A stretch of 64,000 nt of DNA from Robertmurraya dakarensis (GTDB lineage Bacteria; Bacillota; Bacilli; Bacillales; Cytobacillaceae): NCBI RefSeq assembly GCF_900156875.1, contig NZ_LT707409.1, positions 1,332,961 through 1,396,960 on the forward strand, written 5' to 3'. Position 1 is the first letter of the stretch; the number at the start of each line of letters is the position of its first letter. Below, piece after piece: positions 1 through 64,000 of the stretch. Below the pieces are notes generated by a model. The model was not told the DNA's origin. It saw only the letters and a list, made by a program, of their open reading frames with translations, and did no database searches. A program made the translations under genes and the position numbers.

Positions 1-386
1 TTTTCCTTATTGATCACGATGGTGATTCCGTCTAGTGCTACCTTTAATTCTTTTACGTTTATTCCTAGTTCTTTTGCTTTAGCGAGTTCTTCCTCCTTTA
101 TACTCCGGGAAGCGTTATTAAAATCTGTTCCGCCGCCTTCTACTAAAAACTTACTGAAACCGGCACTTGTTCCTGAACGGCTTACTTCAACTGATACATT
201 TTCTTCCTTATTCACCATGTAATCCTCAGCAAGCCTGGACATAAGAAGATAGATCGTTCCAGATCCATCCAATACAACGCTGCCTCCCATCCCCCCGCTA
301 TTGTCGTTATCAATCCCACAAGATGTTAAAGTAACTAACGTAAACATTGAAATGATGAGGAAAACCTTCCGTAATTTCAATACCAT
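1..386 (-). CDS. pstS: Phosphate ABC transporter substrate-binding lipoprotein PstS, partial (C-terminus beyond the left edge)
   Basis: The first 128 codons are visible; the rest runs off the window. The product begins with a charged n-region and a hydrophobic stretch ending in the lipobox LTSC, so it should be a lipid-anchored extracellular protein. The mature part contains GSGTIYLL and SRSGTSAGF, the Ser/Thr-Gly loops by which PstS proteins bind phosphate, followed by GGTDFNNASRSI, typical of the family. It would hand inorganic phosphate to the PstCAB importer, whose genes would be expected further left. An in-frame GTG directly precedes the ATG, so the start may lie three bases upstream. 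PhoP control is usual for the family but no Pho box was identified. Confidence 0.85.
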   Translation of the reverse strand, partial: MVLKLRKVFLIISMFTLVTLTSCGIDNDNSGGMGGSVVLDGSGTIYLLMSRLAEDYMVNKEENVSVEVSRSGTSAGFSKFLVEGGGTDFNNASRSIKEEELAKAKELGINVKELKVALDGITIVINKE

Positions 387-465
387 CACCCAACCCATCC
401 TATTCTCTCTTTTACATTTCCCATAAAAAGACCAATTATTAAAAATACCCGAACTTTTTCCTCAT

Positions 466-513
466 AAAAAAACACTCACGAATATTGATTTAACAACATT
501 TGTGAGTGTTTTC
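466..513 (-). terminator. Rho-independent terminator after the DUF4256 gene
   Basis: Inverted arms AACACTCAC and GTGAGTGTT, extended by flanking A/T pairs, are followed on the minus strand by a run of seven T. It lies just past the DUF4256 stop codon and before pstS, separating the two units. Confidence 0.75.
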
Positions 514-544
514 TACTATTTTTATTCAACTATATTTATAGGAT

Positions 545-1114
545 TCAGACCCTTAACGAACCCCGGAATCCTCTAACACCATAGTAGGAGTCCGCACCGT
601 TATGATACAAGAATACGTGCCCATAACGCCAGTCGCAAAAAAGGGCACCACCGCGTTCTCTTATATCAGGGGGTGTTTGCACCCAGCTTGATGTTTTTTT
701 ATCGAAAGTTTCAAGTTTCTGCAACTCGCGGTATTGTTCTTCTGTTAACATTTCAATGCCCATGGCGTTGGCCATGTCAATGGCACTGTTTTCTGGTTTA
801 TGTTTTTTCCTTGACTCCAGCGCTTCGCGGTCATAGCAAACACTTCTGCGGCCTTTAGGACTTTCTGCAGAACAATCATAAAAAATGTATTCGTCTTTCT
901 CTTCGTCATAACCAACAACATCCGGTTCACCGGCAGTTCTTTCCATTTCAAAGAGTGACCATAGTTTTTCAGGATTGGCATCCAGCTTCGCTTGGACTTT
1001 ATCCCATTCAAGACCTTCATGACGGTGCATGTTTTTCTCAAAGCGGCTGTGCAGTACTTTGAGTAATTCTTCAAGTCGTTCTTGTGATAATTCCTGTTTG
1101 TTACTCACTGCCAT
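545..1114 (-). CDS. DUF4256 domain-containing protein
   Basis: A 189-residue soluble protein with no signal peptide or membrane segment. The whole chain matches my recollection of the DUF4256 family: an N-terminal helical part with HRHEGLEW near residue 31, a central DVVGYDEEKDEYIFYDC segment, and a C-terminal part rich in Trp, Tyr and Gly (ALFCDWRYGHVFLYHNGADSYYG cut short here as RYGHVFLYHNGADSYYG). The biochemical role of the family is unknown to me. It stands alone between an MFS exporter gene upstream and a strong terminator downstream. Family assignment is fairly sure; function is not assigned. Confidence 0.8.
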   Translation of the reverse strand: MAVSNKQELSQERLEELLKVLHSRFEKNMHRHEGLEWDKVQAKLDANPEKLWSLFEMERTAGEPDVVGYDEEKDEYIFYDCSAESPKGRRSVCYDREALESRKKHKPENSAIDMANAMGIEMLTEEQYRELQKLETFDKKTSSWVQTPPDIRERGGALFCDWRYGHVFLYHNGADSYYGVRGFRGSLRV

Positions 1115-1154
1115 ATCAGTTCCCCCTTTTACTCTAAAAGATTATGTATGTATA

Positions 1155-1187
1155 AGACTGTCCGAGATGTAACTCTTGGAACAGTCT
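1155..1187 (-). terminator. Hairpin between MFS gene and DUF4256 gene
   Basis: Arms AGACTGT and ACAGTCT, extended by CCGAGA against TCTTGG with one bulge, form a long stem between the MFS stop and the DUF4256 start. No clear U-tract follows, so termination is only probable. Confidence 0.35.
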
Positions 1188-1221
1188 CTCAATCTACAGA
1201 GTGAAAAATACGCTGTAGACC

Positions 1222-2421
1222 TTAAACTGCTTGTTCTATTTTTGACTGTCTACCATTCGAATCCTTCTGCCAGAATGTTTTTTTAGAAAAGATACTTAAT
1301 AAAATCGGAATCACTAATAATACAATGGTAACATAAATCAAGTGAAATACCGATAAATGTTCCAATACTGTTCCACCCAATGCGCTTCCAAACACAATCC
1401 CAAAATTAAAAGTACTTGACTGAAGTGAGGTGGCGACATCTTTTCCAGTTTCTACTTGTCTCGTTACTGCGGCTTGGAACATCGTAACAAGTGCTCCAAA
1501 CGACACGCCCCACAAAAGGAACGTAATATGTGATACGAATAGCATTCCCTTAAAACCTAAGAACAAAAACATCGAACCAAAGGCCAAAGTTAACATAAAT
1601 ACAGTCAGAGACCCCAGATGGTCATCTATAACTTTACCTGCTAATACAACTGATATGATCGTCCCGACCCCAAAAAGGATGGAGGCCAGCTTAATTCCAC
1701 CGGCCAGACCTAAATTGTCGGCAAGTGGTGAAATATAAGTATACAAACCATAATGCGCCATAATCGTGAGGAGTGTCACGACCAAGCAAATGACAACGGA
1801 TTTATTGCGGATAATGGTAAACGGTGAATTGGCAGTTGTTCGTTTTTCCCCTTTTACAGAAGGCAAAAGAATCTGTCCTAGAATAGCAATGATAAAAATA
1901 ATGGCAGATAACACTCCAAATGCTATTCTCCATCCGAATTCTGTACCGATCGCTGTCATAATCGGCAAACCAATCCCAAGTCCAAGAGTAGTTCCGGACA
2001 TTGTTACAGCAATGGCTCTTCCTTGTAAGTTCGATGGTACCAGACGCATTGCATAAGCAGAAACCATCGGCCACAGTACCCCTGCACTGATCCCGCCAGC
2101 AAGTCTAGCAGCGGCTATTAACATATAAGATGAAGAAACGGCTATGATGAAATTTGATACTCCAAAAATAAACATCAAAATGGTCAACAGTTTTTTTCTA
2201 TTCATTGACATCGTCAAAGTTATTAACGGAATCGTTCCAACTGCAGATGCAATTGCATAAATGCTGACTAGTAGACCTATAGATGAATAGGATACCCCCA
2301 GCCCTTCGCTCATTTGCGGAAGGATTCCAGAAGGCACTAATTCTGATAATATTCCCATAAAAGTAACACTTGAGAGAAGCAATAAATACAACCACGGAAA
2401 TTTATCTTTCTTATGTTCCAT
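1222..2421 (-). CDS. MFS family efflux transporter (12 TM)
   Basis: This 399-residue protein is almost entirely hydrophobic, with about twelve predicted transmembrane segments in two halves, as in drug:H+ antiporter-1 type major facilitator proteins. The loop between TM2 and TM3 carries the charged SMNRKKLL segment of the MFS motif A region, and TM5 has a GxxxGxGxGLP-like run (GTTLGLGIGLPIM) typical of the antiporter motif C. AraJ/YdhP/NepI-like exporters of sugars, nucleosides or drugs are the closest relatives by pattern, but the substrate cannot be assigned. It appears monocistronic, with hairpins on both sides. The ATG was chosen for a GGAG-type site upstream. Confidence 0.8.
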   Translation of the reverse strand: MEHKKDKFPWLYLLLLSSVTFMGILSELVPSGILPQMSEGLGVSYSSIGLLVSIYAIASAVGTIPLITLTMSMNRKKLLTILMFIFGVSNFIIAVSSSYMLIAAARLAGGISAGVLWPMVSAYAMRLVPSNLQGRAIAVTMSGTTLGLGIGLPIMTAIGTEFGWRIAFGVLSAIIFIIAILGQILLPSVKGEKRTTANSPFTIIRNKSVVICLVVTLLTIMAHYGLYTYISPLADNLGLAGGIKLASILFGVGTIISVVLAGKVIDDHLGSLTVFMLTLAFGSMFLFLGFKGMLFVSHITFLLWGVSFGALVTMFQAAVTRQVETGKDVATSLQSSTFNFGIVFGSALGGTVLEHLSVFHLIYVTIVLLVIPILLSIFSKKTFWQKDSNGRQSKIEQAV

Positions 2422-2528
2422 AACTACTCCATTCTCCCTCCATTTCTATAACTGTACTATTTTATCAACGAAACAGTATAAAGACAATGTAAAAGCTATA
2501 CAATCGTATGGATTTCCTCGAAACGAAA

Positions 2529-2560
2529 AAAAGGATGTCCCCAAACCGGACTATCCCCTT
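2529..2560 (-). terminator. Rho-independent terminator after the pterin dehydratase gene
   Basis: On the minus strand GGATAGTCC and GGACATCC form a stem with one bulge, followed by seven T. It lies 24 bases past the dehydratase stop codon. Confidence 0.65.
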
Positions 2561-2583
2561 AAACAATAATCATTTAATGAAAG

Positions 2584-2895
2584 CTAGCAATCTTTTTCTT
2601 TTATTTGCGCGTACAATTCGTCATACTTTTGAGCCAGCGTAAAATCCAAATCTGTAAGTCCCTTCGCCCGCCAAGAAGTAATTTTTACAGTGATCAGTTT
2701 GTAATCAATAGAAATAAAGGGATGGTGATTCAGTTGTTCTGACAATTGCGCTACACTTTGAACAAATTCTATACCTTTTAGATAATCTTGAAATCGATAC
2801 TTTCGTTCAATCCATCTTTCGTCGATAAGCTTCCAATTTGGATTTTCTAATAGCTTTTCTTTGATAACAACTTCACTTAATTTTTCCAATTTCAT
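2584..2895 (-). CDS. 4a-hydroxytetrahydrobiopterin dehydratase (pterin-4a-carbinolamine dehydratase)
   Basis: At 103 residues this is the usual size for the PCD/DCoH family. The family's active-site signature is present at about residues 56-60 (NHHPF), followed by the conserved [17 protein letters not shown] stretch. The enzyme dehydrates the 4a-carbinolamine form of tetrahydropterin so that the cofactor can be recycled after aromatic amino acid hydroxylation, and it also occurs in bacteria lacking phenylalanine hydroxylase with an uncertain role. No hydroxylase gene is adjacent. The gene is a single unit with its own terminator. Family assignment is strong; the physiological partner is unknown. 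Confidence 0.88.
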
Positions 2896-3001
2896 TCCCC
2901 CTCATCATTATCATATTAACAATTTACTCCATTAATCTTCAATCATCATGATAATCGGATTCTTCACTATTTTTATATTTGCTGTTGACCAGATACAATG
3001 A

Positions 3002-3242
3002 GTGTTAAAAAATAGAACAGATGAATCAATCAGTCATTTGCAAAAAACGATTGAACTTGCAAAGGAAGGAAATAACGTAGAAATAATAATTGGTACATGC
3101 TGAGGCTTATACAGAAATGGCTTATAATCATTTCACCCAATCTCAATACGATGAAGCTGTTCCAAACTACGAAAAGGCAATTACCATGAAGTTTTTCCTC
3201 TCAAAAAAAAGCAGAGGGATCATAAATTCCACTGCTATCTAA
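3002..3242 (+). pseudogene. Decayed fragment of a tetratricopeptide-repeat (TPR) protein
   Basis: Two short open segments in different frames resemble neighbouring TPR helices. The first reads ...ISHLQKTIELAKEGNNVE and ends at a TGA; the second, one frame over, reads AEAYTEMAYNHFTQSQYDEA followed by VPNYEKAI and stops at a TAA. The second has the classic TPR spacing of Ala, Tyr, Gly-like, Tyr and Ala positions. A frameshift near 3085-3098 separates them, and neither has a proper start with a ribosome site. I read this as the remnant of a Rap- or NprR-like, or other, TPR gene. It fills an otherwise empty 356-base gap. Confidence 0.5.
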
Positions 3243-3251
3243 GTCAATCAT

Positions 3252-4802
3252 CTATATTTGTTTTGGATTTTTATAATGAATTTCAAACAAATCCCTGCGC
3301 CGGTCACGCAGCTGCCGGACTGTGCCTGATCTTCTTTGTCTTCTTAAGATCTCTAAGTCCACATCGCCGACAACGACTGTTTCAATATTAGGATGACACT
3401 CCCCGACAATTCCATCACGAGCAAACTCAAAATCAGAAGGAGTAAAGATGCCTGATTGTGCATATTGAATATCCATATTTTCCACTTGTGTTAAGTTGCC
3501 AACTGTACCGGCAATCACGGTGTATACTTGATTTTCGACTGCACGGGCCTGCGCGCAATAGCGCACACGCAAGTACCCTTGGCGATCATCTGTGCAAAAT
3601 GGAACAAAAATAATATTGGCACCTTGATCAACCGCATAGCGGGCAAGTTCTGGGAATTGAATGTCATAACAAACCTGAATGGCAATTTTTCCACAATCGG
3701 TATCAAACACCTTAATCGTGTCACCCGGTTGAATTCCCCACCATTTCCTTTCATTTGGCGTGACATGGATCTTGTACTGCTTTTCAATTGTTCCATCTCT
3801 TCTAAATAAATAGGCAATGTTATAAATATGATCATTTTCTTCCACAAAATGTGTACCGCCAATGATATTAACATTATATTTCAGCGCTAATCTTGTGAAA
3901 AGCTCTATATAATCCTCCGTATATTCAGCCAATTTACGAACCGATTTTGATGGGACTTTTTCTTCTAAGAACGACATTAATTGTGTTGTGAAAATTTCTG
4001 GAAAAACGGCAAAATCTGAACCAAAATCATAGGCAACATCCACATAGTACTCCACTTGCTTAGCAAATTCCTCAAAAGAGTTAATGTTTTTCATCATATA
4101 TTGAATAACGGTAATTCTTACGGGATAAGACGTCTTGAAATGACGTTTCGTTTTTCCGCGATACTCAATGTTATTCCATTCCATTAGAGTCGCATAATTT
4201 AACGATTTTTGATCATCCGGTAAATATCCAGGGTTTATACGCTTAACGGTAAATCCATTCATAATTTGAAAAGTTAATACAGGATCATAAATATTTTGGG
4301 CACTCACCTCTTGGACGTATTCTTTTGGTGTATATTTATCTTTGTATTTATGATAATTCGGGATGCGCCCCCCAATAATGATGCTTTTTAAATTTAACTC
4401 CTGTGCTAATTCTTTTCTAGCATCATACAATCTTCTGCCGATTTTCATGCCTCTAAAAGCAGGATCAACCATAACTTCGATGCCATATAAGTTATAGCCG
4501 TCAGGATCGTGGTTTGTAATATAACCATTGTCCGTAACATCATCCCATGTATGCCGATCGTCATATTCATCAAAATTTACAATCAAGCTAGAACAAGTTC
4601 CAATTATCTTCCCATTATACTCCACACAAAATTGTCCTTCTGGGAAGATATTCAAATGGCTTTCCAGTTGATCCCGCTTCCATGGATCCATATTTGGAAA
4701 ACAAGTTTTCTGCATTGCTAATATTTGATCAAAGTCTTCCCTTCTAATATTTCTCACTTCTAGCTTCTTTTCAAAGCTGGATAAATCCAATTTATTTGAC
4801 AT
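3252..4802 (-). CDS. yhcX: Bifunctional GNAT acetyltransferase / carbon-nitrogen hydrolase (YhcX-like)
   Basis: A 516-residue two-domain protein. Residues roughly 14-205 form a GNAT N-acetyltransferase with the acetyl-CoA pyrophosphate loop RGMKIGRRLY. Residues about 230-500 form a nitrilase-superfamily amidase with the complete Glu-Lys-Cys triad: Glu in FAVFPEIF, Lys in YKIHVTPNER and Cys in IQVCYDIQFPE. The length and domain order match Bacillus YhcX, whose substrate I do not know. The enzyme is soluble and cytoplasmic. It stands alone, with a decayed TPR fragment downstream and a DUF5068 lipoprotein gene upstream. Confidence 0.88.
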   Translation of the reverse strand: MSNKLDLSSFEKKLEVRNIRREDFDQILAMQKTCFPNMDPWKRDQLESHLNIFPEGQFCVEYNGKIIGTCSSLIVNFDEYDDRHTWDDVTDNGYITNHDPDGYNLYGIEVMVDPAFRGMKIGRRLYDARKELAQELNLKSIIIGGRIPNYHKYKDKYTPKEYVQEVSAQNIYDPVLTFQIMNGFTVKRINPGYLPDDQKSLNYATLMEWNNIEYRGKTKRHFKTSYPVRITVIQYMMKNINSFEEFAKQVEYYVDVAYDFGSDFAVFPEIFTTQLMSFLEEKVPSKSVRKLAEYTEDYIELFTRLALKYNVNIIGGTHFVEENDHIYNIAYLFRRDGTIEKQYKIHVTPNERKWWGIQPGDTIKVFDTDCGKIAIQVCYDIQFPELARYAVDQGANIIFVPFCTDDRQGYLRVRYCAQARAVENQVYTVIAGTVGNLTQVENMDIQYAQSGIFTPSDFEFARDGIVGECHPNIETVVVGDVDLEILRRQRRSGTVRQLRDRRRDLFEIHYKNPKQI

Positions 4803-5003
4803 ATGCTTTCGATCCTTTCCAAACTTCTACAATATAAAAGTTAGTCTTTCCAAAAACTGCTTAGTTTTAATAATCATTTTAAATCTCAACTTTTATAAGA
4901 ACATGCGCTTGACTCATTCATGTGCAAACAAACCATATTCTACTAATACCCAAAATGGTCAAGCAGTTAAACATGCGTCAAAAATCGTTCAACTCGGATG
5001 AAA

Positions 5004-5040
5004 TAACCAAAAAGACCCGACTTTTTGTTAGTCGGGCCTC
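5004..5040 (-). terminator. Rho-independent terminator after the DUF5068 gene
   Basis: On the minus strand CCCGACT and AGTCGGG enclose a short A-rich loop and are followed by a T-rich run, 32 bases past the DUF5068 stop codon. Confidence 0.8.
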
Positions 5041-5071
5041 TCCTTATAAAAAGAAGGTTCATTTTTACATA

Positions 5072-6340
5072 TTAAAGTTCAAAAGTAGCTCTCTTCCCTT
5101 TGGAAATATCTTTTGCCTCTTGATTCTTAATTGGTCCAATTTCGATTTCGAACGCTTTGTTTTTCCAAATTTTCTCATATTGTTCCTGGTCTAGAACGAA
5201 AATTTGCAGCAACTCGCCAGATTTTCCAGCGTCGATCAAATCGTTATAGCCGTAATTTAGCAGCATACCCTCAGATAACATATACTGAGTTCCATCGTTT
5301 ACCGTTAATTTAGAGGACATCATCGTCAAACTAACTGCTTCAGATCCCTTATTGTCAAGATCGAATTTCACTGTCAGCAGGACAATTCCATTCTTAAAGT
5401 TTTCAAATCTTGGTGCTTCAATTTCGTTCGGAGTGAATTCAGTAAACTGATATCCGTCTAAGATAACCGTTACATCTCCCAATGTTTCACTTTTACCGAT
5501 TCCCTTTTCTTCCTTCAGCATTTTCTTTTCGCCCATGTCATCGGTTGTTGCTTTATCTTTGTAAAATGCTTCATTATATGCGATTTTTTCTGCGCCTTCT
5601 TCATTTAAGCTTAGCGTAAATGAACCATCCTTCCCAATTGGGTTGCCGAATTCCCCTTTAACAGCTTGTGCAGCAGGAACTTCAACAGCTACTGTAGACG
5701 CATCCAATATCGTTTGCAAATCATCTTTTCCAAATGGATAAGTGTAATATCCTGTTACCGTTTCACCTGCTTTAAGCAGGTAATCATTCCCAGGTGCTAG
5801 CTTCTCAACCAGCTGTTCCTCAGCCGGTAATAGGTATCGATGGTTATTATAAGCTTTTTGCGCACCAGTGAAGGATAGATAAAATGCAGGCATATAATAG
5901 ACATCTTTATCAGATTCGTTCGTCACTGTGTATTGTGTAATAATGACACCGCCATCAGTCTGGTCATTAAATGGGATGGCGAAATCAGTATGAAAATCAT
6001 TTAATTCAATCAGTGTATAGGCATCTACTGAAACCGTTACACCTTCCATTTTATGTACTTGCGGCTGATCATTTTCGTACAGTACCTTTGTGGTACCTTC
6101 CGTTTCTTCTTCCATATATTTAATTAATTCCGAGAAATCAGCAGAACTTTTGGCAGTTGTTTCTTCTTTCTCTGTATCTTTTTCAGTATCTTCCTCAGCT
6201 TCCTCAGTCTCTTTTTCCTCATTTTCTACTGGTGCATTTGTATCCTCATCAACAGTAGTTTCTTTTGTTTCATTTCCACAGCCGCTTACGATAACCAATG
6301 TCAACAGTAATGCCGCAAGCACCATCCATAATTTTCTCAA
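5072..6340 (-). CDS. DUF5068 domain-containing lipoprotein
   Basis: A 422-residue secreted lipoprotein. It starts with MRKLWMVLAALLL and a lipobox ending VSGC, then has an acidic Glu/Thr/Asp-rich linker at about residues 24-65 that probably tethers the folded part to the membrane. The remaining 350 residues form two beta-rich halves, each with a VTVSVDAY/VTVILDGY-like strand. They look like tandem immunoglobulin-like domains related to DUF4352-type surface proteins. The pattern matches the Bacillus DUF5068 family as I remember it; its function is unknown. The gene is monocistronic with a strong terminator. Confidence 0.75.
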   Translation of the reverse strand: MRKLWMVLAALLLTLVIVSGCGNETKETTVDEDTNAPVENEEKETEEAEEDTEKDTEKEETTAKSSADFSELIKYMEEETEGTTKVLYENDQPQVHKMEGVTVSVDAYTLIELNDFHTDFAIPFNDQTDGGVIITQYTVTNESDKDVYYMPAFYLSFTGAQKAYNNHRYLLPAEEQLVEKLAPGNDYLLKAGETVTGYYTYPFGKDDLQTILDASTVAVEVPAAQAVKGEFGNPIGKDGSFTLSLNEEGAEKIAYNEAFYKDKATTDDMGEKKMLKEEKGIGKSETLGDVTVILDGYQFTEFTPNEIEAPRFENFKNGIVLLTVKFDLDNKGSEAVSLTMMSSKLTVNDGTQYMLSEGMLLNYGYNDLIDAGKSGELLQIFVLDQEQYEKIWKNKAFEIEIGPIKNQEAKDISKGKRATFEL

Positions 6341-6491
6341 AATCTCTCAACCTCCAATATTTAACAAACTAATCCTATTCTAGCGGAATATTTTTCCTAT
6401 TAATATCAGTACAAAGTTATAAATCTATCTATAATCCCTTATTATTTAGATATAATGACGCAGGAAAAAGTATCCAATTCCTGTTTAGTCG

Positions 6492-6535
6492 CAGGGACGC
6501 CCCGGAAAATCTTGTTTCACAGGATTGTTTCACAA
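6492..6535. repeat. 44-bp dispersed repeat, copy 1
   Basis: Begins CAGGGACGCCCCGGAAAATC and ends TGTTTCACAA. It matches the copy at 10600-10643 at 42 of 44 positions in the same orientation, and contains the internal direct repeat TGTTTCACA. GGGACG...TGTTTCAC strings recall short mobile repeats common in Bacillus intergenic regions, but the family was not identified. Confidence 0.8.
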
Positions 6536-6541
6536 ATCCCA

Positions 6542-6574
6542 TAAGAAAGAGACAGGTACATAGCCTGCCTCACA
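6542..6574 (-). terminator. Terminator at the end of the thiamine operon
   Basis: On the minus strand GAGGCAGG pairs with CCTGTCTC (one G-U pair) and is followed by TTTCTTAT, directly after thiF. Confidence 0.6.
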
Positions 6575-6578
6575 TTTT

Positions 6579-7598
6579 TTATCCTAAATAACGATGATAC
6601 AATGTTTTCGCTTCCGCGATGTCTTTTGTGCCATGAACAAGGACACGGCCATCTTTGAAGATGACTAAACGGTGGTCCCCCTTTGTAAACGATAGCAAAT
6701 AAGGATTTCGTTGGAGGTCATCCCCTTGTTGTTGTAAAAGATGTTCCAACTGCTCTAGGTCTCTTTCAATTTTATCTGGTGGACGAATTTGGACGGTATC
6801 CCTTCCACAGAGTACAGCAGTCTTTGTTGTGTTGCGGTAATCAAGGTACGGGTAAGTTCTTTCTGTACCACACGATAAGCAGCTTTCCTTTTTCACTTTT
6901 TCAACATTTATTGAAGTGTGCTGGTTTTTCCACAAATCAAAAGAAACAAGCTTATTTCTCAAAGACTGATAATCTTCAACTAGAATCTTTAAAGCTTCCG
7001 TTACTTGATGAGCAACAACAGTTTGCACTGCAGGGCTAATAATACCAGCAGTATCGCAAGTCAACCCGCCAAGGGGAACCGATTCCAAAAGACAGCTTAG
7101 GCATGGTGTGTCTCTAGGGATAATGGTATAACTAATTCCATAACTTCCCACACAAGCACCGTAAATCCAAGGAATTCTGTATTTCTGTGATATGTCATTA
7201 ATCATCATTCTGATATCAAAATTATCCGTTGCATCTATGATCACATCGACCCCAGCAACGAGCTCTTTCAGTTCCGCAGGTCCTACATCTGCTACATGCA
7301 CTTCAACCTTCACATCTGTATTAATCGCTTGTAAGCGTTTTTCAGCAGCAACAGCTTTCGGCAGCCGTCCCACCGCATCTTCTTCACAATAAAGATTCTG
7401 CCTTTGCAGGTTGCTCCATTCCACATAATCTCTATCGACCATCGTTAATTTGCCAATCCCTGCTCGAACAAGCGCCTCTGCATTACCGGTTCCAAGTGCA
7501 CCTGCACCAACAATCAAAACGTGTTTCCGGCGTAGCTTTGCTTGTCCGCCGACTCCAATTGGAGCAAATAATTCTTGACGCGAATAGCGTTCTGTCAC
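6579..7598 (-). CDS. thiF: ThiS adenylyltransferase ThiF (MoeB/E1-like)
   Basis: A 339-residue member of the ThiF/MoeB/E1 superfamily. It activates the C-terminal glycine of ThiS as an acyl-adenylate so that sulfur can be added for thiazole synthesis. Seen in the sequence: the nucleotide-binding glycine motif GAGALG near residue 31, the [13 protein letters not shown] segment that contacts ATP, and two CLSC pairs (about residues 172 and 240) that normally bind a structural zinc. A C-terminal extension follows. The GTG start overlaps the thiG stop as GTGA, so translation is probably coupled. No thiD follows, unlike in the B. subtilis operon. Confidence 0.92.
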
Positions 7599-8362
7599 CC
7601 AATACTCAACCCTTCCATTGGACTGCTTGCTGTTGCATATGCTTTTTTCGGAATACGGCCTGCTTCATACCCCAGTCGGCCTGCTTCAATGGCCAGTTTC
7701 ATAGCTTTTGCCATTTTCACTGGGTCTTTTGCTCCTGAAACAGCTGTATTTAAAAGAACTCCGTCTGCACCTAATTCCATCGCAATCGCTGCGTCTGAAG
7801 GTGTGCCAATTCCTGCATCGACAATCACAGGTACATGTGATTGCTCGATGATAAAACGTAGATTAAGAGGATTTACAATTCCTTGACCCGATCCGATCGG
7901 TGAAGCTCCCGGCATAATCGCATGACATCCTATTTCTTCTAGACGTTTGGCCAGTAAAACATCATCGGACGTATACGGCAAGACGATAAAGCCTTCTTTT
8001 ACCAATTCCTCCGAAGCTTTAAGCGTTTCGATTGGATCTGGAAGCAATGTTTTTTGGCAGCCAATCACTTCTACTTTAATCATGTCACACAGGCCAGAGG
8101 CTTTTGCAAGTTTAGCGATCCGGACAGCTTCTTTAGCTGTGCTGGCACCAGCTGTGTTCGGCAGCAATTTATATTTTTCAACATTGAGTTTCTCCAAAAA
8201 ATTCGGTTGATTCGGTTCGTAAATGTTCATTCTTCGAACTGCGAACGTTAATATTTCTGTTTCTGAAACATCGACTGCTTCCTTTTGTACATCAAAGTTT
8301 GGATACTTTCCAGTACCAAGCAATAATCTTGATTTAAATGAATAAGGACCTATTTTTAACAT
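7595..8362 (-). CDS. thiG: Thiazole synthase ThiG
   Basis: A 255-residue TIM-barrel enzyme that condenses deoxyxylulose phosphate, dehydroglycine from ThiO and sulfur from ThiS thiocarboxylate into the thiazole phosphate of thiamine. The lysine that forms the imine lies in MIKVEVIG, and phosphate-binding loops appear as [12 protein letters not shown] and [12 protein letters not shown] start it at the ATG one base after the thiS stop because the ribosome site GGAGGCG lies in the last codons of thiS and the protein then begins [20 protein letters not shown], as in other ThiG proteins. A longer in-frame reading would overlap thiS. Confidence 0.94.
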
Positions 8363-8363
8363 T

Positions 8364-8576
8364 TCATCCGCCTCCCACAAAATGAACCATTTCCACTCTA
8401 TCGCCATTAGATAGAATCGTTTCTGAATGCTTGCTTTTTTCTAGAATTTCTTGATTTAACTCAATCATGACTACCTTTTGATCTAGACCAAAATATTGTA
8501 TTAGCTCCGAGACATTTCCTACGTTTTCAGGAAGTTCTACCTTTTCCCCATTAATAATCAGCTGCAACTTTTCCAC
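8364..8576 (-). CDS. thiS: Sulfur carrier protein ThiS
   Basis: A 70-residue ubiquitin-like protein ending in Gly-Gly-Gly after VHFV. The C-terminal glycine is adenylated by ThiF and becomes the thiocarboxylate that donates sulfur to ThiG. The N-terminal strand ([14 protein letters not shown]) and the [10 protein letters not shown] turn fit the ThiS fold. It starts at a GTG five bases after the thiO stop, so it depends on coupling to thiO translation. The short spacing and overlapping signals with thiG fit co-translation of the carrier and its synthase. Confidence 0.93.
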
Positions 8577-8581
8577 CCTTT

Positions 8582-9706
8582 CTATGAAACGATTGGTTGT
8601 AGTGAACGATTCAAATTAAATCTATCTAACTCAGGAACGATCTTTCTTTCTACTAAATCTGCTGTTAACTCTCCAGTAATCGGTGACAGCAAAATTCCAT
8701 TTCGGAAATGACCTGTTGCAATGAAAAGTCCATGATATTCGGGGTGTTCACCAATATAAGGAAGGCCGTCACCCGTTTGTGGTCTAGTACCAGCCCATGC
8801 TTTTTCCCACTGTGCCTCAGCTATGACTGGAAGAAGCTCCTTGGCCTTTTCCATTAAAGTGGCGATTCCATCTAGACTTACTTTACGATCAAAAGTATGT
8901 GTCTTTACCGTCGCACCTACCAAAATGCGCCCCCCAGACTTGGGCACGAGATAACACCCATGTGAGAAAATGGTTTTTTCAAGAAGCGGCTTATCTGTCT
9001 TTACAAAAAAGCATTCTCCTTTAACTGGATAGACCACAAGCTCAAGACCTGACTTCTGCAGCAAATGTCGGCTCCAAGCACCATTTGCCGCAATAATATT
9101 TTCGCCATAAAAATTACCGTCATCTGTTTCAACGCCAATTGCCTTTTTCTTTTCAAAAATAAAAGAGTGGACAGCGGTAAATTCCTTTATCTCTGCACCT
9201 AACACGGCTGCAGATTGGAAAAAAGCCTTTGAAAGCTGTGGAGCAGAAACTTGACCATCTTTCCTGATATACATTCCACCTTTAATTTCTTTCGACAAGA
9301 ACGGTTCCACTTTTAGTAATTCTTCTGTCGAAACCCACTCCGCTTCTTCTCCAGCATTTCGTTGAATGTCCATGATGTTCTTAAGTGCAGACTTTTCCTC
9401 ATTTGAAAGAGCTACCTTGAACATCCCTTTGTTGATAAATTCAATATCGACTCCGCTTACTTCTTTTAGTTCTTTAGATAGGTGCGGAAACATTTCTCTA
9501 CTTCGCTTGGCTAACGGAAAGAGTGGACTGTCACCTTCAAGCTCCGCTTGGGCCCCTAGCATCCCAGCAGCTGCTCCAGACGATTTACTAGCAAGCTGGT
9601 CCTTTTCCAAGAGGAGCACCTTTCTTCCTCTTTTCGCTAGATAATAGGCAATAGATCCACCCATGACACCGCCGCCGACAATGATTGCATCGTATTTATG
9701 ATTCAC
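8582..9706 (-). CDS. thiO: Glycine oxidase ThiO
   Basis: A 374-residue FAD-dependent amine oxidase of the DAO family. It oxidises glycine to dehydroglycine for thiazole formation by ThiG. The dinucleotide-binding signature IIVGGGVMGGSIAYYLAKRG lies at residues 8-27 with the acidic residue of LLLEKD after it. Near the C-terminus GTRPQTGDGLPYIGE and ATGHFRNGILLSP are typical of ThiO. Translation starts at a GTG two bases after the tenI stop, with the site AGAGAGGGGG located inside the end of tenI. Use of oxygen and glycine, not tyrosine, indicates the aerobic Bacillus route. Confidence 0.92.
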   Translation of the reverse strand: MNHKYDAIIVGGGVMGGSIAYYLAKRGRKVLLLEKDQLASKSSGAAAGMLGAQAELEGDSPLFPLAKRSREMFPHLSKELKEVSGVDIEFINKGMFKVALSNEEKSALKNIMDIQRNAGEEAEWVSTEELLKVEPFLSKEIKGGMYIRKDGQVSAPQLSKAFFQSAAVLGAEIKEFTAVHSFIFEKKKAIGVETDDGNFYGENIIAANGAWSRHLLQKSGLELVVYPVKGECFFVKTDKPLLEKTIFSHGCYLVPKSGGRILVGATVKTHTFDRKVSLDGIATLMEKAKELLPVIAEAQWEKAWAGTRPQTGDGLPYIGEHPEYHGLFIATGHFRNGILLSPITGELTADLVERKIVPELDRFNLNRSLQPIVS

Positions 9707-9707
9707 T

Positions 9708-10328
9708 TTATTTCCCCCTCTCTAAAACCCCAGAATAGGCTTTCACTTCTTTTAAGGGATCATCTGCTAAAAGAATACCCGACATTACCGCTATCCCTTT
9801 TGCTCCTGCACGCAAGACCTCAGCACAGTTAGAAGGTTTAATCCCGCCAATTGCAATAATCGGCAGCTCTATATCCCTTGTGATTTCTTTCAACTCTCCA
9901 AGTCCTCTGGGGCCGGTACCAGGTTTGGAGTTTGTTTGAAAAATATGCCCATACATTGCGAAATTGGCTCTCTTCTGTTCTGCCTCTTTCGCTTCATGAT
10001 AGGAGTGAACAGAACACCCTACACGAAGCCCGGGAAACGCTTTCTTCACGACTGCCCCATCTAAACTATGATGCGGGAGCTGAACACCATATGTGTTTGC
10101 CGCCCAGGCGACATCGACTCGATCATTAATAATAATTTTCGAAAGCGGGATGCCTTTTGTTTTCAAGAGATTGACAGCTTGATAGAGTTGAAGCGCACTC
10201 ATTTGCTTCTCCCTAAGATGAAAATAATCTACATACTCTTGAATACTTACTGCAATTTCCGCAAATGTCTCAATGGTTTGTGTTCCAGTCGAAATAATAT
10301 GTAGTTCATGCTTTCTCAACTTCATCAC
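9708..10328 (-). CDS. tenI: Thiazole tautomerase TenI
   Basis: A 206-residue TIM-barrel protein of the ThiE/TenI family. It carries the TenI signature GHIFQT with the histidine used for aromatising the thiazole tautomer, where thiamine phosphate synthases have a proline (GPIFPT). Other family stretches are YFHLREK near residue 38, INDRVDVAW near 68 and IAIGGIKPSN near 158. It is the first gene of the operon behind the TPP riboswitch. In-frame GTG and ATG codons are adjacent; the site AAGGGGG lies very close to both, so the exact start is uncertain. No tenA precedes it. Confidence 0.88.
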   Translation of the reverse strand: MMKLRKHELHIISTGTQTIETFAEIAVSIQEYVDYFHLREKQMSALQLYQAVNLLKTKGIPLSKIIINDRVDVAWAANTYGVQLPHHSLDGAVVKKAFPGLRVGCSVHSYHEAKEAEQKRANFAMYGHIFQTNSKPGTGPRGLGELKEITRDIELPIIAIGGIKPSNCAEVLRAGAKGIAVMSGILLADDPLKEVKAYSGVLERGK

Positions 10329-10341
10329 CCCCTTTTTGAAA

Positions 10342-10380
10342 AATAAAAAACCACTTTCTTTTTGTAGTTAGAAAGTGGTT
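10342..10380 (-). terminator. Riboswitch-controlled terminator upstream of tenI
   Basis: On the minus strand AACCACTTTC and GAAAGTGGTT form a perfect stem around an A-rich loop, followed by six T and more A/T. It lies between the TPP aptamer and tenI. The left arm can alternatively pair with the 3' strand of the aptamer (GGAAGTGG), which suggests an antiterminator when TPP is absent. Confidence 0.85.
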
Positions 10381-10413
10381 GGTCTTAGATCCCCTAAGTG
10401 TTTAGTGAAGGCC

Positions 10414-10531
10414 TCCACTTCCCTCCGCTGGTACAAACCAGATCAGGTTCTTAGGGTCCCAAAGTCATACTTTAATCTCAGCCTTTTTCAAGTAATAGCC
10501 ATTTACTACCTGTAAAGGCACCCCTAGTGGT
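10414..10531 (-). promoter_or_regulatory. TPP riboswitch (thi box) controlling the tenI-thiO-thiS-thiG-thiF operon
   Basis: Read on the minus strand the element has the conserved TPP aptamer blocks in order: CCACTAGGGGTGCC, GGCTGAGA, GGACCCTAAGAACCTGATCT, GGTTTGTACCAGCG and GGAGGGAAGTGG. The first and last blocks close stem P1. Binding of thiamine diphosphate should stabilise the aptamer and permit the downstream terminator to form, lowering expression of the thiazole genes. Confidence 0.95.
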
Positions 10532-10599
10532 AAAAATTATATGAAATTAATAATTCATTATCTTAACTTTACCATATTTCAAAAAACTTTCAATGGTCA

Positions 10600-10643
10600 C
10601 AGGGACGCCCCGGAAAATCTTGTTTCACAGGCATGTTTCACAA
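10600..10643. repeat. 44-bp dispersed repeat, copy 2
   Basis: Same orientation as the copy at 6492-6535, differing only at two adjacent bases (GGCATG against GGATTG). The two copies bracket the riboswitch and thiamine operon. The 120 bases after it before the pepF hairpin show no recognisable gene. Confidence 0.8.
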
Positions 10644-10773
10644 CGTCCTGACTTTATTCATTATTCATTTTTAAGCTGGCAAATGTGTTACGCAAGGAAA
10701 TCCGCTAAGTGATGAGCAGAGAACGCAAATTTCGAGGCGTTAAAAAAAGCAGCAGAACAATCATAATAATTAG

Positions 10774-10800
10774 CGGGGGCAACCAAATTCGGCAGCCCCC
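10774..10800 (-). terminator. Hairpin downstream of pepF
   Basis: GGGGGC and GCCCCC arms with further CC/GG pairing form a GC-rich stem seven bases past the pepF stop. The U-tract on the minus strand is poor (GCTAATTATTATG), so efficiency is uncertain. Confidence 0.5.
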
Positions 10801-10807
10801 TTTAATG

Positions 10808-12595
10808 TTAAATTTGCTCAAACTCCTCAACCAGTTTGTTGAACTGTTTCAAAGCATTTTCAATTGGTTCTGGCGTTGTTAAGTCTACCCCTGTCTTTTT
10901 CAATAACTCCAATGGATAATCAGAGCTGCCACTCTTTAAAAATTCTAAATATGTTGCCAGTGTATCTTGGTCTCCTTCAAAGATTCTAGTCGCTAGATGA
11001 ATCGCCGATGCATATCCCGTCGCATATTTGTAAACGTAAAAAGGACGATAAAAATGTGGAATCCGCGTCCAGCCGTATTTTACCTCATCATCAAACACAA
11101 TTTCGTCGCCATTGTATTCTCTGAATAAATCTTCATAAATGCCGCTGAAAACTTCAACATTCAAAGGTTTGCCTTGCTCTGCAAGCTCATGTGTCTTCTT
11201 CTCAAACTCCGCAAACATCACTTGCGTAAAGAAAGTACCTTTATATTGATCAATAAAATGATTAAGCAAATGTGTGCGAAGATTGCTGTCTGTTTGATGC
11301 TTTAGTAAGTAATTAATAAGCAGCACTTCATTTACGGTGGAGGCCACCTCTGCCACAAATATACTGTAGCGGGCCGTGATTTGTGGCTGATGCTTTGAAC
11401 TTAACAAGCTGTGAACTCCATGACCGCATTCATGGACCAATGTAAACAAACTGTCCAAATTATCCTGATGGTTCAATAAAATATAAGGATGTACACCGTA
11501 TACTCCTAAATTATAAGCGCCTGAACGCTTCCCGGGTGTTTCACGTACATCAATAAAACGTGATTTCTTAAACATTTTTAAAGCATCGATATAGTCTCCG
11601 CCTAATGGTGCCAGCGCTTTTAACATCGTCTCATACGCTTCTTCATATGGAATTTCCTCTTTTACACCGCTTACGAGCGGAACACTCAAGTCATATTGAC
11701 GAAGTTCGTCAAGCTTTAACTTTTTCTTACGAAGGCTTGTGTACCGATGCATCGGGCCAATGTTTTTCTTTGTCGTCAGAATCAAATTTTCATAAACATC
11801 CCTCGGGACATTATCTCCAAACAAGCCTTTTTCCAGTGCAGATGGATAATGACGCAATCTGGCCATCGTAACATTATTTTTAACTGCACCAGCGAGCGTT
11901 GAGGCAATCGAATTTTTCAATTGTACATAAGGTTGATAGTAAGCCTTATAAGCTTCCTTCCGTTTCTCGCGGTCTTCATCTTCAATTAATTTGGCATACA
12001 TCCCACGTGTGAGCTCGACTTTTTCTCCAGAATCTGTTGTTACGAGTCCAAATTTAATATCAGCATTGTTCATCATCCCATATGTATGACTTGGGACAGA
12101 CAAGGCCTCACCAAGCTGAGAAAGTAACTCTTCCTGCTCTTTGCTAAGCACATGTGCCTTATAGCGGAAGGAATCCAATAAATCCTCTTCAAAATATTCC
12201 AAGCCCTTTTCTTCAGAAATGTAGTTTTTCAGGGTCTCTTCATCCAAACTTAATAAAAATGGCATAAAAAAGGAAGTCGCAGCGCTAATTTTTACACTAA
12301 GCTGTTTGGCTCGGTCTAATAGTGATTGTGATTCCGTCACTCTCGTGTCCTGATCAACTGTTAACATTGCAAACGCGTAAGCTTTATTGAAGGTGTAGGA
12401 CAGCTCTTCACTCTGCTTCAAATATTGATAAAGACTTTTCCCGTCATGGATTTGACCATCGAATTCTTTTAACTTGATTGCCATCCCTTCAACCTTTTGT
12501 AAATCTTCTTCCCATTGGTTTATATCATGGTAAAGATCAGCCAAGTTCCACTTTTCATCTAAAGGCACTTCGTCTCTCGATTTGTAAGTATTCAT
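10808..12595 (-). CDS. pepF: Oligoendopeptidase F (M3 family metallopeptidase)
   Basis: A 595-residue soluble zinc endopeptidase. The HExxH zinc motif appears as HECGHGVH near residue 385, and a downstream glutamate ligand lies in the FVAEVASTVNE helix, as in M3B enzymes. The N-terminal half is the helical PepF substrate-channel domain beginning DEKWNLADLY. These enzymes cleave peptides of about 6-20 residues in the cytoplasm. Length fits the family (about 600). It is monocistronic and divergent from an unknown plus-strand gene. The start ATG follows an AAAAGGGGCAATTA site. Confidence 0.93.
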   Translation of the reverse strand: MNTYKSRDEVPLDEKWNLADLYHDINQWEEDLQKVEGMAIKLKEFDGQIHDGKSLYQYLKQSEELSYTFNKAYAFAMLTVDQDTRVTESQSLLDRAKQLSVKISAATSFFMPFLLSLDEETLKNYISEEKGLEYFEEDLLDSFRYKAHVLSKEQEELLSQLGEALSVPSHTYGMMNNADIKFGLVTTDSGEKVELTRGMYAKLIEDEDREKRKEAYKAYYQPYVQLKNSIASTLAGAVKNNVTMARLRHYPSALEKGLFGDNVPRDVYENLILTTKKNIGPMHRYTSLRKKKLKLDELRQYDLSVPLVSGVKEEIPYEEAYETMLKALAPLGGDYIDALKMFKKSRFIDVRETPGKRSGAYNLGVYGVHPYILLNHQDNLDSLFTLVHECGHGVHSLLSSKHQPQITARYSIFVAEVASTVNEVLLINYLLKHQTDSNLRTHLLNHFIDQYKGTFFTQVMFAEFEKKTHELAEQGKPLNVEVFSGIYEDLFREYNGDEIVFDDEVKYGWTRIPHFYRPFYVYKYATGYASAIHLATRIFEGDQDTLATYLEFLKSGSSDYPLELLKKTGVDLTTPEPIENALKQFNKLVEEFEQI

Positions 12596-12737
12596 TTAAT
12601 TGCCCCTTTTTTGTGTGATTTCATTGAGTTCCATATAACCTTCATATTAAAATAATAATACTAATATATTCACATTTCACTTTCTAAACACTCTAATAAA
12701 GAAATACTATCCATTTTAACTATAAGGATGTGTAAAA

Positions 12738-13523
12738 ATGTCAGTCACACTGCCGCATATTGAAGATACAAATTCAACAAATTATTTTCCCCCGCAAGGT
12801 GAATTTGAAACCTTTCAAGATGATTCTGATTATGAAGAAAAAGTACGTGAATGGGGGCTCTCCACCACAAAAGAAGTAAAGAAAGAATTTTGGTATAAGG
12901 AAGCAACTCATCAGCGCCTAGTCACGATTAAAGGCTATCAAGTATATGGACAAAGCGATGATCATTATACGGTCGTCATTGAATTTCAAGACGGGAACCT
13001 AAGCTGCATCCACCCTGCATACTTAAAGGAAATGCAATCACCAAGCTTTGGGAAAGTCCTTGCATCAGCATCTGGTGGCGAACCCCAGGCAGCAGTGGAG
13101 GAGAAAGCATCCGCAAAGCCAAAAGCTTCAAAGCCTGCTGCTAAAAAAACTGAACCGAAGAAAGCAGAAAAGAAAGACAAGCCAGCAAAGCTGGATCTCC
13201 CTGCCGACAAGGTTCATTTCACAGGAAGTGTGAAGCAGTTCGCTTTAACATGGAATAATTTTAATGAAGAAAATGACGAGGTCGTCGTCCTTGAAAATGT
13301 CATCATTGAAGGTGAGAACCCACTCGAAGTGGGACTCGCTTGGTGCAGCCATTCTAAGACATTGAAAAAGTTTGAACTCAGCCCTGGAGACAAACTTGAG
13401 TTTGATGGAAAAATTGTTAAAAAGAAGCTGCCAAAAGGGAAAGATATTGAAGACGAAGAGATGATTATAGAAGACCCCGTCCACTATAAAGTCAACAACC
13501 CATCGAAAATTAAGAAAAGCTAG
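12738..13523 (+). CDS. Hypothetical protein with Lys/Ala/Pro-rich linker
   Basis: I do not recognise this 261-residue protein. It has no signal peptide and no membrane segment. Residues 1-105 form an N-terminal domain containing WYKEATHQRLVTIKGYQVYG and a strand-rich end. Residues about 108-152 are a low-complexity, highly basic linker made of repeated KPKAS/AAKK/EPKKAEKK units. Residues 153-261 form a second, charged beta-type domain with FTGSVKQFALTWNNFNEEND and LSPGDKLEFDGKI. The start is supported by the site AAGGATG. It is the only plus-strand gene in the first 21 kb and stands alone with its own terminator. The linker suggests two modules binding separate partners or an acidic polymer. 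Confidence 0.7.
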   Translation: MSVTLPHIEDTNSTNYFPPQGEFETFQDDSDYEEKVREWGLSTTKEVKKEFWYKEATHQRLVTIKGYQVYGQSDDHYTVVIEFQDGNLSCIHPAYLKEMQSPSFGKVLASASGGEPQAAVEEKASAKPKASKPAAKKTEPKKAEKKDKPAKLDLPADKVHFTGSVKQFALTWNNFNEENDEVVVLENVIIEGENPLEVGLAWCSHSKTLKKFELSPGDKLEFDGKIVKKKLPKGKDIEDEEMIIEDPVHYKVNNPSKIKKS

Positions 13524-13555
13524 AAGAATGAGGGATCGTTCTTTTAGCTTTTTAC
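13513..13555. terminator. Bidirectional terminator between the hypothetical gene and a solute-binding protein gene
   Basis: A 14-bp stem (AAAAGCTAGAAGAA against TTCTTTTAGCTTTT, one G-U pair) includes the plus-strand stop codon. T-rich runs lie on both sides, so it can end transcription of both convergent genes. Confidence 0.75.
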
Positions 13556-13564
13556 CCGACACGC

Positions 13565-15169
13565 TTACTCTAAATCTGTATTTTCAGTAATCTCATAATA
13601 ATATCCAAGTGCGCCATTGTAGCTGTCATTGTTGTATCCAAGTTTAACTCTTTTATTTCTTACCATTACTGTAGCAGTATCGATAAATGGAACGATAGCA
13701 TAATAGTCCTTTATTTCTTGCTGAATTTCTGCATAAAGGGCATTTGCTTTTTCCTCATCGGTTTCAACAAGTGCTTGTGTAATTTTATCATCACTCCCGC
13801 TATATAAGGAATAATTCGCATTTCCTGTCGTTGTTCCTACAGAGGAAGGACCATAATAGACATCTCGCATCCACCATGAGATATGTGGAGGGCGATTAAA
13901 TGCTACATATGAAAAGCTGTGCATGGCTTTTCTATTATTGTCATGGAAAGTCGTATGTTCTACCTTTTCTAGAGGTAAATCAATACCTACCTGTTTAAGT
14001 TGGTCTTGAACATAGGTCATAGGTCTTAAAATATGTGCACCAGTAGATACAAATTGTGTAGGTAATTTTAATCCATCTTCATAACCGGCCTCTTTTAGCA
14101 ATTGCTTGGCTTTTTCAGGGTTATACTCATAGGCACCAACGTCCACAGAACCTGAAACACTTTCAGGTACAGGTCCTTTCGGGACTGCAGCAACCCCTTC
14201 TGCTGCAAAGGTTTTTACATACGCATCCACATCGATGGCATGGGCGACCGCTTGCCTTACACGGATATCGTCAAATGGCGCTTTCTTTGTATTAAAGAAA
14301 AATGCTCCAATAGCAAACTTGTCACCAATATCGATTTTTAGATTTTCTTTTGCCATCGTACTTTCGACCCACAACGGATCGCCTGAACCAAAAGCAATAT
14401 GAATATCCCCTTTTTCAAGTGCAATATCGATTGCCGTCGGATCAGTCATAATTTTCAAAATCATCTTATCGATTTTTGGTTCTCCTCTGAAGTAATCCTT
14501 GTTTTTAACAAGTACTCCCTGATCCTGAGTTTTATATTGTTCAAACATAAAAGGTCCAGTACCAATGTAGGGTTCACCAGCTTCAACTGCTTTCATATTT
14601 ACAATATGACCACCAGAAAAGTTAACCACACGTGTCAGAAAGTTCGGATCTGGTTCCATCAAATTGAATGTCACTGTATATTCATCTGGTGTATCTATAC
14701 TTTCAACATGTTTGAAATTCAATGCCGCTGAGATACCGTTGCTTTCATCCATAACTCTTTCAAATGACAGCTTGACATCCTCTGAGGTAAGTTCGCCATA
14801 GCCTTTATGCCATTGAACACCTTTTCTTAAATAAAATGTCCACTCCGTTGCATCCTCGTTGGATTCCCACTTTTCGGCGAGATCTCCTTCGATGTTATCA
14901 ACATCTACCGTTCCTGACGGTAATCGTACTAAACCATTAAACAAAGGAATAACTGAGGCATATTCGGGAAGACCCGCTAGATAATGTGGATCGAAGTCTT
15001 TTACTTCACCACCAATTTGAACATATAAGACTTTTTCGCCTCCTTGTTGTTCTGAAAGGTTATTTGTATCGGTTGAAGTATTTGGCTTTGTCGATTCTTC
15101 ACTTGTACAAGCAGTCATTAAGAAAATGGATACTACTAATAAAAAAATAAACTTTCTTAATCGGAACAT
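13565..15169 (-). CDS. ABC transporter solute-binding lipoprotein, family 5 (Opp/Dpp type), SBP1
   Basis: A 534-residue lipoprotein with a signal peptide ending in lipobox LMTAC. The mature chain shows the SBP_bac_5 fold: DFDPHYLAGLPEY, LAEKWESNEDATEWTFYLRK, then WHKGYGELTSEDVKLSFERV and EKAKQLLKEAGYEDGLKLP. Such proteins capture peptides, nickel complexes, sugars or other organic ligands for Opp/Dpp importers. It lies downstream of the importer operon but is cut off from it by a strong terminator, and has its own putative LysR-type operator, so it seems a separate unit. It is a clear paralogue of the binding proteins at 15744-17357 and 51205-52803. Ligand unknown; the catabolic neighbours suggest an organic acid or conjugate. 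Confidence 0.85.
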   Translation of the reverse strand: MFRLRKFIFLLVVSIFLMTACTSEESTKPNTSTDTNNLSEQQGGEKVLYVQIGGEVKDFDPHYLAGLPEYASVIPLFNGLVRLPSGTVDVDNIEGDLAEKWESNEDATEWTFYLRKGVQWHKGYGELTSEDVKLSFERVMDESNGISAALNFKHVESIDTPDEYTVTFNLMEPDPNFLTRVVNFSGGHIVNMKAVEAGEPYIGTGPFMFEQYKTQDQGVLVKNKDYFRGEPKIDKMILKIMTDPTAIDIALEKGDIHIAFGSGDPLWVESTMAKENLKIDIGDKFAIGAFFFNTKKAPFDDIRVRQAVAHAIDVDAYVKTFAAEGVAAVPKGPVPESVSGSVDVGAYEYNPEKAKQLLKEAGYEDGLKLPTQFVSTGAHILRPMTYVQDQLKQVGIDLPLEKVEHTTFHDNNRKAMHSFSYVAFNRPPHISWWMRDVYYGPSSVGTTTGNANYSLYSGSDDKITQALVETDEEKANALYAEIQQEIKDYYAIVPFIDTATVMVRNKRVKLGYNNDSYNGALGYYYEITENTDLE

Positions 15170-15343
15170 TTGAGAACCTCCTCTTTCTTTTCCTCTTAAT
15201 TAACTAGGGAAAATCATTAAACTCTTTGACTTGAAAACTAGGAGATGCATCGTTCATTTTAATTAGTACTTTTAATGATCTGTTAAATAGTACATTCGGC
15301 TCCTATCGATTTCCGTCATCCTTATAAGAGATACACCCACATT

Positions 15344-15357
15344 TGAAAACGCTTTCT
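15344..15357. promoter_or_regulatory. Candidate cre site (CcpA) upstream of SBP1
   Basis: TGAAAACGCTTTCT matches the consensus TGWAANCGNTNWCA at every fixed position but the last. It lies between the putative LysR operator and the SBP1 start, and would fit carbon catabolite repression. Confidence 0.4.
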
Positions 15358-15483
15358 TTTTTTAGAAAACAAGAAGATCACCCTTTTACAACAAGAGTAC
15401 GTAAACAACCCCCTTTAGTTATAAATTAACAGAAAATTTAAAATACTCATAACTTCTACTTTTGATTTTAAAAGAAAGACATT

Positions 15484-15513
15484 CTAATGTAAAATAGGCA
15501 AATTTTATATTAG
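15484..15513. promoter_or_regulatory. Putative LysR operator palindrome, copy 3 (upstream of SBP1)
   Basis: Arms CTAATGTAAAATA and AATTTTATATTAG are separated by four bases. The core and spacing match the sites at 21551, 38324, 41771 and 49319. It lies about 315 bases before the SBP1 start, just past the terminator that ends the importer operon. The surrounding 574-base gap holds no gene. Confidence 0.65.
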
Positions 15514-15614
15514 ATATAACGAAGATTAATATATTAATGATGATTTAAATAGTATATATGTTTTTTCTTATTCATAGCTAAGCATTTTCATTACCAATTG
15601 CAACAGAATCCTAG

Positions 15615-15673
15615 TTAAAAAACACCCATTAAGATGAAACAGATTGTTCTAAATCTGTCTACCTTAATGGGTG
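15615..15673 (-). terminator. Strong terminator after SBP2 at the end of the ABC importer operon
   Basis: Arms CACCCATTAAG and CTTAATGGGTG form a perfect 11-bp outer stem with an inner AGATT/AATCT stem. On the minus strand it is followed by six T. Confidence 0.85.
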
Positions 15674-15743
15674 CATATCAATTAAGTCTAGGTACTATTG
15701 CTATTTTTTTATAATGGATTTCCTTATGACGCTGATTAGCTCC

Positions 15744-17357
15744 TTATTTTATATCGTAGTTTTCATCAATTTGATAAAAATAGGTTAATGATCCTTTAAA
15801 GCCATTGGGACCCAAGTCAACATTACTAGTACGAATTAGAGGGGAGACCGTATCTGCTAAAGGTACTACAACATAATCATCCTTAATTTTCTCTTGAATC
15901 TCCCGATATAAATTCATTGCTGTTTTTGTATCAGGTGCATATCGAGCTTTTTCAATTAAATCATCTACTTTATCATAATGTGCAAAATTTAATGCACCAG
16001 TTGGTTTTGTAACTATAGATGGCCCATAGAAGAATTCCGTTAAAGGTACGTCTACATGCGGAACACGAGTATACGGATAAAAGATTAATTGATTCATGTC
16101 ATCACGGATATTAGAGTGCATCGTTGCGTTATCAACTGCTTCGATTGGCATCTCAATTCCTACTGCTCTTAACTGCTCTTGAACAAAAACAGCCTTATCC
16201 ATATAATTTGAAGTATTACTTACAAACTGAGGATCCAATTGTAGTCCGTTCTCATAGCCTGCTTCAGCCAATAGTTGCTTGGATTTTTCCGGATCAAACT
16301 CATGGATACCTACATCTGCTGAACCAAAGTATCCACTGATAATCGGTCCTTTTGGTACTGCACCTAATTTATCACCAAGCTGTGATTGAACCATTGTTTC
16401 AACATCTATCGCATGCGCAATTGCCTGTCTAACGAGAATATTATCTAATGGAGGCTTAGAGGTATTCATATACATCGAGTAGAACGTCGGTGGCTGACGA
16501 TAATCTATGACCACTTTATCGCTTTTTTCCCGATTTTCTACCCATAGTTTATCGGAAACACCCGCAGCCAAATGAATCTCTCCTCTATCTTGCGCAACAT
16601 CAATAGCGGTCTGGTCTCTAAATACTTGAACTCTAATTTTATCTAATTTTGGGACCCCTCTAAAATATTCCTCGTTTTTTACTAGAGTAGCACCTTCTTG
16701 TGGTTTATAGCTTTCGAGTACAAATGGTCCAGTTCCAACCGGAGAGTGTTTAAAGTTATCACCTGCATCTTCTATAGCTTGCTTATTCGTAATTAAGCCA
16801 CCATGGAAATTCACGACTTTTAACAAAAATGCAGAATCAGCTCTTTCAAGATTAAAAACAACGGTATAATCATCAGGAGTTTCGATGCTTATTACATTAT
16901 TAAAATCATTTCTCCATGATGATCCTGTTTCCTCATCCATAATTCGTTCGAATGACCATTTCACATCCTCTGATGTTAATTCTCCATATCCCTTATGCCA
17001 TTGAACCCCTTCTCTAAGATAAAAAGTCCACACTGTACTATCATCATTTGTTTCCCAAGACTCTGCGAGATCTGGTTCAATGTTATTAACATCTACTGTT
17101 CCAGGTGGGAAACGGACCAACCCATTAAAGATTGACATGGTGATAGCTAAGTCAGGGTAAGTAGCAGCCCAAGCTGGGTCTAGAGAATCTGGTTCCCCAT
17201 AGATAGCAACACTTAATACTTTTTCACCACCCTGGCTCTTTTCGTTAGGATCCTCATTTGTATCTACAGATGTAGATGAATTCGGTGAACATGCAGCCAA
17301 TAATAGCACAATAAAAGAAATACAAATTAACACGGTTCCCAGTCGGCTTCGAAACAC
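15744..17357 (-). CDS. ABC transporter solute-binding lipoprotein, family 5, SBP2
   Basis: A 537-residue lipoprotein with signal peptide and lipobox LLAAC. It shares with SBP1 the block WHKGYGELTSEDVKWSFERI, the TGPFVLESYK segment and the C-terminal REIQEKIKDDYVVVPLADT region, all typical of Opp/Dpp binding proteins. It is the last gene of the importer operon, 106 bases after the second ATPase, and so probably is the cognate receptor. It starts at a GTG behind the site AGGAGGG. The ligand cannot be told from the sequence. Confidence 0.87.
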   Translation of the reverse strand: MFRSRLGTVLICISFIVLLLAACSPNSSTSVDTNEDPNEKSQGGEKVLSVAIYGEPDSLDPAWAATYPDLAITMSIFNGLVRFPPGTVDVNNIEPDLAESWETNDDSTVWTFYLREGVQWHKGYGELTSEDVKWSFERIMDEETGSSWRNDFNNVISIETPDDYTVVFNLERADSAFLLKVVNFHGGLITNKQAIEDAGDNFKHSPVGTGPFVLESYKPQEGATLVKNEEYFRGVPKLDKIRVQVFRDQTAIDVAQDRGEIHLAAGVSDKLWVENREKSDKVVIDYRQPPTFYSMYMNTSKPPLDNILVRQAIAHAIDVETMVQSQLGDKLGAVPKGPIISGYFGSADVGIHEFDPEKSKQLLAEAGYENGLQLDPQFVSNTSNYMDKAVFVQEQLRAVGIEMPIEAVDNATMHSNIRDDMNQLIFYPYTRVPHVDVPLTEFFYGPSIVTKPTGALNFAHYDKVDDLIEKARYAPDTKTAMNLYREIQEKIKDDYVVVPLADTVSPLIRTSNVDLGPNGFKGSLTYFYQIDENYDIK

Positions 17358-17463
17358 GATTATCCCTCCTAAATTTATAGGTGTTTTTTTAGCAATTTGT
17401 GTTTAATATTATTCTTTGTATCACCACTTTCCTAATCGATCTAGGCTCATGAATAATAGAAAT

Positions 17464-18465
17464 CTATATTTCATTTACATAGAAACATGCCGTTTTATGG
17501 GTTTCAGAAATAGATGTAAAATCAGGGTAAGAATTTTCACATTGCTCTTTCTTATATGGACATCTCGTATGAAAATAACAACCATTCGGTGGATTTCTCG
17601 GACTTGGAACATCGCCGTTTAAGATAATTCTATCTTGTTTATTGTCGATATCCGGATTGGCAATCGGTATTGAAGATAATAAAGCCTTTGTATATGGATG
17701 TTTCGGATTATTAAAAAGTTCCGTTTTGGATCCCATTTCAACTATCCTGCCTAAATACATGACAGCTACTCGGTCGCTAATATGATGAACAACGCTTAAA
17801 TCGTGAGAAATAAAAATATAGGTTAATTGAAACTCTTGTTGTAAATCCTTTAATAGATTTAATATTTGTGATTGTATTGATACATCAAGCGCTGAAACAG
17901 GTTCATCACAAATAATTAATTCTGGGTTTACTGCTAAAGCCCTTGCGATTCCAATTCTTTGTCTCTGTCCACCCGAAAATTCATGAGGGTATCTATCCAA
18001 ATATTTTGGACTTAGTCCTACAATTTCCATTAAATTAGTAAGCTTTTTTTCAAGCTCTGCCCCTTTTGCAATTCGGAAATTAACCAATGGTTCGCTAATG
18101 CTTTCTCGGATTGTATGTTTTGGATTTAATGAACTATATGGATCTTGAAAGATCATTTGTATATTACGTCGTAGATCTAATAATTCTTTACCATGGCTAC
18201 TAGTAATATTCTTATTATTCAAAACAATACTTCCTGACGTAGGATCTTCTATCCTTACTAAGCACTTTCCGGTAGTGCTTTTTCCGCAGCCAGACTCACC
18301 AACAATACTAAATGTCTCACCTTTTTTAACTGTAAATGAGATATCATCTACTGCGTTGATAGAGCCAGTCACTCCACCAAAAATCCCCTCACGTATAAAA
18401 TAATATTTTTTCAATCCGTTAACTTGTAATAGTACATCGGATGTTTCTAATGTGGATGCCAACAT
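17464..18465 (-). CDS. Oligopeptide/dipeptide-type ABC importer ATPase (OppF/DppF-like)
   Basis: A 333-residue ATP-binding subunit. Walker A is GESGCGKSTT near residue 56, the ABC signature is FSGGQRQR near 164, and Walker B is LIICDEPVSALD near 180. The C-terminal oligopeptide-transporter extension has PPNGCYFHTRCPYKKEQC, whose cysteines commonly hold an iron-sulfur cluster in this class. It pairs with the neighbouring OppD-like ATPase to power uptake. Its ATG start lies 19 bases inside the end of that gene, indicating translational coupling. Confidence 0.92.
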   Translation of the reverse strand: MLASTLETSDVLLQVNGLKKYYFIREGIFGGVTGSINAVDDISFTVKKGETFSIVGESGCGKSTTGKCLVRIEDPTSGSIVLNNKNITSSHGKELLDLRRNIQMIFQDPYSSLNPKHTIRESISEPLVNFRIAKGAELEKKLTNLMEIVGLSPKYLDRYPHEFSGGQRQRIGIARALAVNPELIICDEPVSALDVSIQSQILNLLKDLQQEFQLTYIFISHDLSVVHHISDRVAVMYLGRIVEMGSKTELFNNPKHPYTKALLSSIPIANPDIDNKQDRIILNGDVPSPRNPPNGCYFHTRCPYKKEQCENSYPDFTSISETHKTACFYVNEI

Positions 18466-19412
18466 CGCACACTCCTTCCGCCACTAGTTAGCTCTATTCC
18501 AGGCTTGCTGTCTTTACAATGGTTGGTTGCCAGTTCACATCTAGGGTGGAATCTGCATCCAGATGGCATACTATTTAGATCTGGGACATTCCCTTTTATT
18601 AAATTTAACCTTTCTAAAGGTTTTCCTATAATAGGTATTGAATCTAATAACCCCTTTGTATATGGGTGTCTTGGATGATGAAATATCTCTTTAACTCTTC
18701 CCTCCTCAACAACCTCACCAGCGTACATAACAATAATACGGTCGCACGTCTCTGCAACTACCCCCAAATCATGTGTAATCATTAAAATCGTCATTCCAAA
18801 TTCTTGTTGAAGCTCTTTTAGGAGATCAATGATTTGAGCCTGTATTGTCACATCTAGGGCGGTTGTAGGTTCATCAGCCAGTATGATTTTAGGATTACAA
18901 GCCAGCGCCATTGCAATCATAACCCTTTGCCTCATTCCTCCCGATAACTGATATGGATAAGCTGATAGTTTTTCTTCAGGGTCAGAAACTCTTACTTTAG
19001 TCAATAGTTCTATTGATCGTTTTTTTATCTCGCTTTTTGAAAATCTAGTATGACATTTAAATACTTCGGCTAGCTGGTTTCCAATCGTAAAACTTGGGTT
19101 AAGTGATGACATGGGTTCTTGAAAAATCATTGCAATATCTTTCCCACGGATTCTATTTAATTCCTTTTCTGATAATTTAGTAAGGTCCTTTCCTTCATAT
19201 TTTATTTCACCGGAAATAAGTTTTGTTGCTGGTATTGGCAATAATCCCATGATGGATAGTGCTGTCAGACTTTTTCCGCAACCACTTTCTCCAACAATAG
19301 CTACAGTTTCATTTCGATTTACATAGAGATTGATATCGTTTAATATTTTGATATCATCCTCTGAAGCACCCGTTCCTACATTTAAATTCTTAACCTCTAA
19401 CAATGCTTCCAC
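18447..19412 (-). CDS. Oligopeptide/dipeptide-type ABC importer ATPase (OppD/DppD-like)
   Basis: A 321-residue ATP-binding subunit with Walker A GESGCGKSLT near residue 40, signature LSGGMRQR near 157 and Walker B ILADEPTTALD near 174. The C-terminal motif MPSGCRFHPRCELATNHC is the cysteine-bearing extension seen in OppD/DppD. It forms the heterodimeric motor with the OppF-like subunit. The start is a GTG behind the site AAGGGGGAAGG. It follows the second permease gene by 18 bases in the operon. Confidence 0.92.
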   Translation of the reverse strand: MEALLEVKNLNVGTGASEDDIKILNDINLYVNRNETVAIVGESGCGKSLTALSIMGLLPIPATKLISGEIKYEGKDLTKLSEKELNRIRGKDIAMIFQEPMSSLNPSFTIGNQLAEVFKCHTRFSKSEIKKRSIELLTKVRVSDPEEKLSAYPYQLSGGMRQRVMIAMALACNPKIILADEPTTALDVTIQAQIIDLLKELQQEFGMTILMITHDLGVVAETCDRIIVMYAGEVVEEGRVKEIFHHPRHPYTKGLLDSIPIIGKPLERLNLIKGNVPDLNSMPSGCRFHPRCELATNHCKDSKPGIELTSGGRSVRCWHPH

Positions 19413-19430
19413 AAATCCTTCCCCCTTCTT

Positions 19431-20327
19431 CTATTTACGTTGGCGCTTCAAGTGAGGATCAATGGAGTCTCGCAAACTATCACCAACCAAATTAAAGGCA
19501 ATAACCACTATCATTAAAGCGAAACCAGGGAACAGAACAAGGAATGGATTAATCGTCATGAAATTTAATCCATCTTTAATGATATTTCCCCAAGTTGGCG
19601 TGGGGGGTTGTACTCCCAAACCTAGAAAGCTTAGAGTTGCTTCTATTCGAATTGCTGCTGCCATATTGAGTGATGCTACAACCAAGACTGCTCCTAATAT
19701 ATTGGGTAATATATGTTTGAAAATAATTTTAATCGGCCCACTTCCACTAACAATAGCTGCTTTCACAAATTCACTGTTTTTCAAACTCATCGTTGGACCT
19801 CTAGATATTCTTGCAATACCAGGAATTAGTCCTATGCTTAAAGCAATAATTAAAGTGCTGACGTTCGACCCAAGAGCCACTAAGAGCATCATACCTAGAA
19901 GTAATAAAGGTAAAGCCATGATCGATTCAATAATTCTCATCAGGATTTCATCAACCCATCCACCTATATATCCTGCTAGAAGTCCAATCGTTGTTCCAAT
20001 AACAGCGCTGATCGTAACTGCAGCAAACCCTACAAATAAAGATGTTTGAGAGCCATAAATAATACGACTAAGCATATCTCGCCCCATCGTATCCGTACCT
20101 AACCAATGCTCAGCAGACGGTGGAGCAGCACGATTGATTGGATCCTGTACCATCGGTTCATAGGGTGAAATAATTGGTGCAAGTATGGCAATTAGTGTGA
20201 AAATCACTAAAATGTATAAGCCAATCATCCCTGGTTTATTACTTTTGAAAACTTTCCACGCATTCGTATCATCCTTTTTAGTAGCTGCACAATCTATTTG
20301 CGTATCTATTTGAGGTGATGTCTCCAT
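19431..20327 (-). CDS. ABC importer permease (OppC/DppC-like)
   Basis: A 298-residue membrane protein with an N-terminal cytoplasmic stretch, a first transmembrane segment at about residues 34-55, and five more after residue 95. The segment APPSAEHWLGTDTMGRDMLS is a hallmark of OppC/DppC proteins, and the EAA loop that contacts the ATPases appears as SGSGPIKIIFKHILPN. It forms the translocation pore with the OppB-like permease. Start ATG with a GGGAGT site. Confidence 0.92.
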   Translation of the reverse strand: METSPQIDTQIDCAATKKDDTNAWKVFKSNKPGMIGLYILVIFTLIAILAPIISPYEPMVQDPINRAAPPSAEHWLGTDTMGRDMLSRIIYGSQTSLFVGFAAVTISAVIGTTIGLLAGYIGGWVDEILMRIIESIMALPLLLLGMMLLVALGSNVSTLIIALSIGLIPGIARISRGPTMSLKNSEFVKAAIVSGSGPIKIIFKHILPNILGAVLVVASLNMAAAIRIEATLSFLGLGVQPPTPTWGNIIKDGLNFMTINPFLVLFPGFALMIVVIAFNLVGDSLRDSIDPHLKRQRK

Positions 20328-20429
20328 TAATGAATGACTCCCTTCTTAATAAGCTTGTATTCTACTAGTGCTTTAAAAGTAAAACAGCCCTAAAGTTAAT
20401 AAAGTTTGTTTTCATTAAGCGAAAAAGCA

Positions 20430-21368
20430 CTAATCCCTAAAGCGAATTCTTGGGTTGATATATGAATAACTAATGTCAACTAGTAAGTTCACTATCACAA
20501 CTAGTACACAAAATAGGATTAAACAGCCTTGTAATGTTGGATAATCTCGTGTAATAATCGCTTCAATTGCTAAACTTCCAAGACCTGGACGACTAAAAAT
20601 GGACTCCGTAATGACGGCACCACTGATTAGAGTGGTTATATTTAAGCCAATTACGGTAACTACAGGTATTAGGCTATTCCTGACAATATGTTTTAACACA
20701 ACCTTTTTCCTCGGAAGACCCTTTGCCCTTGCGGTTCTGACATAATCGTTATTGATTTCTTCTAACATTCCAGAACGCGTCATCCTCATGACGATAGCAG
20801 ATTCAATTAACCCCAATGTCAGCGCAGGTAATACTAGATGATAAAGTCCGTTAACAAATCCTTCACCAGCACCCATCGAAGGAAACATAGGGATCTTTAA
20901 TGCAAATGTGAGGAGAATGATAATTGCCAGGAAAAATGCCGGCATAGAAATACCGATAAGTCCAACAATTCTAAAGACATGGTCAGTTATCGTATTACGT
21001 TTAAGTGCAGTAATAATGCCAATTGGGATGCCAATCAAGGAGCAAGTGAGGATTGCCGCAAAGGTCAATTCTAAGGTATATGGGAAAAAGGTTAAAAGTT
21101 GTTCCGTTACCGGAATATTTGTTGTCAGAGAATTTCCAAAATCCAGCTTAATTAAATCACCTAGGTAGTTTACATACTGTTGCCATATTGGCAGGTCTAG
21201 TCCTAACTGCTCTCTTAGCTTTTGAAGGGATTGTTCAGTTGCCGTTTCACCTAGTATTACCTGTGCGGGATCCCCTGGAAGTCCCCTTAAAATGATAAAA
21301 ATAATGGAGACCGTGATAAAAATAGTTGGTATTGATAACAAAATCCTACGAATGGTGTAATTAAGCAA
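20430..21368 (-). CDS. ABC importer permease (OppB/DppB-like)
   Basis: A 312-residue membrane protein with six predicted transmembrane helices. The family signature GLPGDPA appears near residue 29, and the ATPase-contact EAA loop as RTARAKGLPRKKVVLKHIVR near 205. It is the first gene of the importer operon and begins with TTG behind GGAGAGGAGAG. The upstream 245 bases, shared with the divergent lysR gene, contain the putative operator and a cre-like site. Confidence 0.92.
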   Translation of the reverse strand: MLNYTIRRILLSIPTIFITVSIIFIILRGLPGDPAQVILGETATEQSLQKLREQLGLDLPIWQQYVNYLGDLIKLDFGNSLTTNIPVTEQLLTFFPYTLELTFAAILTCSLIGIPIGIITALKRNTITDHVFRIVGLIGISMPAFFLAIIILLTFALKIPMFPSMGAGEGFVNGLYHLVLPALTLGLIESAIVMRMTRSGMLEEINNDYVRTARAKGLPRKKVVLKHIVRNSLIPVVTVIGLNITTLISGAVITESIFSRPGLGSLAIEAIITRDYPTLQGCLILFCVLVVIVNLLVDISYSYINPRIRFRD

Positions 21369-21465
21369 ACTCTCCTCTCCTCCTCAAAAAAATAAATAAA
21401 TTAGTAGCTGATTGTTAGTTATTAAATCAATCATTTAATCTTATATTTTCATATAGCCGTATCTT

Positions 21466-21479
21466 CTAAAACGCTTACA
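21466..21479. promoter_or_regulatory. Weak cre-like site upstream of the ABC importer operon
   Basis: CTAAAACGCTTACA matches 12 of 14 positions of the CcpA consensus. It lies about 100 bases before the OppB-like start. Confidence 0.3.
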
Positions 21480-21526
21480 AATTAGGATTCCTTCTTAATT
21501 TTCCGAAAGTACTTAATATTCGGATA

Positions 21527-21555
21527 TTTATATCTAACCATATTGCCTGTATAAT
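21527..21555 (+). promoter_or_regulatory. Candidate sigma-A promoter of the frameshifted lysR gene
   Basis: A perfect -10 TATAAT lies 17 bases after a weak -35 TTTATA. The -10 overlaps the left arm of the putative operator, which would fit autorepression. Confidence 0.5.
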
Positions 21556-21580
21556 GTAAAATAAGGATATTTTATATTAT
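21551..21580. promoter_or_regulatory. Putative LysR operator palindrome, copy 1 (between lysR1 and the ABC operon)
   Basis: Arms ATAATGTAAAATA and TATTTTATATTAT are complementary at 12 of 13 positions around AGGA. It is the best copy of five and sits 33 bases before lysR1. Confidence 0.75.
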
Positions 21581-21612
21581 CATTAAAATCTTGAATACAA
21601 GGAGATACATAA

Positions 21613-22516
21613 ATGAGAAATTGACCAATTTTATTTTTTAATAGAAGTAGAAAAATTTGGATCTATCTCTTTAGCTGCTGAACATCTACATGTATCGCAA
21701 CCTACCATAAGTCAGGCCATAAACGCTTTGGAGATAGAACTAGGTAAGAAAATATTTTATCGTTCACGGGTTGGTACACGGCCCACTGAAGATGGCAAAG
21801 AGATCATCCTGAAAGCTAAAGAAATCCTCAACAAGGTGGAAGAGCTAAAAGAAAGCTCTAATCTTAAGTCGGAAAAGTTAACTGGCACTCTATCGATTTC
21901 AAGCGTACCCGGTATTTGTACAAGCTTACTTCCAAAAACAATAGTAGACTATAAAAATAGATTCCCCGGGATTTCTATTAAAATTTTTGAAAACGGCACT
22001 CCTCAAATTATCGAGGATATTACAACAGAAAAACATCATCTTGGCTTTGTCGCTTTTACGGATAAGGGCTACTTTAAAGAGCATACAGAATTATTTTATA
22101 AAGAATTAGCTGATTGTAAGGTAATGGTCTGTGTTGGCCGGAAATCACCCCTATCCGCTAAGAACAGTATTACTTTAGAAGAAATTATTAAAGAGCCGAT
22201 CGTACCATTCAAGCCAGGCTATCAGATGTATCTAGGCATTTTGGAATTACTTCGCAAATATGGGCAACCTAATATTCTTTATAGTTCTACAAATTCTATA
22301 ATGGGTAAACAAATTATGGCGGAGGGGATAGGTGTAGGCTTCTGTTCAGGATTAACGATAAAAAATGATCCGTTTTTTACATCTGGTAAACTTATTGCAA
22401 TTCCAATTTCAAATGCAGATATCAAACTTTCTTATGGATATATAAGGTTAAAAAAAAGACATTTGTCAACTGCTGCCAAGGAGTTTTTAAGAGTTGTTGG
22501 AGATAATTTAATATAA
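21613..22516 (+). pseudogene. LysR family transcriptional regulator with a frameshift in codon 3 (lysR1)
   Basis: From the ATG the frame meets TGA at codon 4. Removing one A from the AAA at 21618-21620 restores MRIDQFYFLIEVEKFGS, which matches the start of the paralogue at 41831, and gives a 300-residue LysR protein. The winged-helix part (SLAAEHLHVSQPTISQAINA) and effector domain are otherwise intact. The ribosome site AAGGAGATACATAA fits the lost start. In the coding frame a TGA at 21614 blocks any earlier start; the only candidates are a rare ATT at 21620 or a TTG at 21728 that would remove the DNA-binding helix. It is probably inactive, unless this is a sequencing error. The divergent ABC operon would be its target. 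Confidence 0.75.
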
Positions 22517-22966
22517 ATAATGCCCAAAGGTGATTTAGGCGTTTATCAATAGTATATTTATTTTGAGTAATAAAACCCTCTAATCTGTTGAATCAATTTC
22601 ATAACTGCTTCTTTAAAATTGCTTGAAGGAACCCTAAGAAAATTTCTCGTTTTTTTAATTTAAGCTACTCTATTTGTTAGGTTTCTAGTTTTTTAATTCT
22701 ATCTACTGCCAGTTTTTAAGTGTTATATATCAAAATGACGAATTTTAAATGTAGTTTGCTTTCTTTTAAGAGGAATTCCATTCCGAATTCTCCTAGAGAG
22801 ACTTATAATAGACATAGGGAGTCTTCCTCCTGTCTTTGAGTTGGTTTCGTCCCTTACTCATTTCGACATTTTTGGGTAGTACTCCTTTTTTTATTACTGA
22901 AACCCTTGAGCCCCATAGGGCTCATAATAATGAAATTCATTCAAATAATAAAATGGTGTAGAATAT
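22517..22966. other. Intergenic region without a gene
   Basis: 450 bases of A/T-rich sequence between the convergent lysR1 and 2-hydroxyacid dehydrogenase genes. Apart from the hairpin at its right end and a weak GAATTC inverted repeat near 22773-22790, I see nothing. Confidence 0.6.
22907..22924 (-). terminator. Hairpin at the end of the long catabolic operon
   Basis: TGAGCCC and GGGCTCA form a perfect 7-bp stem with a 4-base loop, 43 bases past the dehydrogenase stop. The U-tract is weak (AAGGGTTT). Confidence 0.45.
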
Positions 22967-23917
22967 CTAATAACCTTTCATTACATTAACCCTATTTTCC
23001 ATTAATTCTGGTTTGTGTTCGATAAACAATTGTAAATTTCGTTTAAACATGTCTATCACTCGTTCCGTATACATGGGAGATTTTGCTGCAATATGTGGCG
23101 TAATGATGACGTTTTCTAGCTCCCAAAAAGGATGATTTTCTGGCAATGGTTCTTGTTCAAAAACATCTAAAACAGCGCCTCTGATTTTTCTCTCCTGTAA
23201 GGCTAAAATTAATGCATCTTCGTCCACAACTGCCCCTCTTGCAATATTGATTAAAACAGCATTGTTCTTCATTTTTTGAATTTGTTTCGTTCCAATCAAT
23301 CCTTCCGTATCAGGAGTACTAGGTGTTATCACCACAACATAATCACTTTCCACTAGTACATCTTCCATCTTTGTTTTATCAACGGTTTTATCAAAATAAG
23401 GTAACTTTGTACCAGTTGTATTTACACCTAAAACATGCATTCCGCATGCTTTACCCATTTTAGCAATTCCTTGGCCAATTGTTCCAGTTCCAATAATACC
23501 AATCGTTTTCCTGAATATTTCATCAATTTCTACTTTTCTATCCCATATTCCATTATTCTGATTTTTGTATAGTTGATAAGAATTACGAGAAAATTGAAGG
23601 ATCGACCCAATTGTATATTCTGCCATTGGTATTGTCTGAATGCCTTTTGCATTAGTCAGTTCAATCTTTTTTTCACGTAATAAATCTAATGGAAGTTTTT
23701 CTACTCCAACACTGCAAATTTGAATCCATCGAAGACCTTTCGCTTTCCTAATTAGTTCTTCTTTAACTGCTCCTAATGATACAATTACATCAGCATGATG
23801 AATGATATCTTTTGCTGCACTTGTACTAGGACGGAATAAAAATTTGACATTTGGAAACGAATTTTGTAATTCTTCCTTCATTAAATCAGTGATTCTCAAC
23901 GTAAAGACAATAACCAT
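22967..23917 (-). CDS. D-2-hydroxyacid dehydrogenase family protein
   Basis: A 316-residue NAD(P)-dependent enzyme that interconverts 2-hydroxy and 2-keto acids. The Rossmann motif is GIIGTGTIGQGIAKMG near residue 140. The catalytic Arg is in NIARGAVVDED, the Glu in DVFEQEPLPENHPFW and the His in TPHIAA, so the active site is complete. It is the last gene of the large catabolic unit, 44 bases after an acyl-CoA dehydrogenase. It could handle a 2-hydroxyacid released by the pathway, but the substrate is not known. The site GGGGGGG precedes its ATG. Confidence 0.88.
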   Translation of the reverse strand: MVIVFTLRITDLMKEELQNSFPNVKFLFRPSTSAAKDIIHHADVIVSLGAVKEELIRKAKGLRWIQICSVGVEKLPLDLLREKKIELTNAKGIQTIPMAEYTIGSILQFSRNSYQLYKNQNNGIWDRKVEIDEIFRKTIGIIGTGTIGQGIAKMGKACGMHVLGVNTTGTKLPYFDKTVDKTKMEDVLVESDYVVVITPSTPDTEGLIGTKQIQKMKNNAVLINIARGAVVDEDALILALQERKIRGAVLDVFEQEPLPENHPFWELENVIITPHIAAKSPMYTERVIDMFKRNLQLFIEHKPELMENRVNVMKGY

Positions 23918-23961
23918 AATTTCCCCCCCTTTATATTCCTCATATTCCTTTGATATAATCC

Positions 23962-25113
23962 TTAGATGAATGCTGAAATTCCAATGAGCTGTCTTCCAAT
24001 TAGTAATCTATGAATTTCACTTGTACCTTCTGCAAAGGTGAAATGTCGGATATCCCTATATAGACGTTCAACCTGAAATTCTCTGCTGTAACCATACCCG
24101 CCATGAATCTGTATGGCAGTATCTACGATTTCTAATGCTGTTTCACTACCAAACATTTTAGCCATAGATGCTTCTAATCTACAATTCTCCCCCCTTTCAA
24201 GCTTACTTGCTGCTTCAAGACCCATTAACTTCATGGCCTTAAGTTTAGTAGCCATTTCAGCAATTTTGGCTTGTATTAATTGGAAACTTCCAATTTCTTT
24301 TCCAAATTGTTTCCTTTCACGGGCGTATTTAATGGCAGCATCCAAACTTGCTTGGGCCACTCCAGAACAGATAAAATTAACCATTACTCTGGCAGTATTC
24401 AGAAAATCTAGGCCTAAACGTAAACCATCACCAGTATTCCCCAAAACATTTCCCTTTGGAATCTCGCAATTCTCAAAGTAAAGCTCTGCGGTTGGACAGC
24501 TATGCATTCCCATTTTTTCAATGGCTTTCGTATGATAATCCGCTTTTTCTTTTTCTACAATAAATGCTGTAATACCATTTATTCCTTTACTTTTATCCGT
24601 CTGGGCAAGAACAATCCCTAAATCACCATCAACACCATTAGTAATAAACATCTTTGATCCATTGATAATCCACTTATCATCTCTTAATGTAGCAGTAGTT
24701 TCTATGTTGGAAGCATCTGAACCAACATTAGGCTCTGTGAGTGCAAAGAAACCAGTAACATCACCGTTTAGAATTTTAGGTAAATATTTTTCCTTTTGAG
24801 AATCAGTACCATAATGATAAAAGTAGGTTGCTAATAAATTAGTTCCACTAACGACAGCTCTTAGTGATGGCCAAACCCTCGATAATTCCTCAATCATTAG
24901 GAAGTAAGTTATATAATCTAAACCGCCTCCTCCATACTTTTCAGGTAAAAGACCTCCTATAAAACCAAAAGGTATCGTTTTTCTTACTATTTCCTTTGTT
25001 ATTGGTGTATGATTTTTCTCATAATCATCAACTATTGGTGCAATCTCTTTTTCTAGAAATTTTCTTACGCTATCTTTTAGAATCTTTTGTTCAACGGTTA
25101 ATTCGAAATTCAA
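23962..25113 (-). CDS. Acyl-CoA dehydrogenase A1
   Basis: A 383-residue FAD flavoprotein that should introduce a trans-2 double bond into an acyl-CoA. FAD/substrate loops are ALTEPNVGSD near residue 124 and KQFGKEIGSFQLIQAKIAEM; the catalytic glutamate is in FAEGTSEIHRLL at the C-terminus, the position used by glutaryl-CoA and short-chain enzymes. It is closely related to A2 (32723-33874) and more distant from A3-A7. I prefer the TTG start (MNFELTVEQK) behind AAGAGGTG since it aligns with A2; an in-frame GTG lies nine bases upstream. Confidence 0.9.
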   Translation of the reverse strand: MNFELTVEQKILKDSVRKFLEKEIAPIVDDYEKNHTPITKEIVRKTIPFGFIGGLLPEKYGGGGLDYITYFLMIEELSRVWPSLRAVVSGTNLLATYFYHYGTDSQKEKYLPKILNGDVTGFFALTEPNVGSDASNIETTATLRDDKWIINGSKMFITNGVDGDLGIVLAQTDKSKGINGITAFIVEKEKADYHTKAIEKMGMHSCPTAELYFENCEIPKGNVLGNTGDGLRLGLDFLNTARVMVNFICSGVAQASLDAAIKYARERKQFGKEIGSFQLIQAKIAEMATKLKAMKLMGLEAASKLERGENCRLEASMAKMFGSETALEIVDTAIQIHGGYGYSREFQVERLYRDIRHFTFAEGTSEIHRLLIGRQLIGISAFI

Positions 25114-25224
25114 TGCCTTCACCTCTTAGTTTTCTTAATTAATCTCTTAACAAATTCACCAAGCTTTATTTAATATCGTTAAAACATGGCTATCTAGCTG
25201 TTGAACTGACAACAAAAAATTGTT

Positions 25225-26343
25225 TTATTTAATCTCAACTTCTGAAATGATATTTTCCACCACGAACGGAAAACTTTCTTTCGTTACGTTAAAGTCTCTT
25301 AATCGATGAGGCAAATTCAACTTATTAACCAGTTCTCGCACCAAAATAGGTGCCTCTAATGCTTTCTCTTTTACACTTACTTTCTGGCTGTTTGTAATTC
25401 CAGCCTCATATAGCACACTATATATGGAAGCTTGCTGTTCAATGGTATGAACGTACATAAATTCCATTACATTAGGTAAAATAATTGCAGATGTTAATCC
25501 ATGTGGAATATCGTACGCTGCACCTAGTTGATGACCAATTATATGGGATAACCCAGTCTTTATATTTATGCTGGAAAAAAGTGATAACCAGGAGCCTAAC
25601 TGACATTTCAGACGGTATTCTAAAGACTCTGGATTCTCTTTTGATAATGGTAAATATCGGAATAAATATTTTAATGACTCTAGCGACAGGGTTTGAGTTA
25701 CTGGACTACTTACGGGTGAATATAACGTTTCAACTGCATGATCAATCCCCCTAATTCCTGTACTAATCCAAAAATCAACAGGTGTTTCCACACTAAATAT
25801 TGGGTCTAAAAATATTTGGGACGGGGTGAGGTACTTATTAAATAAACCATATTTTTTACCCGTTGTTTGATCACTAAAGCCCGCAACACAAGAAAATTCT
25901 GCTGAGGACAAGGTTGTCGGTATCGTAAAATGAGGAAGTAAAGGTTCATACAATGATTTAGTCCTCTTACCTTTTATTGAATATTCGATTAGTTCCTCTT
26001 TCGTACTGATGCTATAAACTAACATAAATGATAGTATTTTTGCCGTGTCTATTGAGCTTCCCCCACCAATACTAATAATCACATCTGGAGAAAAGCTTTT
26101 AATTTCGTTAATATTCTTTAATAATGTTTCAACAGGTACATGTTGTTTTGATTTCATGATAAACGTTGGATAATCCTTAAAGGAATCTAACAGCTTTTTA
26201 TAGGATGTCGTGCTTGTTACGCTATTCGTAGTAACGATTAATACCCTATTACTTTTGATGTTATCAATTTCACCCAGTAAATTATCGTAAACAACATAAT
26301 TTCCTGACCATACTTTTTCATATGGCAAATTTTCGTATAACAT
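25225..26343 (-). CDS. Iron-containing alcohol dehydrogenase family protein
   Basis: A 372-residue group III dehydrogenase. The NAD-binding turn is VIISIGGGSSIDTAK near residue 88. Metal-ligand histidines lie in GLSHIIGHQLGAAYDIPHG, preceded by the GIDHAVETLYSP stretch. Family members oxidise primary alcohols, maleylacetate or hydroxyacids; this N-terminus (YENLPYEKVWSG) is not diagnostic. Within the operon it follows a CoA-transferase-like gene and precedes acyl-CoA dehydrogenase A1, so it may oxidise an alcohol or semialdehyde intermediate. Confidence 0.85.
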   Translation of the reverse strand: MLYENLPYEKVWSGNYVVYDNLLGEIDNIKSNRVLIVTTNSVTSTTSYKKLLDSFKDYPTFIMKSKQHVPVETLLKNINEIKSFSPDVIISIGGGSSIDTAKILSFMLVYSISTKEELIEYSIKGKRTKSLYEPLLPHFTIPTTLSSAEFSCVAGFSDQTTGKKYGLFNKYLTPSQIFLDPIFSVETPVDFWISTGIRGIDHAVETLYSPVSSPVTQTLSLESLKYLFRYLPLSKENPESLEYRLKCQLGSWLSLFSSINIKTGLSHIIGHQLGAAYDIPHGLTSAIILPNVMEFMYVHTIEQQASIYSVLYEAGITNSQKVSVKEKALEAPILVRELVNKLNLPHRLRDFNVTKESFPFVVENIISEVEIK

Positions 26344-26438
26344 ATTTTTTACCCCTAACAGTCATTTTTGTGGCCTTATCAAAAGCACAATAAGTTTTCG
26401 CCTCTACCTTTAGCTGCCTAAAGATGGAGGAGAGAAAG

Positions 26439-27668
26439 TTAAATGATATATTTTTTTTTTAGACTTTCATACTCTTCTTTTTCTAAATTTAAAATACCTA
26501 AATATATCTCATCATTGTCAGCTCCAAGTGTTGGTCCAAGGCGCCATACTTTACCTGGGGTTTCTGAAAATTTTGGTACTATTCCAGGAGTCGCTACTTT
26601 TCCTAAATCAGGATCCTCTATTTTAGTAATATTTTCCCTTGCTGCAATATGAGAATCTCTGAATATATCCGCAATATTATTTACTGGTCCCACTGGAACA
26701 TCTGCTTTTTCAAGTAGTGATGTCACTTCTTCAGCTGTTTTTTCTTTTACCCATTCCCTTATAATTCTATGAATCTCATCAGCATTCTCGGATCTTTTTC
26801 TTAAGGTTGAAAATCTTGGGTCATGAGCAAGGTTAGGCTGCCCCATTACATTCGCCAGAGACGCAAAAATCTTGTCAAGACTCGCCTGAATAACCACCCA
26901 GCGTTCATCAGCTGTTTCAAATATCTCTGCGGGTGCAAAACTCGGGTGGCGATTCCCATATCTCCCTCGTACCTCTCCCGTTTGATCATACGTGGTAACG
27001 ATATCTTCAGAAATTCGAAGTGGTGCCTCATATAAAGCCAAATCGATTTCTTGACCTTTGCCTGTTCCAATGACATCACGATAGTAAACTGCCATCAATG
27101 CTGATAGTGCATTGAAAGTACCCGTCAAATAGTCCGCAATAGTAACGCCTACTCTAACAGGGGGTTGATCGGGATAACCAGTTACATACTTTAATCCGCT
27201 AAAACCAAGCGCAAGCCGATCTAGTCCCGGTTTATGTGAGTATGGACCGGATTGGCCATAGCCTGACACCCGGACCATAATCAGGCGAGGGTTGATAGCA
27301 GATAGTTCATCATATCCTAGATTCCATGATTCAAGTGTTTTAGGAGAAAAATTTTCTATGAGAATATCTGCCCACTTAACTAATCGTTTTAATAATGACT
27401 GACCTTCTGACTGACGTAAATCGAGTGTAATGGAACGCTTATTTCTGGCAGCTGTAATCCAGCCCATTGAACCTCCATTTTTTGTGCTCTTACCTGCCTG
27501 GCGGATAGTATCGCCATTCTTTGGCTGTTCCACCTTTATAACTTCAGCGCCGAAATCTGCTAATATCGAAGCACCGAATGGACCAGCAACAAGTGTGCCA
27601 ATATCTAATACTTTAAGGCCTTGCAGAGGACCAAATTTTGGAACAGTACCCTCTTTTGTGTTTTTCAA
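26439..27668 (-). CDS. CaiB/BaiF family CoA-transferase C1
   Basis: A 409-residue class III CoA-transferase. The N-terminal GLKVLDIGTLVAGPFGASIL and ADFGAEVIKVEQP are family signatures, and the catalytic aspartate is expected in KPGLDRLALGF. It would move CoA from a donor thioester onto an incoming acid, giving an ATP-free alternative to the ligases in this cluster. The full-length C-terminal small domain is present. Translation starts at TTG behind AAAGGTGG. It follows a thiolase remnant and precedes the alcohol dehydrogenase gene. Acid and donor are unknown. Confidence 0.88.
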   Translation of the reverse strand: MKNTKEGTVPKFGPLQGLKVLDIGTLVAGPFGASILADFGAEVIKVEQPKNGDTIRQAGKSTKNGGSMGWITAARNKRSITLDLRQSEGQSLLKRLVKWADILIENFSPKTLESWNLGYDELSAINPRLIMVRVSGYGQSGPYSHKPGLDRLALGFSGLKYVTGYPDQPPVRVGVTIADYLTGTFNALSALMAVYYRDVIGTGKGQEIDLALYEAPLRISEDIVTTYDQTGEVRGRYGNRHPSFAPAEIFETADERWVVIQASLDKIFASLANVMGQPNLAHDPRFSTLRKRSENADEIHRIIREWVKEKTAEEVTSLLEKADVPVGPVNNIADIFRDSHIAARENITKIEDPDLGKVATPGIVPKFSETPGKVWRLGPTLGADNDEIYLGILNLEKEEYESLKKKYII

Positions 27669-27721
27669 TTTTTTTCCACCTTTATAAATATTTTATCCTT
27701 TCACATATTGCATCAAATCAA

Positions 27722-28010
27722 GGGCGCTGTAAGACATGAACAATACATACACCGCCTAGTCCAATCATGTGCATTAGGCTACTGTCTTACCCCTGCCTCA
27801 TGACGAAGCTGTCTTGTTACTTCTACTATTTGCCCTAGTCCAGTTGGACCTGTTGGATGATCCATGGCACCCACTGCCAAAAAGAAGTCAACTGCATGCT
27901 ATTCTCCACATAATCCTAGAGCCTCGACATACAATAATTCCTCAATAGAGATGCATCGTGGAATTCAATCACATCCAATTTGTCCCCTGAAATGAAAATA
28001 CTGATAGTGT
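27722..28010 (-). pseudogene. Remnant of a thiolase C-terminal region (third thiolase copy)
   Basis: The minus strand of this gap matches the 3' end of the thiolase gene at 38427-39575 over long stretches, including the codons for HPTGPTGLGQI and RQLRHEAG and the final VLFM-like strand. An internal deletion removes the segment between the catalytic-His loop and the LYVEALGL-like part, and stops and frameshifts occur throughout. The Gly of GHP has become Asp. This is a dead copy left between an enoyl-CoA hydratase and a CoA-transferase gene, at the point where an intact module would carry its thiolase. Confidence 0.75.
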
Positions 28011-28097
28011 CGCAACACATTCTGTCATATTTTCCTACCTCCTTTTGAATATAAATAAAATTCATAATATTAAGAAAGTACTTTACCCACTAATCTT

Positions 28098-28868
28098 CTA
28101 TCTTCCCATCCAAACAGGTTTTCGTTTTTCAGCGAAAGCTTTTAATCCTTCTTTTCTATCTTCTGATTCTAATGCTGGTTGAGCAATGATTTTTTGTTCT
28201 GTCCAAGCTTCTTCTTCGGTCCACTCAAAAGATCTTCTGATAATCTCCTTGGTAGCGATTTGTGCAGTAGGACCATTCTCTAATATTTTTTCTGCTAACT
28301 GAATGGCAGTTTCAAGTGCTTTTCCAGGCTCAGTTAAACGATTAACAACTCCATGCTTATAGAATACTTCTGCAGGTAACATTTCTGCTGTAAGTGCGAG
28401 TTCCATAACCAGGTGATACGGCATCCTTTTAGGCAGGCGAAACAACCCTCCGCCAACTGCTACTAAATTATGACGAACCTCCGGAAGTCCCATACGAGCA
28501 TTATTTGCCGAGACAATCATATCACATGCCAGACATAATTCCATGCCTCCTGCAACCGCGTAGCCCTCAACAGCTGCTATAATTGGCTTTCTTGGTGGTT
28601 TCACGAAAATACCAAAACCCCCACGGGATGTGGACCTGCGTGCGCCACGTGCTGCTTCTTTTAGGTCCGCACCAGCCGATAATGTTCCTCCTGCTCCTGT
28701 GATGATAGCAACAAACAAATTCGGATCTTCTTCAAAAATATCAATTGCTTCCTTCATTTGTTCTGATGTTTCTGAACTAAAAGCATTACGTGCTTCAGGC
28801 CTATTAACCGTAATAATAAAGATCTGACCCCGACGTTCAGTTAAAATATACTTGTTTTGATTTTCCAT
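28098..28868 (-). CDS. Enoyl-CoA hydratase/crotonase E1
   Basis: A 256-residue crotonase-superfamily protein. The oxyanion-hole segments are FSAGADLK-like (TLSAGADLKEAARG) and AVAGGME, and both glutamates used by classical hydratases are present, in GGMELCL and LPEVRHN. It should hydrate a 2-enoyl-CoA to a 3-hydroxyacyl-CoA. It is strikingly similar throughout to E3 (40081) and E4 (57352), all 256 residues long. I start at the ATG of MENQNKY, nine bases inside the longest frame, since the site GGGGGAA is better spaced. A TRAP permease gene lies upstream. Confidence 0.9.
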   Translation of the reverse strand: MENQNKYILTERRGQIFIITVNRPEARNAFSSETSEQMKEAIDIFEEDPNLFVAIITGAGGTLSAGADLKEAARGARRSTSRGGFGIFVKPPRKPIIAAVEGYAVAGGMELCLACDMIVSANNARMGLPEVRHNLVAVGGGLFRLPKRMPYHLVMELALTAEMLPAEVFYKHGVVNRLTEPGKALETAIQLAEKILENGPTAQIATKEIIRRSFEWTEEEAWTEQKIIAQPALESEDRKEGLKAFAEKRKPVWMGR

Positions 28869-28895
28869 TTTTTTCAATTCCCCCTATACCGATAT

Positions 28896-30821
28896 TTATT
28901 TACCTGCTTCTGTTTCACTTATATTCGAGTTTGAGTCTACGTTAAACATGATTGTTTTCTTGTGTTTAAGTAACATAAAAAACAATAGTAGCCCGCCTAG
29001 GATAATACCCGCAATATCTGTCATATACCCCGTGCTTATTGTAAGAACAGATACCAATAACAGCAAAATTCTAAAACCTATGTTTACCTTTGATTTCCAA
29101 TAGCCTATAACAGCTATGGCTAAAATGTATGCACCAAAAATGGCTGAAATCGCTGCGATAGCAATTTCAAGAATTGATCCTCTTAGGAGAAGTAATTCAT
29201 TTCCATAGACAAAGGCAAATGGAATAAGAAAAGCTGCTAATGCCAATCTCATGGACGTTACAGCAATGGTATAAGGACCCGCACCTGCAATACTCGAAGC
29301 AGCAAATGCTGCCAGGGCAACCGGTGGTGTTATGGCAGAAAAAACAGCAAAGTAAAACACGAACAGGTGGGCAGCTAATGGCTCTACTCCCAATTGAATA
29401 ATTGCTGGCGCAACAAGAATTGCTACCAAAATATATGCCGTTCCTGTCGGCATCCCCATACCAAGAACAATGGAAGCAATCATAGCAAAGACTAGTAACA
29501 TCCATAATTCTCCGCCCGATAGACTTACAAGTCCACTTGTAATTTTTAAGGCTAATCCCGAAACACCAAAAGTACCAATAATAATCCCTGCTGATGCACA
29601 AAGAATAACCACCATCATTGATGTATTTGCACCATCAGAAAATGCTTCAACTGTTTTCTTAACACCCATTCGATCTTCTTTCGTAAACCAAGTTACAACG
29701 ATTGCGGATACAATTCCCCAAAAAGCGGATTTTCCTGGTGACATCCCAACAAAAATAAATAAATAAACCAGTACAAAAATTGGGATTACATAGATGATTT
29801 GAGTTTTTAATACATGTTTTAGAGGTATTCGATCAGATTTTGGCAGCCCCTGTAGATTTAATCTAGCAGCTTCAAAATCTACTGAAAAATACACTGCAAT
29901 AAAATATACGACTGCAGGAATCGTTGCGGAAATGACAATGTCACTGTACGGGACCCCAATAATATCAGCCATTAAAAATGCCCCCACACCCATGATAGGC
30001 GGCATAATTTGACCACCAGATGATGCAACTGCTTCAACAGCACCAGCAAATTTATTTTTATAACCAATTCTTTTCATTGTTGGAATTGTAAATTGACCAG
30101 TTGTAGCAACATTTGCAGTAGCTGCACCGTTTACCATTCCAAACAGGGCACTAACAAAAACGGCGATTTTCGCAGGACCACCCCGAAATTTTCCAAATAA
30201 AGAGTTTGACAAGTTAAAGAAAAGTTCCCCGACACCACTTTTTACCATTACAGAACCAAATACTATGAATAAAGCAATATAACTTGCAGATATCCCTAAT
30301 ATACTTCCATAAATTCCAGATACCTGATTGGTATATAAAAAGCCGGTCAATCGATCAAATGACATCCCCGCATGTTGTAAAAAACCAGGCATGTAAGGAC
30401 CAAAGTAAATATATAACAAACATAAAATAATTAAGATCGGAATAGCGACACCCATTAATCTCCGAGTTGCTTCCAAAATAAGAAGCATGACCAAAACAAA
30501 ACTAATATAATCCCCAGTAAGAACAATTCCTTGGCGGTAAGTTAATTCGGCAGCTTGCGTTGCCATATAGATCCCTTGAAATAACACCAGACCTATTATT
30601 GCAATATCAATCAAATCACTAAAAGGTTTTGATATTTTAGTTGACTGTTCAGAGGTTGGTTTAATTAAAAAAACTAGGAGCAATGCAAGAGTTAAGTGAA
30701 CATTTCTTTGGTTAACAATTTCTAGTATAAACAATGCACCGTATAGCAAATGCAAAACGAATGCTACACTTATCACTTTTATTGCTAATGACCGAGCTTT
30801 TGGTGGGATTATATATGTCAA
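28896..30821 (-). CDS. TRAP transporter fused permease (TAXI type)
   Basis: A 641-residue polytopic protein combining the small and large TRAP membrane subunits (DctQ-like helices at the N-terminus, a DctM-like domain after about residue 120). Family signatures include GMVNGAATANVATTGQFTIP, ASSGGQIMPPIMGVGAFLMA and GMGMPTGTAY. TRAP carriers use the ion gradient and a periplasmic or lipid-anchored receptor to import carboxylates. With the TAXI receptor gene just upstream it forms a complete importer inside a catabolic operon, so it may import the pathway's acid. TTG start behind AAAGGAG. Confidence 0.92.
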   Translation of the reverse strand: MTYIIPPKARSLAIKVISVAFVLHLLYGALFILEIVNQRNVHLTLALLLVFLIKPTSEQSTKISKPFSDLIDIAIIGLVLFQGIYMATQAAELTYRQGIVLTGDYISFVLVMLLILEATRRLMGVAIPILIILCLLYIYFGPYMPGFLQHAGMSFDRLTGFLYTNQVSGIYGSILGISASYIALFIVFGSVMVKSGVGELFFNLSNSLFGKFRGGPAKIAVFVSALFGMVNGAATANVATTGQFTIPTMKRIGYKNKFAGAVEAVASSGGQIMPPIMGVGAFLMADIIGVPYSDIVISATIPAVVYFIAVYFSVDFEAARLNLQGLPKSDRIPLKHVLKTQIIYVIPIFVLVYLFIFVGMSPGKSAFWGIVSAIVVTWFTKEDRMGVKKTVEAFSDGANTSMMVVILCASAGIIIGTFGVSGLALKITSGLVSLSGGELWMLLVFAMIASIVLGMGMPTGTAYILVAILVAPAIIQLGVEPLAAHLFVFYFAVFSAITPPVALAAFAASSIAGAGPYTIAVTSMRLALAAFLIPFAFVYGNELLLLRGSILEIAIAAISAIFGAYILAIAVIGYWKSKVNIGFRILLLLVSVLTISTGYMTDIAGIILGGLLLFFMLLKHKKTIMFNVDSNSNISETEAGK

Positions 30822-30946
30822 TTATCCTCAACTCCTTTCATATGGTCTGGATTAGGACTGCCCGAAGCTATCTGGATTCTTCGTTAATAGACTGTGCATT
30901 TGTTAGCAGCTTCCCAGTTTCGGGACACACTTTGTGCAAAAGGATC

Positions 30947-31963
30947 CTATTTATGACCTATTTCTTCTAGGTACTTTTCGGTACCAGGATGCAGTGGGAT
31001 AAAAGGGTTTTTTAATATCGGAGTAAATTTTTCTAAAGTAGCATGTTCGCCCGAAGAATGCATTTCCGTTAATTCAGCAATATTTTCATTTATCGTTTTT
31101 GCGACAGTATATACCACATCTTCGGAAGTTCCTGAGTGAGCGAATATAACTACTGATGAAGCGTATGACTGAACATCAGCAGAAAGCCCTTCGTAATCAT
31201 CTCCGTTAAACGTGTATGGCACATAGACTGGATTTTCTTCGACCATTTTAGCAATACTATCTTCTGGGAATGAAATAAAATTCACTTCTTCTTGACTCAT
31301 TAATTCCATAACTGATGGTGTCGGAGCACCAGCATAATACGCTAGAACATCAACACTGCCTTCTTTTAATCTATCAATACCATCTGAAAATCCAATAGGA
31401 ACAACCTCAAAATCACTCTTTTTCAAACCAAAATATCGTTCAAATAGATCTGTAAAGGAAGCTACCCCGGCACCAGGAGTGCTTGCTACTCTTTTGCCTT
31501 TCAGATCACTTACAGTTTCAATTCCTGAATCTGCTAAAGAAATAAGATGCATAGGCATTGGATACATATTCCAAACTATCCTGAGGTCTTCATGAGGTTC
31601 TGTAATAACTGTGTACATTGAACCATCACCGTTATATGCATCTTTCAAAACTGTACTAGGTCCATATGCCAAGTCTGCTTGTTTATTTGAAACTTGAATC
31701 ATATTATCAAGAGAACCACCAGTACTTTGGACAGTGACATTATATTGATCACCGAATTTAGAATTTACTAGTTCAGATACTCCGGCACCATTCACATAAT
31801 AGGTACCTCCTGTATCACCGGTTAACATTGTAATGTTTTCAGGACTGCTCTTTTCACTCCCTTCACTATATTCATTTGAATTGCCGGTTGTGGATGACCC
31901 GCTACAACCGGAGACAATAAAAGTAGTTAATATGAAAATCATAAAAATAGATAGTTTTCGCAT
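30947..31963 (-). CDS. TAXI family TRAP transporter solute-binding lipoprotein
   Basis: A 338-residue lipoprotein with lipobox IVSGC. The TAXI family motif appears as MLTGDTGGTYYVNGAGVSEL, followed by VQSTGGSLDNMIQVSNKQAD and GKRVASTPGAGVASF, which line the ligand site. It would deliver a carboxylate or amino-acid-like ligand to the fused TRAP permease encoded 125 bases downstream. That gap shows no gene. The start ATG is preceded by GGAGGGAA. Confidence 0.92.
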   Translation of the reverse strand: MRKLSIFMIFILTTFIVSGCSGSSTTGNSNEYSEGSEKSSPENITMLTGDTGGTYYVNGAGVSELVNSKFGDQYNVTVQSTGGSLDNMIQVSNKQADLAYGPSTVLKDAYNGDGSMYTVITEPHEDLRIVWNMYPMPMHLISLADSGIETVSDLKGKRVASTPGAGVASFTDLFERYFGLKKSDFEVVPIGFSDGIDRLKEGSVDVLAYYAGAPTPSVMELMSQEEVNFISFPEDSIAKMVEENPVYVPYTFNGDDYEGLSADVQSYASSVVIFAHSGTSEDVVYTVAKTINENIAELTEMHSSGEHATLEKFTPILKNPFIPLHPGTEKYLEEIGHK

Positions 31964-32094
31964 TCATTTCCCTCCAATTTCCTAGCTTCTAATCAAGTTC
32001 AATTAATGTTACAGCGCTTAAGAGGCGAAGATGGGATTCGAAAAGTCCCAAACATTAATTTCTTCTAAAGGTAAAAGCTCCCGCAACATCGCTT

Positions 32095-32666
32095 TTATTT
32101 CTTTCTCTTTATACTCTCTACTACCTTATTTGGGTCAAATGTTCTTTCCATTGAAAAATAGTTTCCAAGTTCTCCATATTGATTACCGGCTAATCTAGCA
32201 AGCGGATTTAATTTTTGAAAATCGATTTTAAAATCACCTAAATAAACATTATCATCAATATAAAAATGCAAGACCTCTCCTAACAACATAAACCCTTTTC
32301 CAACTTTTATTATTTGATCTAATTTACACTCCATAGAAATGGGGGCTTCTTTTACAGCTACTCCATCAATAACCTTGCATGTTTTAGGTGTTAGATATAC
32401 TTCATTGAACTCACTAACATCCGGTTTGAAATTTGCCGCAGCATTGTTAACGGCTTCTACCAAGCTGACATCCACAATGTTTCCCCAATTGAAAACATGA
32501 TGGTTGGAGGATTGTTCGTTACCACACTAAAGAAGCTAAATGGAGCCACATTAAGTATTCCTTCATGACTTTTTGTTGAAACGAATGCTATTGGCCTCGG
32601 TACTACAATACCAGTTAGTAGCTTATACAGATTTCTTGGGGATTGGCCATCTACACCAATATCCAT
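32095..32666 (-). pseudogene. Flavin reductase-like domain protein, broken by deletion and frameshift
   Basis: Two overlapping frames together make most of a flavin reductase-like FMN-binding protein (about 190 residues). The N-terminal part (69 codons) has SPRNLYKLLTGIVVPRPIAF and ILNVAPFSFFSVVTNNPPTI. The second part, in another frame, resumes at NIVDVSLVEAVNNAAANF and ends with the PLARLAGNQYGELG block. At the junction FSIG is followed directly by NIVDV, so the 15-20 residues normally between them are missing. The deletion and frame change suggest an inactive gene. Intact relatives supply reduced flavin or bind FMN as oxidoreductases. Confidence 0.75.
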
Positions 32667-32722
32667 ATATTCACCTCAATATATAAATTTATAATACTGA
32701 CTTGAAACAAATTTACCGGAAG

Positions 32723-33874
32723 TTATTTTAATGCTGAAATACCAAGAACCTTTCGTGCAATTAATAATCTATGAATTTCACTAGTTCCTTCAGCAAATGT
32801 AAAGTGTCTAATATCCCGATAGTAGCGTTCAACTGGAAACTCCTTACTATACCCATATCCCCCATGAATTTGTATAGCACTATCAGCAATTTCTAAGGCA
32901 GATTCAGTGGCAAATAGTTTGGCAACGGAAGCTTCAATTCTACAATCCTCAGCTTTATCCAGTTTACTTGCTGCCTGTAGCCCCAATAACCTCATCGCAC
33001 TTAGCTTTGTTACCATATCTGCAATTTTGGCTTGAATTAGCTGAAAACTACCGATTGACTTTCCAAATTGTTTCCTTTCTTGCGCATATTTTATCGAAGC
33101 ATCAAGGCTTGCTTGTGCTACACCTGCACAAATAAACGCAACCATTACTCTTGCTCTGTTTAATGACTTTAATCCCATTCGTAAGCCTTCTCCTATTTCC
33201 CCAATCATATTTTCCTCTGGGATCTCGCAATCTTCGAAAATAAGCTCTGCTGTTGGTAAACTATGCATCCCCATCTTATCTATTTTTTTGGCAATATATT
33301 TTGTAACTCCTTTCTCAACAATAAATGCCGTAATACCATTAACTCCTTTACTTTTATCAGTTTGGGCAAAAACAACTCCTATATCTCCATCTAATCCATT
33401 CGTAATCCACATTTTTGTTCCATTAAGGATCCATTTTCCATTTCTATAGGTTGCTGTTGTTTCGATACTGGATGTGTCTGATCCTACATTAGGCTCTGTT
33501 AAAGCAAAGAAGCCAGTTTTTTCACCTCTCATTAAAGATGGCATATATTTTTCTTGTTGCTCTTTAGTCCCATGTTGATACAAGCGGGTAACTGCCTGAT
33601 TCGTTCCACTTGTTAGTCCTCTAAGCGAAGGCCAGACTCGTGATAACTCTTCAATCATCAAAAAATAGGTAACATGATCCAGCCCTCCTCCACCTGCTTC
33701 CTTAGGTAGCAATCCCCCAATAAACCCAAATGGTAACAATTTCTGCATAATATTATTTGTAACTTTCCTTTCTTTATTCTCGTATTCAGATACTAACGGC
33801 GCTATCTCTTTATTTAAAAACTTCCTTAAATTGTCCTTGATCATCTTCTGTTCGATTGATAATTCGAAGTCCAT
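32723..33874 (-). CDS. Acyl-CoA dehydrogenase A2
   Basis: A 383-residue FAD enzyme, very similar along its length to A1. FAD and acyl-CoA contacts lie in ALTEPNVGSDTSSIETTA, FVEKG-type loops and KQFGKSIGSFQLIQAKIADM; the catalytic Glu is in FAEGTSEIHRLL. The GFIGGLLPKEAGGGGLDHVT segment at residues 52-71 sets A1/A2 apart from A3-A7, which read GLLGTTIPEE there. This suggests a different acyl specificity. ATG start behind AAAAGGAG. It follows an SDR gene and precedes the broken flavin reductase gene. Confidence 0.92.
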   Translation of the reverse strand: MDFELSIEQKMIKDNLRKFLNKEIAPLVSEYENKERKVTNNIMQKLLPFGFIGGLLPKEAGGGGLDHVTYFLMIEELSRVWPSLRGLTSGTNQAVTRLYQHGTKEQQEKYMPSLMRGEKTGFFALTEPNVGSDTSSIETTATYRNGKWILNGTKMWITNGLDGDIGVVFAQTDKSKGVNGITAFIVEKGVTKYIAKKIDKMGMHSLPTAELIFEDCEIPEENMIGEIGEGLRMGLKSLNRARVMVAFICAGVAQASLDASIKYAQERKQFGKSIGSFQLIQAKIADMVTKLSAMRLLGLQAASKLDKAEDCRIEASVAKLFATESALEIADSAIQIHGGYGYSKEFPVERYYRDIRHFTFAEGTSEIHRLLIARKVLGISALK

Positions 33875-33970
33875 ATTTAGCTCTCCTTTTATCTGTTTCG
33901 CTGTATTCTAAAAATTCAGAAAACAAAACTTCCTGTAATCTCTAACCTTCTCAAAACTTCGATCTATAAA

Positions 33971-34717
33971 TTAACCAAACCTTCCGCCACTCACATGGAT
34001 TACATCACCAGTCACATATGATGATTTTTCGGAAGCCAAGAACATTATGGCATTTACGACGTCTTCAGGCTTTCCTAGTCGTCTTAAAGGAGTTGATTTT
34101 AACACCCTTTCTTTTATCATTTCATATTTAGGAAGCCTTTTCAGCGCTTCCGTTTCTGTCAAACCTGGTGCAACGGCGTTGACATTGATAGAGTGTCGCG
34201 CTAACTCTTTTGCCATCGCTTTTGTAAATCCAACAAGTCCAGCTTTAGCAGATGAATAGTTTGCCTGCCCCATATTACCTAAGTATGAGATTGAGGCAAT
34301 GTTAACGATTTTCCCTGATTTTTTCTCTATCATGTACGGACTAACATATTTTGTACATAGAAACGTTCCTTTTAAGCAAGTATCTAAGACTGAATCCCAA
34401 TTTTGGACTGACATATTCTCTATTAAATTGTCTCTCGTAAACCCAGCATTATTAATCAAAACATCAACAGTTTTATAATTACTTAGTGTTACTTCCACCA
34501 TATTCATCACATCGATTTCATTTGACACATCCGCCACTATTGCTATTGCATTTCCGCCCGATTCATTAATATCAGCTGCACTTTTTATTGCATTTTCTTC
34601 AATAACATCAGCGACTACAATCTTTGCACCCTCTAGTGCCAATTGTTGGGCTGTTAATTTACCAATCCCTCTACCAGAACCTGTTACGATGGCAACTCTG
34701 TCCTTAAACTCACCCAT
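33971..34717 (-). CDS. SDR family oxidoreductase S1 (FabG-like)
   Basis: A 248-residue classical short-chain dehydrogenase. The cofactor motif is TGSGRGIG at residues 12-19, NNAG at about 89, and the catalytic Ser and Tyr-Lys are in NIASISYLG and NYSSAKAG. The C-terminal YVTGDVIHVSGG is FabG-like. It would interconvert a 3-hydroxyacyl and a 3-ketoacyl thioester. It is different in sequence from the S2/S3/S4 trio. A small hairpin precedes it in the operon; start ATG behind GGAGGAAG. Confidence 0.9.
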   Translation of the reverse strand: MGEFKDRVAIVTGSGRGIGKLTAQQLALEGAKIVVADVIEENAIKSAADINESGGNAIAIVADVSNEIDVMNMVEVTLSNYKTVDVLINNAGFTRDNLIENMSVQNWDSVLDTCLKGTFLCTKYVSPYMIEKKSGKIVNIASISYLGNMGQANYSSAKAGLVGFTKAMAKELARHSINVNAVAPGLTETEALKRLPKYEMIKERVLKSTPLRRLGKPEDVVNAIMFLASEKSSYVTGDVIHVSGGRFG

Positions 34718-34822
34718 AACTTCCTCCAGTTTTACTATATTTGTTTAAAAAATAATTGATTGATGATAGCAAAATCTGTTCAACCACGTCGAGTCTTCAA
34801 AATACGAAAGTTTAGTCATAAA

Positions 34823-34854
34823 TTGTAAATTTACAAGTAACTGGTTCACCAGTT
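34823..34854. other. Palindrome and small hairpin between E2 and S1
   Basis: A perfect 14-bp palindrome TTGTAAATTTACAA is followed by a hairpin AACTGG-TTCA-CCAGTT directly after the E2 stop. There is no U-tract. It may be an mRNA processing or attenuation structure within the operon, or a protein-binding site for an internal promoter ahead of S1. Confidence 0.4.
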
Positions 34855-34862
34855 TATTAGTC

Positions 34863-35657
34863 CTAATTTTCTTTAAATTTTGGGCGTCGTTTTTCTATAA
34901 ACGCCTTGACACCTTCCTGATAATCCTCTGTATCATATGCTCTTTCTATTAATTCTTTAAGCTCAGGTGTATTTTCATTTGTTCCATGCAAGATCTCATT
35001 TACAATTTTTTTGGCAGCGCGAACTGTGTATTGCGCTCGATTAGCAATTAAATTAGCATAGCGATAGGTTTCATCCTTGATTGATTCAGAATGGTAGATT
35101 CGATCGATAAAACCAATTTGTAATGCTTCTTGTGCATCCATGAGACGCCCTGTCATTAAGATGTCTTTCGTTTTGGACGGTCCAACCAAATCTACTATTC
35201 TTTTCGTTGCTGCTGTACCATAAACAAGACCAATCTTAGCCGGTGTTATTCCGAACTGACCATTTTCATCTGAAAAGCGAAAATCACACGCTAAGGCGAT
35301 TCCCGCTCCTCCCCCTACGCAAAACCCCTGGATCATCGCAATTGTTGGCTTAGATAAGTTAGCCAATGATTGATTGGCCTTAGCGATAGCATGGTCATAC
35401 AAATTGGACCTTCTTTTGTTCGACCGAATTTCCTGAAACTCACTTATATCTGCACCTGCACTAAAAGCTACGTTATTCACACCACGAATGACAACTACTT
35501 TTATACTCAGGTCTGAATCTACTTCAAAGAGTAGTCCAGGTAATTCACACCACATTTCGTAATTCATAGCGTTCCGTTTTTCGGGACGATTCAAATTAAT
35601 CGTTGCAATAGGACCTACTTTTTCGAGATAAATATAAGATGCGTTATTTTTCAACAT
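34863..35657 (-). CDS. Crotonase superfamily protein E2 lacking the hydratase glutamates
   Basis: A 264-residue crotonase with oxyanion-hole segments AFSAGADISEF and GFCVGGGAGIALACDF. At the two catalytic glutamate positions of enoyl-CoA hydratases it has Gly (GGGAGIAL) and Ala (TPAKIG), so hydration by the classical mechanism is unlikely. Isomerase, hydrolase or decarboxylase activity on a CoA ester is possible, since the family is diverse. It is clearly different from E1, E3 and E4. The ATG behind GGATGGAG is preferred; a longer reading from an upstream TTG is less likely. It lies between ligase L1 and SDR S1. Confidence 0.82.
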   Translation of the reverse strand: MLKNNASYIYLEKVGPIATINLNRPEKRNAMNYEMWCELPGLLFEVDSDLSIKVVVIRGVNNVAFSAGADISEFQEIRSNKRRSNLYDHAIAKANQSLANLSKPTIAMIQGFCVGGGAGIALACDFRFSDENGQFGITPAKIGLVYGTAATKRIVDLVGPSKTKDILMTGRLMDAQEALQIGFIDRIYHSESIKDETYRYANLIANRAQYTVRAAKKIVNEILHGTNENTPELKELIERAYDTEDYQEGVKAFIEKRRPKFKEN

Positions 35658-35715
35658 TTTTTCTCCATCCAGTTTAGTTATTTCAAACAATTTAGTTCAC
35701 TTGAAACACACTTCC

Positions 35716-37284
35716 TTAAACTTTTCTTTCTTTTGCTTTCCAATAATTTTCGCGTAGTATCCTTTTGAGAACTTTACCTACCGTATTACGAGGCAATTCT
35801 TCAATAAATTCCACAGATCGAGGACGTTTATAGGACGCCAGTTCCCTTCTGCAAAAATCAATCAACTCAGCTTCTGTCACACTTACTTTCGGGTTAATTT
35901 CACATATTGCCTTAATTTCTTCACCATACTCTTCATTTGGAACCCCAATTACTGCTACATCCTGTATGGCAGGATGTTTCATCAGCACAGCTTCAATTTC
36001 TGCAGGATAAATGTTTACACCTCCAGAAATAATCATATCTTTCATTCTGTCACTAATGTACAAATAACCATCCTCATCGACATATCCAACATCACCCGTT
36101 CTAAAAAAACCATCAGGATCTAGTGTATCTGCTTCCAATTTGCTCCTATTAAGGTAACGATCAATTGTCACTGGAGTCTTAATCCATAATTCTCCGACTT
36201 CCCCAGCCTTTAGGTTTTTGCCATTTTCATCTCGAATATGAATTTCCACATGTTTATAAGGTAACCCGGATGATCCTGGTTTTTTCAATTGCATTTCAGG
36301 TGACATAGCAGAAACTAAGCCCACTTCAGAAGTCCCATATCCTTCATATAAACAATGTTTTCCAAAATAGCTAATCACCCATTTTTTCAATGAAAAAGGA
36401 ACAGGTGCAGCCCCAATAACAAGGGACTCGATCGAGGATACATCGTATTTTTCTAGAACATCCTCTGGTAGCTGGGCTATCCTTTTTATAATTGTGGGGA
36501 CACAACTCCATCTATTAATCTTATATTTCATAATTAATTCCAAGGTTTGAACAGGATCAAACTTCTTGAGCAGGACTACCGAACCACCTGTTTGATGTGT
36601 GATCTCTGCATTACCTGGTGCCAAGCCGTGATGAAGAGGCGTGTTGACCAAGAATCGATTATTGTCAGAACTGCTAAATCCTCTCTTTTGTTCAATATCC
36701 TTTTTGTACTCAAAAACCTCATCACCACGACTATCGAGCAAATTCGGATCTCGATATACTCCTTTTGGATGACCTGTCGTCCCTGATGTATAAATAATAA
36801 AGTTCGGAGTAATTCTTTTACTTAGTCGTTCCTCCACTGGTCTTTCTGCTATCATATCGTCAAATTGTTGTACCTTTTCGTGGTGTAAAGTATGAATGCC
36901 TATCATACTAACTAAAGGAACATGATTCCATAAAGGAAGCAATTCTTCGGGGTCAGAGTCATCAAAAATAATCACTTTTGCTTTACTATCCTTCATGACG
37001 TGAAGGGCTTCCGAATATTTAAAATGCCAATTTAAGCCTACTTGATCGCAGCCAATCTTCGCTAAAGCACGATTGATAACGAACCACTCTGGACGAATTT
37101 GACTTCTAACAGCTACAGTATCCCCTGGTCCAATTCCTGCTTGCACAAGTGCATCCGCTAATCGGTTGGCTTGATCATTCCATTCTTTCCAAGTCAATGA
37201 ATAACCGTTTTCATCAATGATTGCTTCATCATTAGGTTTAATTTGTGCCCAATATTCTAAGCTTCTAGGAATAGGATTCCCCAT
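35716..37284 (-). CDS. Acyl-CoA ligase L1 (AMP-binding, class I adenylate-forming)
   Basis: A 522-residue ANL-superfamily enzyme that activates a carboxylic acid with ATP and CoA. The phosphate loop is YTSGTTGHPKGV near residue 168, the aromatic/acid-binding GYGTSEVG near 320, the hinge motif GDVGYVDEDGYLYISDR near 405, and the catalytic lysine is in TVGKVLKR near the end. It is strongly similar to L2 and L3. The start MGNPIPRSLEYWAQ follows the strong site AAAGGAGGT and aligns with the paralogues; a longer frame would overlap S2. Acid substrate unknown. Confidence 0.92.
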   Translation of the reverse strand: MGNPIPRSLEYWAQIKPNDEAIIDENGYSLTWKEWNDQANRLADALVQAGIGPGDTVAVRSQIRPEWFVINRALAKIGCDQVGLNWHFKYSEALHVMKDSKAKVIIFDDSDPEELLPLWNHVPLVSMIGIHTLHHEKVQQFDDMIAERPVEERLSKRITPNFIIYTSGTTGHPKGVYRDPNLLDSRGDEVFEYKKDIEQKRGFSSSDNNRFLVNTPLHHGLAPGNAEITHQTGGSVVLLKKFDPVQTLELIMKYKINRWSCVPTIIKRIAQLPEDVLEKYDVSSIESLVIGAAPVPFSLKKWVISYFGKHCLYEGYGTSEVGLVSAMSPEMQLKKPGSSGLPYKHVEIHIRDENGKNLKAGEVGELWIKTPVTIDRYLNRSKLEADTLDPDGFFRTGDVGYVDEDGYLYISDRMKDMIISGGVNIYPAEIEAVLMKHPAIQDVAVIGVPNEEYGEEIKAICEINPKVSVTEAELIDFCRRELASYKRPRSVEFIEELPRNTVGKVLKRILRENYWKAKERKV

Positions 37285-37312
37285 TTCGTTACCTCCTTTA
37301 CTCTTATAGTTT

Positions 37313-38110
37313 TTATTGATTAAACGAATATCCACCATTTACAGGATACGTTTGACCGGTGATCCAACTAGAAGCATCAGATGCCAAAAACAAGACCATA
37401 TTTGCCACATCATTTGGTTCTCCAACGCGACGAATCACATATTTTTTCAGCATTTTTTTCATACGTTCCTGATTTTCAAAATTCGCCTCCGTTCTTGGTG
37501 TTCGCGTGGCTCCAATTGACACAGAATTTGCTGTAATATTGTATCTTCCTAATGATTTTGCAAGAGCTCGCATAAGTCCAGATGCACCAGCTTTAGCTGC
37601 CGAGTATACGACCATCGGGTCTGGTTCTCCTACTCTCCCCGCATCAGAAATAATCGTAATAATACGACCTCGCTGGTTTTCCACCATTCCAGGAATCGCT
37701 GCACGACAACAGTTCAAGACACCCATCAAGTTGACACCCAATCTTACATCCCAACTCTTCGGATCAGACTCCCAAAAAGGAATACCTCGTTGTTCTAATT
37801 CAGGTTGAGCTCCTGCATTTCCAGCATTATTTACTAATAAATCGATGGATTGACCGAAATGATCTTCTGCTCTTTTCACCATACTTTCAACGCTGTCATA
37901 ATCAGTAACATCTCCTTGAATAGCGAATGCACGTCCTCCAGCTTTTTCGATTTCCTTTACAACCGCTTCGGCACGTTCAAGGTAATAGTCATTCACAACA
38001 ACACCTTTTGCTTGATGTGCAGCAAAATGTAAGGCAATTTGGCGTCCTACTCCTTGCCCCGCACCTGTAATAAGCCCTACCTTACCATTCAAATCTAATA
38101 AATTTTCCAT
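37313..38110 (-). CDS. SDR family oxidoreductase S2
   Basis: A 265-residue short-chain dehydrogenase with TGAGQGVG at residues 15-22, NNAGNAG near 92, and Ser plus YSAAK of the active site in IISDAGRVG and VYSAAKAGASG. The C-terminus WITGQTYPVNGGYSFNQ is identical in type to S3 and S4, showing three closely related copies in this cluster. It probably oxidises a secondary alcohol on a CoA thioester (3-hydroxyacyl-CoA or a ring hydroxyl). It is the first gene of a long operon and has the putative LysR operator about 214 bases upstream. Confidence 0.9.
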   Translation of the reverse strand: MENLLDLNGKVGLITGAGQGVGRQIALHFAAHQAKGVVVNDYYLERAEAVVKEIEKAGGRAFAIQGDVTDYDSVESMVKRAEDHFGQSIDLLVNNAGNAGAQPELEQRGIPFWESDPKSWDVRLGVNLMGVLNCCRAAIPGMVENQRGRIITIISDAGRVGEPDPMVVYSAAKAGASGLMRALAKSLGRYNITANSVSIGATRTPRTEANFENQERMKKMLKKYVIRRVGEPNDVANMVLFLASDASSWITGQTYPVNGGYSFNQ

Positions 38111-38323
38111 CGTTTCTTCATTCCTTTCAACTCAGTTTATTAAGAATTAGATAGTAAACTTCAACAATCCTCAAAATATTATAATTTTTCAGAAAATTAC
38201 AAAGGGATATTCACTATCTAATCTTGAGTGGTTATTATCTACTAAAAAAAATCACATGAGCACTTAATAAAAAGAGATTTTATTAAAATTTCTTCTCTAC
38301 TTTTATGTAATCACATGTGTCAA

Positions 38324-38353
38324 CAGTTGTAAAATACAAACATTTTATACTGT
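38324..38353. promoter_or_regulatory. Putative LysR operator palindrome, copy 4 (upstream of the S2 operon)
   Basis: Arms CAGTTGTAAAATA and CATTTTATACTGT flank CAAA. Core and spacing match the other four sites. It lies in a 316-base gap that holds no gene. Confidence 0.6.
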
Positions 38354-38382
38354 CATTAATTTTCATAATACAAATTGCTATA

Positions 38383-38413
38383 ATCAAAAAAGTAAAAGAA
38401 CGAAACTCGTTCT
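38383..38413 (-). terminator. Rho-independent terminator after thiolase T1
   Basis: On the minus strand AAAGAACGA and TCGTTCTTT form a 9-bp stem with a 3-base loop, followed by TACTTTTTTG. It ends the S3-E3-D1-T1 unit. Confidence 0.8.
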
Positions 38414-38426
38414 TTCACCCCCGAAC

Positions 38427-39575
38427 TTACGGTCTTTGCAAAACATGCACAACACAGACACTTCCAAGTCCGACCATATGTGCTAGACCAGTTCTAGCCT
38501 TCGGTTGCTGTCGTGGGCCAGCCTCATGGCGTAACTGTCTTGTCACTTCGGCTATTTGCCCAAGACCTGTTGGGCCTGTTGGATGTCCCATTGCTAATAA
38601 TCCACCTGATGGGCTTACCGCAACTTGCCCACCAATATCCATCGCACCTTCTGCAAGTAGATGAGGTGCTTGCCCTGGACCGCATAAACCTAATGATTCA
38701 ACATAAAGTAATTCCTCAATTGTAAATGCATCATGAAATTCGATAACATCCAATTCCTTTACTGTAATATCAGCTTCTTTTAGGGCAATGGCTGTCGTTT
38801 CTCTTGTTAATTCAGCATCAAATCCAGCTCCAGGTTCGTACACCCGTTCACTGCGTGAAACGGAAGCGCTTACTCTAATTGCTCTACTTGGATCAATACC
38901 AAAGCGTTTAATCCCTTCTTCTGAAGCGACAATTACTGCTGAAGCACCTTCTCCAATCGGGCAACATTGTAAGCGAGTAAAGGAACCTGAAATAGGATCG
39001 TCTGAGAGAACTTCATCTAAAGTACGTTCCTTCTGTCGATGGGCATAAGGATTCAATGCTCCATTCCGATGATTTTTGACAGCAACTTGTGCAATCTGTT
39101 CATCAGTTACTCCATATCTACTCATATAATCATGTGCTAATAAAGCAAAATGCGTAAATGGAACAATCGCATCACTAGCTAAATCTTTTATTCCGTTTTT
39201 CTCAAAAGCCCTTGGCATTGGGTCAACTTTGTCAACTCCAACAGCTAATGCAACATCACTGAAACCTCCGGCAATCTCTATACAAGCTTGACGGAAAGCA
39301 CTTGAGCCAGTAGCTGAAGCGTTTTCAATATGGGTGATGGACGTTCCGGTTGTCCCTAAGTGTCGCAACATCGCACGCCCTGCAGCCATTCCTAGTTTAG
39401 CTGTACCGACATAAGAGGACTCAACGGCTTCCCATTCAATTTTTGCATCTTGAAGTGCTTCGCGAATAGCTGTCAACCCTAATTCTACATAGGTCTTTTC
39501 ACTTGCACGTTGATATCGGTGTAAACCGATCCCAACTACATATACTGGTCTTAGTTCTTTTAATATCCTGCCCAT
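38427..39575 (-). CDS. SCP2-type thiolase/aldolase-like protein T1 lacking the nucleophilic cysteine
   Basis: A 382-residue thiolase-fold protein related to SCP-x and lipid-transfer-protein thiolases. The loop that carries the nucleophilic Cys in thiolases (NACASG in T2) reads NASATG here, with a TCA serine codon. The His loop (GGLLAMGHPTGPTG) and the C-terminal Cys strand (SVCVVHV) remain. The adjacent D1 is a DUF35 protein; such pairs include retro-aldolases of steroid side-chain breakdown, so cleavage without an acyl-Cys intermediate is possible. I use the ATG behind GTGAGGAT; a GTG lies 12 bases upstream. It ends the operon. Confidence 0.85.
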   Translation of the reverse strand: MGRILKELRPVYVVGIGLHRYQRASEKTYVELGLTAIREALQDAKIEWEAVESSYVGTAKLGMAAGRAMLRHLGTTGTSITHIENASATGSSAFRQACIEIAGGFSDVALAVGVDKVDPMPRAFEKNGIKDLASDAIVPFTHFALLAHDYMSRYGVTDEQIAQVAVKNHRNGALNPYAHRQKERTLDEVLSDDPISGSFTRLQCCPIGEGASAVIVASEEGIKRFGIDPSRAIRVSASVSRSERVYEPGAGFDAELTRETTAIALKEADITVKELDVIEFHDAFTIEELLYVESLGLCGPGQAPHLLAEGAMDIGGQVAVSPSGGLLAMGHPTGPTGLGQIAEVTRQLRHEAGPRQQPKARTGLAHMVGLGSVCVVHVLQRP

Positions 39576-39590
39576 ATTAATCCTCACTTT

Positions 39591-40019
39591 TTAATTTGAT
39601 TGATTTATAGAAAATCGAAGATCTACAATTTCTCTTCCGTCCTCATCCCGTCCTACCGAAGAAAGTGTCGAATAGACCGTTTGACCGATTGATAATTGTT
39701 TTTCATCTGTCACATCTAATAATCCCCTAATGACAACACCAGCGTCTAAAACAATGGTAGCAACAATATAGGGTGCTGGTAAATCTTTTCTTTGACTTCG
39801 ATGGACGGTGGCAAATTCTCTAATTTTCCCTCTCCCACTCATTTCAATATTTTCAATATCATCGCCAAATCTTCCGCATGATTCACACCCGAAATACTGC
39901 CTTGGGAAAAAGACATACCCACATTTACATTGACATCCTTTTAGTGACGGTCTATCCGGAAGTTCTTCTGTCCCTCTAATAGAAAACACAGATGGTCGCA
40001 GTGCAATTTGATCTATCAT
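39591..40019 (-). CDS. DUF35/OB-fold zinc-ribbon protein D1, partner of T1
   Basis: A 142-residue protein with an N-terminal cysteine-rich ribbon (GCQCKCGYVFFPRQYFGCESC; shown shortened as CQCKCG...CESC, about residues 29-48) and a C-terminal OB-fold (GKIREFATVHRS through VIRGLLD). DUF35 proteins form complexes with thiolase-fold enzymes and appear to position acyl-CoA. The gene precedes T1 by 15 bases, so the two products very likely form a complex. The first metal-binding pair has an unusual CxCxC arrangement in place of CxxC. Start ATG behind AAAGGAG. Confidence 0.85.
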   Translation of the reverse strand: MIDQIALRPSVFSIRGTEELPDRPSLKGCQCKCGYVFFPRQYFGCESCGRFGDDIENIEMSGRGKIREFATVHRSQRKDLPAPYIVATIVLDAGVVIRGLLDVTDEKQLSIGQTVYSTLSSVGRDEDGREIVDLRFSINQSN

Positions 40020-40080
40020 CGCTTAATCTCCTTTAATTATTTTATTAATCACTGATTCTTACTCTCTTCACCCTAGATCT

Positions 40081-40851
40081 CTACTTTCCACTCCAGATTG
40101 GTTTCCTCTTTTCAGCAAAAGCCTTTAGTCCTTCTTTGCGATCTTCAGAATCTAATGCTGGTTGTGCGATAACCTTTTGTTTCTCCCATGCCTCTTCTTC
40201 TGTCCACTCGTAAGCATGGCGGATAATCTCTTTTGTTGCAATTTGTGCAGTTGGGCCATTTACTATTAGACGTTCTGCTAATTCAATAGCTGTTTGTAGT
40301 GCCTGACCTGGCTCTGTTAATCTATTAACAACACCAAAGCGATGGAAGTGCTCAGCTGGAAGCATATCTGCAGTAAGGGCAAGTTCCATTACCAAGTGAT
40401 ATGGCATACGCTTTGGCAAACGGAATAAACCACCTCCAACAGCAACTAAATTGTGGCGAACTTCCGGAAGCCCCATCTTGGCGTTATTAGCAGCCACAAT
40501 CAAATCACAGGATAAAGCAAGTTCCATTCCACCAGCCACAGCATAACCTTCAATTGCTGCAATAATCGGCTTTCTTGGTGGCTTGGCCATGATCCCGAAA
40601 CCACCGCGTGGTGTACTTCGGTCCTCACCTCTTGCGGCTGCTTTTAAATCGGCACCCGCAGAGAATGTACCACCTGCTCCAGTAATGATCGCGACAAATA
40701 AATTTTCATCCTCTTCAAATGCATCAATCGCCTGACACATTTGCATACCTGTAGCTCCATCACAGGCATTTTTAACCTCAGGGCGATTGATTGTAATGAT
40801 AAATATTTTCCCTCGTTTTTCTGTCAAGACTAAATTTCCTCGGTTTTCCAT
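40081..40851 (-). CDS. Enoyl-CoA hydratase/crotonase E3
   Basis: A 256-residue crotonase, nearly collinear with E1 and E4. FSAGADLKAAARG and AVAGGMELAL form the oxyanion hole; hydratase glutamates are present in GGMELAL and LPEVRHN. Expected reaction: hydration of a 2-enoyl-CoA formed by one of the acyl-CoA dehydrogenases. Start ATG behind AAAGGAGGG. It lies between SDR S3 and D1, forming a hydrate, oxidise and cleave cassette with S3 and T1. Confidence 0.91.
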   Translation of the reverse strand: MENRGNLVLTEKRGKIFIITINRPEVKNACDGATGMQMCQAIDAFEEDENLFVAIITGAGGTFSAGADLKAAARGEDRSTPRGGFGIMAKPPRKPIIAAIEGYAVAGGMELALSCDLIVAANNAKMGLPEVRHNLVAVGGGLFRLPKRMPYHLVMELALTADMLPAEHFHRFGVVNRLTEPGQALQTAIELAERLIVNGPTAQIATKEIIRHAYEWTEEEAWEKQKVIAQPALDSEDRKEGLKAFAEKRKPIWSGK

Positions 40852-40884
40852 CTGATTACCCTCCTTTATTACTCCCTAACGACA

Positions 40885-41688
40885 CTACTGATTGAAAGAA
40901 TAGCCCCCATTGACTGGATATGTTTGTCCTGTCATCCATCCTGATGCCTCTGAAGCAAGGAATAACACCATATTGGCTACATCGGACGGTTGACCCAAAC
41001 GACGGATGACATAATTTTTCAACACCTTTCGCATGCGTTCTTCATCGTCCATCCGTCCTTCTAGTCTAGGTGTCATCGTTGCAGCGATCGCCACTGAGTT
41101 TGCGGTTATGTTATATCTTCCTAATGATTTCGCTAATGCGCGCATAAGACCACTAGCACCCGCTTTTGCTGCCGAGTATACAGGTAAATGCGGTTCTCCT
41201 ACCCTTCCTGCATCAGAGATGACCGTAATGATTCTTCCGCCATTTCCCTGTTGAATCATTTCAGGAATCGCAGCTCGAGAACAATTTAATACTCCCATTA
41301 AATTGACTCCAATCCAGCCATCCCAAGTTTTTGGATCAGATTCCCAAAATGGAACACCCATTTGTACTGAATCTGGATTAGCGCCAGCATTCCCAGCGTT
41401 ATTTACGAGAATATCAACAGATTTACCAAAATAATCAATTGAAGCCTGAATCATTTTCTCCACACTTGTATAATCAGTAACATCTGCTTGGATCGGAATG
41501 GCGTTACCACCCTGTTGGTTAATCTCCTTCGCAACTGCCTCTGCTCTTTCTAAATGGTAATCATTCACAACTACCCCTTTTGCATGATTTGCAGCAAAAT
41601 GTAAGGCAATCTGTCTGCCTACTCCTTGACCGGCACCTGTAATTAGAGCTACTCTGTCCTTTAATTCTAATAAGTTAGCTAAATATAT
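40885..41688 (-). CDS. SDR family oxidoreductase S3, start codon lost or non-canonical
   Basis: The reading frame is open up to a TAG just above 41700 and encodes a full SDR: LITGAGQGVG with the cofactor glycines, NNAGNAG, SDAGRVG, VYSAAKAG and the WMTGQTYPVNGG end shared with S2 and S4. Yet there is no ATG, GTG or TTG ahead of the cofactor motif. The first usable start, GTG at 41568, would remove that motif. A ribosome site (GAGAGGAG) sits where a start near 41688 would be expected, and ATA lies there. So either a rare start is used or the gene is inactivated by a start lesion. The end given is this inferred ATA start. Confidence 0.65.
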   Translation of the reverse strand: MYLANLLELKDRVALITGAGQGVGRQIALHFAANHAKGVVVNDYHLERAEAVAKEINQQGGNAIPIQADVTDYTSVEKMIQASIDYFGKSVDILVNNAGNAGANPDSVQMGVPFWESDPKTWDGWIGVNLMGVLNCSRAAIPEMIQQGNGGRIITVISDAGRVGEPHLPVYSAAKAGASGLMRALAKSLGRYNITANSVAIAATMTPRLEGRMDDEERMRKVLKNYVIRRLGQPSDVANMVLFLASEASGWMTGQTYPVNGGYSFNQ

Positions 41689-41747
41689 CTTGCTCCTCTC
41701 TCTATAAAACTATCGTTCAGAATATAATAAATATTTTAAATATTTAT

Positions 41748-41775
41748 TTGAATTTTATCGTATCTTATATATAAT
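41748..41775 (+). promoter_or_regulatory. Sigma-A promoter of lysR2
   Basis: -35 TTGAAT and -10 TATAAT are spaced by 16 bases. The -10 overlaps the left arm of the operator, as in lysR1. Confidence 0.6.
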
Positions 41776-41800
41776 GTAAAATATATATATTTTATATATC
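41771..41800. promoter_or_regulatory. Putative LysR operator palindrome, copy 2 (between lysR2 and S3)
   Basis: Arms ATAATGTAAAATA and TATTTTATATATC flank TATA. The left arm is identical to copy 1. It is shared by the divergent lysR2 and S3-E3-D1-T1 units. Confidence 0.7.
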
Positions 41801-41830
41801 TATTAGAATTCTTTATATGTGGGGGGTTAT

Positions 41831-42793
41831 ATGCGAATAGATCAATTGATTTACCTTGTAGAAGTGTCAAAATATAAGTCTATTTCTTTGGCTGCAGAAA
41901 ATCTTCATATTACCCAGCCAACTATAAGTCAAGCTCTAAACGCGCTTGAAGCCGAATTAGATGTAAAACTTTTTCATCGTTCTCGAATCGGTACCATTCC
42001 CACAGATGACGGTAAGATAATCATAAAAAAAGCAATCGAGATCCTTGAAAAAGTAAATGAAATCAGTGAATTCTCCGGAGATCATTCAAAATTATTATCA
42101 GGTACACTCTCAATAGCCTCTGTTCCTAGTTTTAGTATGCATATCCTTTCAAGTTCGATTGCATCCTTCACTAATACCTATCAAGGTGTTACACTCAATG
42201 TCTTTGAGGATATTAGTTCGGTTATTAAAGAGGAAGTAAGGGCCGAAAGAGTAAATCTAGGTTTCATTGCGAGAGAGAACCAACGTCAATTCGATGAACA
42301 TGATTTATATTTTGAAAAGCTAATAGAAGGACATGTTATGGCCTGTGTTGGCAGAAAGTCACCTTTAGCATCTAAGTCAACAATATCTTATAAAGAAATT
42401 GCCAAAAATCCAATCGTATCTTTTAAGAGCAAATCACCCTTTTTCAAAAAAATCATGAGTATTCTATCTAAGTATAGAGAACCTAGTATTCTTTTTAATT
42501 CTGGCATTACAAACGAAGGAACAGGTAAGCAAATTCTTTCAGAGGGTGTAGGAGTTGGCTTTGTTTCAAGTATTGCCATAAAAAATGATCCCTATTTTAT
42601 GACAAACAAGCTGATTGCCATACCTATTTCAGAAAAACCGATAGAAATTGCTTATGGCTACGTTAGCTTAAAATCTCGACAATTGACTCCTGCCGCAAAA
42701 GAATACCTAAGATTATTAAGAAAAAATTTAATCGCAAAGAAGGACTTAGAAAATAACTACATTACAATATTTGAAAATGAAGAGATTGGTTAG
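41831..42793 (+). CDS. LysR family transcriptional regulator (lysR2, intact)
   Basis: A 320-residue LTTR. The winged helix-turn-helix is at residues 1-60 (MRIDQLIYLVEV, SLAAENLHITQPTISQALNA), followed by the linker helix and a two-lobed effector domain that ends near residue 300. It is a close paralogue of the frameshifted lysR1 and reads intact where that gene is broken. ATG follows the site GTGGGGGG. It is the only intact regulator gene in the cluster and lies in its middle, divergent from S3-E3-D1-T1, so it is the likely pathway regulator; the inducer is probably an acid or CoA ester of the pathway. Confidence 0.93.
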   Translation: MRIDQLIYLVEVSKYKSISLAAENLHITQPTISQALNALEAELDVKLFHRSRIGTIPTDDGKIIIKKAIEILEKVNEISEFSGDHSKLLSGTLSIASVPSFSMHILSSSIASFTNTYQGVTLNVFEDISSVIKEEVRAERVNLGFIARENQRQFDEHDLYFEKLIEGHVMACVGRKSPLASKSTISYKEIAKNPIVSFKSKSPFFKKIMSILSKYREPSILFNSGITNEGTGKQILSEGVGVGFVSSIAIKNDPYFMTNKLIAIPISEKPIEIAYGYVSLKSRQLTPAAKEYLRLLRKNLIAKKDLENNYITIFENEEIG

Positions 42794-42857
42794 GCAAATA
42801 TATTTAATCATTAATAGTCATTGATTGCCGTGAAGATGAGTTATTGTTAATAAGAGC

Positions 42858-42890
42858 CTCTCCTTATCGATTGTTGATTGATAAGGAGAG
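42858..42890. terminator. Bidirectional hairpin between lysR2 and N1
   Basis: Arms CTCTCCTTATC and GATAAGGAGAG form a perfect 11-bp stem with an 11-base loop between two convergent stop codons. The same arm sequence recurs in the hairpin at 51150-51188. Confidence 0.65.
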
Positions 42891-42932
42891 CAGATTACAT
42901 CCATGTATTAATAGGATCGTATAATAATACCT

Positions 42933-43892
42933 TTACCCCATAATTATATTCATGCGGGAGAGTGTAGATTTTGCATCATCAATTATCTGTTCTATTACTT
43001 CCTTAACAGTAGGTACATCATGAATGAGACCTACAGATGATCCACATGACCAAACTCCAGCGTCTAGATTACCGTTAGTAAATACTTCTATTGCTCGTTC
43101 CCCTTTTATCAGCGGAAGCAGTTCTTCTACTGTCGCTCCCCGGCTTTCCAACTCCAAAACCTTCTGTGAAACTTCATTCTTTGCCACTCGCGTGGTTGAA
43201 CCAATTGTTCTTTGAATCAAGAAAGTATCTAGTTCTGAAGCTCCTACCATCCATTGTTTAACGTTTTCATGGAGCAGAGATTCCTGTGTTGCCATAAATC
43301 TAGATGCCATTAAAACCCCTTCAGCACCAAGTGACAAAGCAGCAGCCATTCCTCGTCCATCAGCAATTCCCCCACCAGCAATGACAGGTATGTTTACTGA
43401 ATCCACTGTCTGTGGGATAAGAACTAGACCGCCAACGTCCATTCCAGGATGTCCTCCGGCTTCAGTACCGATTATGATTACTGCATCTGCACCAAGTCTT
43501 TCAGCTGTTTTTGCATAACGAACGGCGGGTACCTTATGGATGACGGTAACATCATTATCTTTTAGGACTTTCATATATTTTCCAGGGTTATCTCCGGCCG
43601 TTTCGACAATCCGAATTCCTTCATCTAATAAAACCTCAATAAACTCGTCATTAGGAAGTTTTTTTCTAGGTGATACAATTAGATTGACACCTATTGGTTT
43701 CTTGGTTAACCTTTTTGCCAGACGTATATCCTCACGAAGATCCTCAGGAGTTTCATAGTGTGCTGACGTGATAAAACCAATTCCACCAGCTTCGGCCACC
43801 GCTGCTACTAATGGAGCACGACCAACTCGAAACATCCCGCCACAAAGGATTGGGTATTCAATATTTAATAATTCCGTAATACGAGTTTTCAA
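42933..43892 (-). CDS. Nitronate monooxygenase-like FMN protein N1
   Basis: A 319-residue TIM-barrel flavoprotein of the NMO/2-nitropropane dioxygenase/FabK family. The FMN phosphate loops are IAGGGIADGRGM and GVLMASRFMAT, and the active-site His is in GTEAGGHPG. Members include nitronate oxidases, enoyl reductases and flavin-dependent steps on ring-derived CoA esters. Being last in an operon of acyl-CoA genes, a CoA-ester redox role is more likely than nitroalkane detoxification, but this is inference. TTG start behind AAGGAGG. Confidence 0.85.
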   Translation of the reverse strand: MKTRITELLNIEYPILCGGMFRVGRAPLVAAVAEAGGIGFITSAHYETPEDLREDIRLAKRLTKKPIGVNLIVSPRKKLPNDEFIEVLLDEGIRIVETAGDNPGKYMKVLKDNDVTVIHKVPAVRYAKTAERLGADAVIIIGTEAGGHPGMDVGGLVLIPQTVDSVNIPVIAGGGIADGRGMAAALSLGAEGVLMASRFMATQESLLHENVKQWMVGASELDTFLIQRTIGSTTRVAKNEVSQKVLELESRGATVEELLPLIKGERAIEVFTNGNLDAGVWSCGSSVGLIHDVPTVKEVIEQIIDDAKSTLSRMNIIMG

Positions 43893-43939
43893 ACCTTTTC
43901 CTCCTTAGGAAATTCTCACTCTCACAAAGAACCACCCTG

Positions 43940-45091
43940 TTATCTAAAAGCGCTTTTTCCGGTAAGTTCACGCCCGATTACCAGCTTCTGTATTTGACTC
44001 GTTCCTTCTGGTATCGTTAAAATTTTTGCATTCCTAAATAATCGTTCAACAGGGAATTCAGATGTTAATCCATAAGCACCATGAATTTGAATGGCTTTTG
44101 AAGTAACTCGAACAGCCATTTCTGTTGCAAATTGTTTTGCCATTGAAGTCTCTATTCGGCAATGTTGCCCTTTGTTCACCATATCTAATGCTCGATAGGT
44201 TAGTAGTTTCGATGCATCAATTTCAGTTTTCATATCAGCTAACATTCCTTGAATTAATTGAAAAGAGCCAATCTTTTTGCCGAATTGTTCTCTTTCTTTT
44301 ACATATTGTATTGAATAATTTAGCGCTTTTTCAGCTAATGCATTGGCATCTGTTGCAACAAAGCAACGCCATGCATGAAACCCTTTCAATTTGCTCTTAT
44401 AGCCATCACCCTCTGGAACAATCAGATTTTCCTTTGGTACGCGGACATTATCAAAGTAAAGTTCTGCTAAATCCCCTTGATTAAAGCCCATTAAGTTGAT
44501 TTTTCTTGACTCGATAGGTGTATCTTCTCTATCAATAAGGATTAAGCCAATTCCTTTTCCACCCTTGGAACGATCAAATGAAACAGCAACAGATATATAA
44601 TCTGCTAGATTTCCATTCGTAATAAATGTTTTCGTCCCATTTATCACATAATGATCACCATCTAATACAGCCGTTGTTTGCATCTCAGAAGGATTGGATC
44701 CAACATTGGGCTCTGTATTTGCTGAGCAAGCAATTTTATCACCTGATAAAAGTCCTGGTAGGAATTTTTCTTTATGGTAATCCGTTCCGCGTTCAGCAAT
44801 TGTCCTCGCCATATTTGGTGAGATTCCTAAATATCCTTTTAATTCATATGGCAATTCTTCATATATTAGTGCCCACGTTTTAATATCTAAGCCAGCCCCA
44901 CCCTGCTCTTCTGGAATGGTTGTTCCTAAAAATCCAAATGGCTTAACTTCTTTAAACATTCTTAAGACAAACTCTTTTGAAAACGGCTGATCATCGCCTA
45001 GTTCTTTAATAGCAGGTTCTAAAACCTCCCTTGTTAGTTTTCTTATTGTTTTCTTTAACATCAATTCTTCATCTGTAAATTCAAAATTCAT
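43940..45091 (-). CDS. Acyl-CoA dehydrogenase A3
   Basis: A 383-residue FAD enzyme of the A3-A7 subgroup. FAD-contact loop SANTEPNVGSN (with Asn where most family members have Asp), KKIGSFQLIQGMLADMKTE, and catalytic Glu in IPEGTSQIQKL near the end. It follows ligase L2 by 54 bases and precedes N1. Together with A4 it provides two dehydrogenases in one operon, perhaps for successive desaturations or as a heteromeric pair. ATG start behind GAGGAGG. Confidence 0.92.
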   Translation of the reverse strand: MNFEFTDEELMLKKTIRKLTREVLEPAIKELGDDQPFSKEFVLRMFKEVKPFGFLGTTIPEEQGGAGLDIKTWALIYEELPYELKGYLGISPNMARTIAERGTDYHKEKFLPGLLSGDKIACSANTEPNVGSNPSEMQTTAVLDGDHYVINGTKTFITNGNLADYISVAVSFDRSKGGKGIGLILIDREDTPIESRKINLMGFNQGDLAELYFDNVRVPKENLIVPEGDGYKSKLKGFHAWRCFVATDANALAEKALNYSIQYVKEREQFGKKIGSFQLIQGMLADMKTEIDASKLLTYRALDMVNKGQHCRIETSMAKQFATEMAVRVTSKAIQIHGAYGLTSEFPVERLFRNAKILTIPEGTSQIQKLVIGRELTGKSAFR

Positions 45092-45145
45092 TATAGATAG
45101 CCTCCTCTAGAAATGCCTAATCAAAAGTTACCTTTACTAGGTGTA

Positions 45146-46714
45146 TCAAACATTTCTTTCCTTTTCTTTCCAATACGCTTTGCGCAAATCGTTTTTAGTT
45201 ATCTTCCCAACCGTATTTCTAGGTAGCTCATCTACGAATTCGATCGAACGAGGCCGTTTATAAGAAGCTAGCTGACTTCTACAGTACTCGATCAATTCTT
45301 CTTCTGTTACCGTCACATTTTTATTAATTTCACAAAAAGCTTTTATTTGTTCTCCAAACTCTTCATCTGGAATCCCAATCACTGCTACATCCTGTACAGC
45401 TGGATGTTTTTGTAAGACAGCTTCAATTTCAGCTGGGTAAATATTGACACCACCAGAGATAATCATATCCTTGATCCGATCATTGATATAAAGATAACCA
45501 TCCTCATCAAGATAGCCCATATCTCCCGTTTGGAAAAAACCGTTCTCATCTAATGTATCAGGTCCTAGTTTCTCCTTATTTAAATATCTGTCGATACAGA
45601 CAGGTGTTTTCACCCAAATAACACCTACTTCGCCGGTGTTCAACTTTTGTCCATTCTCATCTCGAATTTCAACTTGAACATGCTTGTAGGGATAACCGCA
45701 AGATCCTGCTTTTGATCTCTGTAGTTCTGGCTGCAAAATCGTAACTAATCCCGCCTCAGAAGAACCATATCCTTCATACACACAATGTTCTCCAAAATAG
45801 TTCATCGCCCATTCTTTTAATGAATATGGTACAGGAGCTGCCCCTACTGTAAGAGTCTTTATAGAGCTCACATCATACTTCTTTAATACCTCTTCAGGTA
45901 GTTGGGCAATCCGTTTTAGTAGTGTAGGGACACAAGTCCATCTCGTTATTTTGTGTTTCATTATTAATTCCAACGTTTTCTCTGGATCAAACTTTTTAAG
46001 AAGTACTACAGTTCCCCCACTCTTATGTGTGATTTCAGCATTGTAAGGTCCCAATCCGTGGTGGAGAGGCGTGTTGACGAGGGAAATATTACCCGTCTTC
46101 ATAAAACCTGATGCATCTAACATATCTTGTTGATATTCAAGTAATACCTTTAGATTTTGTTTCATCGCCTTTGCTGGGTCCTTAAAGACACCTTTTGGAT
46201 GACCAGTTGTACCTGAGGTGTATATGATTAATTCCGGTTTCACAACTTTACTAATTCGCGCTTCGACTTCTCTTTCAGAAATCAAATTTTCATACTGTTC
46301 AACCTCTGGATGAGGGTTAGTGTTGATGCCAACCATTGTTTTTAATGGGAGCTCATCCCATAAAGGTAATAGCACATCAGGTGTAGGATCATCAAAAACA
46401 ACTGCAGTAGCCCCACTATCCTTCATAACATGAAGAATTTCTGGTAATGTAAAATGCCAATTGAGCCCAATTTGCATACAGCCAACCTTGGCTAAGGCAC
46501 GATTGACCACAAACCATTCCTTGCGAATTTGTGATCGTACGGCCACAATATCTTTGGGGCGAAGTCCAGCACGGACAAAACTATCCGCTAGCAGGTCTGA
46601 TTGCCGATTCCATTCCTTCCATGTTAATTCAGATCCATTTTCATCTATAATAGCCGTTTCATCAGGCTTAATTTGAGCCCAATATTCCAAGCTTCCTTGA
46701 ATAGGTTGAGTCAT
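45146..46714 (-). CDS. Acyl-CoA ligase L2
   Basis: A 522-residue adenylate-forming ligase collinear with L1. Key segments: YTSGTTGHPKGVFKDP, GYGSSEAG, GDMGYLDEDGYLYINDR and the lysine-bearing TVGKITKN. Its ATG overlaps the stop codon of C2 as ATGA, and its site AAAAGGAG lies within C2, so the two are translationally coupled. This links acid activation directly with the racemase-like C2, which acts on the CoA thioester. Substrate unknown. Confidence 0.92.
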   Translation of the reverse strand: MTQPIQGSLEYWAQIKPDETAIIDENGSELTWKEWNRQSDLLADSFVRAGLRPKDIVAVRSQIRKEWFVVNRALAKVGCMQIGLNWHFTLPEILHVMKDSGATAVVFDDPTPDVLLPLWDELPLKTMVGINTNPHPEVEQYENLISEREVEARISKVVKPELIIYTSGTTGHPKGVFKDPAKAMKQNLKVLLEYQQDMLDASGFMKTGNISLVNTPLHHGLGPYNAEITHKSGGTVVLLKKFDPEKTLELIMKHKITRWTCVPTLLKRIAQLPEEVLKKYDVSSIKTLTVGAAPVPYSLKEWAMNYFGEHCVYEGYGSSEAGLVTILQPELQRSKAGSCGYPYKHVQVEIRDENGQKLNTGEVGVIWVKTPVCIDRYLNKEKLGPDTLDENGFFQTGDMGYLDEDGYLYINDRIKDMIISGGVNIYPAEIEAVLQKHPAVQDVAVIGIPDEEFGEQIKAFCEINKNVTVTEEELIEYCRSQLASYKRPRSIEFVDELPRNTVGKITKNDLRKAYWKEKERNV

Positions 46715-47835
46715 GTATTCTTCACTCCTTTTAAATTTTTTGAATATTCCGAATTATTCTCTCCTAATTTGGCAGCTTCCTTTGGGGATTGGACTGATAA
46801 ATTTTCAAACTTGACGGGATATTTAACAAAATATTCACCTTCACCCGTTCCGTAATTTTCAAATAAATCTCTTTCGATGAAGCTTTCAACTTGAGGAAGC
46901 TCCCCGATTTCATTAACCTTACAACTAGGTACATCATTTTTATCAAAGATCTCTAACCATTCAGCTAATGGTTTCTTCAATAATTCCTCTTCAATAATTG
47001 GATTTAAAGTCTTTGCATTTTGGGAACGCAAGGGCCATGTTTTATATTTCTCTTCATTTAACAGTTCAGTTCTGCCAATCGAATGACACAAGTTTTCAAA
47101 AAAGTGGTCCTCAAGGCTTCCTAACGCAATATACTCATGGTCCTTTGTTTCAAAAGCTCCGTATGCTCCTGTAGTAAGAAAGTTTTCTTTATTAGGTTTT
47201 CCTTGATCATAGTATGATGCAATCCGTGGGCCCATCCATGCTAAAACGGTATCTGTAATCGAAACGTCTATAAAATCCCCTTGTCCGTTAAGATCTCGAT
47301 TTCTCAACGCTGCCAGTATAGACGTAACTGCATACATAGCTGACGTTAAATCCGCTACTTGAACACCTCCCCATGGCGCTGGTGGACCTGCAGGATCTCC
47401 ACTAATACTTAAAGCACCAGAAAGAGCCAAGTAATTGACATCATGTCCAGGAACTGTTCTTAATGGTCCCGTTTGACCAAATCCTGAAATCGAACAGTAA
47501 ATAATTTGGTTATTAATTTTCGACACTTCTTGGTAATCTAACCCTAACCTTGCCATTACACCAGGTCTGAACCCTTCAACAAGCACATCGCACTCTTTTA
47601 TCATTTGCTTAATAAATTCTATTTCCTGTTCATCCTTTAAATCTACTGTAATACTTTTTTTGTTCCTATTGACTGCATTAAACATTCGCTTGTTTCTTCT
47701 TGTAAAATCACCTGTATGTGGACGTTCTACTTTGATTATCTCCGCTCCAAAATCAGCTAAAGTCATTGTACAAAAAGGACCCGGTAGCAAATTAGAAAAA
47801 TCTAGAATTTTAATTCCTTCTAATGGTAGAGTCAT
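46711..47835 (-). CDS. CaiB/BaiF family protein C2, resembling alpha-methylacyl-CoA racemase
   Basis: A 374-residue family III protein. Signatures at the N-terminus are KILDFSNLLPGPFCTMTLAD and AEIIKVERP. The segment PGHDVNYLALSGAL contains the His followed by Asp that act as base in alpha-methylacyl-CoA racemases (GHDINYLAL there), and VADLTSAM holds a candidate second acid. CoA-transferases of the family (as C1) have GLD at this point. So I favour epimerisation of a 2-methylacyl-CoA, which would prepare an R-acid for a stereospecific dehydrogenase. A CoA-transferase role is not excluded. Between A4 and L2. Confidence 0.8.
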   Translation of the reverse strand: MTLPLEGIKILDFSNLLPGPFCTMTLADFGAEIIKVERPHTGDFTRRNKRMFNAVNRNKKSITVDLKDEQEIEFIKQMIKECDVLVEGFRPGVMARLGLDYQEVSKINNQIIYCSISGFGQTGPLRTVPGHDVNYLALSGALSISGDPAGPPAPWGGVQVADLTSAMYAVTSILAALRNRDLNGQGDFIDVSITDTVLAWMGPRIASYYDQGKPNKENFLTTGAYGAFETKDHEYIALGSLEDHFFENLCHSIGRTELLNEEKYKTWPLRSQNAKTLNPIIEEELLKKPLAEWLEIFDKNDVPSCKVNEIGELPQVESFIERDLFENYGTGEGEYFVKYPVKFENLSVQSPKEAAKLGENNSEYSKNLKGVKNT

Positions 47836-47898
47836 ATGAACACCTCTTCATTTTTTTATTACAAGAAAGAAAACGTATTTTGTTTGCTAATGTACTAG

Positions 47899-49050
47899 TT
47901 ATCTGAAAGCGTTCATCCCAGTCAGTTCACGTCCAATAATAAGTTTTTGTATCTGTGTAGTACCCTCGGGAATTGCCAATATCCTTGCCTGTCTAAATAG
48001 GCGTTCAACTGGAAATTCCGAAGTAAGACCATATGCACCATGTATTTGTATGGCTTTAGACGTAACACGGATTGCCATTTCAGTTGCATAATGTTTCGCG
48101 ATTGACGTCTCAACTCGTGCGATTTGGCCTCTATTTACTAAATCCAATGCTCGATAGGTTAATAATCGTGCAGCATCTAGTTCCGTTTTCATATCTGCTA
48201 ACATTTCCTGAATCAGCTGAAACGAACCTATTTGTTTCCCAAACTGTTCTCTTTCTTGTGAATACTTAATGGAATATTCCAAAGCCTTTTCAGCAATACT
48301 GCATCCACTTAATCCAACAAAACAACGCCAAGCATGAAAACCACTCATTTGTGTTTTGTAACCCTGTCCTTCAGGAATTAGAAGATTTTCTTTCGGAACT
48401 CGTACATTATCGAAAAAAAGTTCAGCTAATTCGCCTGTATTAAATCCCATTAGTTTAATCGGTCTGGCTTCTACAGGAGATTCCTCTCGATCTACTAAAA
48501 TAATGCCTACTCCCTTACCACCTTTGGAACGATCAAACTGAACAGCTACAGAAATATAATCTGCAGTCATTCCATTTGTAATAAAAGTTTTTGTCCCATT
48601 TATCACATAATGATCTCCATCGATTGTGGCGGTAGTTTGAATTTCTGAAGGGTTAGATCCTACATTTGGTTCAGTATTTGCCGAACAGGCAATTTTATCA
48701 CCTGCGAGTAGACCCGGCAGAAACTTTTCCTTATGGTAATCGGTACCACGGTCATATATTCTTCTCGCCATATTAGCAGTTATGCCAGACATTGACTTCA
48801 GTTGATTTGGTAACTCTTCATACAGTAGTCCCCAAGTCATAAGATCAAGTCCTGCCCCTCCAGCCTCCTCTGGAATGGTTGTACCTACTAATCCAAATGG
48901 CTTAATTTTTTTTAACATACTTAGAAGGAATTCTTTAGTAAATGGCTTCTCATCACCTTGTTCCTCAATTGCTGGTTCTAACTCTTCTTTTACAAATTTC
49001 TTAATCGTTTTCTTAATCATTTGTTGTTCATCAGTAAAATCAAAATTCAT
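47899..49050 (-). CDS. Acyl-CoA dehydrogenase A4
   Basis: A 383-residue FAD enzyme very similar to A3 (SANTEPNVGSN, KQIGSFQLIQEMLADMKTE, catalytic Glu in IPEGTTQIQKL). It is the first gene of the A4-C2-L2-A3-N1 unit. Upstream lie 371 bases with no gene but with a cre-like sequence and a copy of the putative LysR operator, so it is probably subject to both pathway-specific and catabolite control. ATG behind AGGAGGC. Confidence 0.92.
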   Translation of the reverse strand: MNFDFTDEQQMIKKTIKKFVKEELEPAIEEQGDEKPFTKEFLLSMLKKIKPFGLVGTTIPEEAGGAGLDLMTWGLLYEELPNQLKSMSGITANMARRIYDRGTDYHKEKFLPGLLAGDKIACSANTEPNVGSNPSEIQTTATIDGDHYVINGTKTFITNGMTADYISVAVQFDRSKGGKGVGIILVDREESPVEARPIKLMGFNTGELAELFFDNVRVPKENLLIPEGQGYKTQMSGFHAWRCFVGLSGCSIAEKALEYSIKYSQEREQFGKQIGSFQLIQEMLADMKTELDAARLLTYRALDLVNRGQIARVETSIAKHYATEMAIRVTSKAIQIHGAYGLTSEFPVERLFRQARILAIPEGTTQIQKLIIGRELTGMNAFR

Positions 49051-49160
49051 AAATCATCTGCCTCCTATATAGCTCTAATTTATTTTCTCACCTATGATGG
49101 TGTATTTCATAAAGTTAAGAAAGACCATAGCAAATTCATTACCAAAAGTACCCCTTATCA

Positions 49161-49174
49161 TGAAGGCGTTTTCA
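49161..49174. promoter_or_regulatory. Candidate cre site (CcpA) upstream of A4
   Basis: TGAAGGCGTTTTCA is a near-perfect 14-mer for the CcpA consensus with one mismatch, about 110 bases before the A4 start. Confidence 0.45.
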
Positions 49175-49318
49175 AAATTATTTAAGAAACCCAATTGAGA
49201 GTTTGTTGAATTCTCTAATAATAGAGAAATATAAATACATCACGGCTTAATCAAAGTGGATAATTTTCAGAATATACAGTATATTAAATCACTACTAAAA
49301 TCTTATTTGATTTTTTGA

Positions 49319-49348
49319 TTTCTGTAAAATAGTAATTTTTTATATAGA
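49319..49348. promoter_or_regulatory. Putative LysR operator, copy 5 (upstream of A4), degenerate
   Basis: The left core TGTAAAATA is exact; the right core reads TTTTTTATA in place of TATTTTATA, with the same 4-base spacing. It lies about 270 bases before A4. Confidence 0.5.
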
Positions 49349-49421
49349 GTATTAATGAATTTTATACAATCGACTACTCACGTGTATAAAGTTCGTGACA
49401 GTCGCAAAATCACAATGTTAG

Positions 49422-51050
49422 TTAGTTTGTTTGCTTGCTAGTTAATCCCGAGGTTTTCTTTTGATCTGTGACATTTGCTGGTGTATCCTTTGGACTATTA
49501 GTAAGTCTTAAAGGTTTTTCTTTCAAAAAAAACGTTAATACGAATCCCATTAAAAGAATCATACTCGTTATCATGAAAACAAATGTTAAAGAATGTCCTA
49601 ATGATTCTCTAACCTGTTCAATTAGGCTCCCCGTAACTTCCTGTAAATCTTTTGGTATATTTGCTTTGATATCTTCAACTTGTTGATGATCAATCAAAAT
49701 CTGTGGATCTTGAAGTTGAGCTAATACTTTATTTTCATCAATTATCTTATCAAGTCCGTTCCTTGCAGTCATCTGTTCCACTTCAGTCCCAAGTCTTGCG
49801 TTCATAATAGTCCCCATGACTGCTACACCAATTGTTCCACCTAATTGCCGGAATAATTGCACTGTAGAAGTTGCTACTCCAAGTAGCGATTGTGAAACAG
49901 CGTTTTGAACTGATATCATGATTACCGGTAAACAAAAGCCAAGCCCCGATCCGACAAAAATAATATTGATAACAGCTCTTGCTGTTGAAGTTGACACATC
50001 CATTAACGATAAAGAATACATCCCCGTTGCCATTATAAGTATTCCAATGATGACAAGTCTTTTATATTTTCCTGTTTTTGAGATTAGTTGACCGCTAATT
50101 GCACTCGCGGTAACCATACATAATGTCATGGGCATCATAATTAATCCAGATTTTGTAGCTGTAGTCGCAAGTACACCTTGAACAAAGAAAGGCATATACA
50201 TGATCGCCCCAAACATACCCATCCCAAGGATAAATCCAATTCCATTAGATAAGCTAAAAACTTTGTTCTTAAATAAACTTAAAGGTAGGACCGGGCTCGA
50301 AACTCTCTTTTCTGTGTAAATAAATAAAATAAAACCAACTAAGGAGCATATAAAGAGAAAAATAATCATGGATGATGACCATGCATAATTATTCCCCCCC
50401 CATGATAGAGCAATCAGCATCGGAACAAGTGTTAATGAAATAAATAAGGATCCAAAATAATCGATTGGCTCTTTTGTTTTTGCAGCTTGTTTGGGATAAA
50501 TAAATAGAATCATACAGAAGGCCACTAAAGCAATCGGTAAGAACACCCAAAATACCCAATGCCAATCTGCATTATCGACAATCCATCCTCCTAGAGTGGG
50601 ACCCAGTAAGCTTGAAATTCCAAAAATACTTGTCAGTAAGCCTTGCCATTTCCCTCTTTCTCTTGGTGAAAATAAATCCCCAACCACAGTGAACGAGGTT
50701 GACATAATCATACCTGCGCCAAAACCTTGTATACCACGATAGAGAATTAATTGAATCATGCTTTCTGACAGACCACAAAGAAATGACCCAATAGTAAAAA
50801 TACCAATTCCAATAAGCATAAAAATTTTACGTCCATAAATATCAGATAGTTTTCCAACTAAAATGGCCGTAACACTAGAAGTAAGCATGAACATCGTAAA
50901 TACCCAGCTATAGTAGTTTATACCATCTAGATCGGATATAATTCGTGGAAGGGCTGTACCCACAATCGTTTGATTTAAGGCAGCAAAAAGCATAGCTGAC
51001 ATAACAGCAAGCATAATTAAAATTTTTTTCCTCAGCACAAGATTTTCCAT
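49422..51050 (-). CDS. DHA2 family MFS transporter (EmrB/QacA type, 14 TM)
   Basis: A 542-residue transporter with about fourteen predicted transmembrane helices. Motif A is GKLSDIYGRKIFM near residue 64, motif C-like GPTLGGWIVDN near 153, and the start LNQTIVGTALPRIISDL is typical of DHA2 exporters. A long extracytoplasmic loop precedes the last helix. Such proteins expel toxic amphiphiles. Its place inside the catabolic cluster suggests export of substrate or an acid intermediate, but its own regulation is not evident. ATG behind AAGGAGAGGG. Confidence 0.9.
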   Translation of the reverse strand: MENLVLRKKILIMLAVMSAMLFAALNQTIVGTALPRIISDLDGINYYSWVFTMFMLTSSVTAILVGKLSDIYGRKIFMLIGIGIFTIGSFLCGLSESMIQLILYRGIQGFGAGMIMSTSFTVVGDLFSPRERGKWQGLLTSIFGISSLLGPTLGGWIVDNADWHWVFWVFLPIALVAFCMILFIYPKQAAKTKEPIDYFGSLFISLTLVPMLIALSWGGNNYAWSSSMIIFLFICSLVGFILFIYTEKRVSSPVLPLSLFKNKVFSLSNGIGFILGMGMFGAIMYMPFFVQGVLATTATKSGLIMMPMTLCMVTASAISGQLISKTGKYKRLVIIGILIMATGMYSLSLMDVSTSTARAVINIIFVGSGLGFCLPVIMISVQNAVSQSLLGVATSTVQLFRQLGGTIGVAVMGTIMNARLGTEVEQMTARNGLDKIIDENKVLAQLQDPQILIDHQQVEDIKANIPKDLQEVTGSLIEQVRESLGHSLTFVFMITSMILLMGFVLTFFLKEKPLRLTNSPKDTPANVTDQKKTSGLTSKQTN

Positions 51051-51149
51051 CTTGCCCTCTCCTTTTTAAAGCTTAATTATTAGCTTTTATTGCCCTAATA
51101 TTTGCAACGATTTACAAGAAAAGCATTTTTAGATTATCGCAAAATAATA

Positions 51150-51188
51150 TCTCCTTATCGATTACTGTGTAGATAACTGATAAGGAGA
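51150..51188 (-). terminator. Terminator hairpin after SBP3
   Basis: Arms TCTCCTTATC and GATAAGGAGA form a perfect 10-bp stem with a 19-base loop, 17 bases past the SBP3 stop; the minus strand continues GATATTATTTTG. Confidence 0.65.
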
Positions 51189-51204
51189 CTATTCATAATA
51201 AATC

Positions 51205-52803
51205 TTATTTTAAATCTGTATTTTCATTTAGCGGCCAATAGTAGTATAGACTTCCCCCATGCTGACTGTAGCCTAAATCTACTTCTGTTCTTCTAACAAG
51301 AGTTGTTGAATATTCAATAAGTGGAGCGACGACGTACTCTTCCATTACTTGCTTTTGGATTTGTGCATATAATTCATTTGCTTCACTCTCGTCTGTTGCA
51401 ACAACAGCTTGATCAATAAGAGCATCACTCTTATCATAATGAGAATAATTCAATACTCCAGTTGGTGTTCCAACCGTTGAATTACTATGATATACGTCCC
51501 TTACCCACCAAGAAGCATGAGGAATACGGTTAAAAGCAACGTACGCAATCGTATTCATATCTTTTCTCATATTATCTTGGTATGTTGTATGTTCAACCTT
51601 CTCTAATGGCATGTCAATCCCTATTTGTTTAAGTTGATCCTGAGCAAATACCATTGGATTTAAGATATGAGAAGCTTGTGAGACATATTGTGGTGGTAAC
51701 TTAAATCCATTTTCATAACCAGCTTCCTTCAATAGTTGCTTCGCTTTTTCAATATTATATTCATATTTTCCAGCGTCGACAGCACCTGAAACATCAGAAG
51801 GTATTGGTCCTTGCGGTACTTTTCCATTTGTTGTCATGGAAGTAACATAAGATTCCGCATCAATCGCATGAGCAATCGCTTGCCTTACACGGATATCATT
51901 TAACGGTTCTTTTGAGCTATTCAAGTAAAAATTCCCTTGGTTGTTCGGACCACCAAGTTCAACCTTAAGGTCCTGATTTTTACTAATTTTATCCAACCAT
52001 AAAGGATCAGAAATACCCAAAGACATATGAATTTCACCTTTTTCCATTGCCACATCAATTGCTGTTGAATCTGTCATAATCTTAAAAATCACTTTATCAA
52101 TTTTTGGCTCGCCACGGAAGTAATCTTTATTTTTTACTAAAATCGCTTGGTCTTGCGTTTTGTATTCAGCGTATTCGAATGGACCAGTCCCTATATGGGG
52201 CTCACCTGCATCAATTGCCTTTGTATTAGCAATTGCACCACCTTTATAGTTCATAAGTAATTGTAGAAAGTTAGGATCAGGATTACTAAGATTAAATACA
52301 ACTGTATATTGATCTGGTGTTTCTATACTTTCTACATGCTGAAAATATGTCGAATCAGAAATTCCATTTGTAGGGTCTATTACTCTTTCGTACGATGATT
52401 TAACATCCTCGGCAGTAAGTTCTCCATAACCTTTATGCCATTGTACTCCTTGTCTTAAATAAAAAGTCCATTGGGTAGAGGTTTCATTACTTTCCCACTT
52501 TTCAGCCAGGTCTCCTTCAATTGCCGTAACATCAACTTTTCCAAGAGGCATTCTTACTAACCCATTAAAAAGGTTCGGGACAACTGCATATTCTGGTAGA
52601 CCTGCTAAGAAATGCGGATCAAAGTCTTTTACTTCACCACCGATAGCGAAGTAGAGAGTTTTTTCTGTATCAGTGTTATTGTTATTCTCTTTTTCTTCTG
52701 AACTCTTCTGATCACTAGAAGAAGTTGATTGTTGCCCGGAACAACCTGTGATAACGAAAATTGCTGCGATAAAAATCATTACAAACTTTTTATATTGCTT
52801 CAT
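51205..52803 (-). CDS. ABC transporter solute-binding lipoprotein, family 5, SBP3
   Basis: A 532-residue lipoprotein with lipobox VITGC and an Asn/Asp/Glu-rich tether. It is highly similar to SBP1 (KDFDPHFLAGLPEY, WHKGYGELTAEDVKSSYERV, EKAKQLLKEAGYENGFKLP). No permease or ATPase is adjacent, so it probably feeds the importer at 17.5-21.4 kb. It is the last gene of the unit that runs in from the right edge. I start at the ATG of MKQYKKFVMIF behind AAAGGGGGG, since a longer frame would run into the S4 gene and lack a signal peptide. Confidence 0.88.
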   Translation of the reverse strand: MKQYKKFVMIFIAAIFVITGCSGQQSTSSSDQKSSEEKENNNNTDTEKTLYFAIGGEVKDFDPHFLAGLPEYAVVPNLFNGLVRMPLGKVDVTAIEGDLAEKWESNETSTQWTFYLRQGVQWHKGYGELTAEDVKSSYERVIDPTNGISDSTYFQHVESIETPDQYTVVFNLSNPDPNFLQLLMNYKGGAIANTKAIDAGEPHIGTGPFEYAEYKTQDQAILVKNKDYFRGEPKIDKVIFKIMTDSTAIDVAMEKGEIHMSLGISDPLWLDKISKNQDLKVELGGPNNQGNFYLNSSKEPLNDIRVRQAIAHAIDAESYVTSMTTNGKVPQGPIPSDVSGAVDAGKYEYNIEKAKQLLKEAGYENGFKLPPQYVSQASHILNPMVFAQDQLKQIGIDMPLEKVEHTTYQDNMRKDMNTIAYVAFNRIPHASWWVRDVYHSNSTVGTPTGVLNYSHYDKSDALIDQAVVATDESEANELYAQIQKQVMEEYVVAPLIEYSTTLVRRTEVDLGYSQHGGSLYYYWPLNENTDLK

Positions 52804-52858
52804 AAGATTGACCCCCCCTTTTAGATTAAACTTATATTTTTCTATGTTATTAATTTTT

Positions 52859-53656
52859 TTATTGATTAAAAGAATAGCCGCCATTCACTGGGTAAGTTTG
52901 CCCTGTAATCCAGCTAGATGCGTCAGAAGCTAGGAATAGTACCATATTGGCAACATCACTTGGTTCTCCAACACGGCGAATGACATAATTTTTCAACATC
53001 TTACGAAGTCGTTCTTCATCCTCTAGTCCTGCGGCAATTGCTGGGGTTCTAGTTGCTCCAATCGCAACAGAATTAGCTGTAATTTGGTAACGCCCAAGTG
53101 ATTTTGCTAATGCTCTCATAAGTCCAGAAGCTCCTGCCTTTGCAGCAGAGTAAACAGCTAGATGCGGTTCACCAACTCTTCCTGCGTCAGAAATAATCGT
53201 GATAACTCTCCCTCCAGGACCTTCTTTAATCATCCCCGGAAGGGCAGCTCGACAGCCATTTAATACCCCATGAAGGTTAACATCAATCCATGTACCCCAT
53301 GTTTTTGGATCAGATTCCCAAAAAGGAATACCCCTCTGATCAGAATTGTTATTTACGCCAGAATTCCCCGCGTTATTTACCAATACACCAATCCCCTTAT
53401 TAAAATGATTCTCAGCGGTCTTTACCATTTTTTCTACACTTTCAAAATCAGTAACATCACCTTGCAAGGCTAAAGCTCTGCCACCAGCCTTTTCAATTTC
53501 AGCTGCAACCGCTTCAGCACGTTCGAGATAGTAGTCGTTCACTACTACACCACCCGCATTATTTGCTGCTAATTGTAACGCAATTTGTCTGCCTACTCCC
53601 TGTCCTGCTCCTGTAATCAACGCAACGCGACCATTTAAATCTAGAATATTATTCAT
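52859..53656 (-). CDS. SDR family oxidoreductase S4
   Basis: A 265-residue SDR nearly collinear with S2 and S3: LITGAGQGVG, NNAGNSG, SDAGRVG, VYSAAKAG and the C-terminal WITGQTYPVNGGYSFNQ. Active-site Ser, Tyr and Lys are intact. Its ATG overlaps the TGA of ligase L3 as ATGA, with the site GGGAGAG inside L3, so translation is coupled; a longer reading would start within L3. It would oxidise a hydroxyacyl-CoA made by E4 or a related crotonase. Confidence 0.91.
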   Translation of the reverse strand: MNNILDLNGRVALITGAGQGVGRQIALQLAANNAGGVVVNDYYLERAEAVAAEIEKAGGRALALQGDVTDFESVEKMVKTAENHFNKGIGVLVNNAGNSGVNNNSDQRGIPFWESDPKTWGTWIDVNLHGVLNGCRAALPGMIKEGPGGRVITIISDAGRVGEPHLAVYSAAKAGASGLMRALAKSLGRYQITANSVAIGATRTPAIAAGLEDEERLRKMLKNYVIRRVGEPSDVANMVLFLASDASSWITGQTYPVNGGYSFNQ

Positions 53657-55224
53657 ATATTTCTCTCCCTTTCTCTCCAATATTGAGCTCGAAGCTCGTT
53701 TTTTAGTAGTTTTCCCATCGTATTTCGAGGTAATTCTTGAACAATTTCTATGGATCTTGGCAACTTATAAACTGCGAGTTCTTTTTTACTAAATTCATGT
53801 AGTTCATTTTCACTAATATTGGCACCCGTTTTTAGCTCACAAAATGCTTTGACTTGTTCACCAAAATCATCATGTGGTATACCAATAACAGCAACATCTT
53901 GAATAGCAGGATGTTTAAGAAGAACAGATTCAATTTCAGCAGGGTAAATATTGACTCCCCCAGAAATAATCATGTCTTTCTTTCGGTCTGTAATATAGAG
54001 ATAGCCATCTTCATCTAAATAGCCGACATCGCCAACTCTAAAGTAGCCCTGTTTATCAAGAGTATCTGGACCAAGCGGCTCCCGATTAAGGTAACTTTCA
54101 ATCGTCATTGGCGATTTTATCCAAAGTTCTCCTGGAACTCCTTGAGGCAATGGGTTTCCCTGTTCATCACGTACAGATACATGCACGTTCTTATAAGGGC
54201 GGCCTGAAGAACCAAGCTTAACCATTATCATGTCAGGAGGAATAAGTGAAACTAATCCTGTCTCACTTGATCCATATGACTCGTAAAGAACATTTTCTCC
54301 AAAGTAACTGATCGCCCATTGCTTTAGAACACTTGAAACAGGAGCTGCCCCACAAGATAAGAATGTGATAGACGAAACATCGTATTTTTCTAAAATTTCT
54401 TTAGGCAAGGCTGCAACCCGTTTTAACATTGTCGGAACCGTAACCCAAGTGGAAATTTTATATTGCTCTATTAATTGCAATGATCTTTCAGGGTTAAATC
54501 TTTTTAATAACACAACCGTATTTCCTTTTGAGTGTGCCAATTCCGCTGCATGCGGGCCCGCACCATGATGCAACGGCAATGTTAATAGTGTCTTATTCTC
54601 GGGTGATGGGGAAACCTTTTTCGCTTTCTCCATATCGAGCATATATTCTGTAATCTCTTTTTCTCGTTCTTTAAGTAGAGTGAGCGGAAGATGTACTCCC
54701 TTTGGTTTCCCAGTCGTCCCAGAAGTATAAACAATTTTAGGGACTTTCTTACCATCGGCAAATCTTAAAGGAGCGGTAGTCCTCGAAATGATATCTTCAA
54801 TTCTATCTACACCCGGAATAGAGTGATTTGTCCCAATCGTTAACCAAGCGTTCAAGTTCATATCCTTCAGTTCATTGGTAAAACTAACCGGGTCCTCGTC
54901 ATCAAAAACAATAGCCTTTGCCCCGCTATCTTCAATCATATAACGGACCTCAGAGGGGGTTAAGCGCCAATTGACTGTTAAGGTACTGCAGCCAATTTTG
55001 GCAAAGGCACGGTTAATAATGAACCATTCCTTCCTGATATGGGAACGGACAGCTACAATATCCAATGGGTTGATACCCTTTTGAATAAAAGCCTCGGCCA
55101 ACTGATTGGCTTTGTCATTCCAATCCTTCCATGTTAGTTCATTTCCGGATTCATCGATGATTGCCGGTTCATTTGGTTTTTGTTGAGCCCAATATTCCAA
55201 GCTACCCGCAATTGGTTTAGTCAT
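53653..55224 (-). CDS. Acyl-CoA ligase L3
   Basis: A 523-residue adenylate-forming ligase related to L1 and L2 but more diverged: YTSGTTGKPKGVHLP, SYGSSETG, GDVGYLDEDGYLYITDR and catalytic-lysine segment TMGKLLKN. Acid-pocket positions differ (SCGAAPV in place of GAAPV after Ile-Val), which may mean a different acid. It lies 26 bases after A5 and is coupled to S4. The ATG follows a GGAGGTAATT site. Confidence 0.91.
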   Translation of the reverse strand: MTKPIAGSLEYWAQQKPNEPAIIDESGNELTWKDWNDKANQLAEAFIQKGINPLDIVAVRSHIRKEWFIINRAFAKIGCSTLTVNWRLTPSEVRYMIEDSGAKAIVFDDEDPVSFTNELKDMNLNAWLTIGTNHSIPGVDRIEDIISRTTAPLRFADGKKVPKIVYTSGTTGKPKGVHLPLTLLKEREKEITEYMLDMEKAKKVSPSPENKTLLTLPLHHGAGPHAAELAHSKGNTVVLLKRFNPERSLQLIEQYKISTWVTVPTMLKRVAALPKEILEKYDVSSITFLSCGAAPVSSVLKQWAISYFGENVLYESYGSSETGLVSLIPPDMIMVKLGSSGRPYKNVHVSVRDEQGNPLPQGVPGELWIKSPMTIESYLNREPLGPDTLDKQGYFRVGDVGYLDEDGYLYITDRKKDMIISGGVNIYPAEIESVLLKHPAIQDVAVIGIPHDDFGEQVKAFCELKTGANISENELHEFSKKELAVYKLPRSIEIVQELPRNTMGKLLKNELRAQYWRERERNI

Positions 55225-55250
55225 AATTACCTCCTACTAGACATTTGCTT

Positions 55251-56405
55251 CTATTTTCTTATCGCATTTAGACCGGTAAGTTCACGACCGATTACTAATT
55301 TTTGTATTTGCGTAGTTCCTTCTGGAATTGTTAAGATTCTGGCATTTCTAAACAGACGCTCTAATGGGAATTCTGACGTTAACCCATAGGCACCATGAAT
55401 TTGAATCGCTTTTGAAGTGACACGAATAGCCATTTCGGTAGCAAATTGTTTAGCCATCGATGTCTCAACCCTGCAGTGTTTTCCTTTATTAACCATATCA
55501 AGTGCACGGTAAGTTAATAGGCGAGAAGCATCAATTTCTGTCTTCATATCTGCAAGCATTTCTTGGACTAATTGGAATGAACCAATCTTTTTCCCAAATT
55601 GCTCTCTTTCATTCACATATTTTAAAGAATACTCAAGTGCTTTTTCAGCAATAGTAGTTGCTTTTGCTGCAACAAAACAACGCCATGCATGATAACCTTT
55701 TAAGTTCTTCACTAACCCTTCTCCTTCAGGTACTAAAAGGTTTTCCTTCGGTACTCGAACATTATCAAAATATAATTCTGCTAAATCTCCAGTTTTAAGA
55801 CCCATTAATTCAATTCTCCTAGATTCTACTGGTGTTTCTTCTCGATCGATAAGAATAGTCCCTAAACCTTTTCCACCTTTAGATTTATCGAATTGTACAG
55901 TAACAGAGATGTAGTCAGCATGGTTTCCATTTGTAATGAAGGTTTTTGTCCCATTAATCACCCAATGATCTCCATCCAAATAGGCAGTTGTCTGCATTCC
56001 GGATGTATCAGAACCGACATTTGGTTCTGTATTTGCTGAACAGGCAATTTTATCCCCAGCAAGGAGTCCAGGTAAGAATTTTTCTTTATGGTAGTCAGAA
56101 CCTCCATGTGCAATACTCCTGGCAACATTTGGTGAAATTCCTGCATAACCGCTAAGCTCACCTGGCAACTCCTCATACATGAGGGCCCATGTCATTGTAT
56201 CCATGCCAGCTCCACCTTGTTCTTCTGGAATTGTCGTGGATAATAACCCAAATGGTTTTAACTCCTTCATCATGCTTAAGATAAATTCTTTTGATAACGG
56301 TTTGTCATGGCCTTGTTCTTCAATCGCAGGTTCCAGTACTTCTCTAACAAATTTCTTCATTGTTTTCTTAAGCATTACTTGTTCATCAGTAAAATCAAAA
56401 TTCAT
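55251..56405 (-). CDS. Acyl-CoA dehydrogenase A5
   Basis: A 384-residue FAD enzyme of the A3-A7 subgroup: SANTEPNVGSD, KKIGSFQLVQEMLADMKTE, catalytic Glu in IPEGTTQIQKL. It keeps the canonical Asp in the GSD loop where A3 and A4 have Asn. The ATG seven bases after GGAGGAG is preferred over a TTG two codons earlier. It lies between the flavoprotein N2 and ligase L3. Confidence 0.92.
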   Translation of the reverse strand: MNFDFTDEQVMLKKTMKKFVREVLEPAIEEQGHDKPLSKEFILSMMKELKPFGLLSTTIPEEQGGAGMDTMTWALMYEELPGELSGYAGISPNVARSIAHGGSDYHKEKFLPGLLAGDKIACSANTEPNVGSDTSGMQTTAYLDGDHWVINGTKTFITNGNHADYISVTVQFDKSKGGKGLGTILIDREETPVESRRIELMGLKTGDLAELYFDNVRVPKENLLVPEGEGLVKNLKGYHAWRCFVAAKATTIAEKALEYSLKYVNEREQFGKKIGSFQLVQEMLADMKTEIDASRLLTYRALDMVNKGKHCRVETSMAKQFATEMAIRVTSKAIQIHGAYGLTSEFPLERLFRNARILTIPEGTTQIQKLVIGRELTGLNAIRK

Positions 56406-56436
56406 AGTCAATCTCCTCCAATATATAAGTTAAATG

Positions 56437-57345
56437 TTAAATTTTAACTTTCTCGTTATATTCTACAGAAAGCTCTTTAACTAATTCTTCTACGGACACA
56501 ATCTCTTTCACTGCAGTGACACCTTGACCTGCAGACCAAATATCTTTCCATCTTTTCTTGCGATGTTCACTGTTATTAAATTCTTGATATGGTGGAAGAT
56601 TATCCGGATCCAGACCCGCATCCACGATCGTAGGTCGTAAATAATTTGCAGTCATTCCTGAAATTGATTTAGTCGTCATAACATCGTCCATATTCACTTC
56701 GATAAGCTTTTGTTTATATTCTTCATCGGCAATGCTTTCAATTGTTGGGATAAATCTTGTTCCCATAAATACTAGGTCAGCACCCAGTACTTCTGCTGCT
56801 CGTATACCAGCTCCATCCATGACACAGCCTGCCAAAACGACAAGTCCATCATAGAATTCTCGCACTGCACGAACAAATGCAAATGGATTATTCCAACCAG
56901 CATTACCTCCAGCTCCAGCCGTTAAAAGAACAAGTCCGTCCACACCTAGTTCAGCAGCTTTGCGTGCATGCTTAAGGGTCGCAACATCTGCAATAACAAT
57001 TCCACCGTATGAATGGATCGGACCAACCACTTTTTCTGGAGACCCGACACTACTAATAACCATTGGGACCTTGTATCGCTTACACAGTTCAATTTCCTCT
57101 TCCAGCCGATCACTTCGGGCGATTAGATTAACTGCATAGGGTGCTGCACTAGGTTCCTTTTCTAGTTCACTAGTTATTTGGGATAACCACAGTTCAAGCT
57201 CTTCAATTGTTCTGGGATTCTTTGCCGGAAATGAGCCAATGACCCCACTTTTACATGAAGCAACTACTAACTCTGGCCCTGATACCCGAAACATTGGAGC
57301 AGCTACAACCGGTAGAGATAAGTTTTTTAATATTGGATGAGACAT
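56437..57345 (-). CDS. Nitronate monooxygenase-like FMN protein N2
   Basis: A 302-residue TIM-barrel flavoprotein. FMN loops are VLAGCVMDGAGIRAAEVLGA and FMGTRFIPTIES; the start LPVVAAPMFRVSGPELV is typical of the family. At the usual active-site His (GGHPG in N1) it has Asn (GAGGNAGW). It is only distantly similar to N1, so the two probably catalyse different reactions. Flavoproteins of this superfamily act in actinobacterial steroid-ring catabolism, a suggestive parallel. ATG behind GGGGAGGT, which overlaps the E4 stop. Confidence 0.82.
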   Translation of the reverse strand: MSHPILKNLSLPVVAAPMFRVSGPELVVASCKSGVIGSFPAKNPRTIEELELWLSQITSELEKEPSAAPYAVNLIARSDRLEEEIELCKRYKVPMVISSVGSPEKVVGPIHSYGGIVIADVATLKHARKAAELGVDGLVLLTAGAGGNAGWNNPFAFVRAVREFYDGLVVLAGCVMDGAGIRAAEVLGADLVFMGTRFIPTIESIADEEYKQKLIEVNMDDVMTTKSISGMTANYLRPTIVDAGLDPDNLPPYQEFNNSEHRKKRWKDIWSAGQGVTAVKEIVSVEELVKELSVEYNEKVKI

Positions 57346-57351
57346 CGCTAC

Positions 57352-58122
57352 TTACCTCCCCATCCATACTGGCTTACGTTTTTCCGCAAATGCTTTTAAT
57401 CCTTCTTTCCTATCTTCTGATTCCAATGCAACTTTTGCGTAATCCATCTGGTTCTGCCATGCTTCTTCCTCTGTCCATTCATAGGAACGGCGAATAATTT
57501 CTTTTGTAGCAATTTGCGCGGTCGGACCATTTACCGTAATCCGTTCCGCTAATGCTATAGCACCTTCAAGAGCTTTTCCAGGCTCTGTTAATTGGTTCAC
57601 TACTCCATGACGATGGAAATGCTCCGCTGGTAACATATCCGCAGTAAGTGCTAGCTCCATTACTAAATGGTATGGCATACGTTTTGGAAGTCGAAATAGG
57701 CCGCCACCTACAGCAACAAGATTATGACGGACTTCAGGAAGTCCTAATCGAGCATTATTAGCAGCTACAATCATGTCACATGACAAGCAAAGTTCCATTC
57801 CACCAGCTACTGCATATCCCTCAACTGCTGCAATCACCGGCTTTTTTGGTGGTTTTGCAAAAATACCAAATCCTCCACGTTCAGTAGAAGCACGTTCTCC
57901 CCGCGCTGCTGCTTTTAGATCTGCACCTGCAGAAAAAGTTCCGCCTGCACCAGTAATAATCGCAATAAATAATTTAGGGTCTTCTTCAAATCGATCAATT
58001 GCTTTATTCATTTGTGTTGCTGTAGCTAAATCAAAAGCATTTTTAGCTTCAGGTCTGTTAATGGTAATGATAAAAATATTTCCTCTTTTTTCAGTTAAAA
58101 TTAAATTTTCTTGATTACTCAT
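57352..58122 (-). CDS. Enoyl-CoA hydratase/crotonase E4
   Basis: A 256-residue crotonase collinear with E1 and E3. FSAGADLKAAARGE and AVAGGMELCL form the oxyanion hole, and the two hydratase glutamates are in GGMELCL and LPEVRHN. It lies between a ligase remnant and N2. Start ATG behind AAGGGGGAAA. Expected reaction: hydration of a 2-enoyl-CoA. Confidence 0.91.
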   Translation of the reverse strand: MSNQENLILTEKRGNIFIITINRPEAKNAFDLATATQMNKAIDRFEEDPKLFIAIITGAGGTFSAGADLKAAARGERASTERGGFGIFAKPPKKPVIAAVEGYAVAGGMELCLSCDMIVAANNARLGLPEVRHNLVAVGGGLFRLPKRMPYHLVMELALTADMLPAEHFHRHGVVNQLTEPGKALEGAIALAERITVNGPTAQIATKEIIRRSYEWTEEEAWQNQMDYAKVALESEDRKEGLKAFAEKRKPVWMGR

Positions 58123-58215
58123 AAATATTTCCCCCTTAGTGAAGATATAGAAAAGGAATCTAAGTTACATAAACGCTCTATATAATTTAAATATTCAGAA
58201 AATACAAAAACCCTT

Positions 58216-58518
58216 TTAAACCGTTTTGGGCACCTTATATTTCCCAATTAGATTCTTAGTAAATTCAAGTAGTTCTTGTTCGCTAATCTTCATTTCTTGT
58301 TTTAAGATGACTTCGCCATGAACGGCTTCTCCCCATTTTTCATCCGGAATTCCAACCACTGCTGATTGCTGGACTGCTTGATGAGAGCTCAAAGTATTTA
58401 CCACCTCAATTGACCCAAACCCTTGTAAGAATGTATTTCTAAGTTTATTCTGCAAAAACTCTAATTTTGCAGAACTCATAGGAGATGCTCCGTAAATCAC
58501 AGCCTCTAAACTGTTAAA
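58216..58518 (-). pseudogene. Remnant of an acyl-CoA ligase (L4)
   Basis: The frame encodes about 100 residues. The first third (SLEAVIYGASPMSSAKLEF) corresponds to the mid-protein GAAPV region of adenylate-forming ligases and QGFGSIEV to the following GYGxxE motif. It then jumps directly to the C-terminal subdomain (NTLSSHQAVQQSAVVGIPDE, KWGEAVHGEV). About 150 residues between them and the whole N-terminal domain are missing, an in-frame TGA precedes it, and the catalytic-lysine end is lost. Its wording differs from L1-L3, so it derives from another ligase type. Confidence 0.75.
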
Positions 58519-58585
58519 TCAAAAGCTCTTCATATCCATTCTTCGCTAGTAAAATAAATAGTGTTATTAATAGCATCTTTCTTTA

Positions 58586-59734
58586 CTATTTAAAAGCACT
58601 TATTCCAGTAAGTTCGCGCCCCATAATTAATTGTTGGATCTGCGTTGTTCCTTCTGGAATTGGAAGGATTCTTGCACTTCTGTATAAACGCTCAAGCGGA
58701 AATTCAGAAGTTAGCCCATAAGCTCCATGTATTTGAATGGCATCTGATGTGACACGAACGGCCATTTCTGCCGCAAATGCCTTAGCCATTGATGTTTCCA
58801 ATCGACAATGTTTCCCTTTATTCACCATATCTAATGCGCGATATGCTAGAAGTCTGGCAGCATCAATATCGGTCTTCATATCAGCAAGCATTTCCTGAAT
58901 TAATTGGAAAGAACCAATTTTTTTCCCGAATTGCTCACGCTCTTTAACGTATTGTAACGAGTACTCCAATGCTTTATCAGCAATTGTAATTGCGTGTATA
59001 GCAACAAAGCAGCGCCAAACGTGGAATCCTTTTAGTTTACCTTTGTGCCCTTCACCTTCTGGAACTAATAAATTCTCTTTTGGAACCCGAAGGTTATCAA
59101 AATAAAGCTCAGCTAAGTCGCCTCCTTCAAACCCCATCAATTTTATAGGTCTTGACTCAAATGGCGTCTCATTACGGTCAACTAGAATAGTTCCTACCCC
59201 CTGACTTCCCTTGGAACGATCAAACTGTACAGAAACACCGATATAATCCGCATGGATTCCATTCGTGATAAACGTTTTAGTACCATTAATCACCCAATGG
59301 TCTCCATCCAAATAAGCAGTTGTTTGAATTTCCGCTTGATTAGAACCAACGTTTGGTTCTGTATTAGCAGAACATCCTGTCTTATCACCTGACAAGAGAC
59401 CAGGTAAAAACTTCTCTTTCTGATAAGCAGAACCATTATTAGCAATTGCTCTTGCCAATCCCGGAGAAACACCACCAATTCCTTTTAGTTCATGTGGCAA
59501 TTCCTCATAAATCAGGGCATACGTCATTACATCAAGACCAGCACCTCCAAGCTCTTCAGGAATTGTTGTCCCAAGGAGTCCGTAAGGCTTTATCGCTTTC
59601 ATTACTTTGGTTAAATACTCCTTCGTAATTGGCTTTCCCTCTTGCTCTTTTATCATTGGCTCCAATACTTCTTTAGAGACCTTTCTCATCGTTTGCTTTA
59701 GCATCAACTGTTCTTCTGTGAAATCAAAATTCAT
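58586..59734 (-). CDS. Acyl-CoA dehydrogenase A6
   Basis: A 382-residue FAD enzyme of the A3-A7 subgroup: SANTEPNVGSN, KKIGSFQLIQEMLADMKTD, catalytic Glu in IPEGTTQIQQL. The ATG of MNFDFTEEQLML behind GGGAGGAAA matches its paralogues; an upstream extension of 12 residues is unlikely. Separated from T2 by a hairpin and followed by the ligase remnant. Confidence 0.91.
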   Translation of the reverse strand: MNFDFTEEQLMLKQTMRKVSKEVLEPMIKEQEGKPITKEYLTKVMKAIKPYGLLGTTIPEELGGAGLDVMTYALIYEELPHELKGIGGVSPGLARAIANNGSAYQKEKFLPGLLSGDKTGCSANTEPNVGSNQAEIQTTAYLDGDHWVINGTKTFITNGIHADYIGVSVQFDRSKGSQGVGTILVDRNETPFESRPIKLMGFEGGDLAELYFDNLRVPKENLLVPEGEGHKGKLKGFHVWRCFVAIHAITIADKALEYSLQYVKEREQFGKKIGSFQLIQEMLADMKTDIDAARLLAYRALDMVNKGKHCRLETSMAKAFAAEMAVRVTSDAIQIHGAYGLTSEFPLERLYRSARILPIPEGTTQIQQLIMGRELTGISAFK

Positions 59735-59787
59735 GTAATTTTCCTCCCTTTTATCGATACAGTGAGTCAATAGTGGAAATAAGGATC

Positions 59788-59833
59788 AATTTACCTTCAA
59801 GGAATAGAATCTCTACTCATGAAGGTAAATTGT
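59788..59833 (-). terminator. Hairpin between thiolase T2 and A6
   Basis: Perfect 13-bp arms CAATTTACCTTCA and TGAAGGTAAATTG around a 20-base loop, after the T2 stop. It may be a partial terminator or mRNA-stabilising structure; the T-run is poor. Confidence 0.5.
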
Positions 59834-59860
59834 CCACACCATCCATTTTCCCTGTAGGAC

Positions 59861-60970
59861 TTATAATGAAAAAATGTTTACTGCACAAATGCCACCTGCA
59901 CCTTGCGTATGTGCTAAGCCCACTTTCGGATTATTTTGCACTTGTCTTTGACCAGCTTCCCCACGTAACTGCCAAGCTATTTCACAAACTTGAGCTACAC
60001 CTGTCATCCCTAAAGGATGACCGCGTGATTGTAAACCACCGCTTGGGCTAACTGGTAAACTTCCAGTTATTTCAGTTACGCCTTCATCAATGAGACTTCC
60101 AGATTCCCCTGGTGCACAGAAACCAAGAGCTTCATAATGAAGTAGCTCACCAATTGTAAACGCATCATGAACTTCTGCTAGACTAATATCTTTAGGACCA
60201 AGTCCTGCCATTTGATAGGCAATATTAGCTGTTCTTGTTGTTAAATCGATATCTTCTAAAATCGTTTCTGTTTGCACAGCTGTACCAACGAATTTAATTG
60301 GGTCTTGATTTCTATTTTTCTTCATAACATTTTCAGATACTAAAATAACAGCTGCTGCTCCGTCACTCGTAGGACATGCCTGTAATAAAGTTAATGGATC
60401 GGCAATCGGACGTGATTGTAATACTTCTTCTAATGTGAAGTTCTTTTGATAATGAGCATATGGATTATAGGTACCATTCTTGTGATTCTTAACGGAGACC
60501 TTCGCCATTTGCTCAGGCGTTGTGCCATATTCATACATATGCCTTTGTGCTTTTTGGGCATATTCAGATGGCATTACCTGTAACCCTAATTTATCTTCAT
60601 AAGATCGTTCTTCACCCTTATTTGCGTCAATTACGCCTCTTTTCATTTTTTCAAACCCAACCACCAAGACTACATCATATTTACCATAAGCGATATCATA
60701 ATAGGCATGATGTAGTGCTGTTGAACCACTTGCACAGGCATTTTCTACATTTGTAACATTTAATCCTGTAATTCCAATCTGGGAAAAGACTTTCTGACCA
60801 GCTGATGGTCCTTGCATAACATGTGCTGCATACGCAGCCTGAACATCGCGCCATTTCATACCCGCATCCTGCAGTGCATTCATACAGGCTTCCGCTGCTT
60901 TAGTTTCGATTTTCTCTGTATAACGACCACATTTTACCATTCCAACACCTTGGACATATACATTTCTCAT
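59861..60970 (-). CDS. SCP2-type thiolase T2
   Basis: A 369-residue thiolase-fold enzyme. The nucleophilic Cys is present in ENACASGSTALHHA near residue 84, the His loop in GGLQSRGHPLGMTG, and the second Cys in GGICAVNIF at the end. It could cleave a 3-ketoacyl-CoA with CoA. It is related to T1 but retains the cysteine that T1 lacks. It follows the DUF35 gene D2 by 15 bases, as in the D1-T1 pair, so a heteromeric complex is likely. Start ATG behind AAAAAGGGGG. Confidence 0.9.
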   Translation of the reverse strand: MRNVYVQGVGMVKCGRYTEKIETKAAEACMNALQDAGMKWRDVQAAYAAHVMQGPSAGQKVFSQIGITGLNVTNVENACASGSTALHHAYYDIAYGKYDVVLVVGFEKMKRGVIDANKGEERSYEDKLGLQVMPSEYAQKAQRHMYEYGTTPEQMAKVSVKNHKNGTYNPYAHYQKNFTLEEVLQSRPIADPLTLLQACPTSDGAAAVILVSENVMKKNRNQDPIKFVGTAVQTETILEDIDLTTRTANIAYQMAGLGPKDISLAEVHDAFTIGELLHYEALGFCAPGESGSLIDEGVTEITGSLPVSPSGGLQSRGHPLGMTGVAQVCEIAWQLRGEAGQRQVQNNPKVGLAHTQGAGGICAVNIFSL

Positions 60971-60985
60971 GATTTATCCCCCTTT

Positions 60986-61387
60986 TTAACCTACTGGACA
61001 GAACCGATAGATTTTCACTTTTTCCCCTTGCTCATTGATCATGACATGTGGTTCAACCTGCATTTTCGTTCCAATCTGCAGTGGAGATAGTTCATCATTT
61101 TTAATTTGTGTTTTTACGATTACTCCTTCAGGTAATTTCACCCTTCCTACGGTATAAGGAACCTTATCCTTCCACCAAGGGGGACCCTGCCTAATAATCG
61201 TATAGGTATATAATTCGCCCTCTTGCGATAAAGCTGTTCTTTCCATTTCATGACTGCATCTTGGACAATAAGATTGAGCAGGAAAAGCATATTGATTGCA
61301 GTCAGGGCATTTACTTCCAATTAACCTAGCATCTTGATCCATTACACCTTCTTCAAATAGTGGAATCTCCGCCATTGATTTTTCCAA
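60986..61387 (-). CDS. DUF35/OB-fold zinc-ribbon protein D2, partner of T2
   Basis: About 133 residues with a clean zinc ribbon (KCPDCNQYAFPAQSYCPRC) and an OB-fold (GELYTYTIIRQGPPWW through VEPHVMIN). It should act with T2. I start at TTG because the site AAGGAAGG lies eight bases before it; the first in-frame ATG is 12 bases further in and too far from that site. A longer frame would run into a hairpin, which argues against it. Confidence 0.82.
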   Translation of the reverse strand: MEKSMAEIPLFEEGVMDQDARLIGSKCPDCNQYAFPAQSYCPRCSHEMERTALSQEGELYTYTIIRQGPPWWKDKVPYTVGRVKLPEGVIVKTQIKNDELSPLQIGTKMQVEPHVMINEQGEKVKIYRFCPVG

Positions 61388-61423
61388 ACTAAACACCTTC
61401 CTTTTATAAAATAAGAATTCCAA

Positions 61424-61452
61424 CAGTGGGGGTTTTCTTTCATCCCCCACTG
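61424..61452 (-). terminator. Hairpin in the leader of D2
   Basis: CAGTGGGGG and CCCCCACTG form a perfect 9-bp GC-rich stem 37 bases before the D2 start. The T-run after it is weak. It may end read-through from the A7 pseudogene or shape the D2 leader. The rest of the gap to 61629 holds no gene. Confidence 0.5.
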
Positions 61453-61629
61453 GGAAAGTTAAACTAAAGGACTAATAGGGGCTAATGTTCACTCATTATC
61501 TTTTTTGAGCCCGCGAGGTAGGGGTCTTATTGCCGGTTAACCTTAAAAAGAGGCTATTGTTACTGACTATATATCCGGAAGCATCACCCCTCTAATAGCT
61601 TCTAAATGACTTAATTTTTCAATTACTGC

Positions 61630-62790
61630 TTATTTAAATGCACTCATACCAGTTAGTTCACGCCCCATAATCAACTTTTGAATCTGGGATGTTCCTTCAG
61701 GAATAGTTAATATCTTTGCATTTCGATAGAGGCGTTCTAACGGAAATTCAGTAGTCAATCCGTAGGCACCGTGAATCTGAATGGCATTTGATGTAACACG
61801 AACAGCCATCTCTGTTGCAAATTGTTTAGCCATCGAACTCTCAAGCCGACTATTTTTCCCTTTGGTAACCATATCTAATGCTCGATAGGCTAGTAGCTTA
61901 GAAATATCAAGATCGGTTTTCATATCTGCTAACAATTTCTGAATTAACTGAAAGGATCCAATTGGTTTGCCGAACTGCTGCCTTTCCTTGACATATTTTA
62001 GAGAATGTTCCAATGCTTTCTCAGCGATAGAGTTTGCATGAACGGCAACAAAGCATCTCCAAGTATGAAAACCTACCATTTTATGCTTATAACCTTCACC
62101 AGGAGGTACGATGAGGTTTTCCTTTGGAACACGGAGATCATCAAAATGAAGCTCCGCTAACTCTGCCAAATCTCCTCCTTTAAGTCCCAGCAAATGAATT
62201 CTTTTGGATTCAAATGATGTTTCATTTCGATCAACTAGTATCATTCCGATACCCTTAGAACCCTTGCTACGGTCAAATTGGACAGCAACACTTACATAAT
62301 CTGCAAATTCACCATTTGTAATAAAGGTTTTTGTTCCATTGATCACCCAACTGTCTCCATCTAGATAAGCTGATGTTTGAATTTCAGATGCGCTTGAGCC
62401 AACATTTGGTTCCGTATTTGCTGAACAACCAATCTTGTCTCCTGATAACAGTCCAGGCAGAAACTTATTACAATGACACTCATTCCCGTGATCTGCTATC
62501 ATTCTGGCAAGACCAGAGGAGATCCCAACAATCCCTTAGAATTCAACTGGAAGCTCTTCATAAATCAATCCATATGTCATTACGTCAAGCCCATCCCCTC
62601 CCAATTCTTTAGGAATGGTAGTGCCTAGGAACCCATATGGCTTTAATTCTTTTAAAATATTAATCATAAAATCTTTGGAGTACGGTTTATCCTGACCTTC
62701 TCTAGCAATCGCTGGCTCCAATACTTCTTTTGACAATTTCTTGACCGTTTGCTTAAGCATGATTTGCTCACCTGTAAAATCAAAATTCAT
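61630..62790 (-). pseudogene. Acyl-CoA dehydrogenase A7, interrupted by a nonsense codon
   Basis: The frame is collinear with A3-A6 over 386 codons but has TAA at codon 85 (62536-62538), where A6 has the Lys of HELKG. Downstream the frame is open and complete: SANTEPNVGSS, KPIGSFQLIQKLLADMKTD and catalytic Glu in IPEGTSQIQKL. A second sign of decay is HGNECHCNKFLPG in place of NGSAYQKEKFLPG, and an extra AEL is inserted near the GDLAEL loop. Without read-through or reinitiation the product is a useless 84-residue N-terminus. ATG behind GGAGG is the inferred start. Confidence 0.85.
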
Positions 62791-62833
62791 AATCATCATC
62801 CTCCAGTTGCAGCGAACAAATTACTTGCACTTT

Positions 62834-64000
62834 TTATTTATCAAGCCAAACATTCTTCATATGGATATACCCGTATGATGCATGTTCATGCCATGCCTGT
62901 AAATATGGAGGTATCGGCAAAGTTCTATACTGTGTTACAATTGGCATCGGATTTAAGACATGCTTTAAGATATACCTTTGCGCTTCATGTACTTTTGCCT
63001 TTCTCGCATCCACATCTAGAAGTACTCGTTGTTCTTCAAGAATTTTATCCAACTCTGGATAACTGTCGCCGAAATAATTCCCTACACCATTAGTATGGAA
63101 TTGATAATATAACCACTCATCAACCTCTTGATATCTAGTGATATAACCAAACTTCAGTTCAAAATCTCCAGCTCTCCATCTTTCAATGAATGATCCATAT
63201 TCAGCAACTTCAATTTCTGCATTAATGCCAATCGCTTTTAGATCTTCCGCCACCCATTGTGCCAAACGAACTAGTTCCTCACCGTAAGCTTCAGTTGTCA
63301 TAATTACTGTGTCAAAGCCGTTAGGGAAACCAGCATCAGCTAATAGTTGCTTTGCTTTTTCAGGATCATATGCTAGAAGCTCTTCTCTTTCTTCTATTGG
63401 TAGTGACCAGTCTCCCATTGTTGGATTAACCGGGGCACTTATTTCCCCACCGCCATAAATACGATCAACTGCATTTTGTCTATCGATTGCCATACTAATT
63501 GCTTGACGAACACGTTCATCTTTAAATTTTTCATGCTTCATCCCCATGGCCAACTGAGATTGTGTCGCATATAGTTTTCTATTCTCAATCGTATCTGGAT
63601 TTGTTCGTTTTAGATTTTCCCAATCTTCCGGCGATATCTCACTCATATATTCGATTTGGCCTGTTCTAAATGCAGCAATTCGTGCAGCTTGATCTGGAAT
63701 TATCATAATGTCAACTCCATCAAGATATGGTTTACCTTCTTCAAAGTAGTTGGGATTACGAACATACGACGCTTTAATATTTTTGTCCCATTTTTCTAAC
63801 ATAAATGGTCCTGTACCAATCGCTTCCTCCGCTAAATTAATTTGACCTTCTATCGCTTCTTTTGGCAGAATCCACATAAAATGGCTTGCCATATTGGTTA
63901 AGAATGGAGCAAAGACTGTTTTTAAGTTAAAGACAACCGTTTGCTCATCCGGTGCCTCAATGCTTTCAACCGCGTCCAAAAGGTTTAATTGGTGTCCTGG
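62834..64000 (-). CDS. ABC transporter solute-binding protein, family 5, SBP4, partial (N-terminus beyond the right edge)
   Basis: The last 388 residues of an SBP_bac_5 protein; the frame is open to the right edge. Typical blocks are SIEAPDEQTVVFNLK, GTGPFMLEKWDKN, RVRQAISMAIDRQNAVDRIY and AYDPEKAKQLLADAGFPNGF. It is distinct from SBP1-3 and may take another ligand. No permease gene is seen beside it in the window. It is upstream of the A7 pseudogene and probably belongs to the same transcription unit. Any signal peptide and promoter lie outside. Confidence 0.87.
   Translation of the reverse strand, partial: PGHQLNLLDAVESIEAPDEQTVVFNLKTVFAPFLTNMASHFMWILPKEAIEGQINLAEEAIGTGPFMLEKWDKNIKASYVRNPNYFEEGKPYLDGVDIMIIPDQAARIAAFRTGQIEYMSEISPEDWENLKRTNPDTIENRKLYATQSQLAMGMKHEKFKDERVRQAISMAIDRQNAVDRIYGGGEISAPVNPTMGDWSLPIEEREELLAYDPEKAKQLLADAGFPNGFDTVIMTTEAYGEELVRLAQWVAEDLKAIGINAEIEVAEYGSFIERWRAGDFELKFGYITRYQEVDEWLYYQFHTNGVGNYFGDSYPELDKILEEQRVLLDVDARKAKVHEAQRYILKHVLNPMPIVTQYRTLPIPPYLQAWHEHASYGYIHMKNVWLDK

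Follow-up and report, generated by a model that had tools for sequence, protein, structure and literature searches.

In the LysR systems described in the available portions of four reports (PMC4834489, PMC5002191, PMC8514465, PMC6794564), a primary site at about −65 overlaps the promoter of the divergent regulator gene and a second site lies nearer to the target promoter. The LysR-type IR1/IR2/IR3 promoters of Gammaproteobacteria, such as those of OxyR, carry 15-bp ATAG-N7-CTAT boxes according to the accessible text of PMC5002191, which also warns that spuriously long motifs arise where binding sites lie next to promoters. In Bacillus, the accessible part of PMC8514465 describes the LysR regulator CcpC, with ATAA/TTAT boxes, a dyad at −66 and a second element at −27 to −33, and that of PMC6794564 describes the divergent gltC–gltA promoters of Bacillus subtilis, in which boxes I, II and III are bound by the LysR protein GltC. 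The lys box of PltR is given in the available portion of PMC3382589 as a LysR palindrome of 22 bp, located at −74 to −53, whose two arms of 9 bp are separated by a 4-bp gap. Within the portions of the literature covered by our search, no description was found of the LysR1/LysR2 regulator or of the cluster operator considered here.

In this study, a window of 64,000 nucleotides from Robertmurraya dakarensis (contig NZ_LT707409.1, positions 1,332,961 to 1,396,960) was analyzed, in which an initial annotation had proposed that five copies of a near-palindrome form one LysR operator linking uptake and catabolic operons. Five copies do exist, but their spacer is five bases and not four: TGTAAAATA-N5-WTTTTATA has exactly five exact matches in the window, all intergenic and all on the + strand, with starts four bases to the right of those first given (Table 1), whereas the N4 version has no exact match in the window. 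Two further copies with one mismatch, S6 and S7, lie 4.7 and 12.6 kb past the right edge of the window and bring the total to seven; elsewhere in the intergenic DNA of the window, nothing scores as high as the threshold of 13. The seven sites span 61 kb, have one orientation and each precede a minus-strand unit, in keeping with the earlier placement of the copies in intergenic regions ahead of cluster units; their predicted targets are three ABC uptake operons, one lone binding-protein gene (S1) and three catabolic units. The two sites said to lie between a lysR gene and a divergent operon were also found there, so that S2 and S4 are each common to a regulator gene and its divergent target operon. 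On the evidence below, we consider it likely that the seven sites are LysR-regulated promoters, each with a weak box I near −64, a box II near −43 on the −35 hexamer, a 17-bp spacer and a weak −10 hexamer.

Table 1. Sites and genes of the cluster (window positions except for S6 and S7); promoter coordinates (−35, −10 and start) are predicted from sequence.
Feature	Position	Strand	Description
SBP_bac_5 gene	13565..15169	-	after S1
S1	15488..15509	-	−35 15488-15493; box II 15494-15508; predicted −10 15465-15470; box I candidate 15516-15530
Oligopeptide-type ABC operon	15744..21368	-	two permeases, two ATPases, SBP; after S2, divergent from lysR1
S2	21555..21576	-	−35 21555-21560; box II 21561-21575; predicted −10 21532-21537; box I candidate 21582-21596
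lysR1 reading frame	21617..22516	+	51% identical to LysR2
SDR, acyl-CoA ligase and enoyl-CoA hydratase genes	34863..38110	-	after S3
S3	38328..38349	-	−35 38328-38333; box II 38334-38348; predicted −10 38305-38310; box I candidate 38355-38369
SDR, hydratase, OB-fold and thiolase genes	38427..41703	-	after S4, divergent from lysR2
S4	41775..41796	-	−35 41775-41780; box II 41781-41795; predicted −10 41752-41757; box I candidate 41802-41816
lysR2	41831..42793	+	HTH_1 and LysR substrate domain
Two acyl-CoA dehydrogenases, CoA-transferase III, ligase and NMO-family gene	42933..49050	-	after S5
S5	49323..49344	-	−35 49323-49328; box II 49329-49343; predicted −10 49300-49305; box I candidate 49351-49365
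S6	C11:1401686		right of window; ahead of second ABC operon
S7	C11:1409587		right of window; ahead of third ABC operon

Several other features of the cluster were noted. The SDR gene after S4 (window 41670-41703) has no ATG, GTG or TTG close to where its paralogue at 38110 would place the start, and short pieces of ligase, acyl-CoA dehydrogenase (without its N-terminal domain) and SDR genes occur at window 58216-58500 and 61630-62502 and at L065:10687-11175; these fragments suggest gene decay. A squalene-hopene cyclase gene lies directly beyond S7 (L065:17808-19685), and a TPP riboswitch precedes thiamine genes on the minus strand (window 10403-10535). Sequences resembling the CcpA cre consensus lie downstream of the S1 and S5 promoters (window 15343-15357 and 49161-49174), and such sequences are no more numerous in the window than expected by chance.

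Read on the operon strand, the sites have the form TATAA(A)-N7/8-TATTTTAC(A/T). Each contains ATAA-N7-NTAT (T-N11-A, with a predicted center at −43) abutting a −35 hexamer TTTACA/T, followed after 17 bp by a −10 hexamer TWANAT. Among 150 flanking columns of the seven sites, only six are invariant, the sole ones at P<0.02, and four of these six fall in the −10 hexamer. In 23 unique homologue matches, for which the 22-bp element was the sole basis of selection, agreement with TATAAT is greatest at a spacing of exactly 17 bp (mean 3.78 of 6, compared with 1.6–3.0 at 26 other spacings) and is perfect at this spacing in five; the right-end TTTACA/T is therefore read as a sigma-A type −35. Sigma-54 enhancer-type regulation was rejected because no −24/−12 promoter was found near the five window sites, the few consensus matches being intragenic.

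The fit to ATAG-N7-CTAT over the seven sites, scanned as the best of two adjacent gaps (170 offsets, average 23.4, s.d. 4.6), is highest inside the element, at 46 of 56, where it is centered at −43 with six or seven of eight positions matched per site; outside the element it is highest with a gap of 5–6 bp upstream (35 of 56, four to seven of eight per site). Box II thus lies 21–22 bp from box I, nearer to the −35 and on the same face of the DNA, which is the place of a second LysR box. Box I, AT(A/T)N-N7-N(A/T)AT, two turns upstream of box II, is degenerate in the cluster sites (−64/−65 from the predicted start) and weak in six of the seven (four or five of eight). In 22 aligned sites, a base-centered dyad at −64 scores 0.515 (maximum of 100 shuffled profiles, 0.439), and T-N11-A occurs at this position in 15 of the 22 compared with 2.9 expected, outside the stretch that was used to choose the sites. 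Higher scores in this alignment belong to dyads at −40.5 and −47, which lie within the element or overlap it; the −64 dyad is absent from the top eight dyads when the seven cluster sites are taken alone, and the box I signal requires the pooling of gaps 5 and 6. The gap of 5 (center −64) is second best in the homologues and best in the three sites of locus L148 together with four of the nine later loci described below, a panel of element-bearing loci only, in which a further peak at −23 may represent a third box. The 22 sites comprise the seven cluster sites and 15 of 26 homologue matches, chosen by the −51 to −30 element and by place and not by box I: near-duplicates (L086, L092, L106), matches in reading frames (L103, L104:12261, L114) and matches away from lysR (L079 twice, L084, L101, L112) were left out, while L083:15546 and L085 were kept despite their distance from lysR.

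By analogy, this two-box layout matches the published LysR arrangement. The first two boxes of OxyR, with a gammaproteobacterial consensus, are centered at −66 and −44 in the accessible text of PMC5002191, compared with predicted centers of −64 and −43 here; relative to the IR1/IR2/IR3 promoters as described there, box II, on the −35, is the better kept box, no third box is established and the seven promoters share one layout. CcpC resembles the cluster regulators in its family and in its boxes and upstream dyad, but its second element, as given in the available part of PMC8514465, lies elsewhere than at the cluster sites, and LysR2 falls far below the CcpC cut-off (83 of 400 bits). The divergent promoters of GltC are likewise similar, whereas LysR2 is below the GltC cut-off (99.9 of 350 bits) and the target genes differ from those in the available part of PMC6794564. 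The PltR palindrome has the length of the cluster element; however, its gap differs and its location, in the portion of PMC3382589 at hand, is that of box I and not over the −35. None of the NCBIfam cut-offs for the named LysR families CidR, GltC, CcpC and AlsR was reached, the best being CidR with 136.7 against 415 bits.

In the mechanism proposed, LysR2 and/or its paralogue LysR1, presumably as a tetramer, would bind box I and box II, and the bound protein, in response to an inducer, would activate the operons for ABC uptake and for acyl-CoA catabolism. At the two sites shared with a divergent lysR gene (S2 and S4), protein bound in this way would lie over the start region of that gene and so repress it. 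Activation with autorepression appears to be the likeliest mode. Repression of the operons, in which a LysR protein on box II would block the −35 until released by an inducer, is unlikely but deserves consideration, since box II adjoins the −35 in all seven sites and repression of citB by CcpC proceeds from two LysR sites (PMC8514465, available part); however, boxes near −64 and −43 resemble the activation boxes of other LysR systems in the accessible portions of PMC5002191 and PMC4834489, and the −10 elements are weak, both of which speak against this mode.

The symmetry on which the initial annotation was based requires a different reading. The 22-bp element is the strongest dyad of the seven sites (0.778), is even-centered at −40.5 and retains the inner AAAAT in six of the seven cluster sites, as would suit an even-centered operator over the −35 for a TetR, GntR, MarR or Crp type regulator. 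We regard such a non-LysR operator as improbable: in elements from beyond the cluster, AT-N9/10-TAT-TTTAC is constant but the inner bases on the left are not, a LysR box fits within the element, and Pfam searches of 69 different proteins from the window and its right flank identified the two LysR proteins and no other regulator. For the first two of these reasons, the 22-bp palindrome was rejected as the most probable unit of recognition. From its sequence, the near-palindrome is best understood as a LysR box II joined to the −35 hexamer of a promoter, which explains the even-centered symmetry, LysR boxes being odd-centered, and it looks like the long motif that the available text of PMC5002191 warns of. 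The element first described is real, but its symmetry is probably not the unit of recognition.

As for the protein that binds, both LysR1 and LysR2 contain HTH_1 and LysR substrate-binding domains above the Pfam cut-offs, and the similarity of their DNA-binding helices noted at the outset holds, these being near-identical; the paralogues may therefore share sites. Upstream of the HTH, the lysR1 frame contains neither ATG nor GTG nor TTG, and the ATG nearest to its ribosome-binding site (window 21613-21640) leads into a frame that terminates three codons later, which may reflect a rare start codon, frame damage or a sequencing error. LysR2 is for this reason the safer candidate and the likeliest binder. 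An obvious ATG is likewise missing from the start of the LysR homologue of Bacillus sp. IITD106 (L171, ~3985–4001). In six other genomes of the genus, no relative of LysR2 above 28% identity was found, and the regulator is thus an accessory gene there; a scan of the genome contigs with LysR2 only also found no relative.

LysR2 homologues (E 1e-40) are present in 37 of 193 family genomes, including that of the window. Across 39 LysR regions, the element occurs in 15 of 54 gaps that bear a promoter and adjoin lysR, compared with six of 301 other such gaps (Fisher 2e-9; gaps of 40–700 bp, without L113, a fragment adjoining L089), where the rows are partly related and related species account for several of the 15; shuffled lysR-adjacent gaps gave a mean of 1.2 and a maximum of 4. 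In the five divergent cases scoring at least 13, the site is opposite to lysR and 12–37 bp from its start. Ten named loci at 31–42% identity were also considered, of which nine are independent, the tenth, Cytobacillus depressus, appearing to be genome G037, whose site it shares; L171 and L152 are likewise not independent, since both carry the same site. A right-oriented element that beats its shuffles (0, 2, 0 and 0 of 60) and has an adjacent box I was found in four of the nine. A score of 13 is reached by two of these, with 15.0 in Paenibacillus ginsengihumi and 17.7 in Sporosarcina obsidiansis. The other two, with 12.1 in Bacillus sp. IITD106 and 10.8 in Paenibacillus sp. 598K, stay under 13 but beat their shuffles and show box I clearly; the score of 9.4 in Alicyclobacillus sp. 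ALC3 is borderline. The element is absent from the four closest named homologues (Paenibacillus L164–L167, 40–42%) and from all five loci at 25–29% (L174–L178), and the family homologues L081 and L082 (~40%) are below the threshold.

In a genome of another family (G358, locus L148), three sites at 9073, 11817 and 15169 around a LysR homologue precede genes that by eye resemble those of a carboxyltransferase, a TRAP-type binding protein and a biotin carboxylase; one site has TATAAT at 18 bp. The three two-box sites are strong, and the locus is another candidate LysR regulon.

By a cruder measure, the flanks of unrelated LysR genes (4/50) and of homologues (7/58) are not distinguishable. Three of the four unrelated matches, at L012 and L035 (the same gene in two species) and at L008, are likewise followed after 17 bp by a −10-like hexamer. 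It follows that the signature is not exclusive to the LysR2 clade and is partly a general LysR-plus-promoter signature; judged on sequence, it may extend more widely than that clade. A composite two-box pattern gave 15 matches in 397 genomes against five for controls, with none in the genome of the window and two of the 15 directly adjoining lysR.

The genome-wide count called for by the initial annotation, which equal frequency elsewhere would have undermined, leaves its claim standing. In the genome of 5,481,671 bases, the exact N5 pattern occurs five times on the forward strand and never on the reverse, always inside the window, while the reversed-pattern control has no exact match on either strand of the 5.48-Mb genome. 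Among 192 other family genomes, seven have a single match, none has more than one and none of the seven matches lies beside lysR; the reversed control gave 15 single matches across 193 family genomes. The resulting background of about 0.04–0.08 per genome corresponds to a Poisson P for five in one genome of ∼5e-10 at the lower rate and ∼2e-8 at the higher. With at most one mismatch, TGTAAAAT-N6-ATTTTATA has nine places in the genome, seven of them within 61 kb; another, C11:3498455 (one mismatch), is inside an open frame that is recombinase-like by eye. A chance likeness among AT-rich promoters whose −35 regions resemble one another, without any specific regulator, is therefore very improbable, even though the motif is A/T-only, unrelated LysR flanks also score and, at up to three mismatches, whole-genome counts are no higher than those of the control (190+185 compared with 193+187). 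A wider regulon in the genome was rejected, since TWANAT at 17 bp was found in none of 26 loci (all 25 two-mismatch places and C11:729403) when the best-scoring match per locus, not always the listed place, was taken; the nearest was TAAACT at C11:729403.

The promoter set is real and cluster-confined, and it is probably LysR-controlled. LysR-linked control of the uptake and catabolic operons is well supported because the sites are rare, have one orientation, carry LysR-type boxes at the usual positions and recur beside some LysR homologues; of the single operator first proposed to link them, this much stands, while its spacer, number of sites and symmetry unit are revised. It is possible, though somewhat doubtful, that the cluster represents a Bacillales class of LysR promoter in which a box II fused to the −35 dominates and two paralogues share one operator in a seven-promoter, one-cluster regulon, perhaps under two-inducer control.

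A motif found by eye has thus become a testable promoter map, in which seven units are predicted to answer one signal. A LysR box adjoining a −35 can mimic a long palindrome, and the switch would be a new example of a well-known kind. For the organism, the set of sites marks how far an uncharacterized acyl-CoA catabolic pathway probably extends and provides a way of finding the substrate of that pathway.
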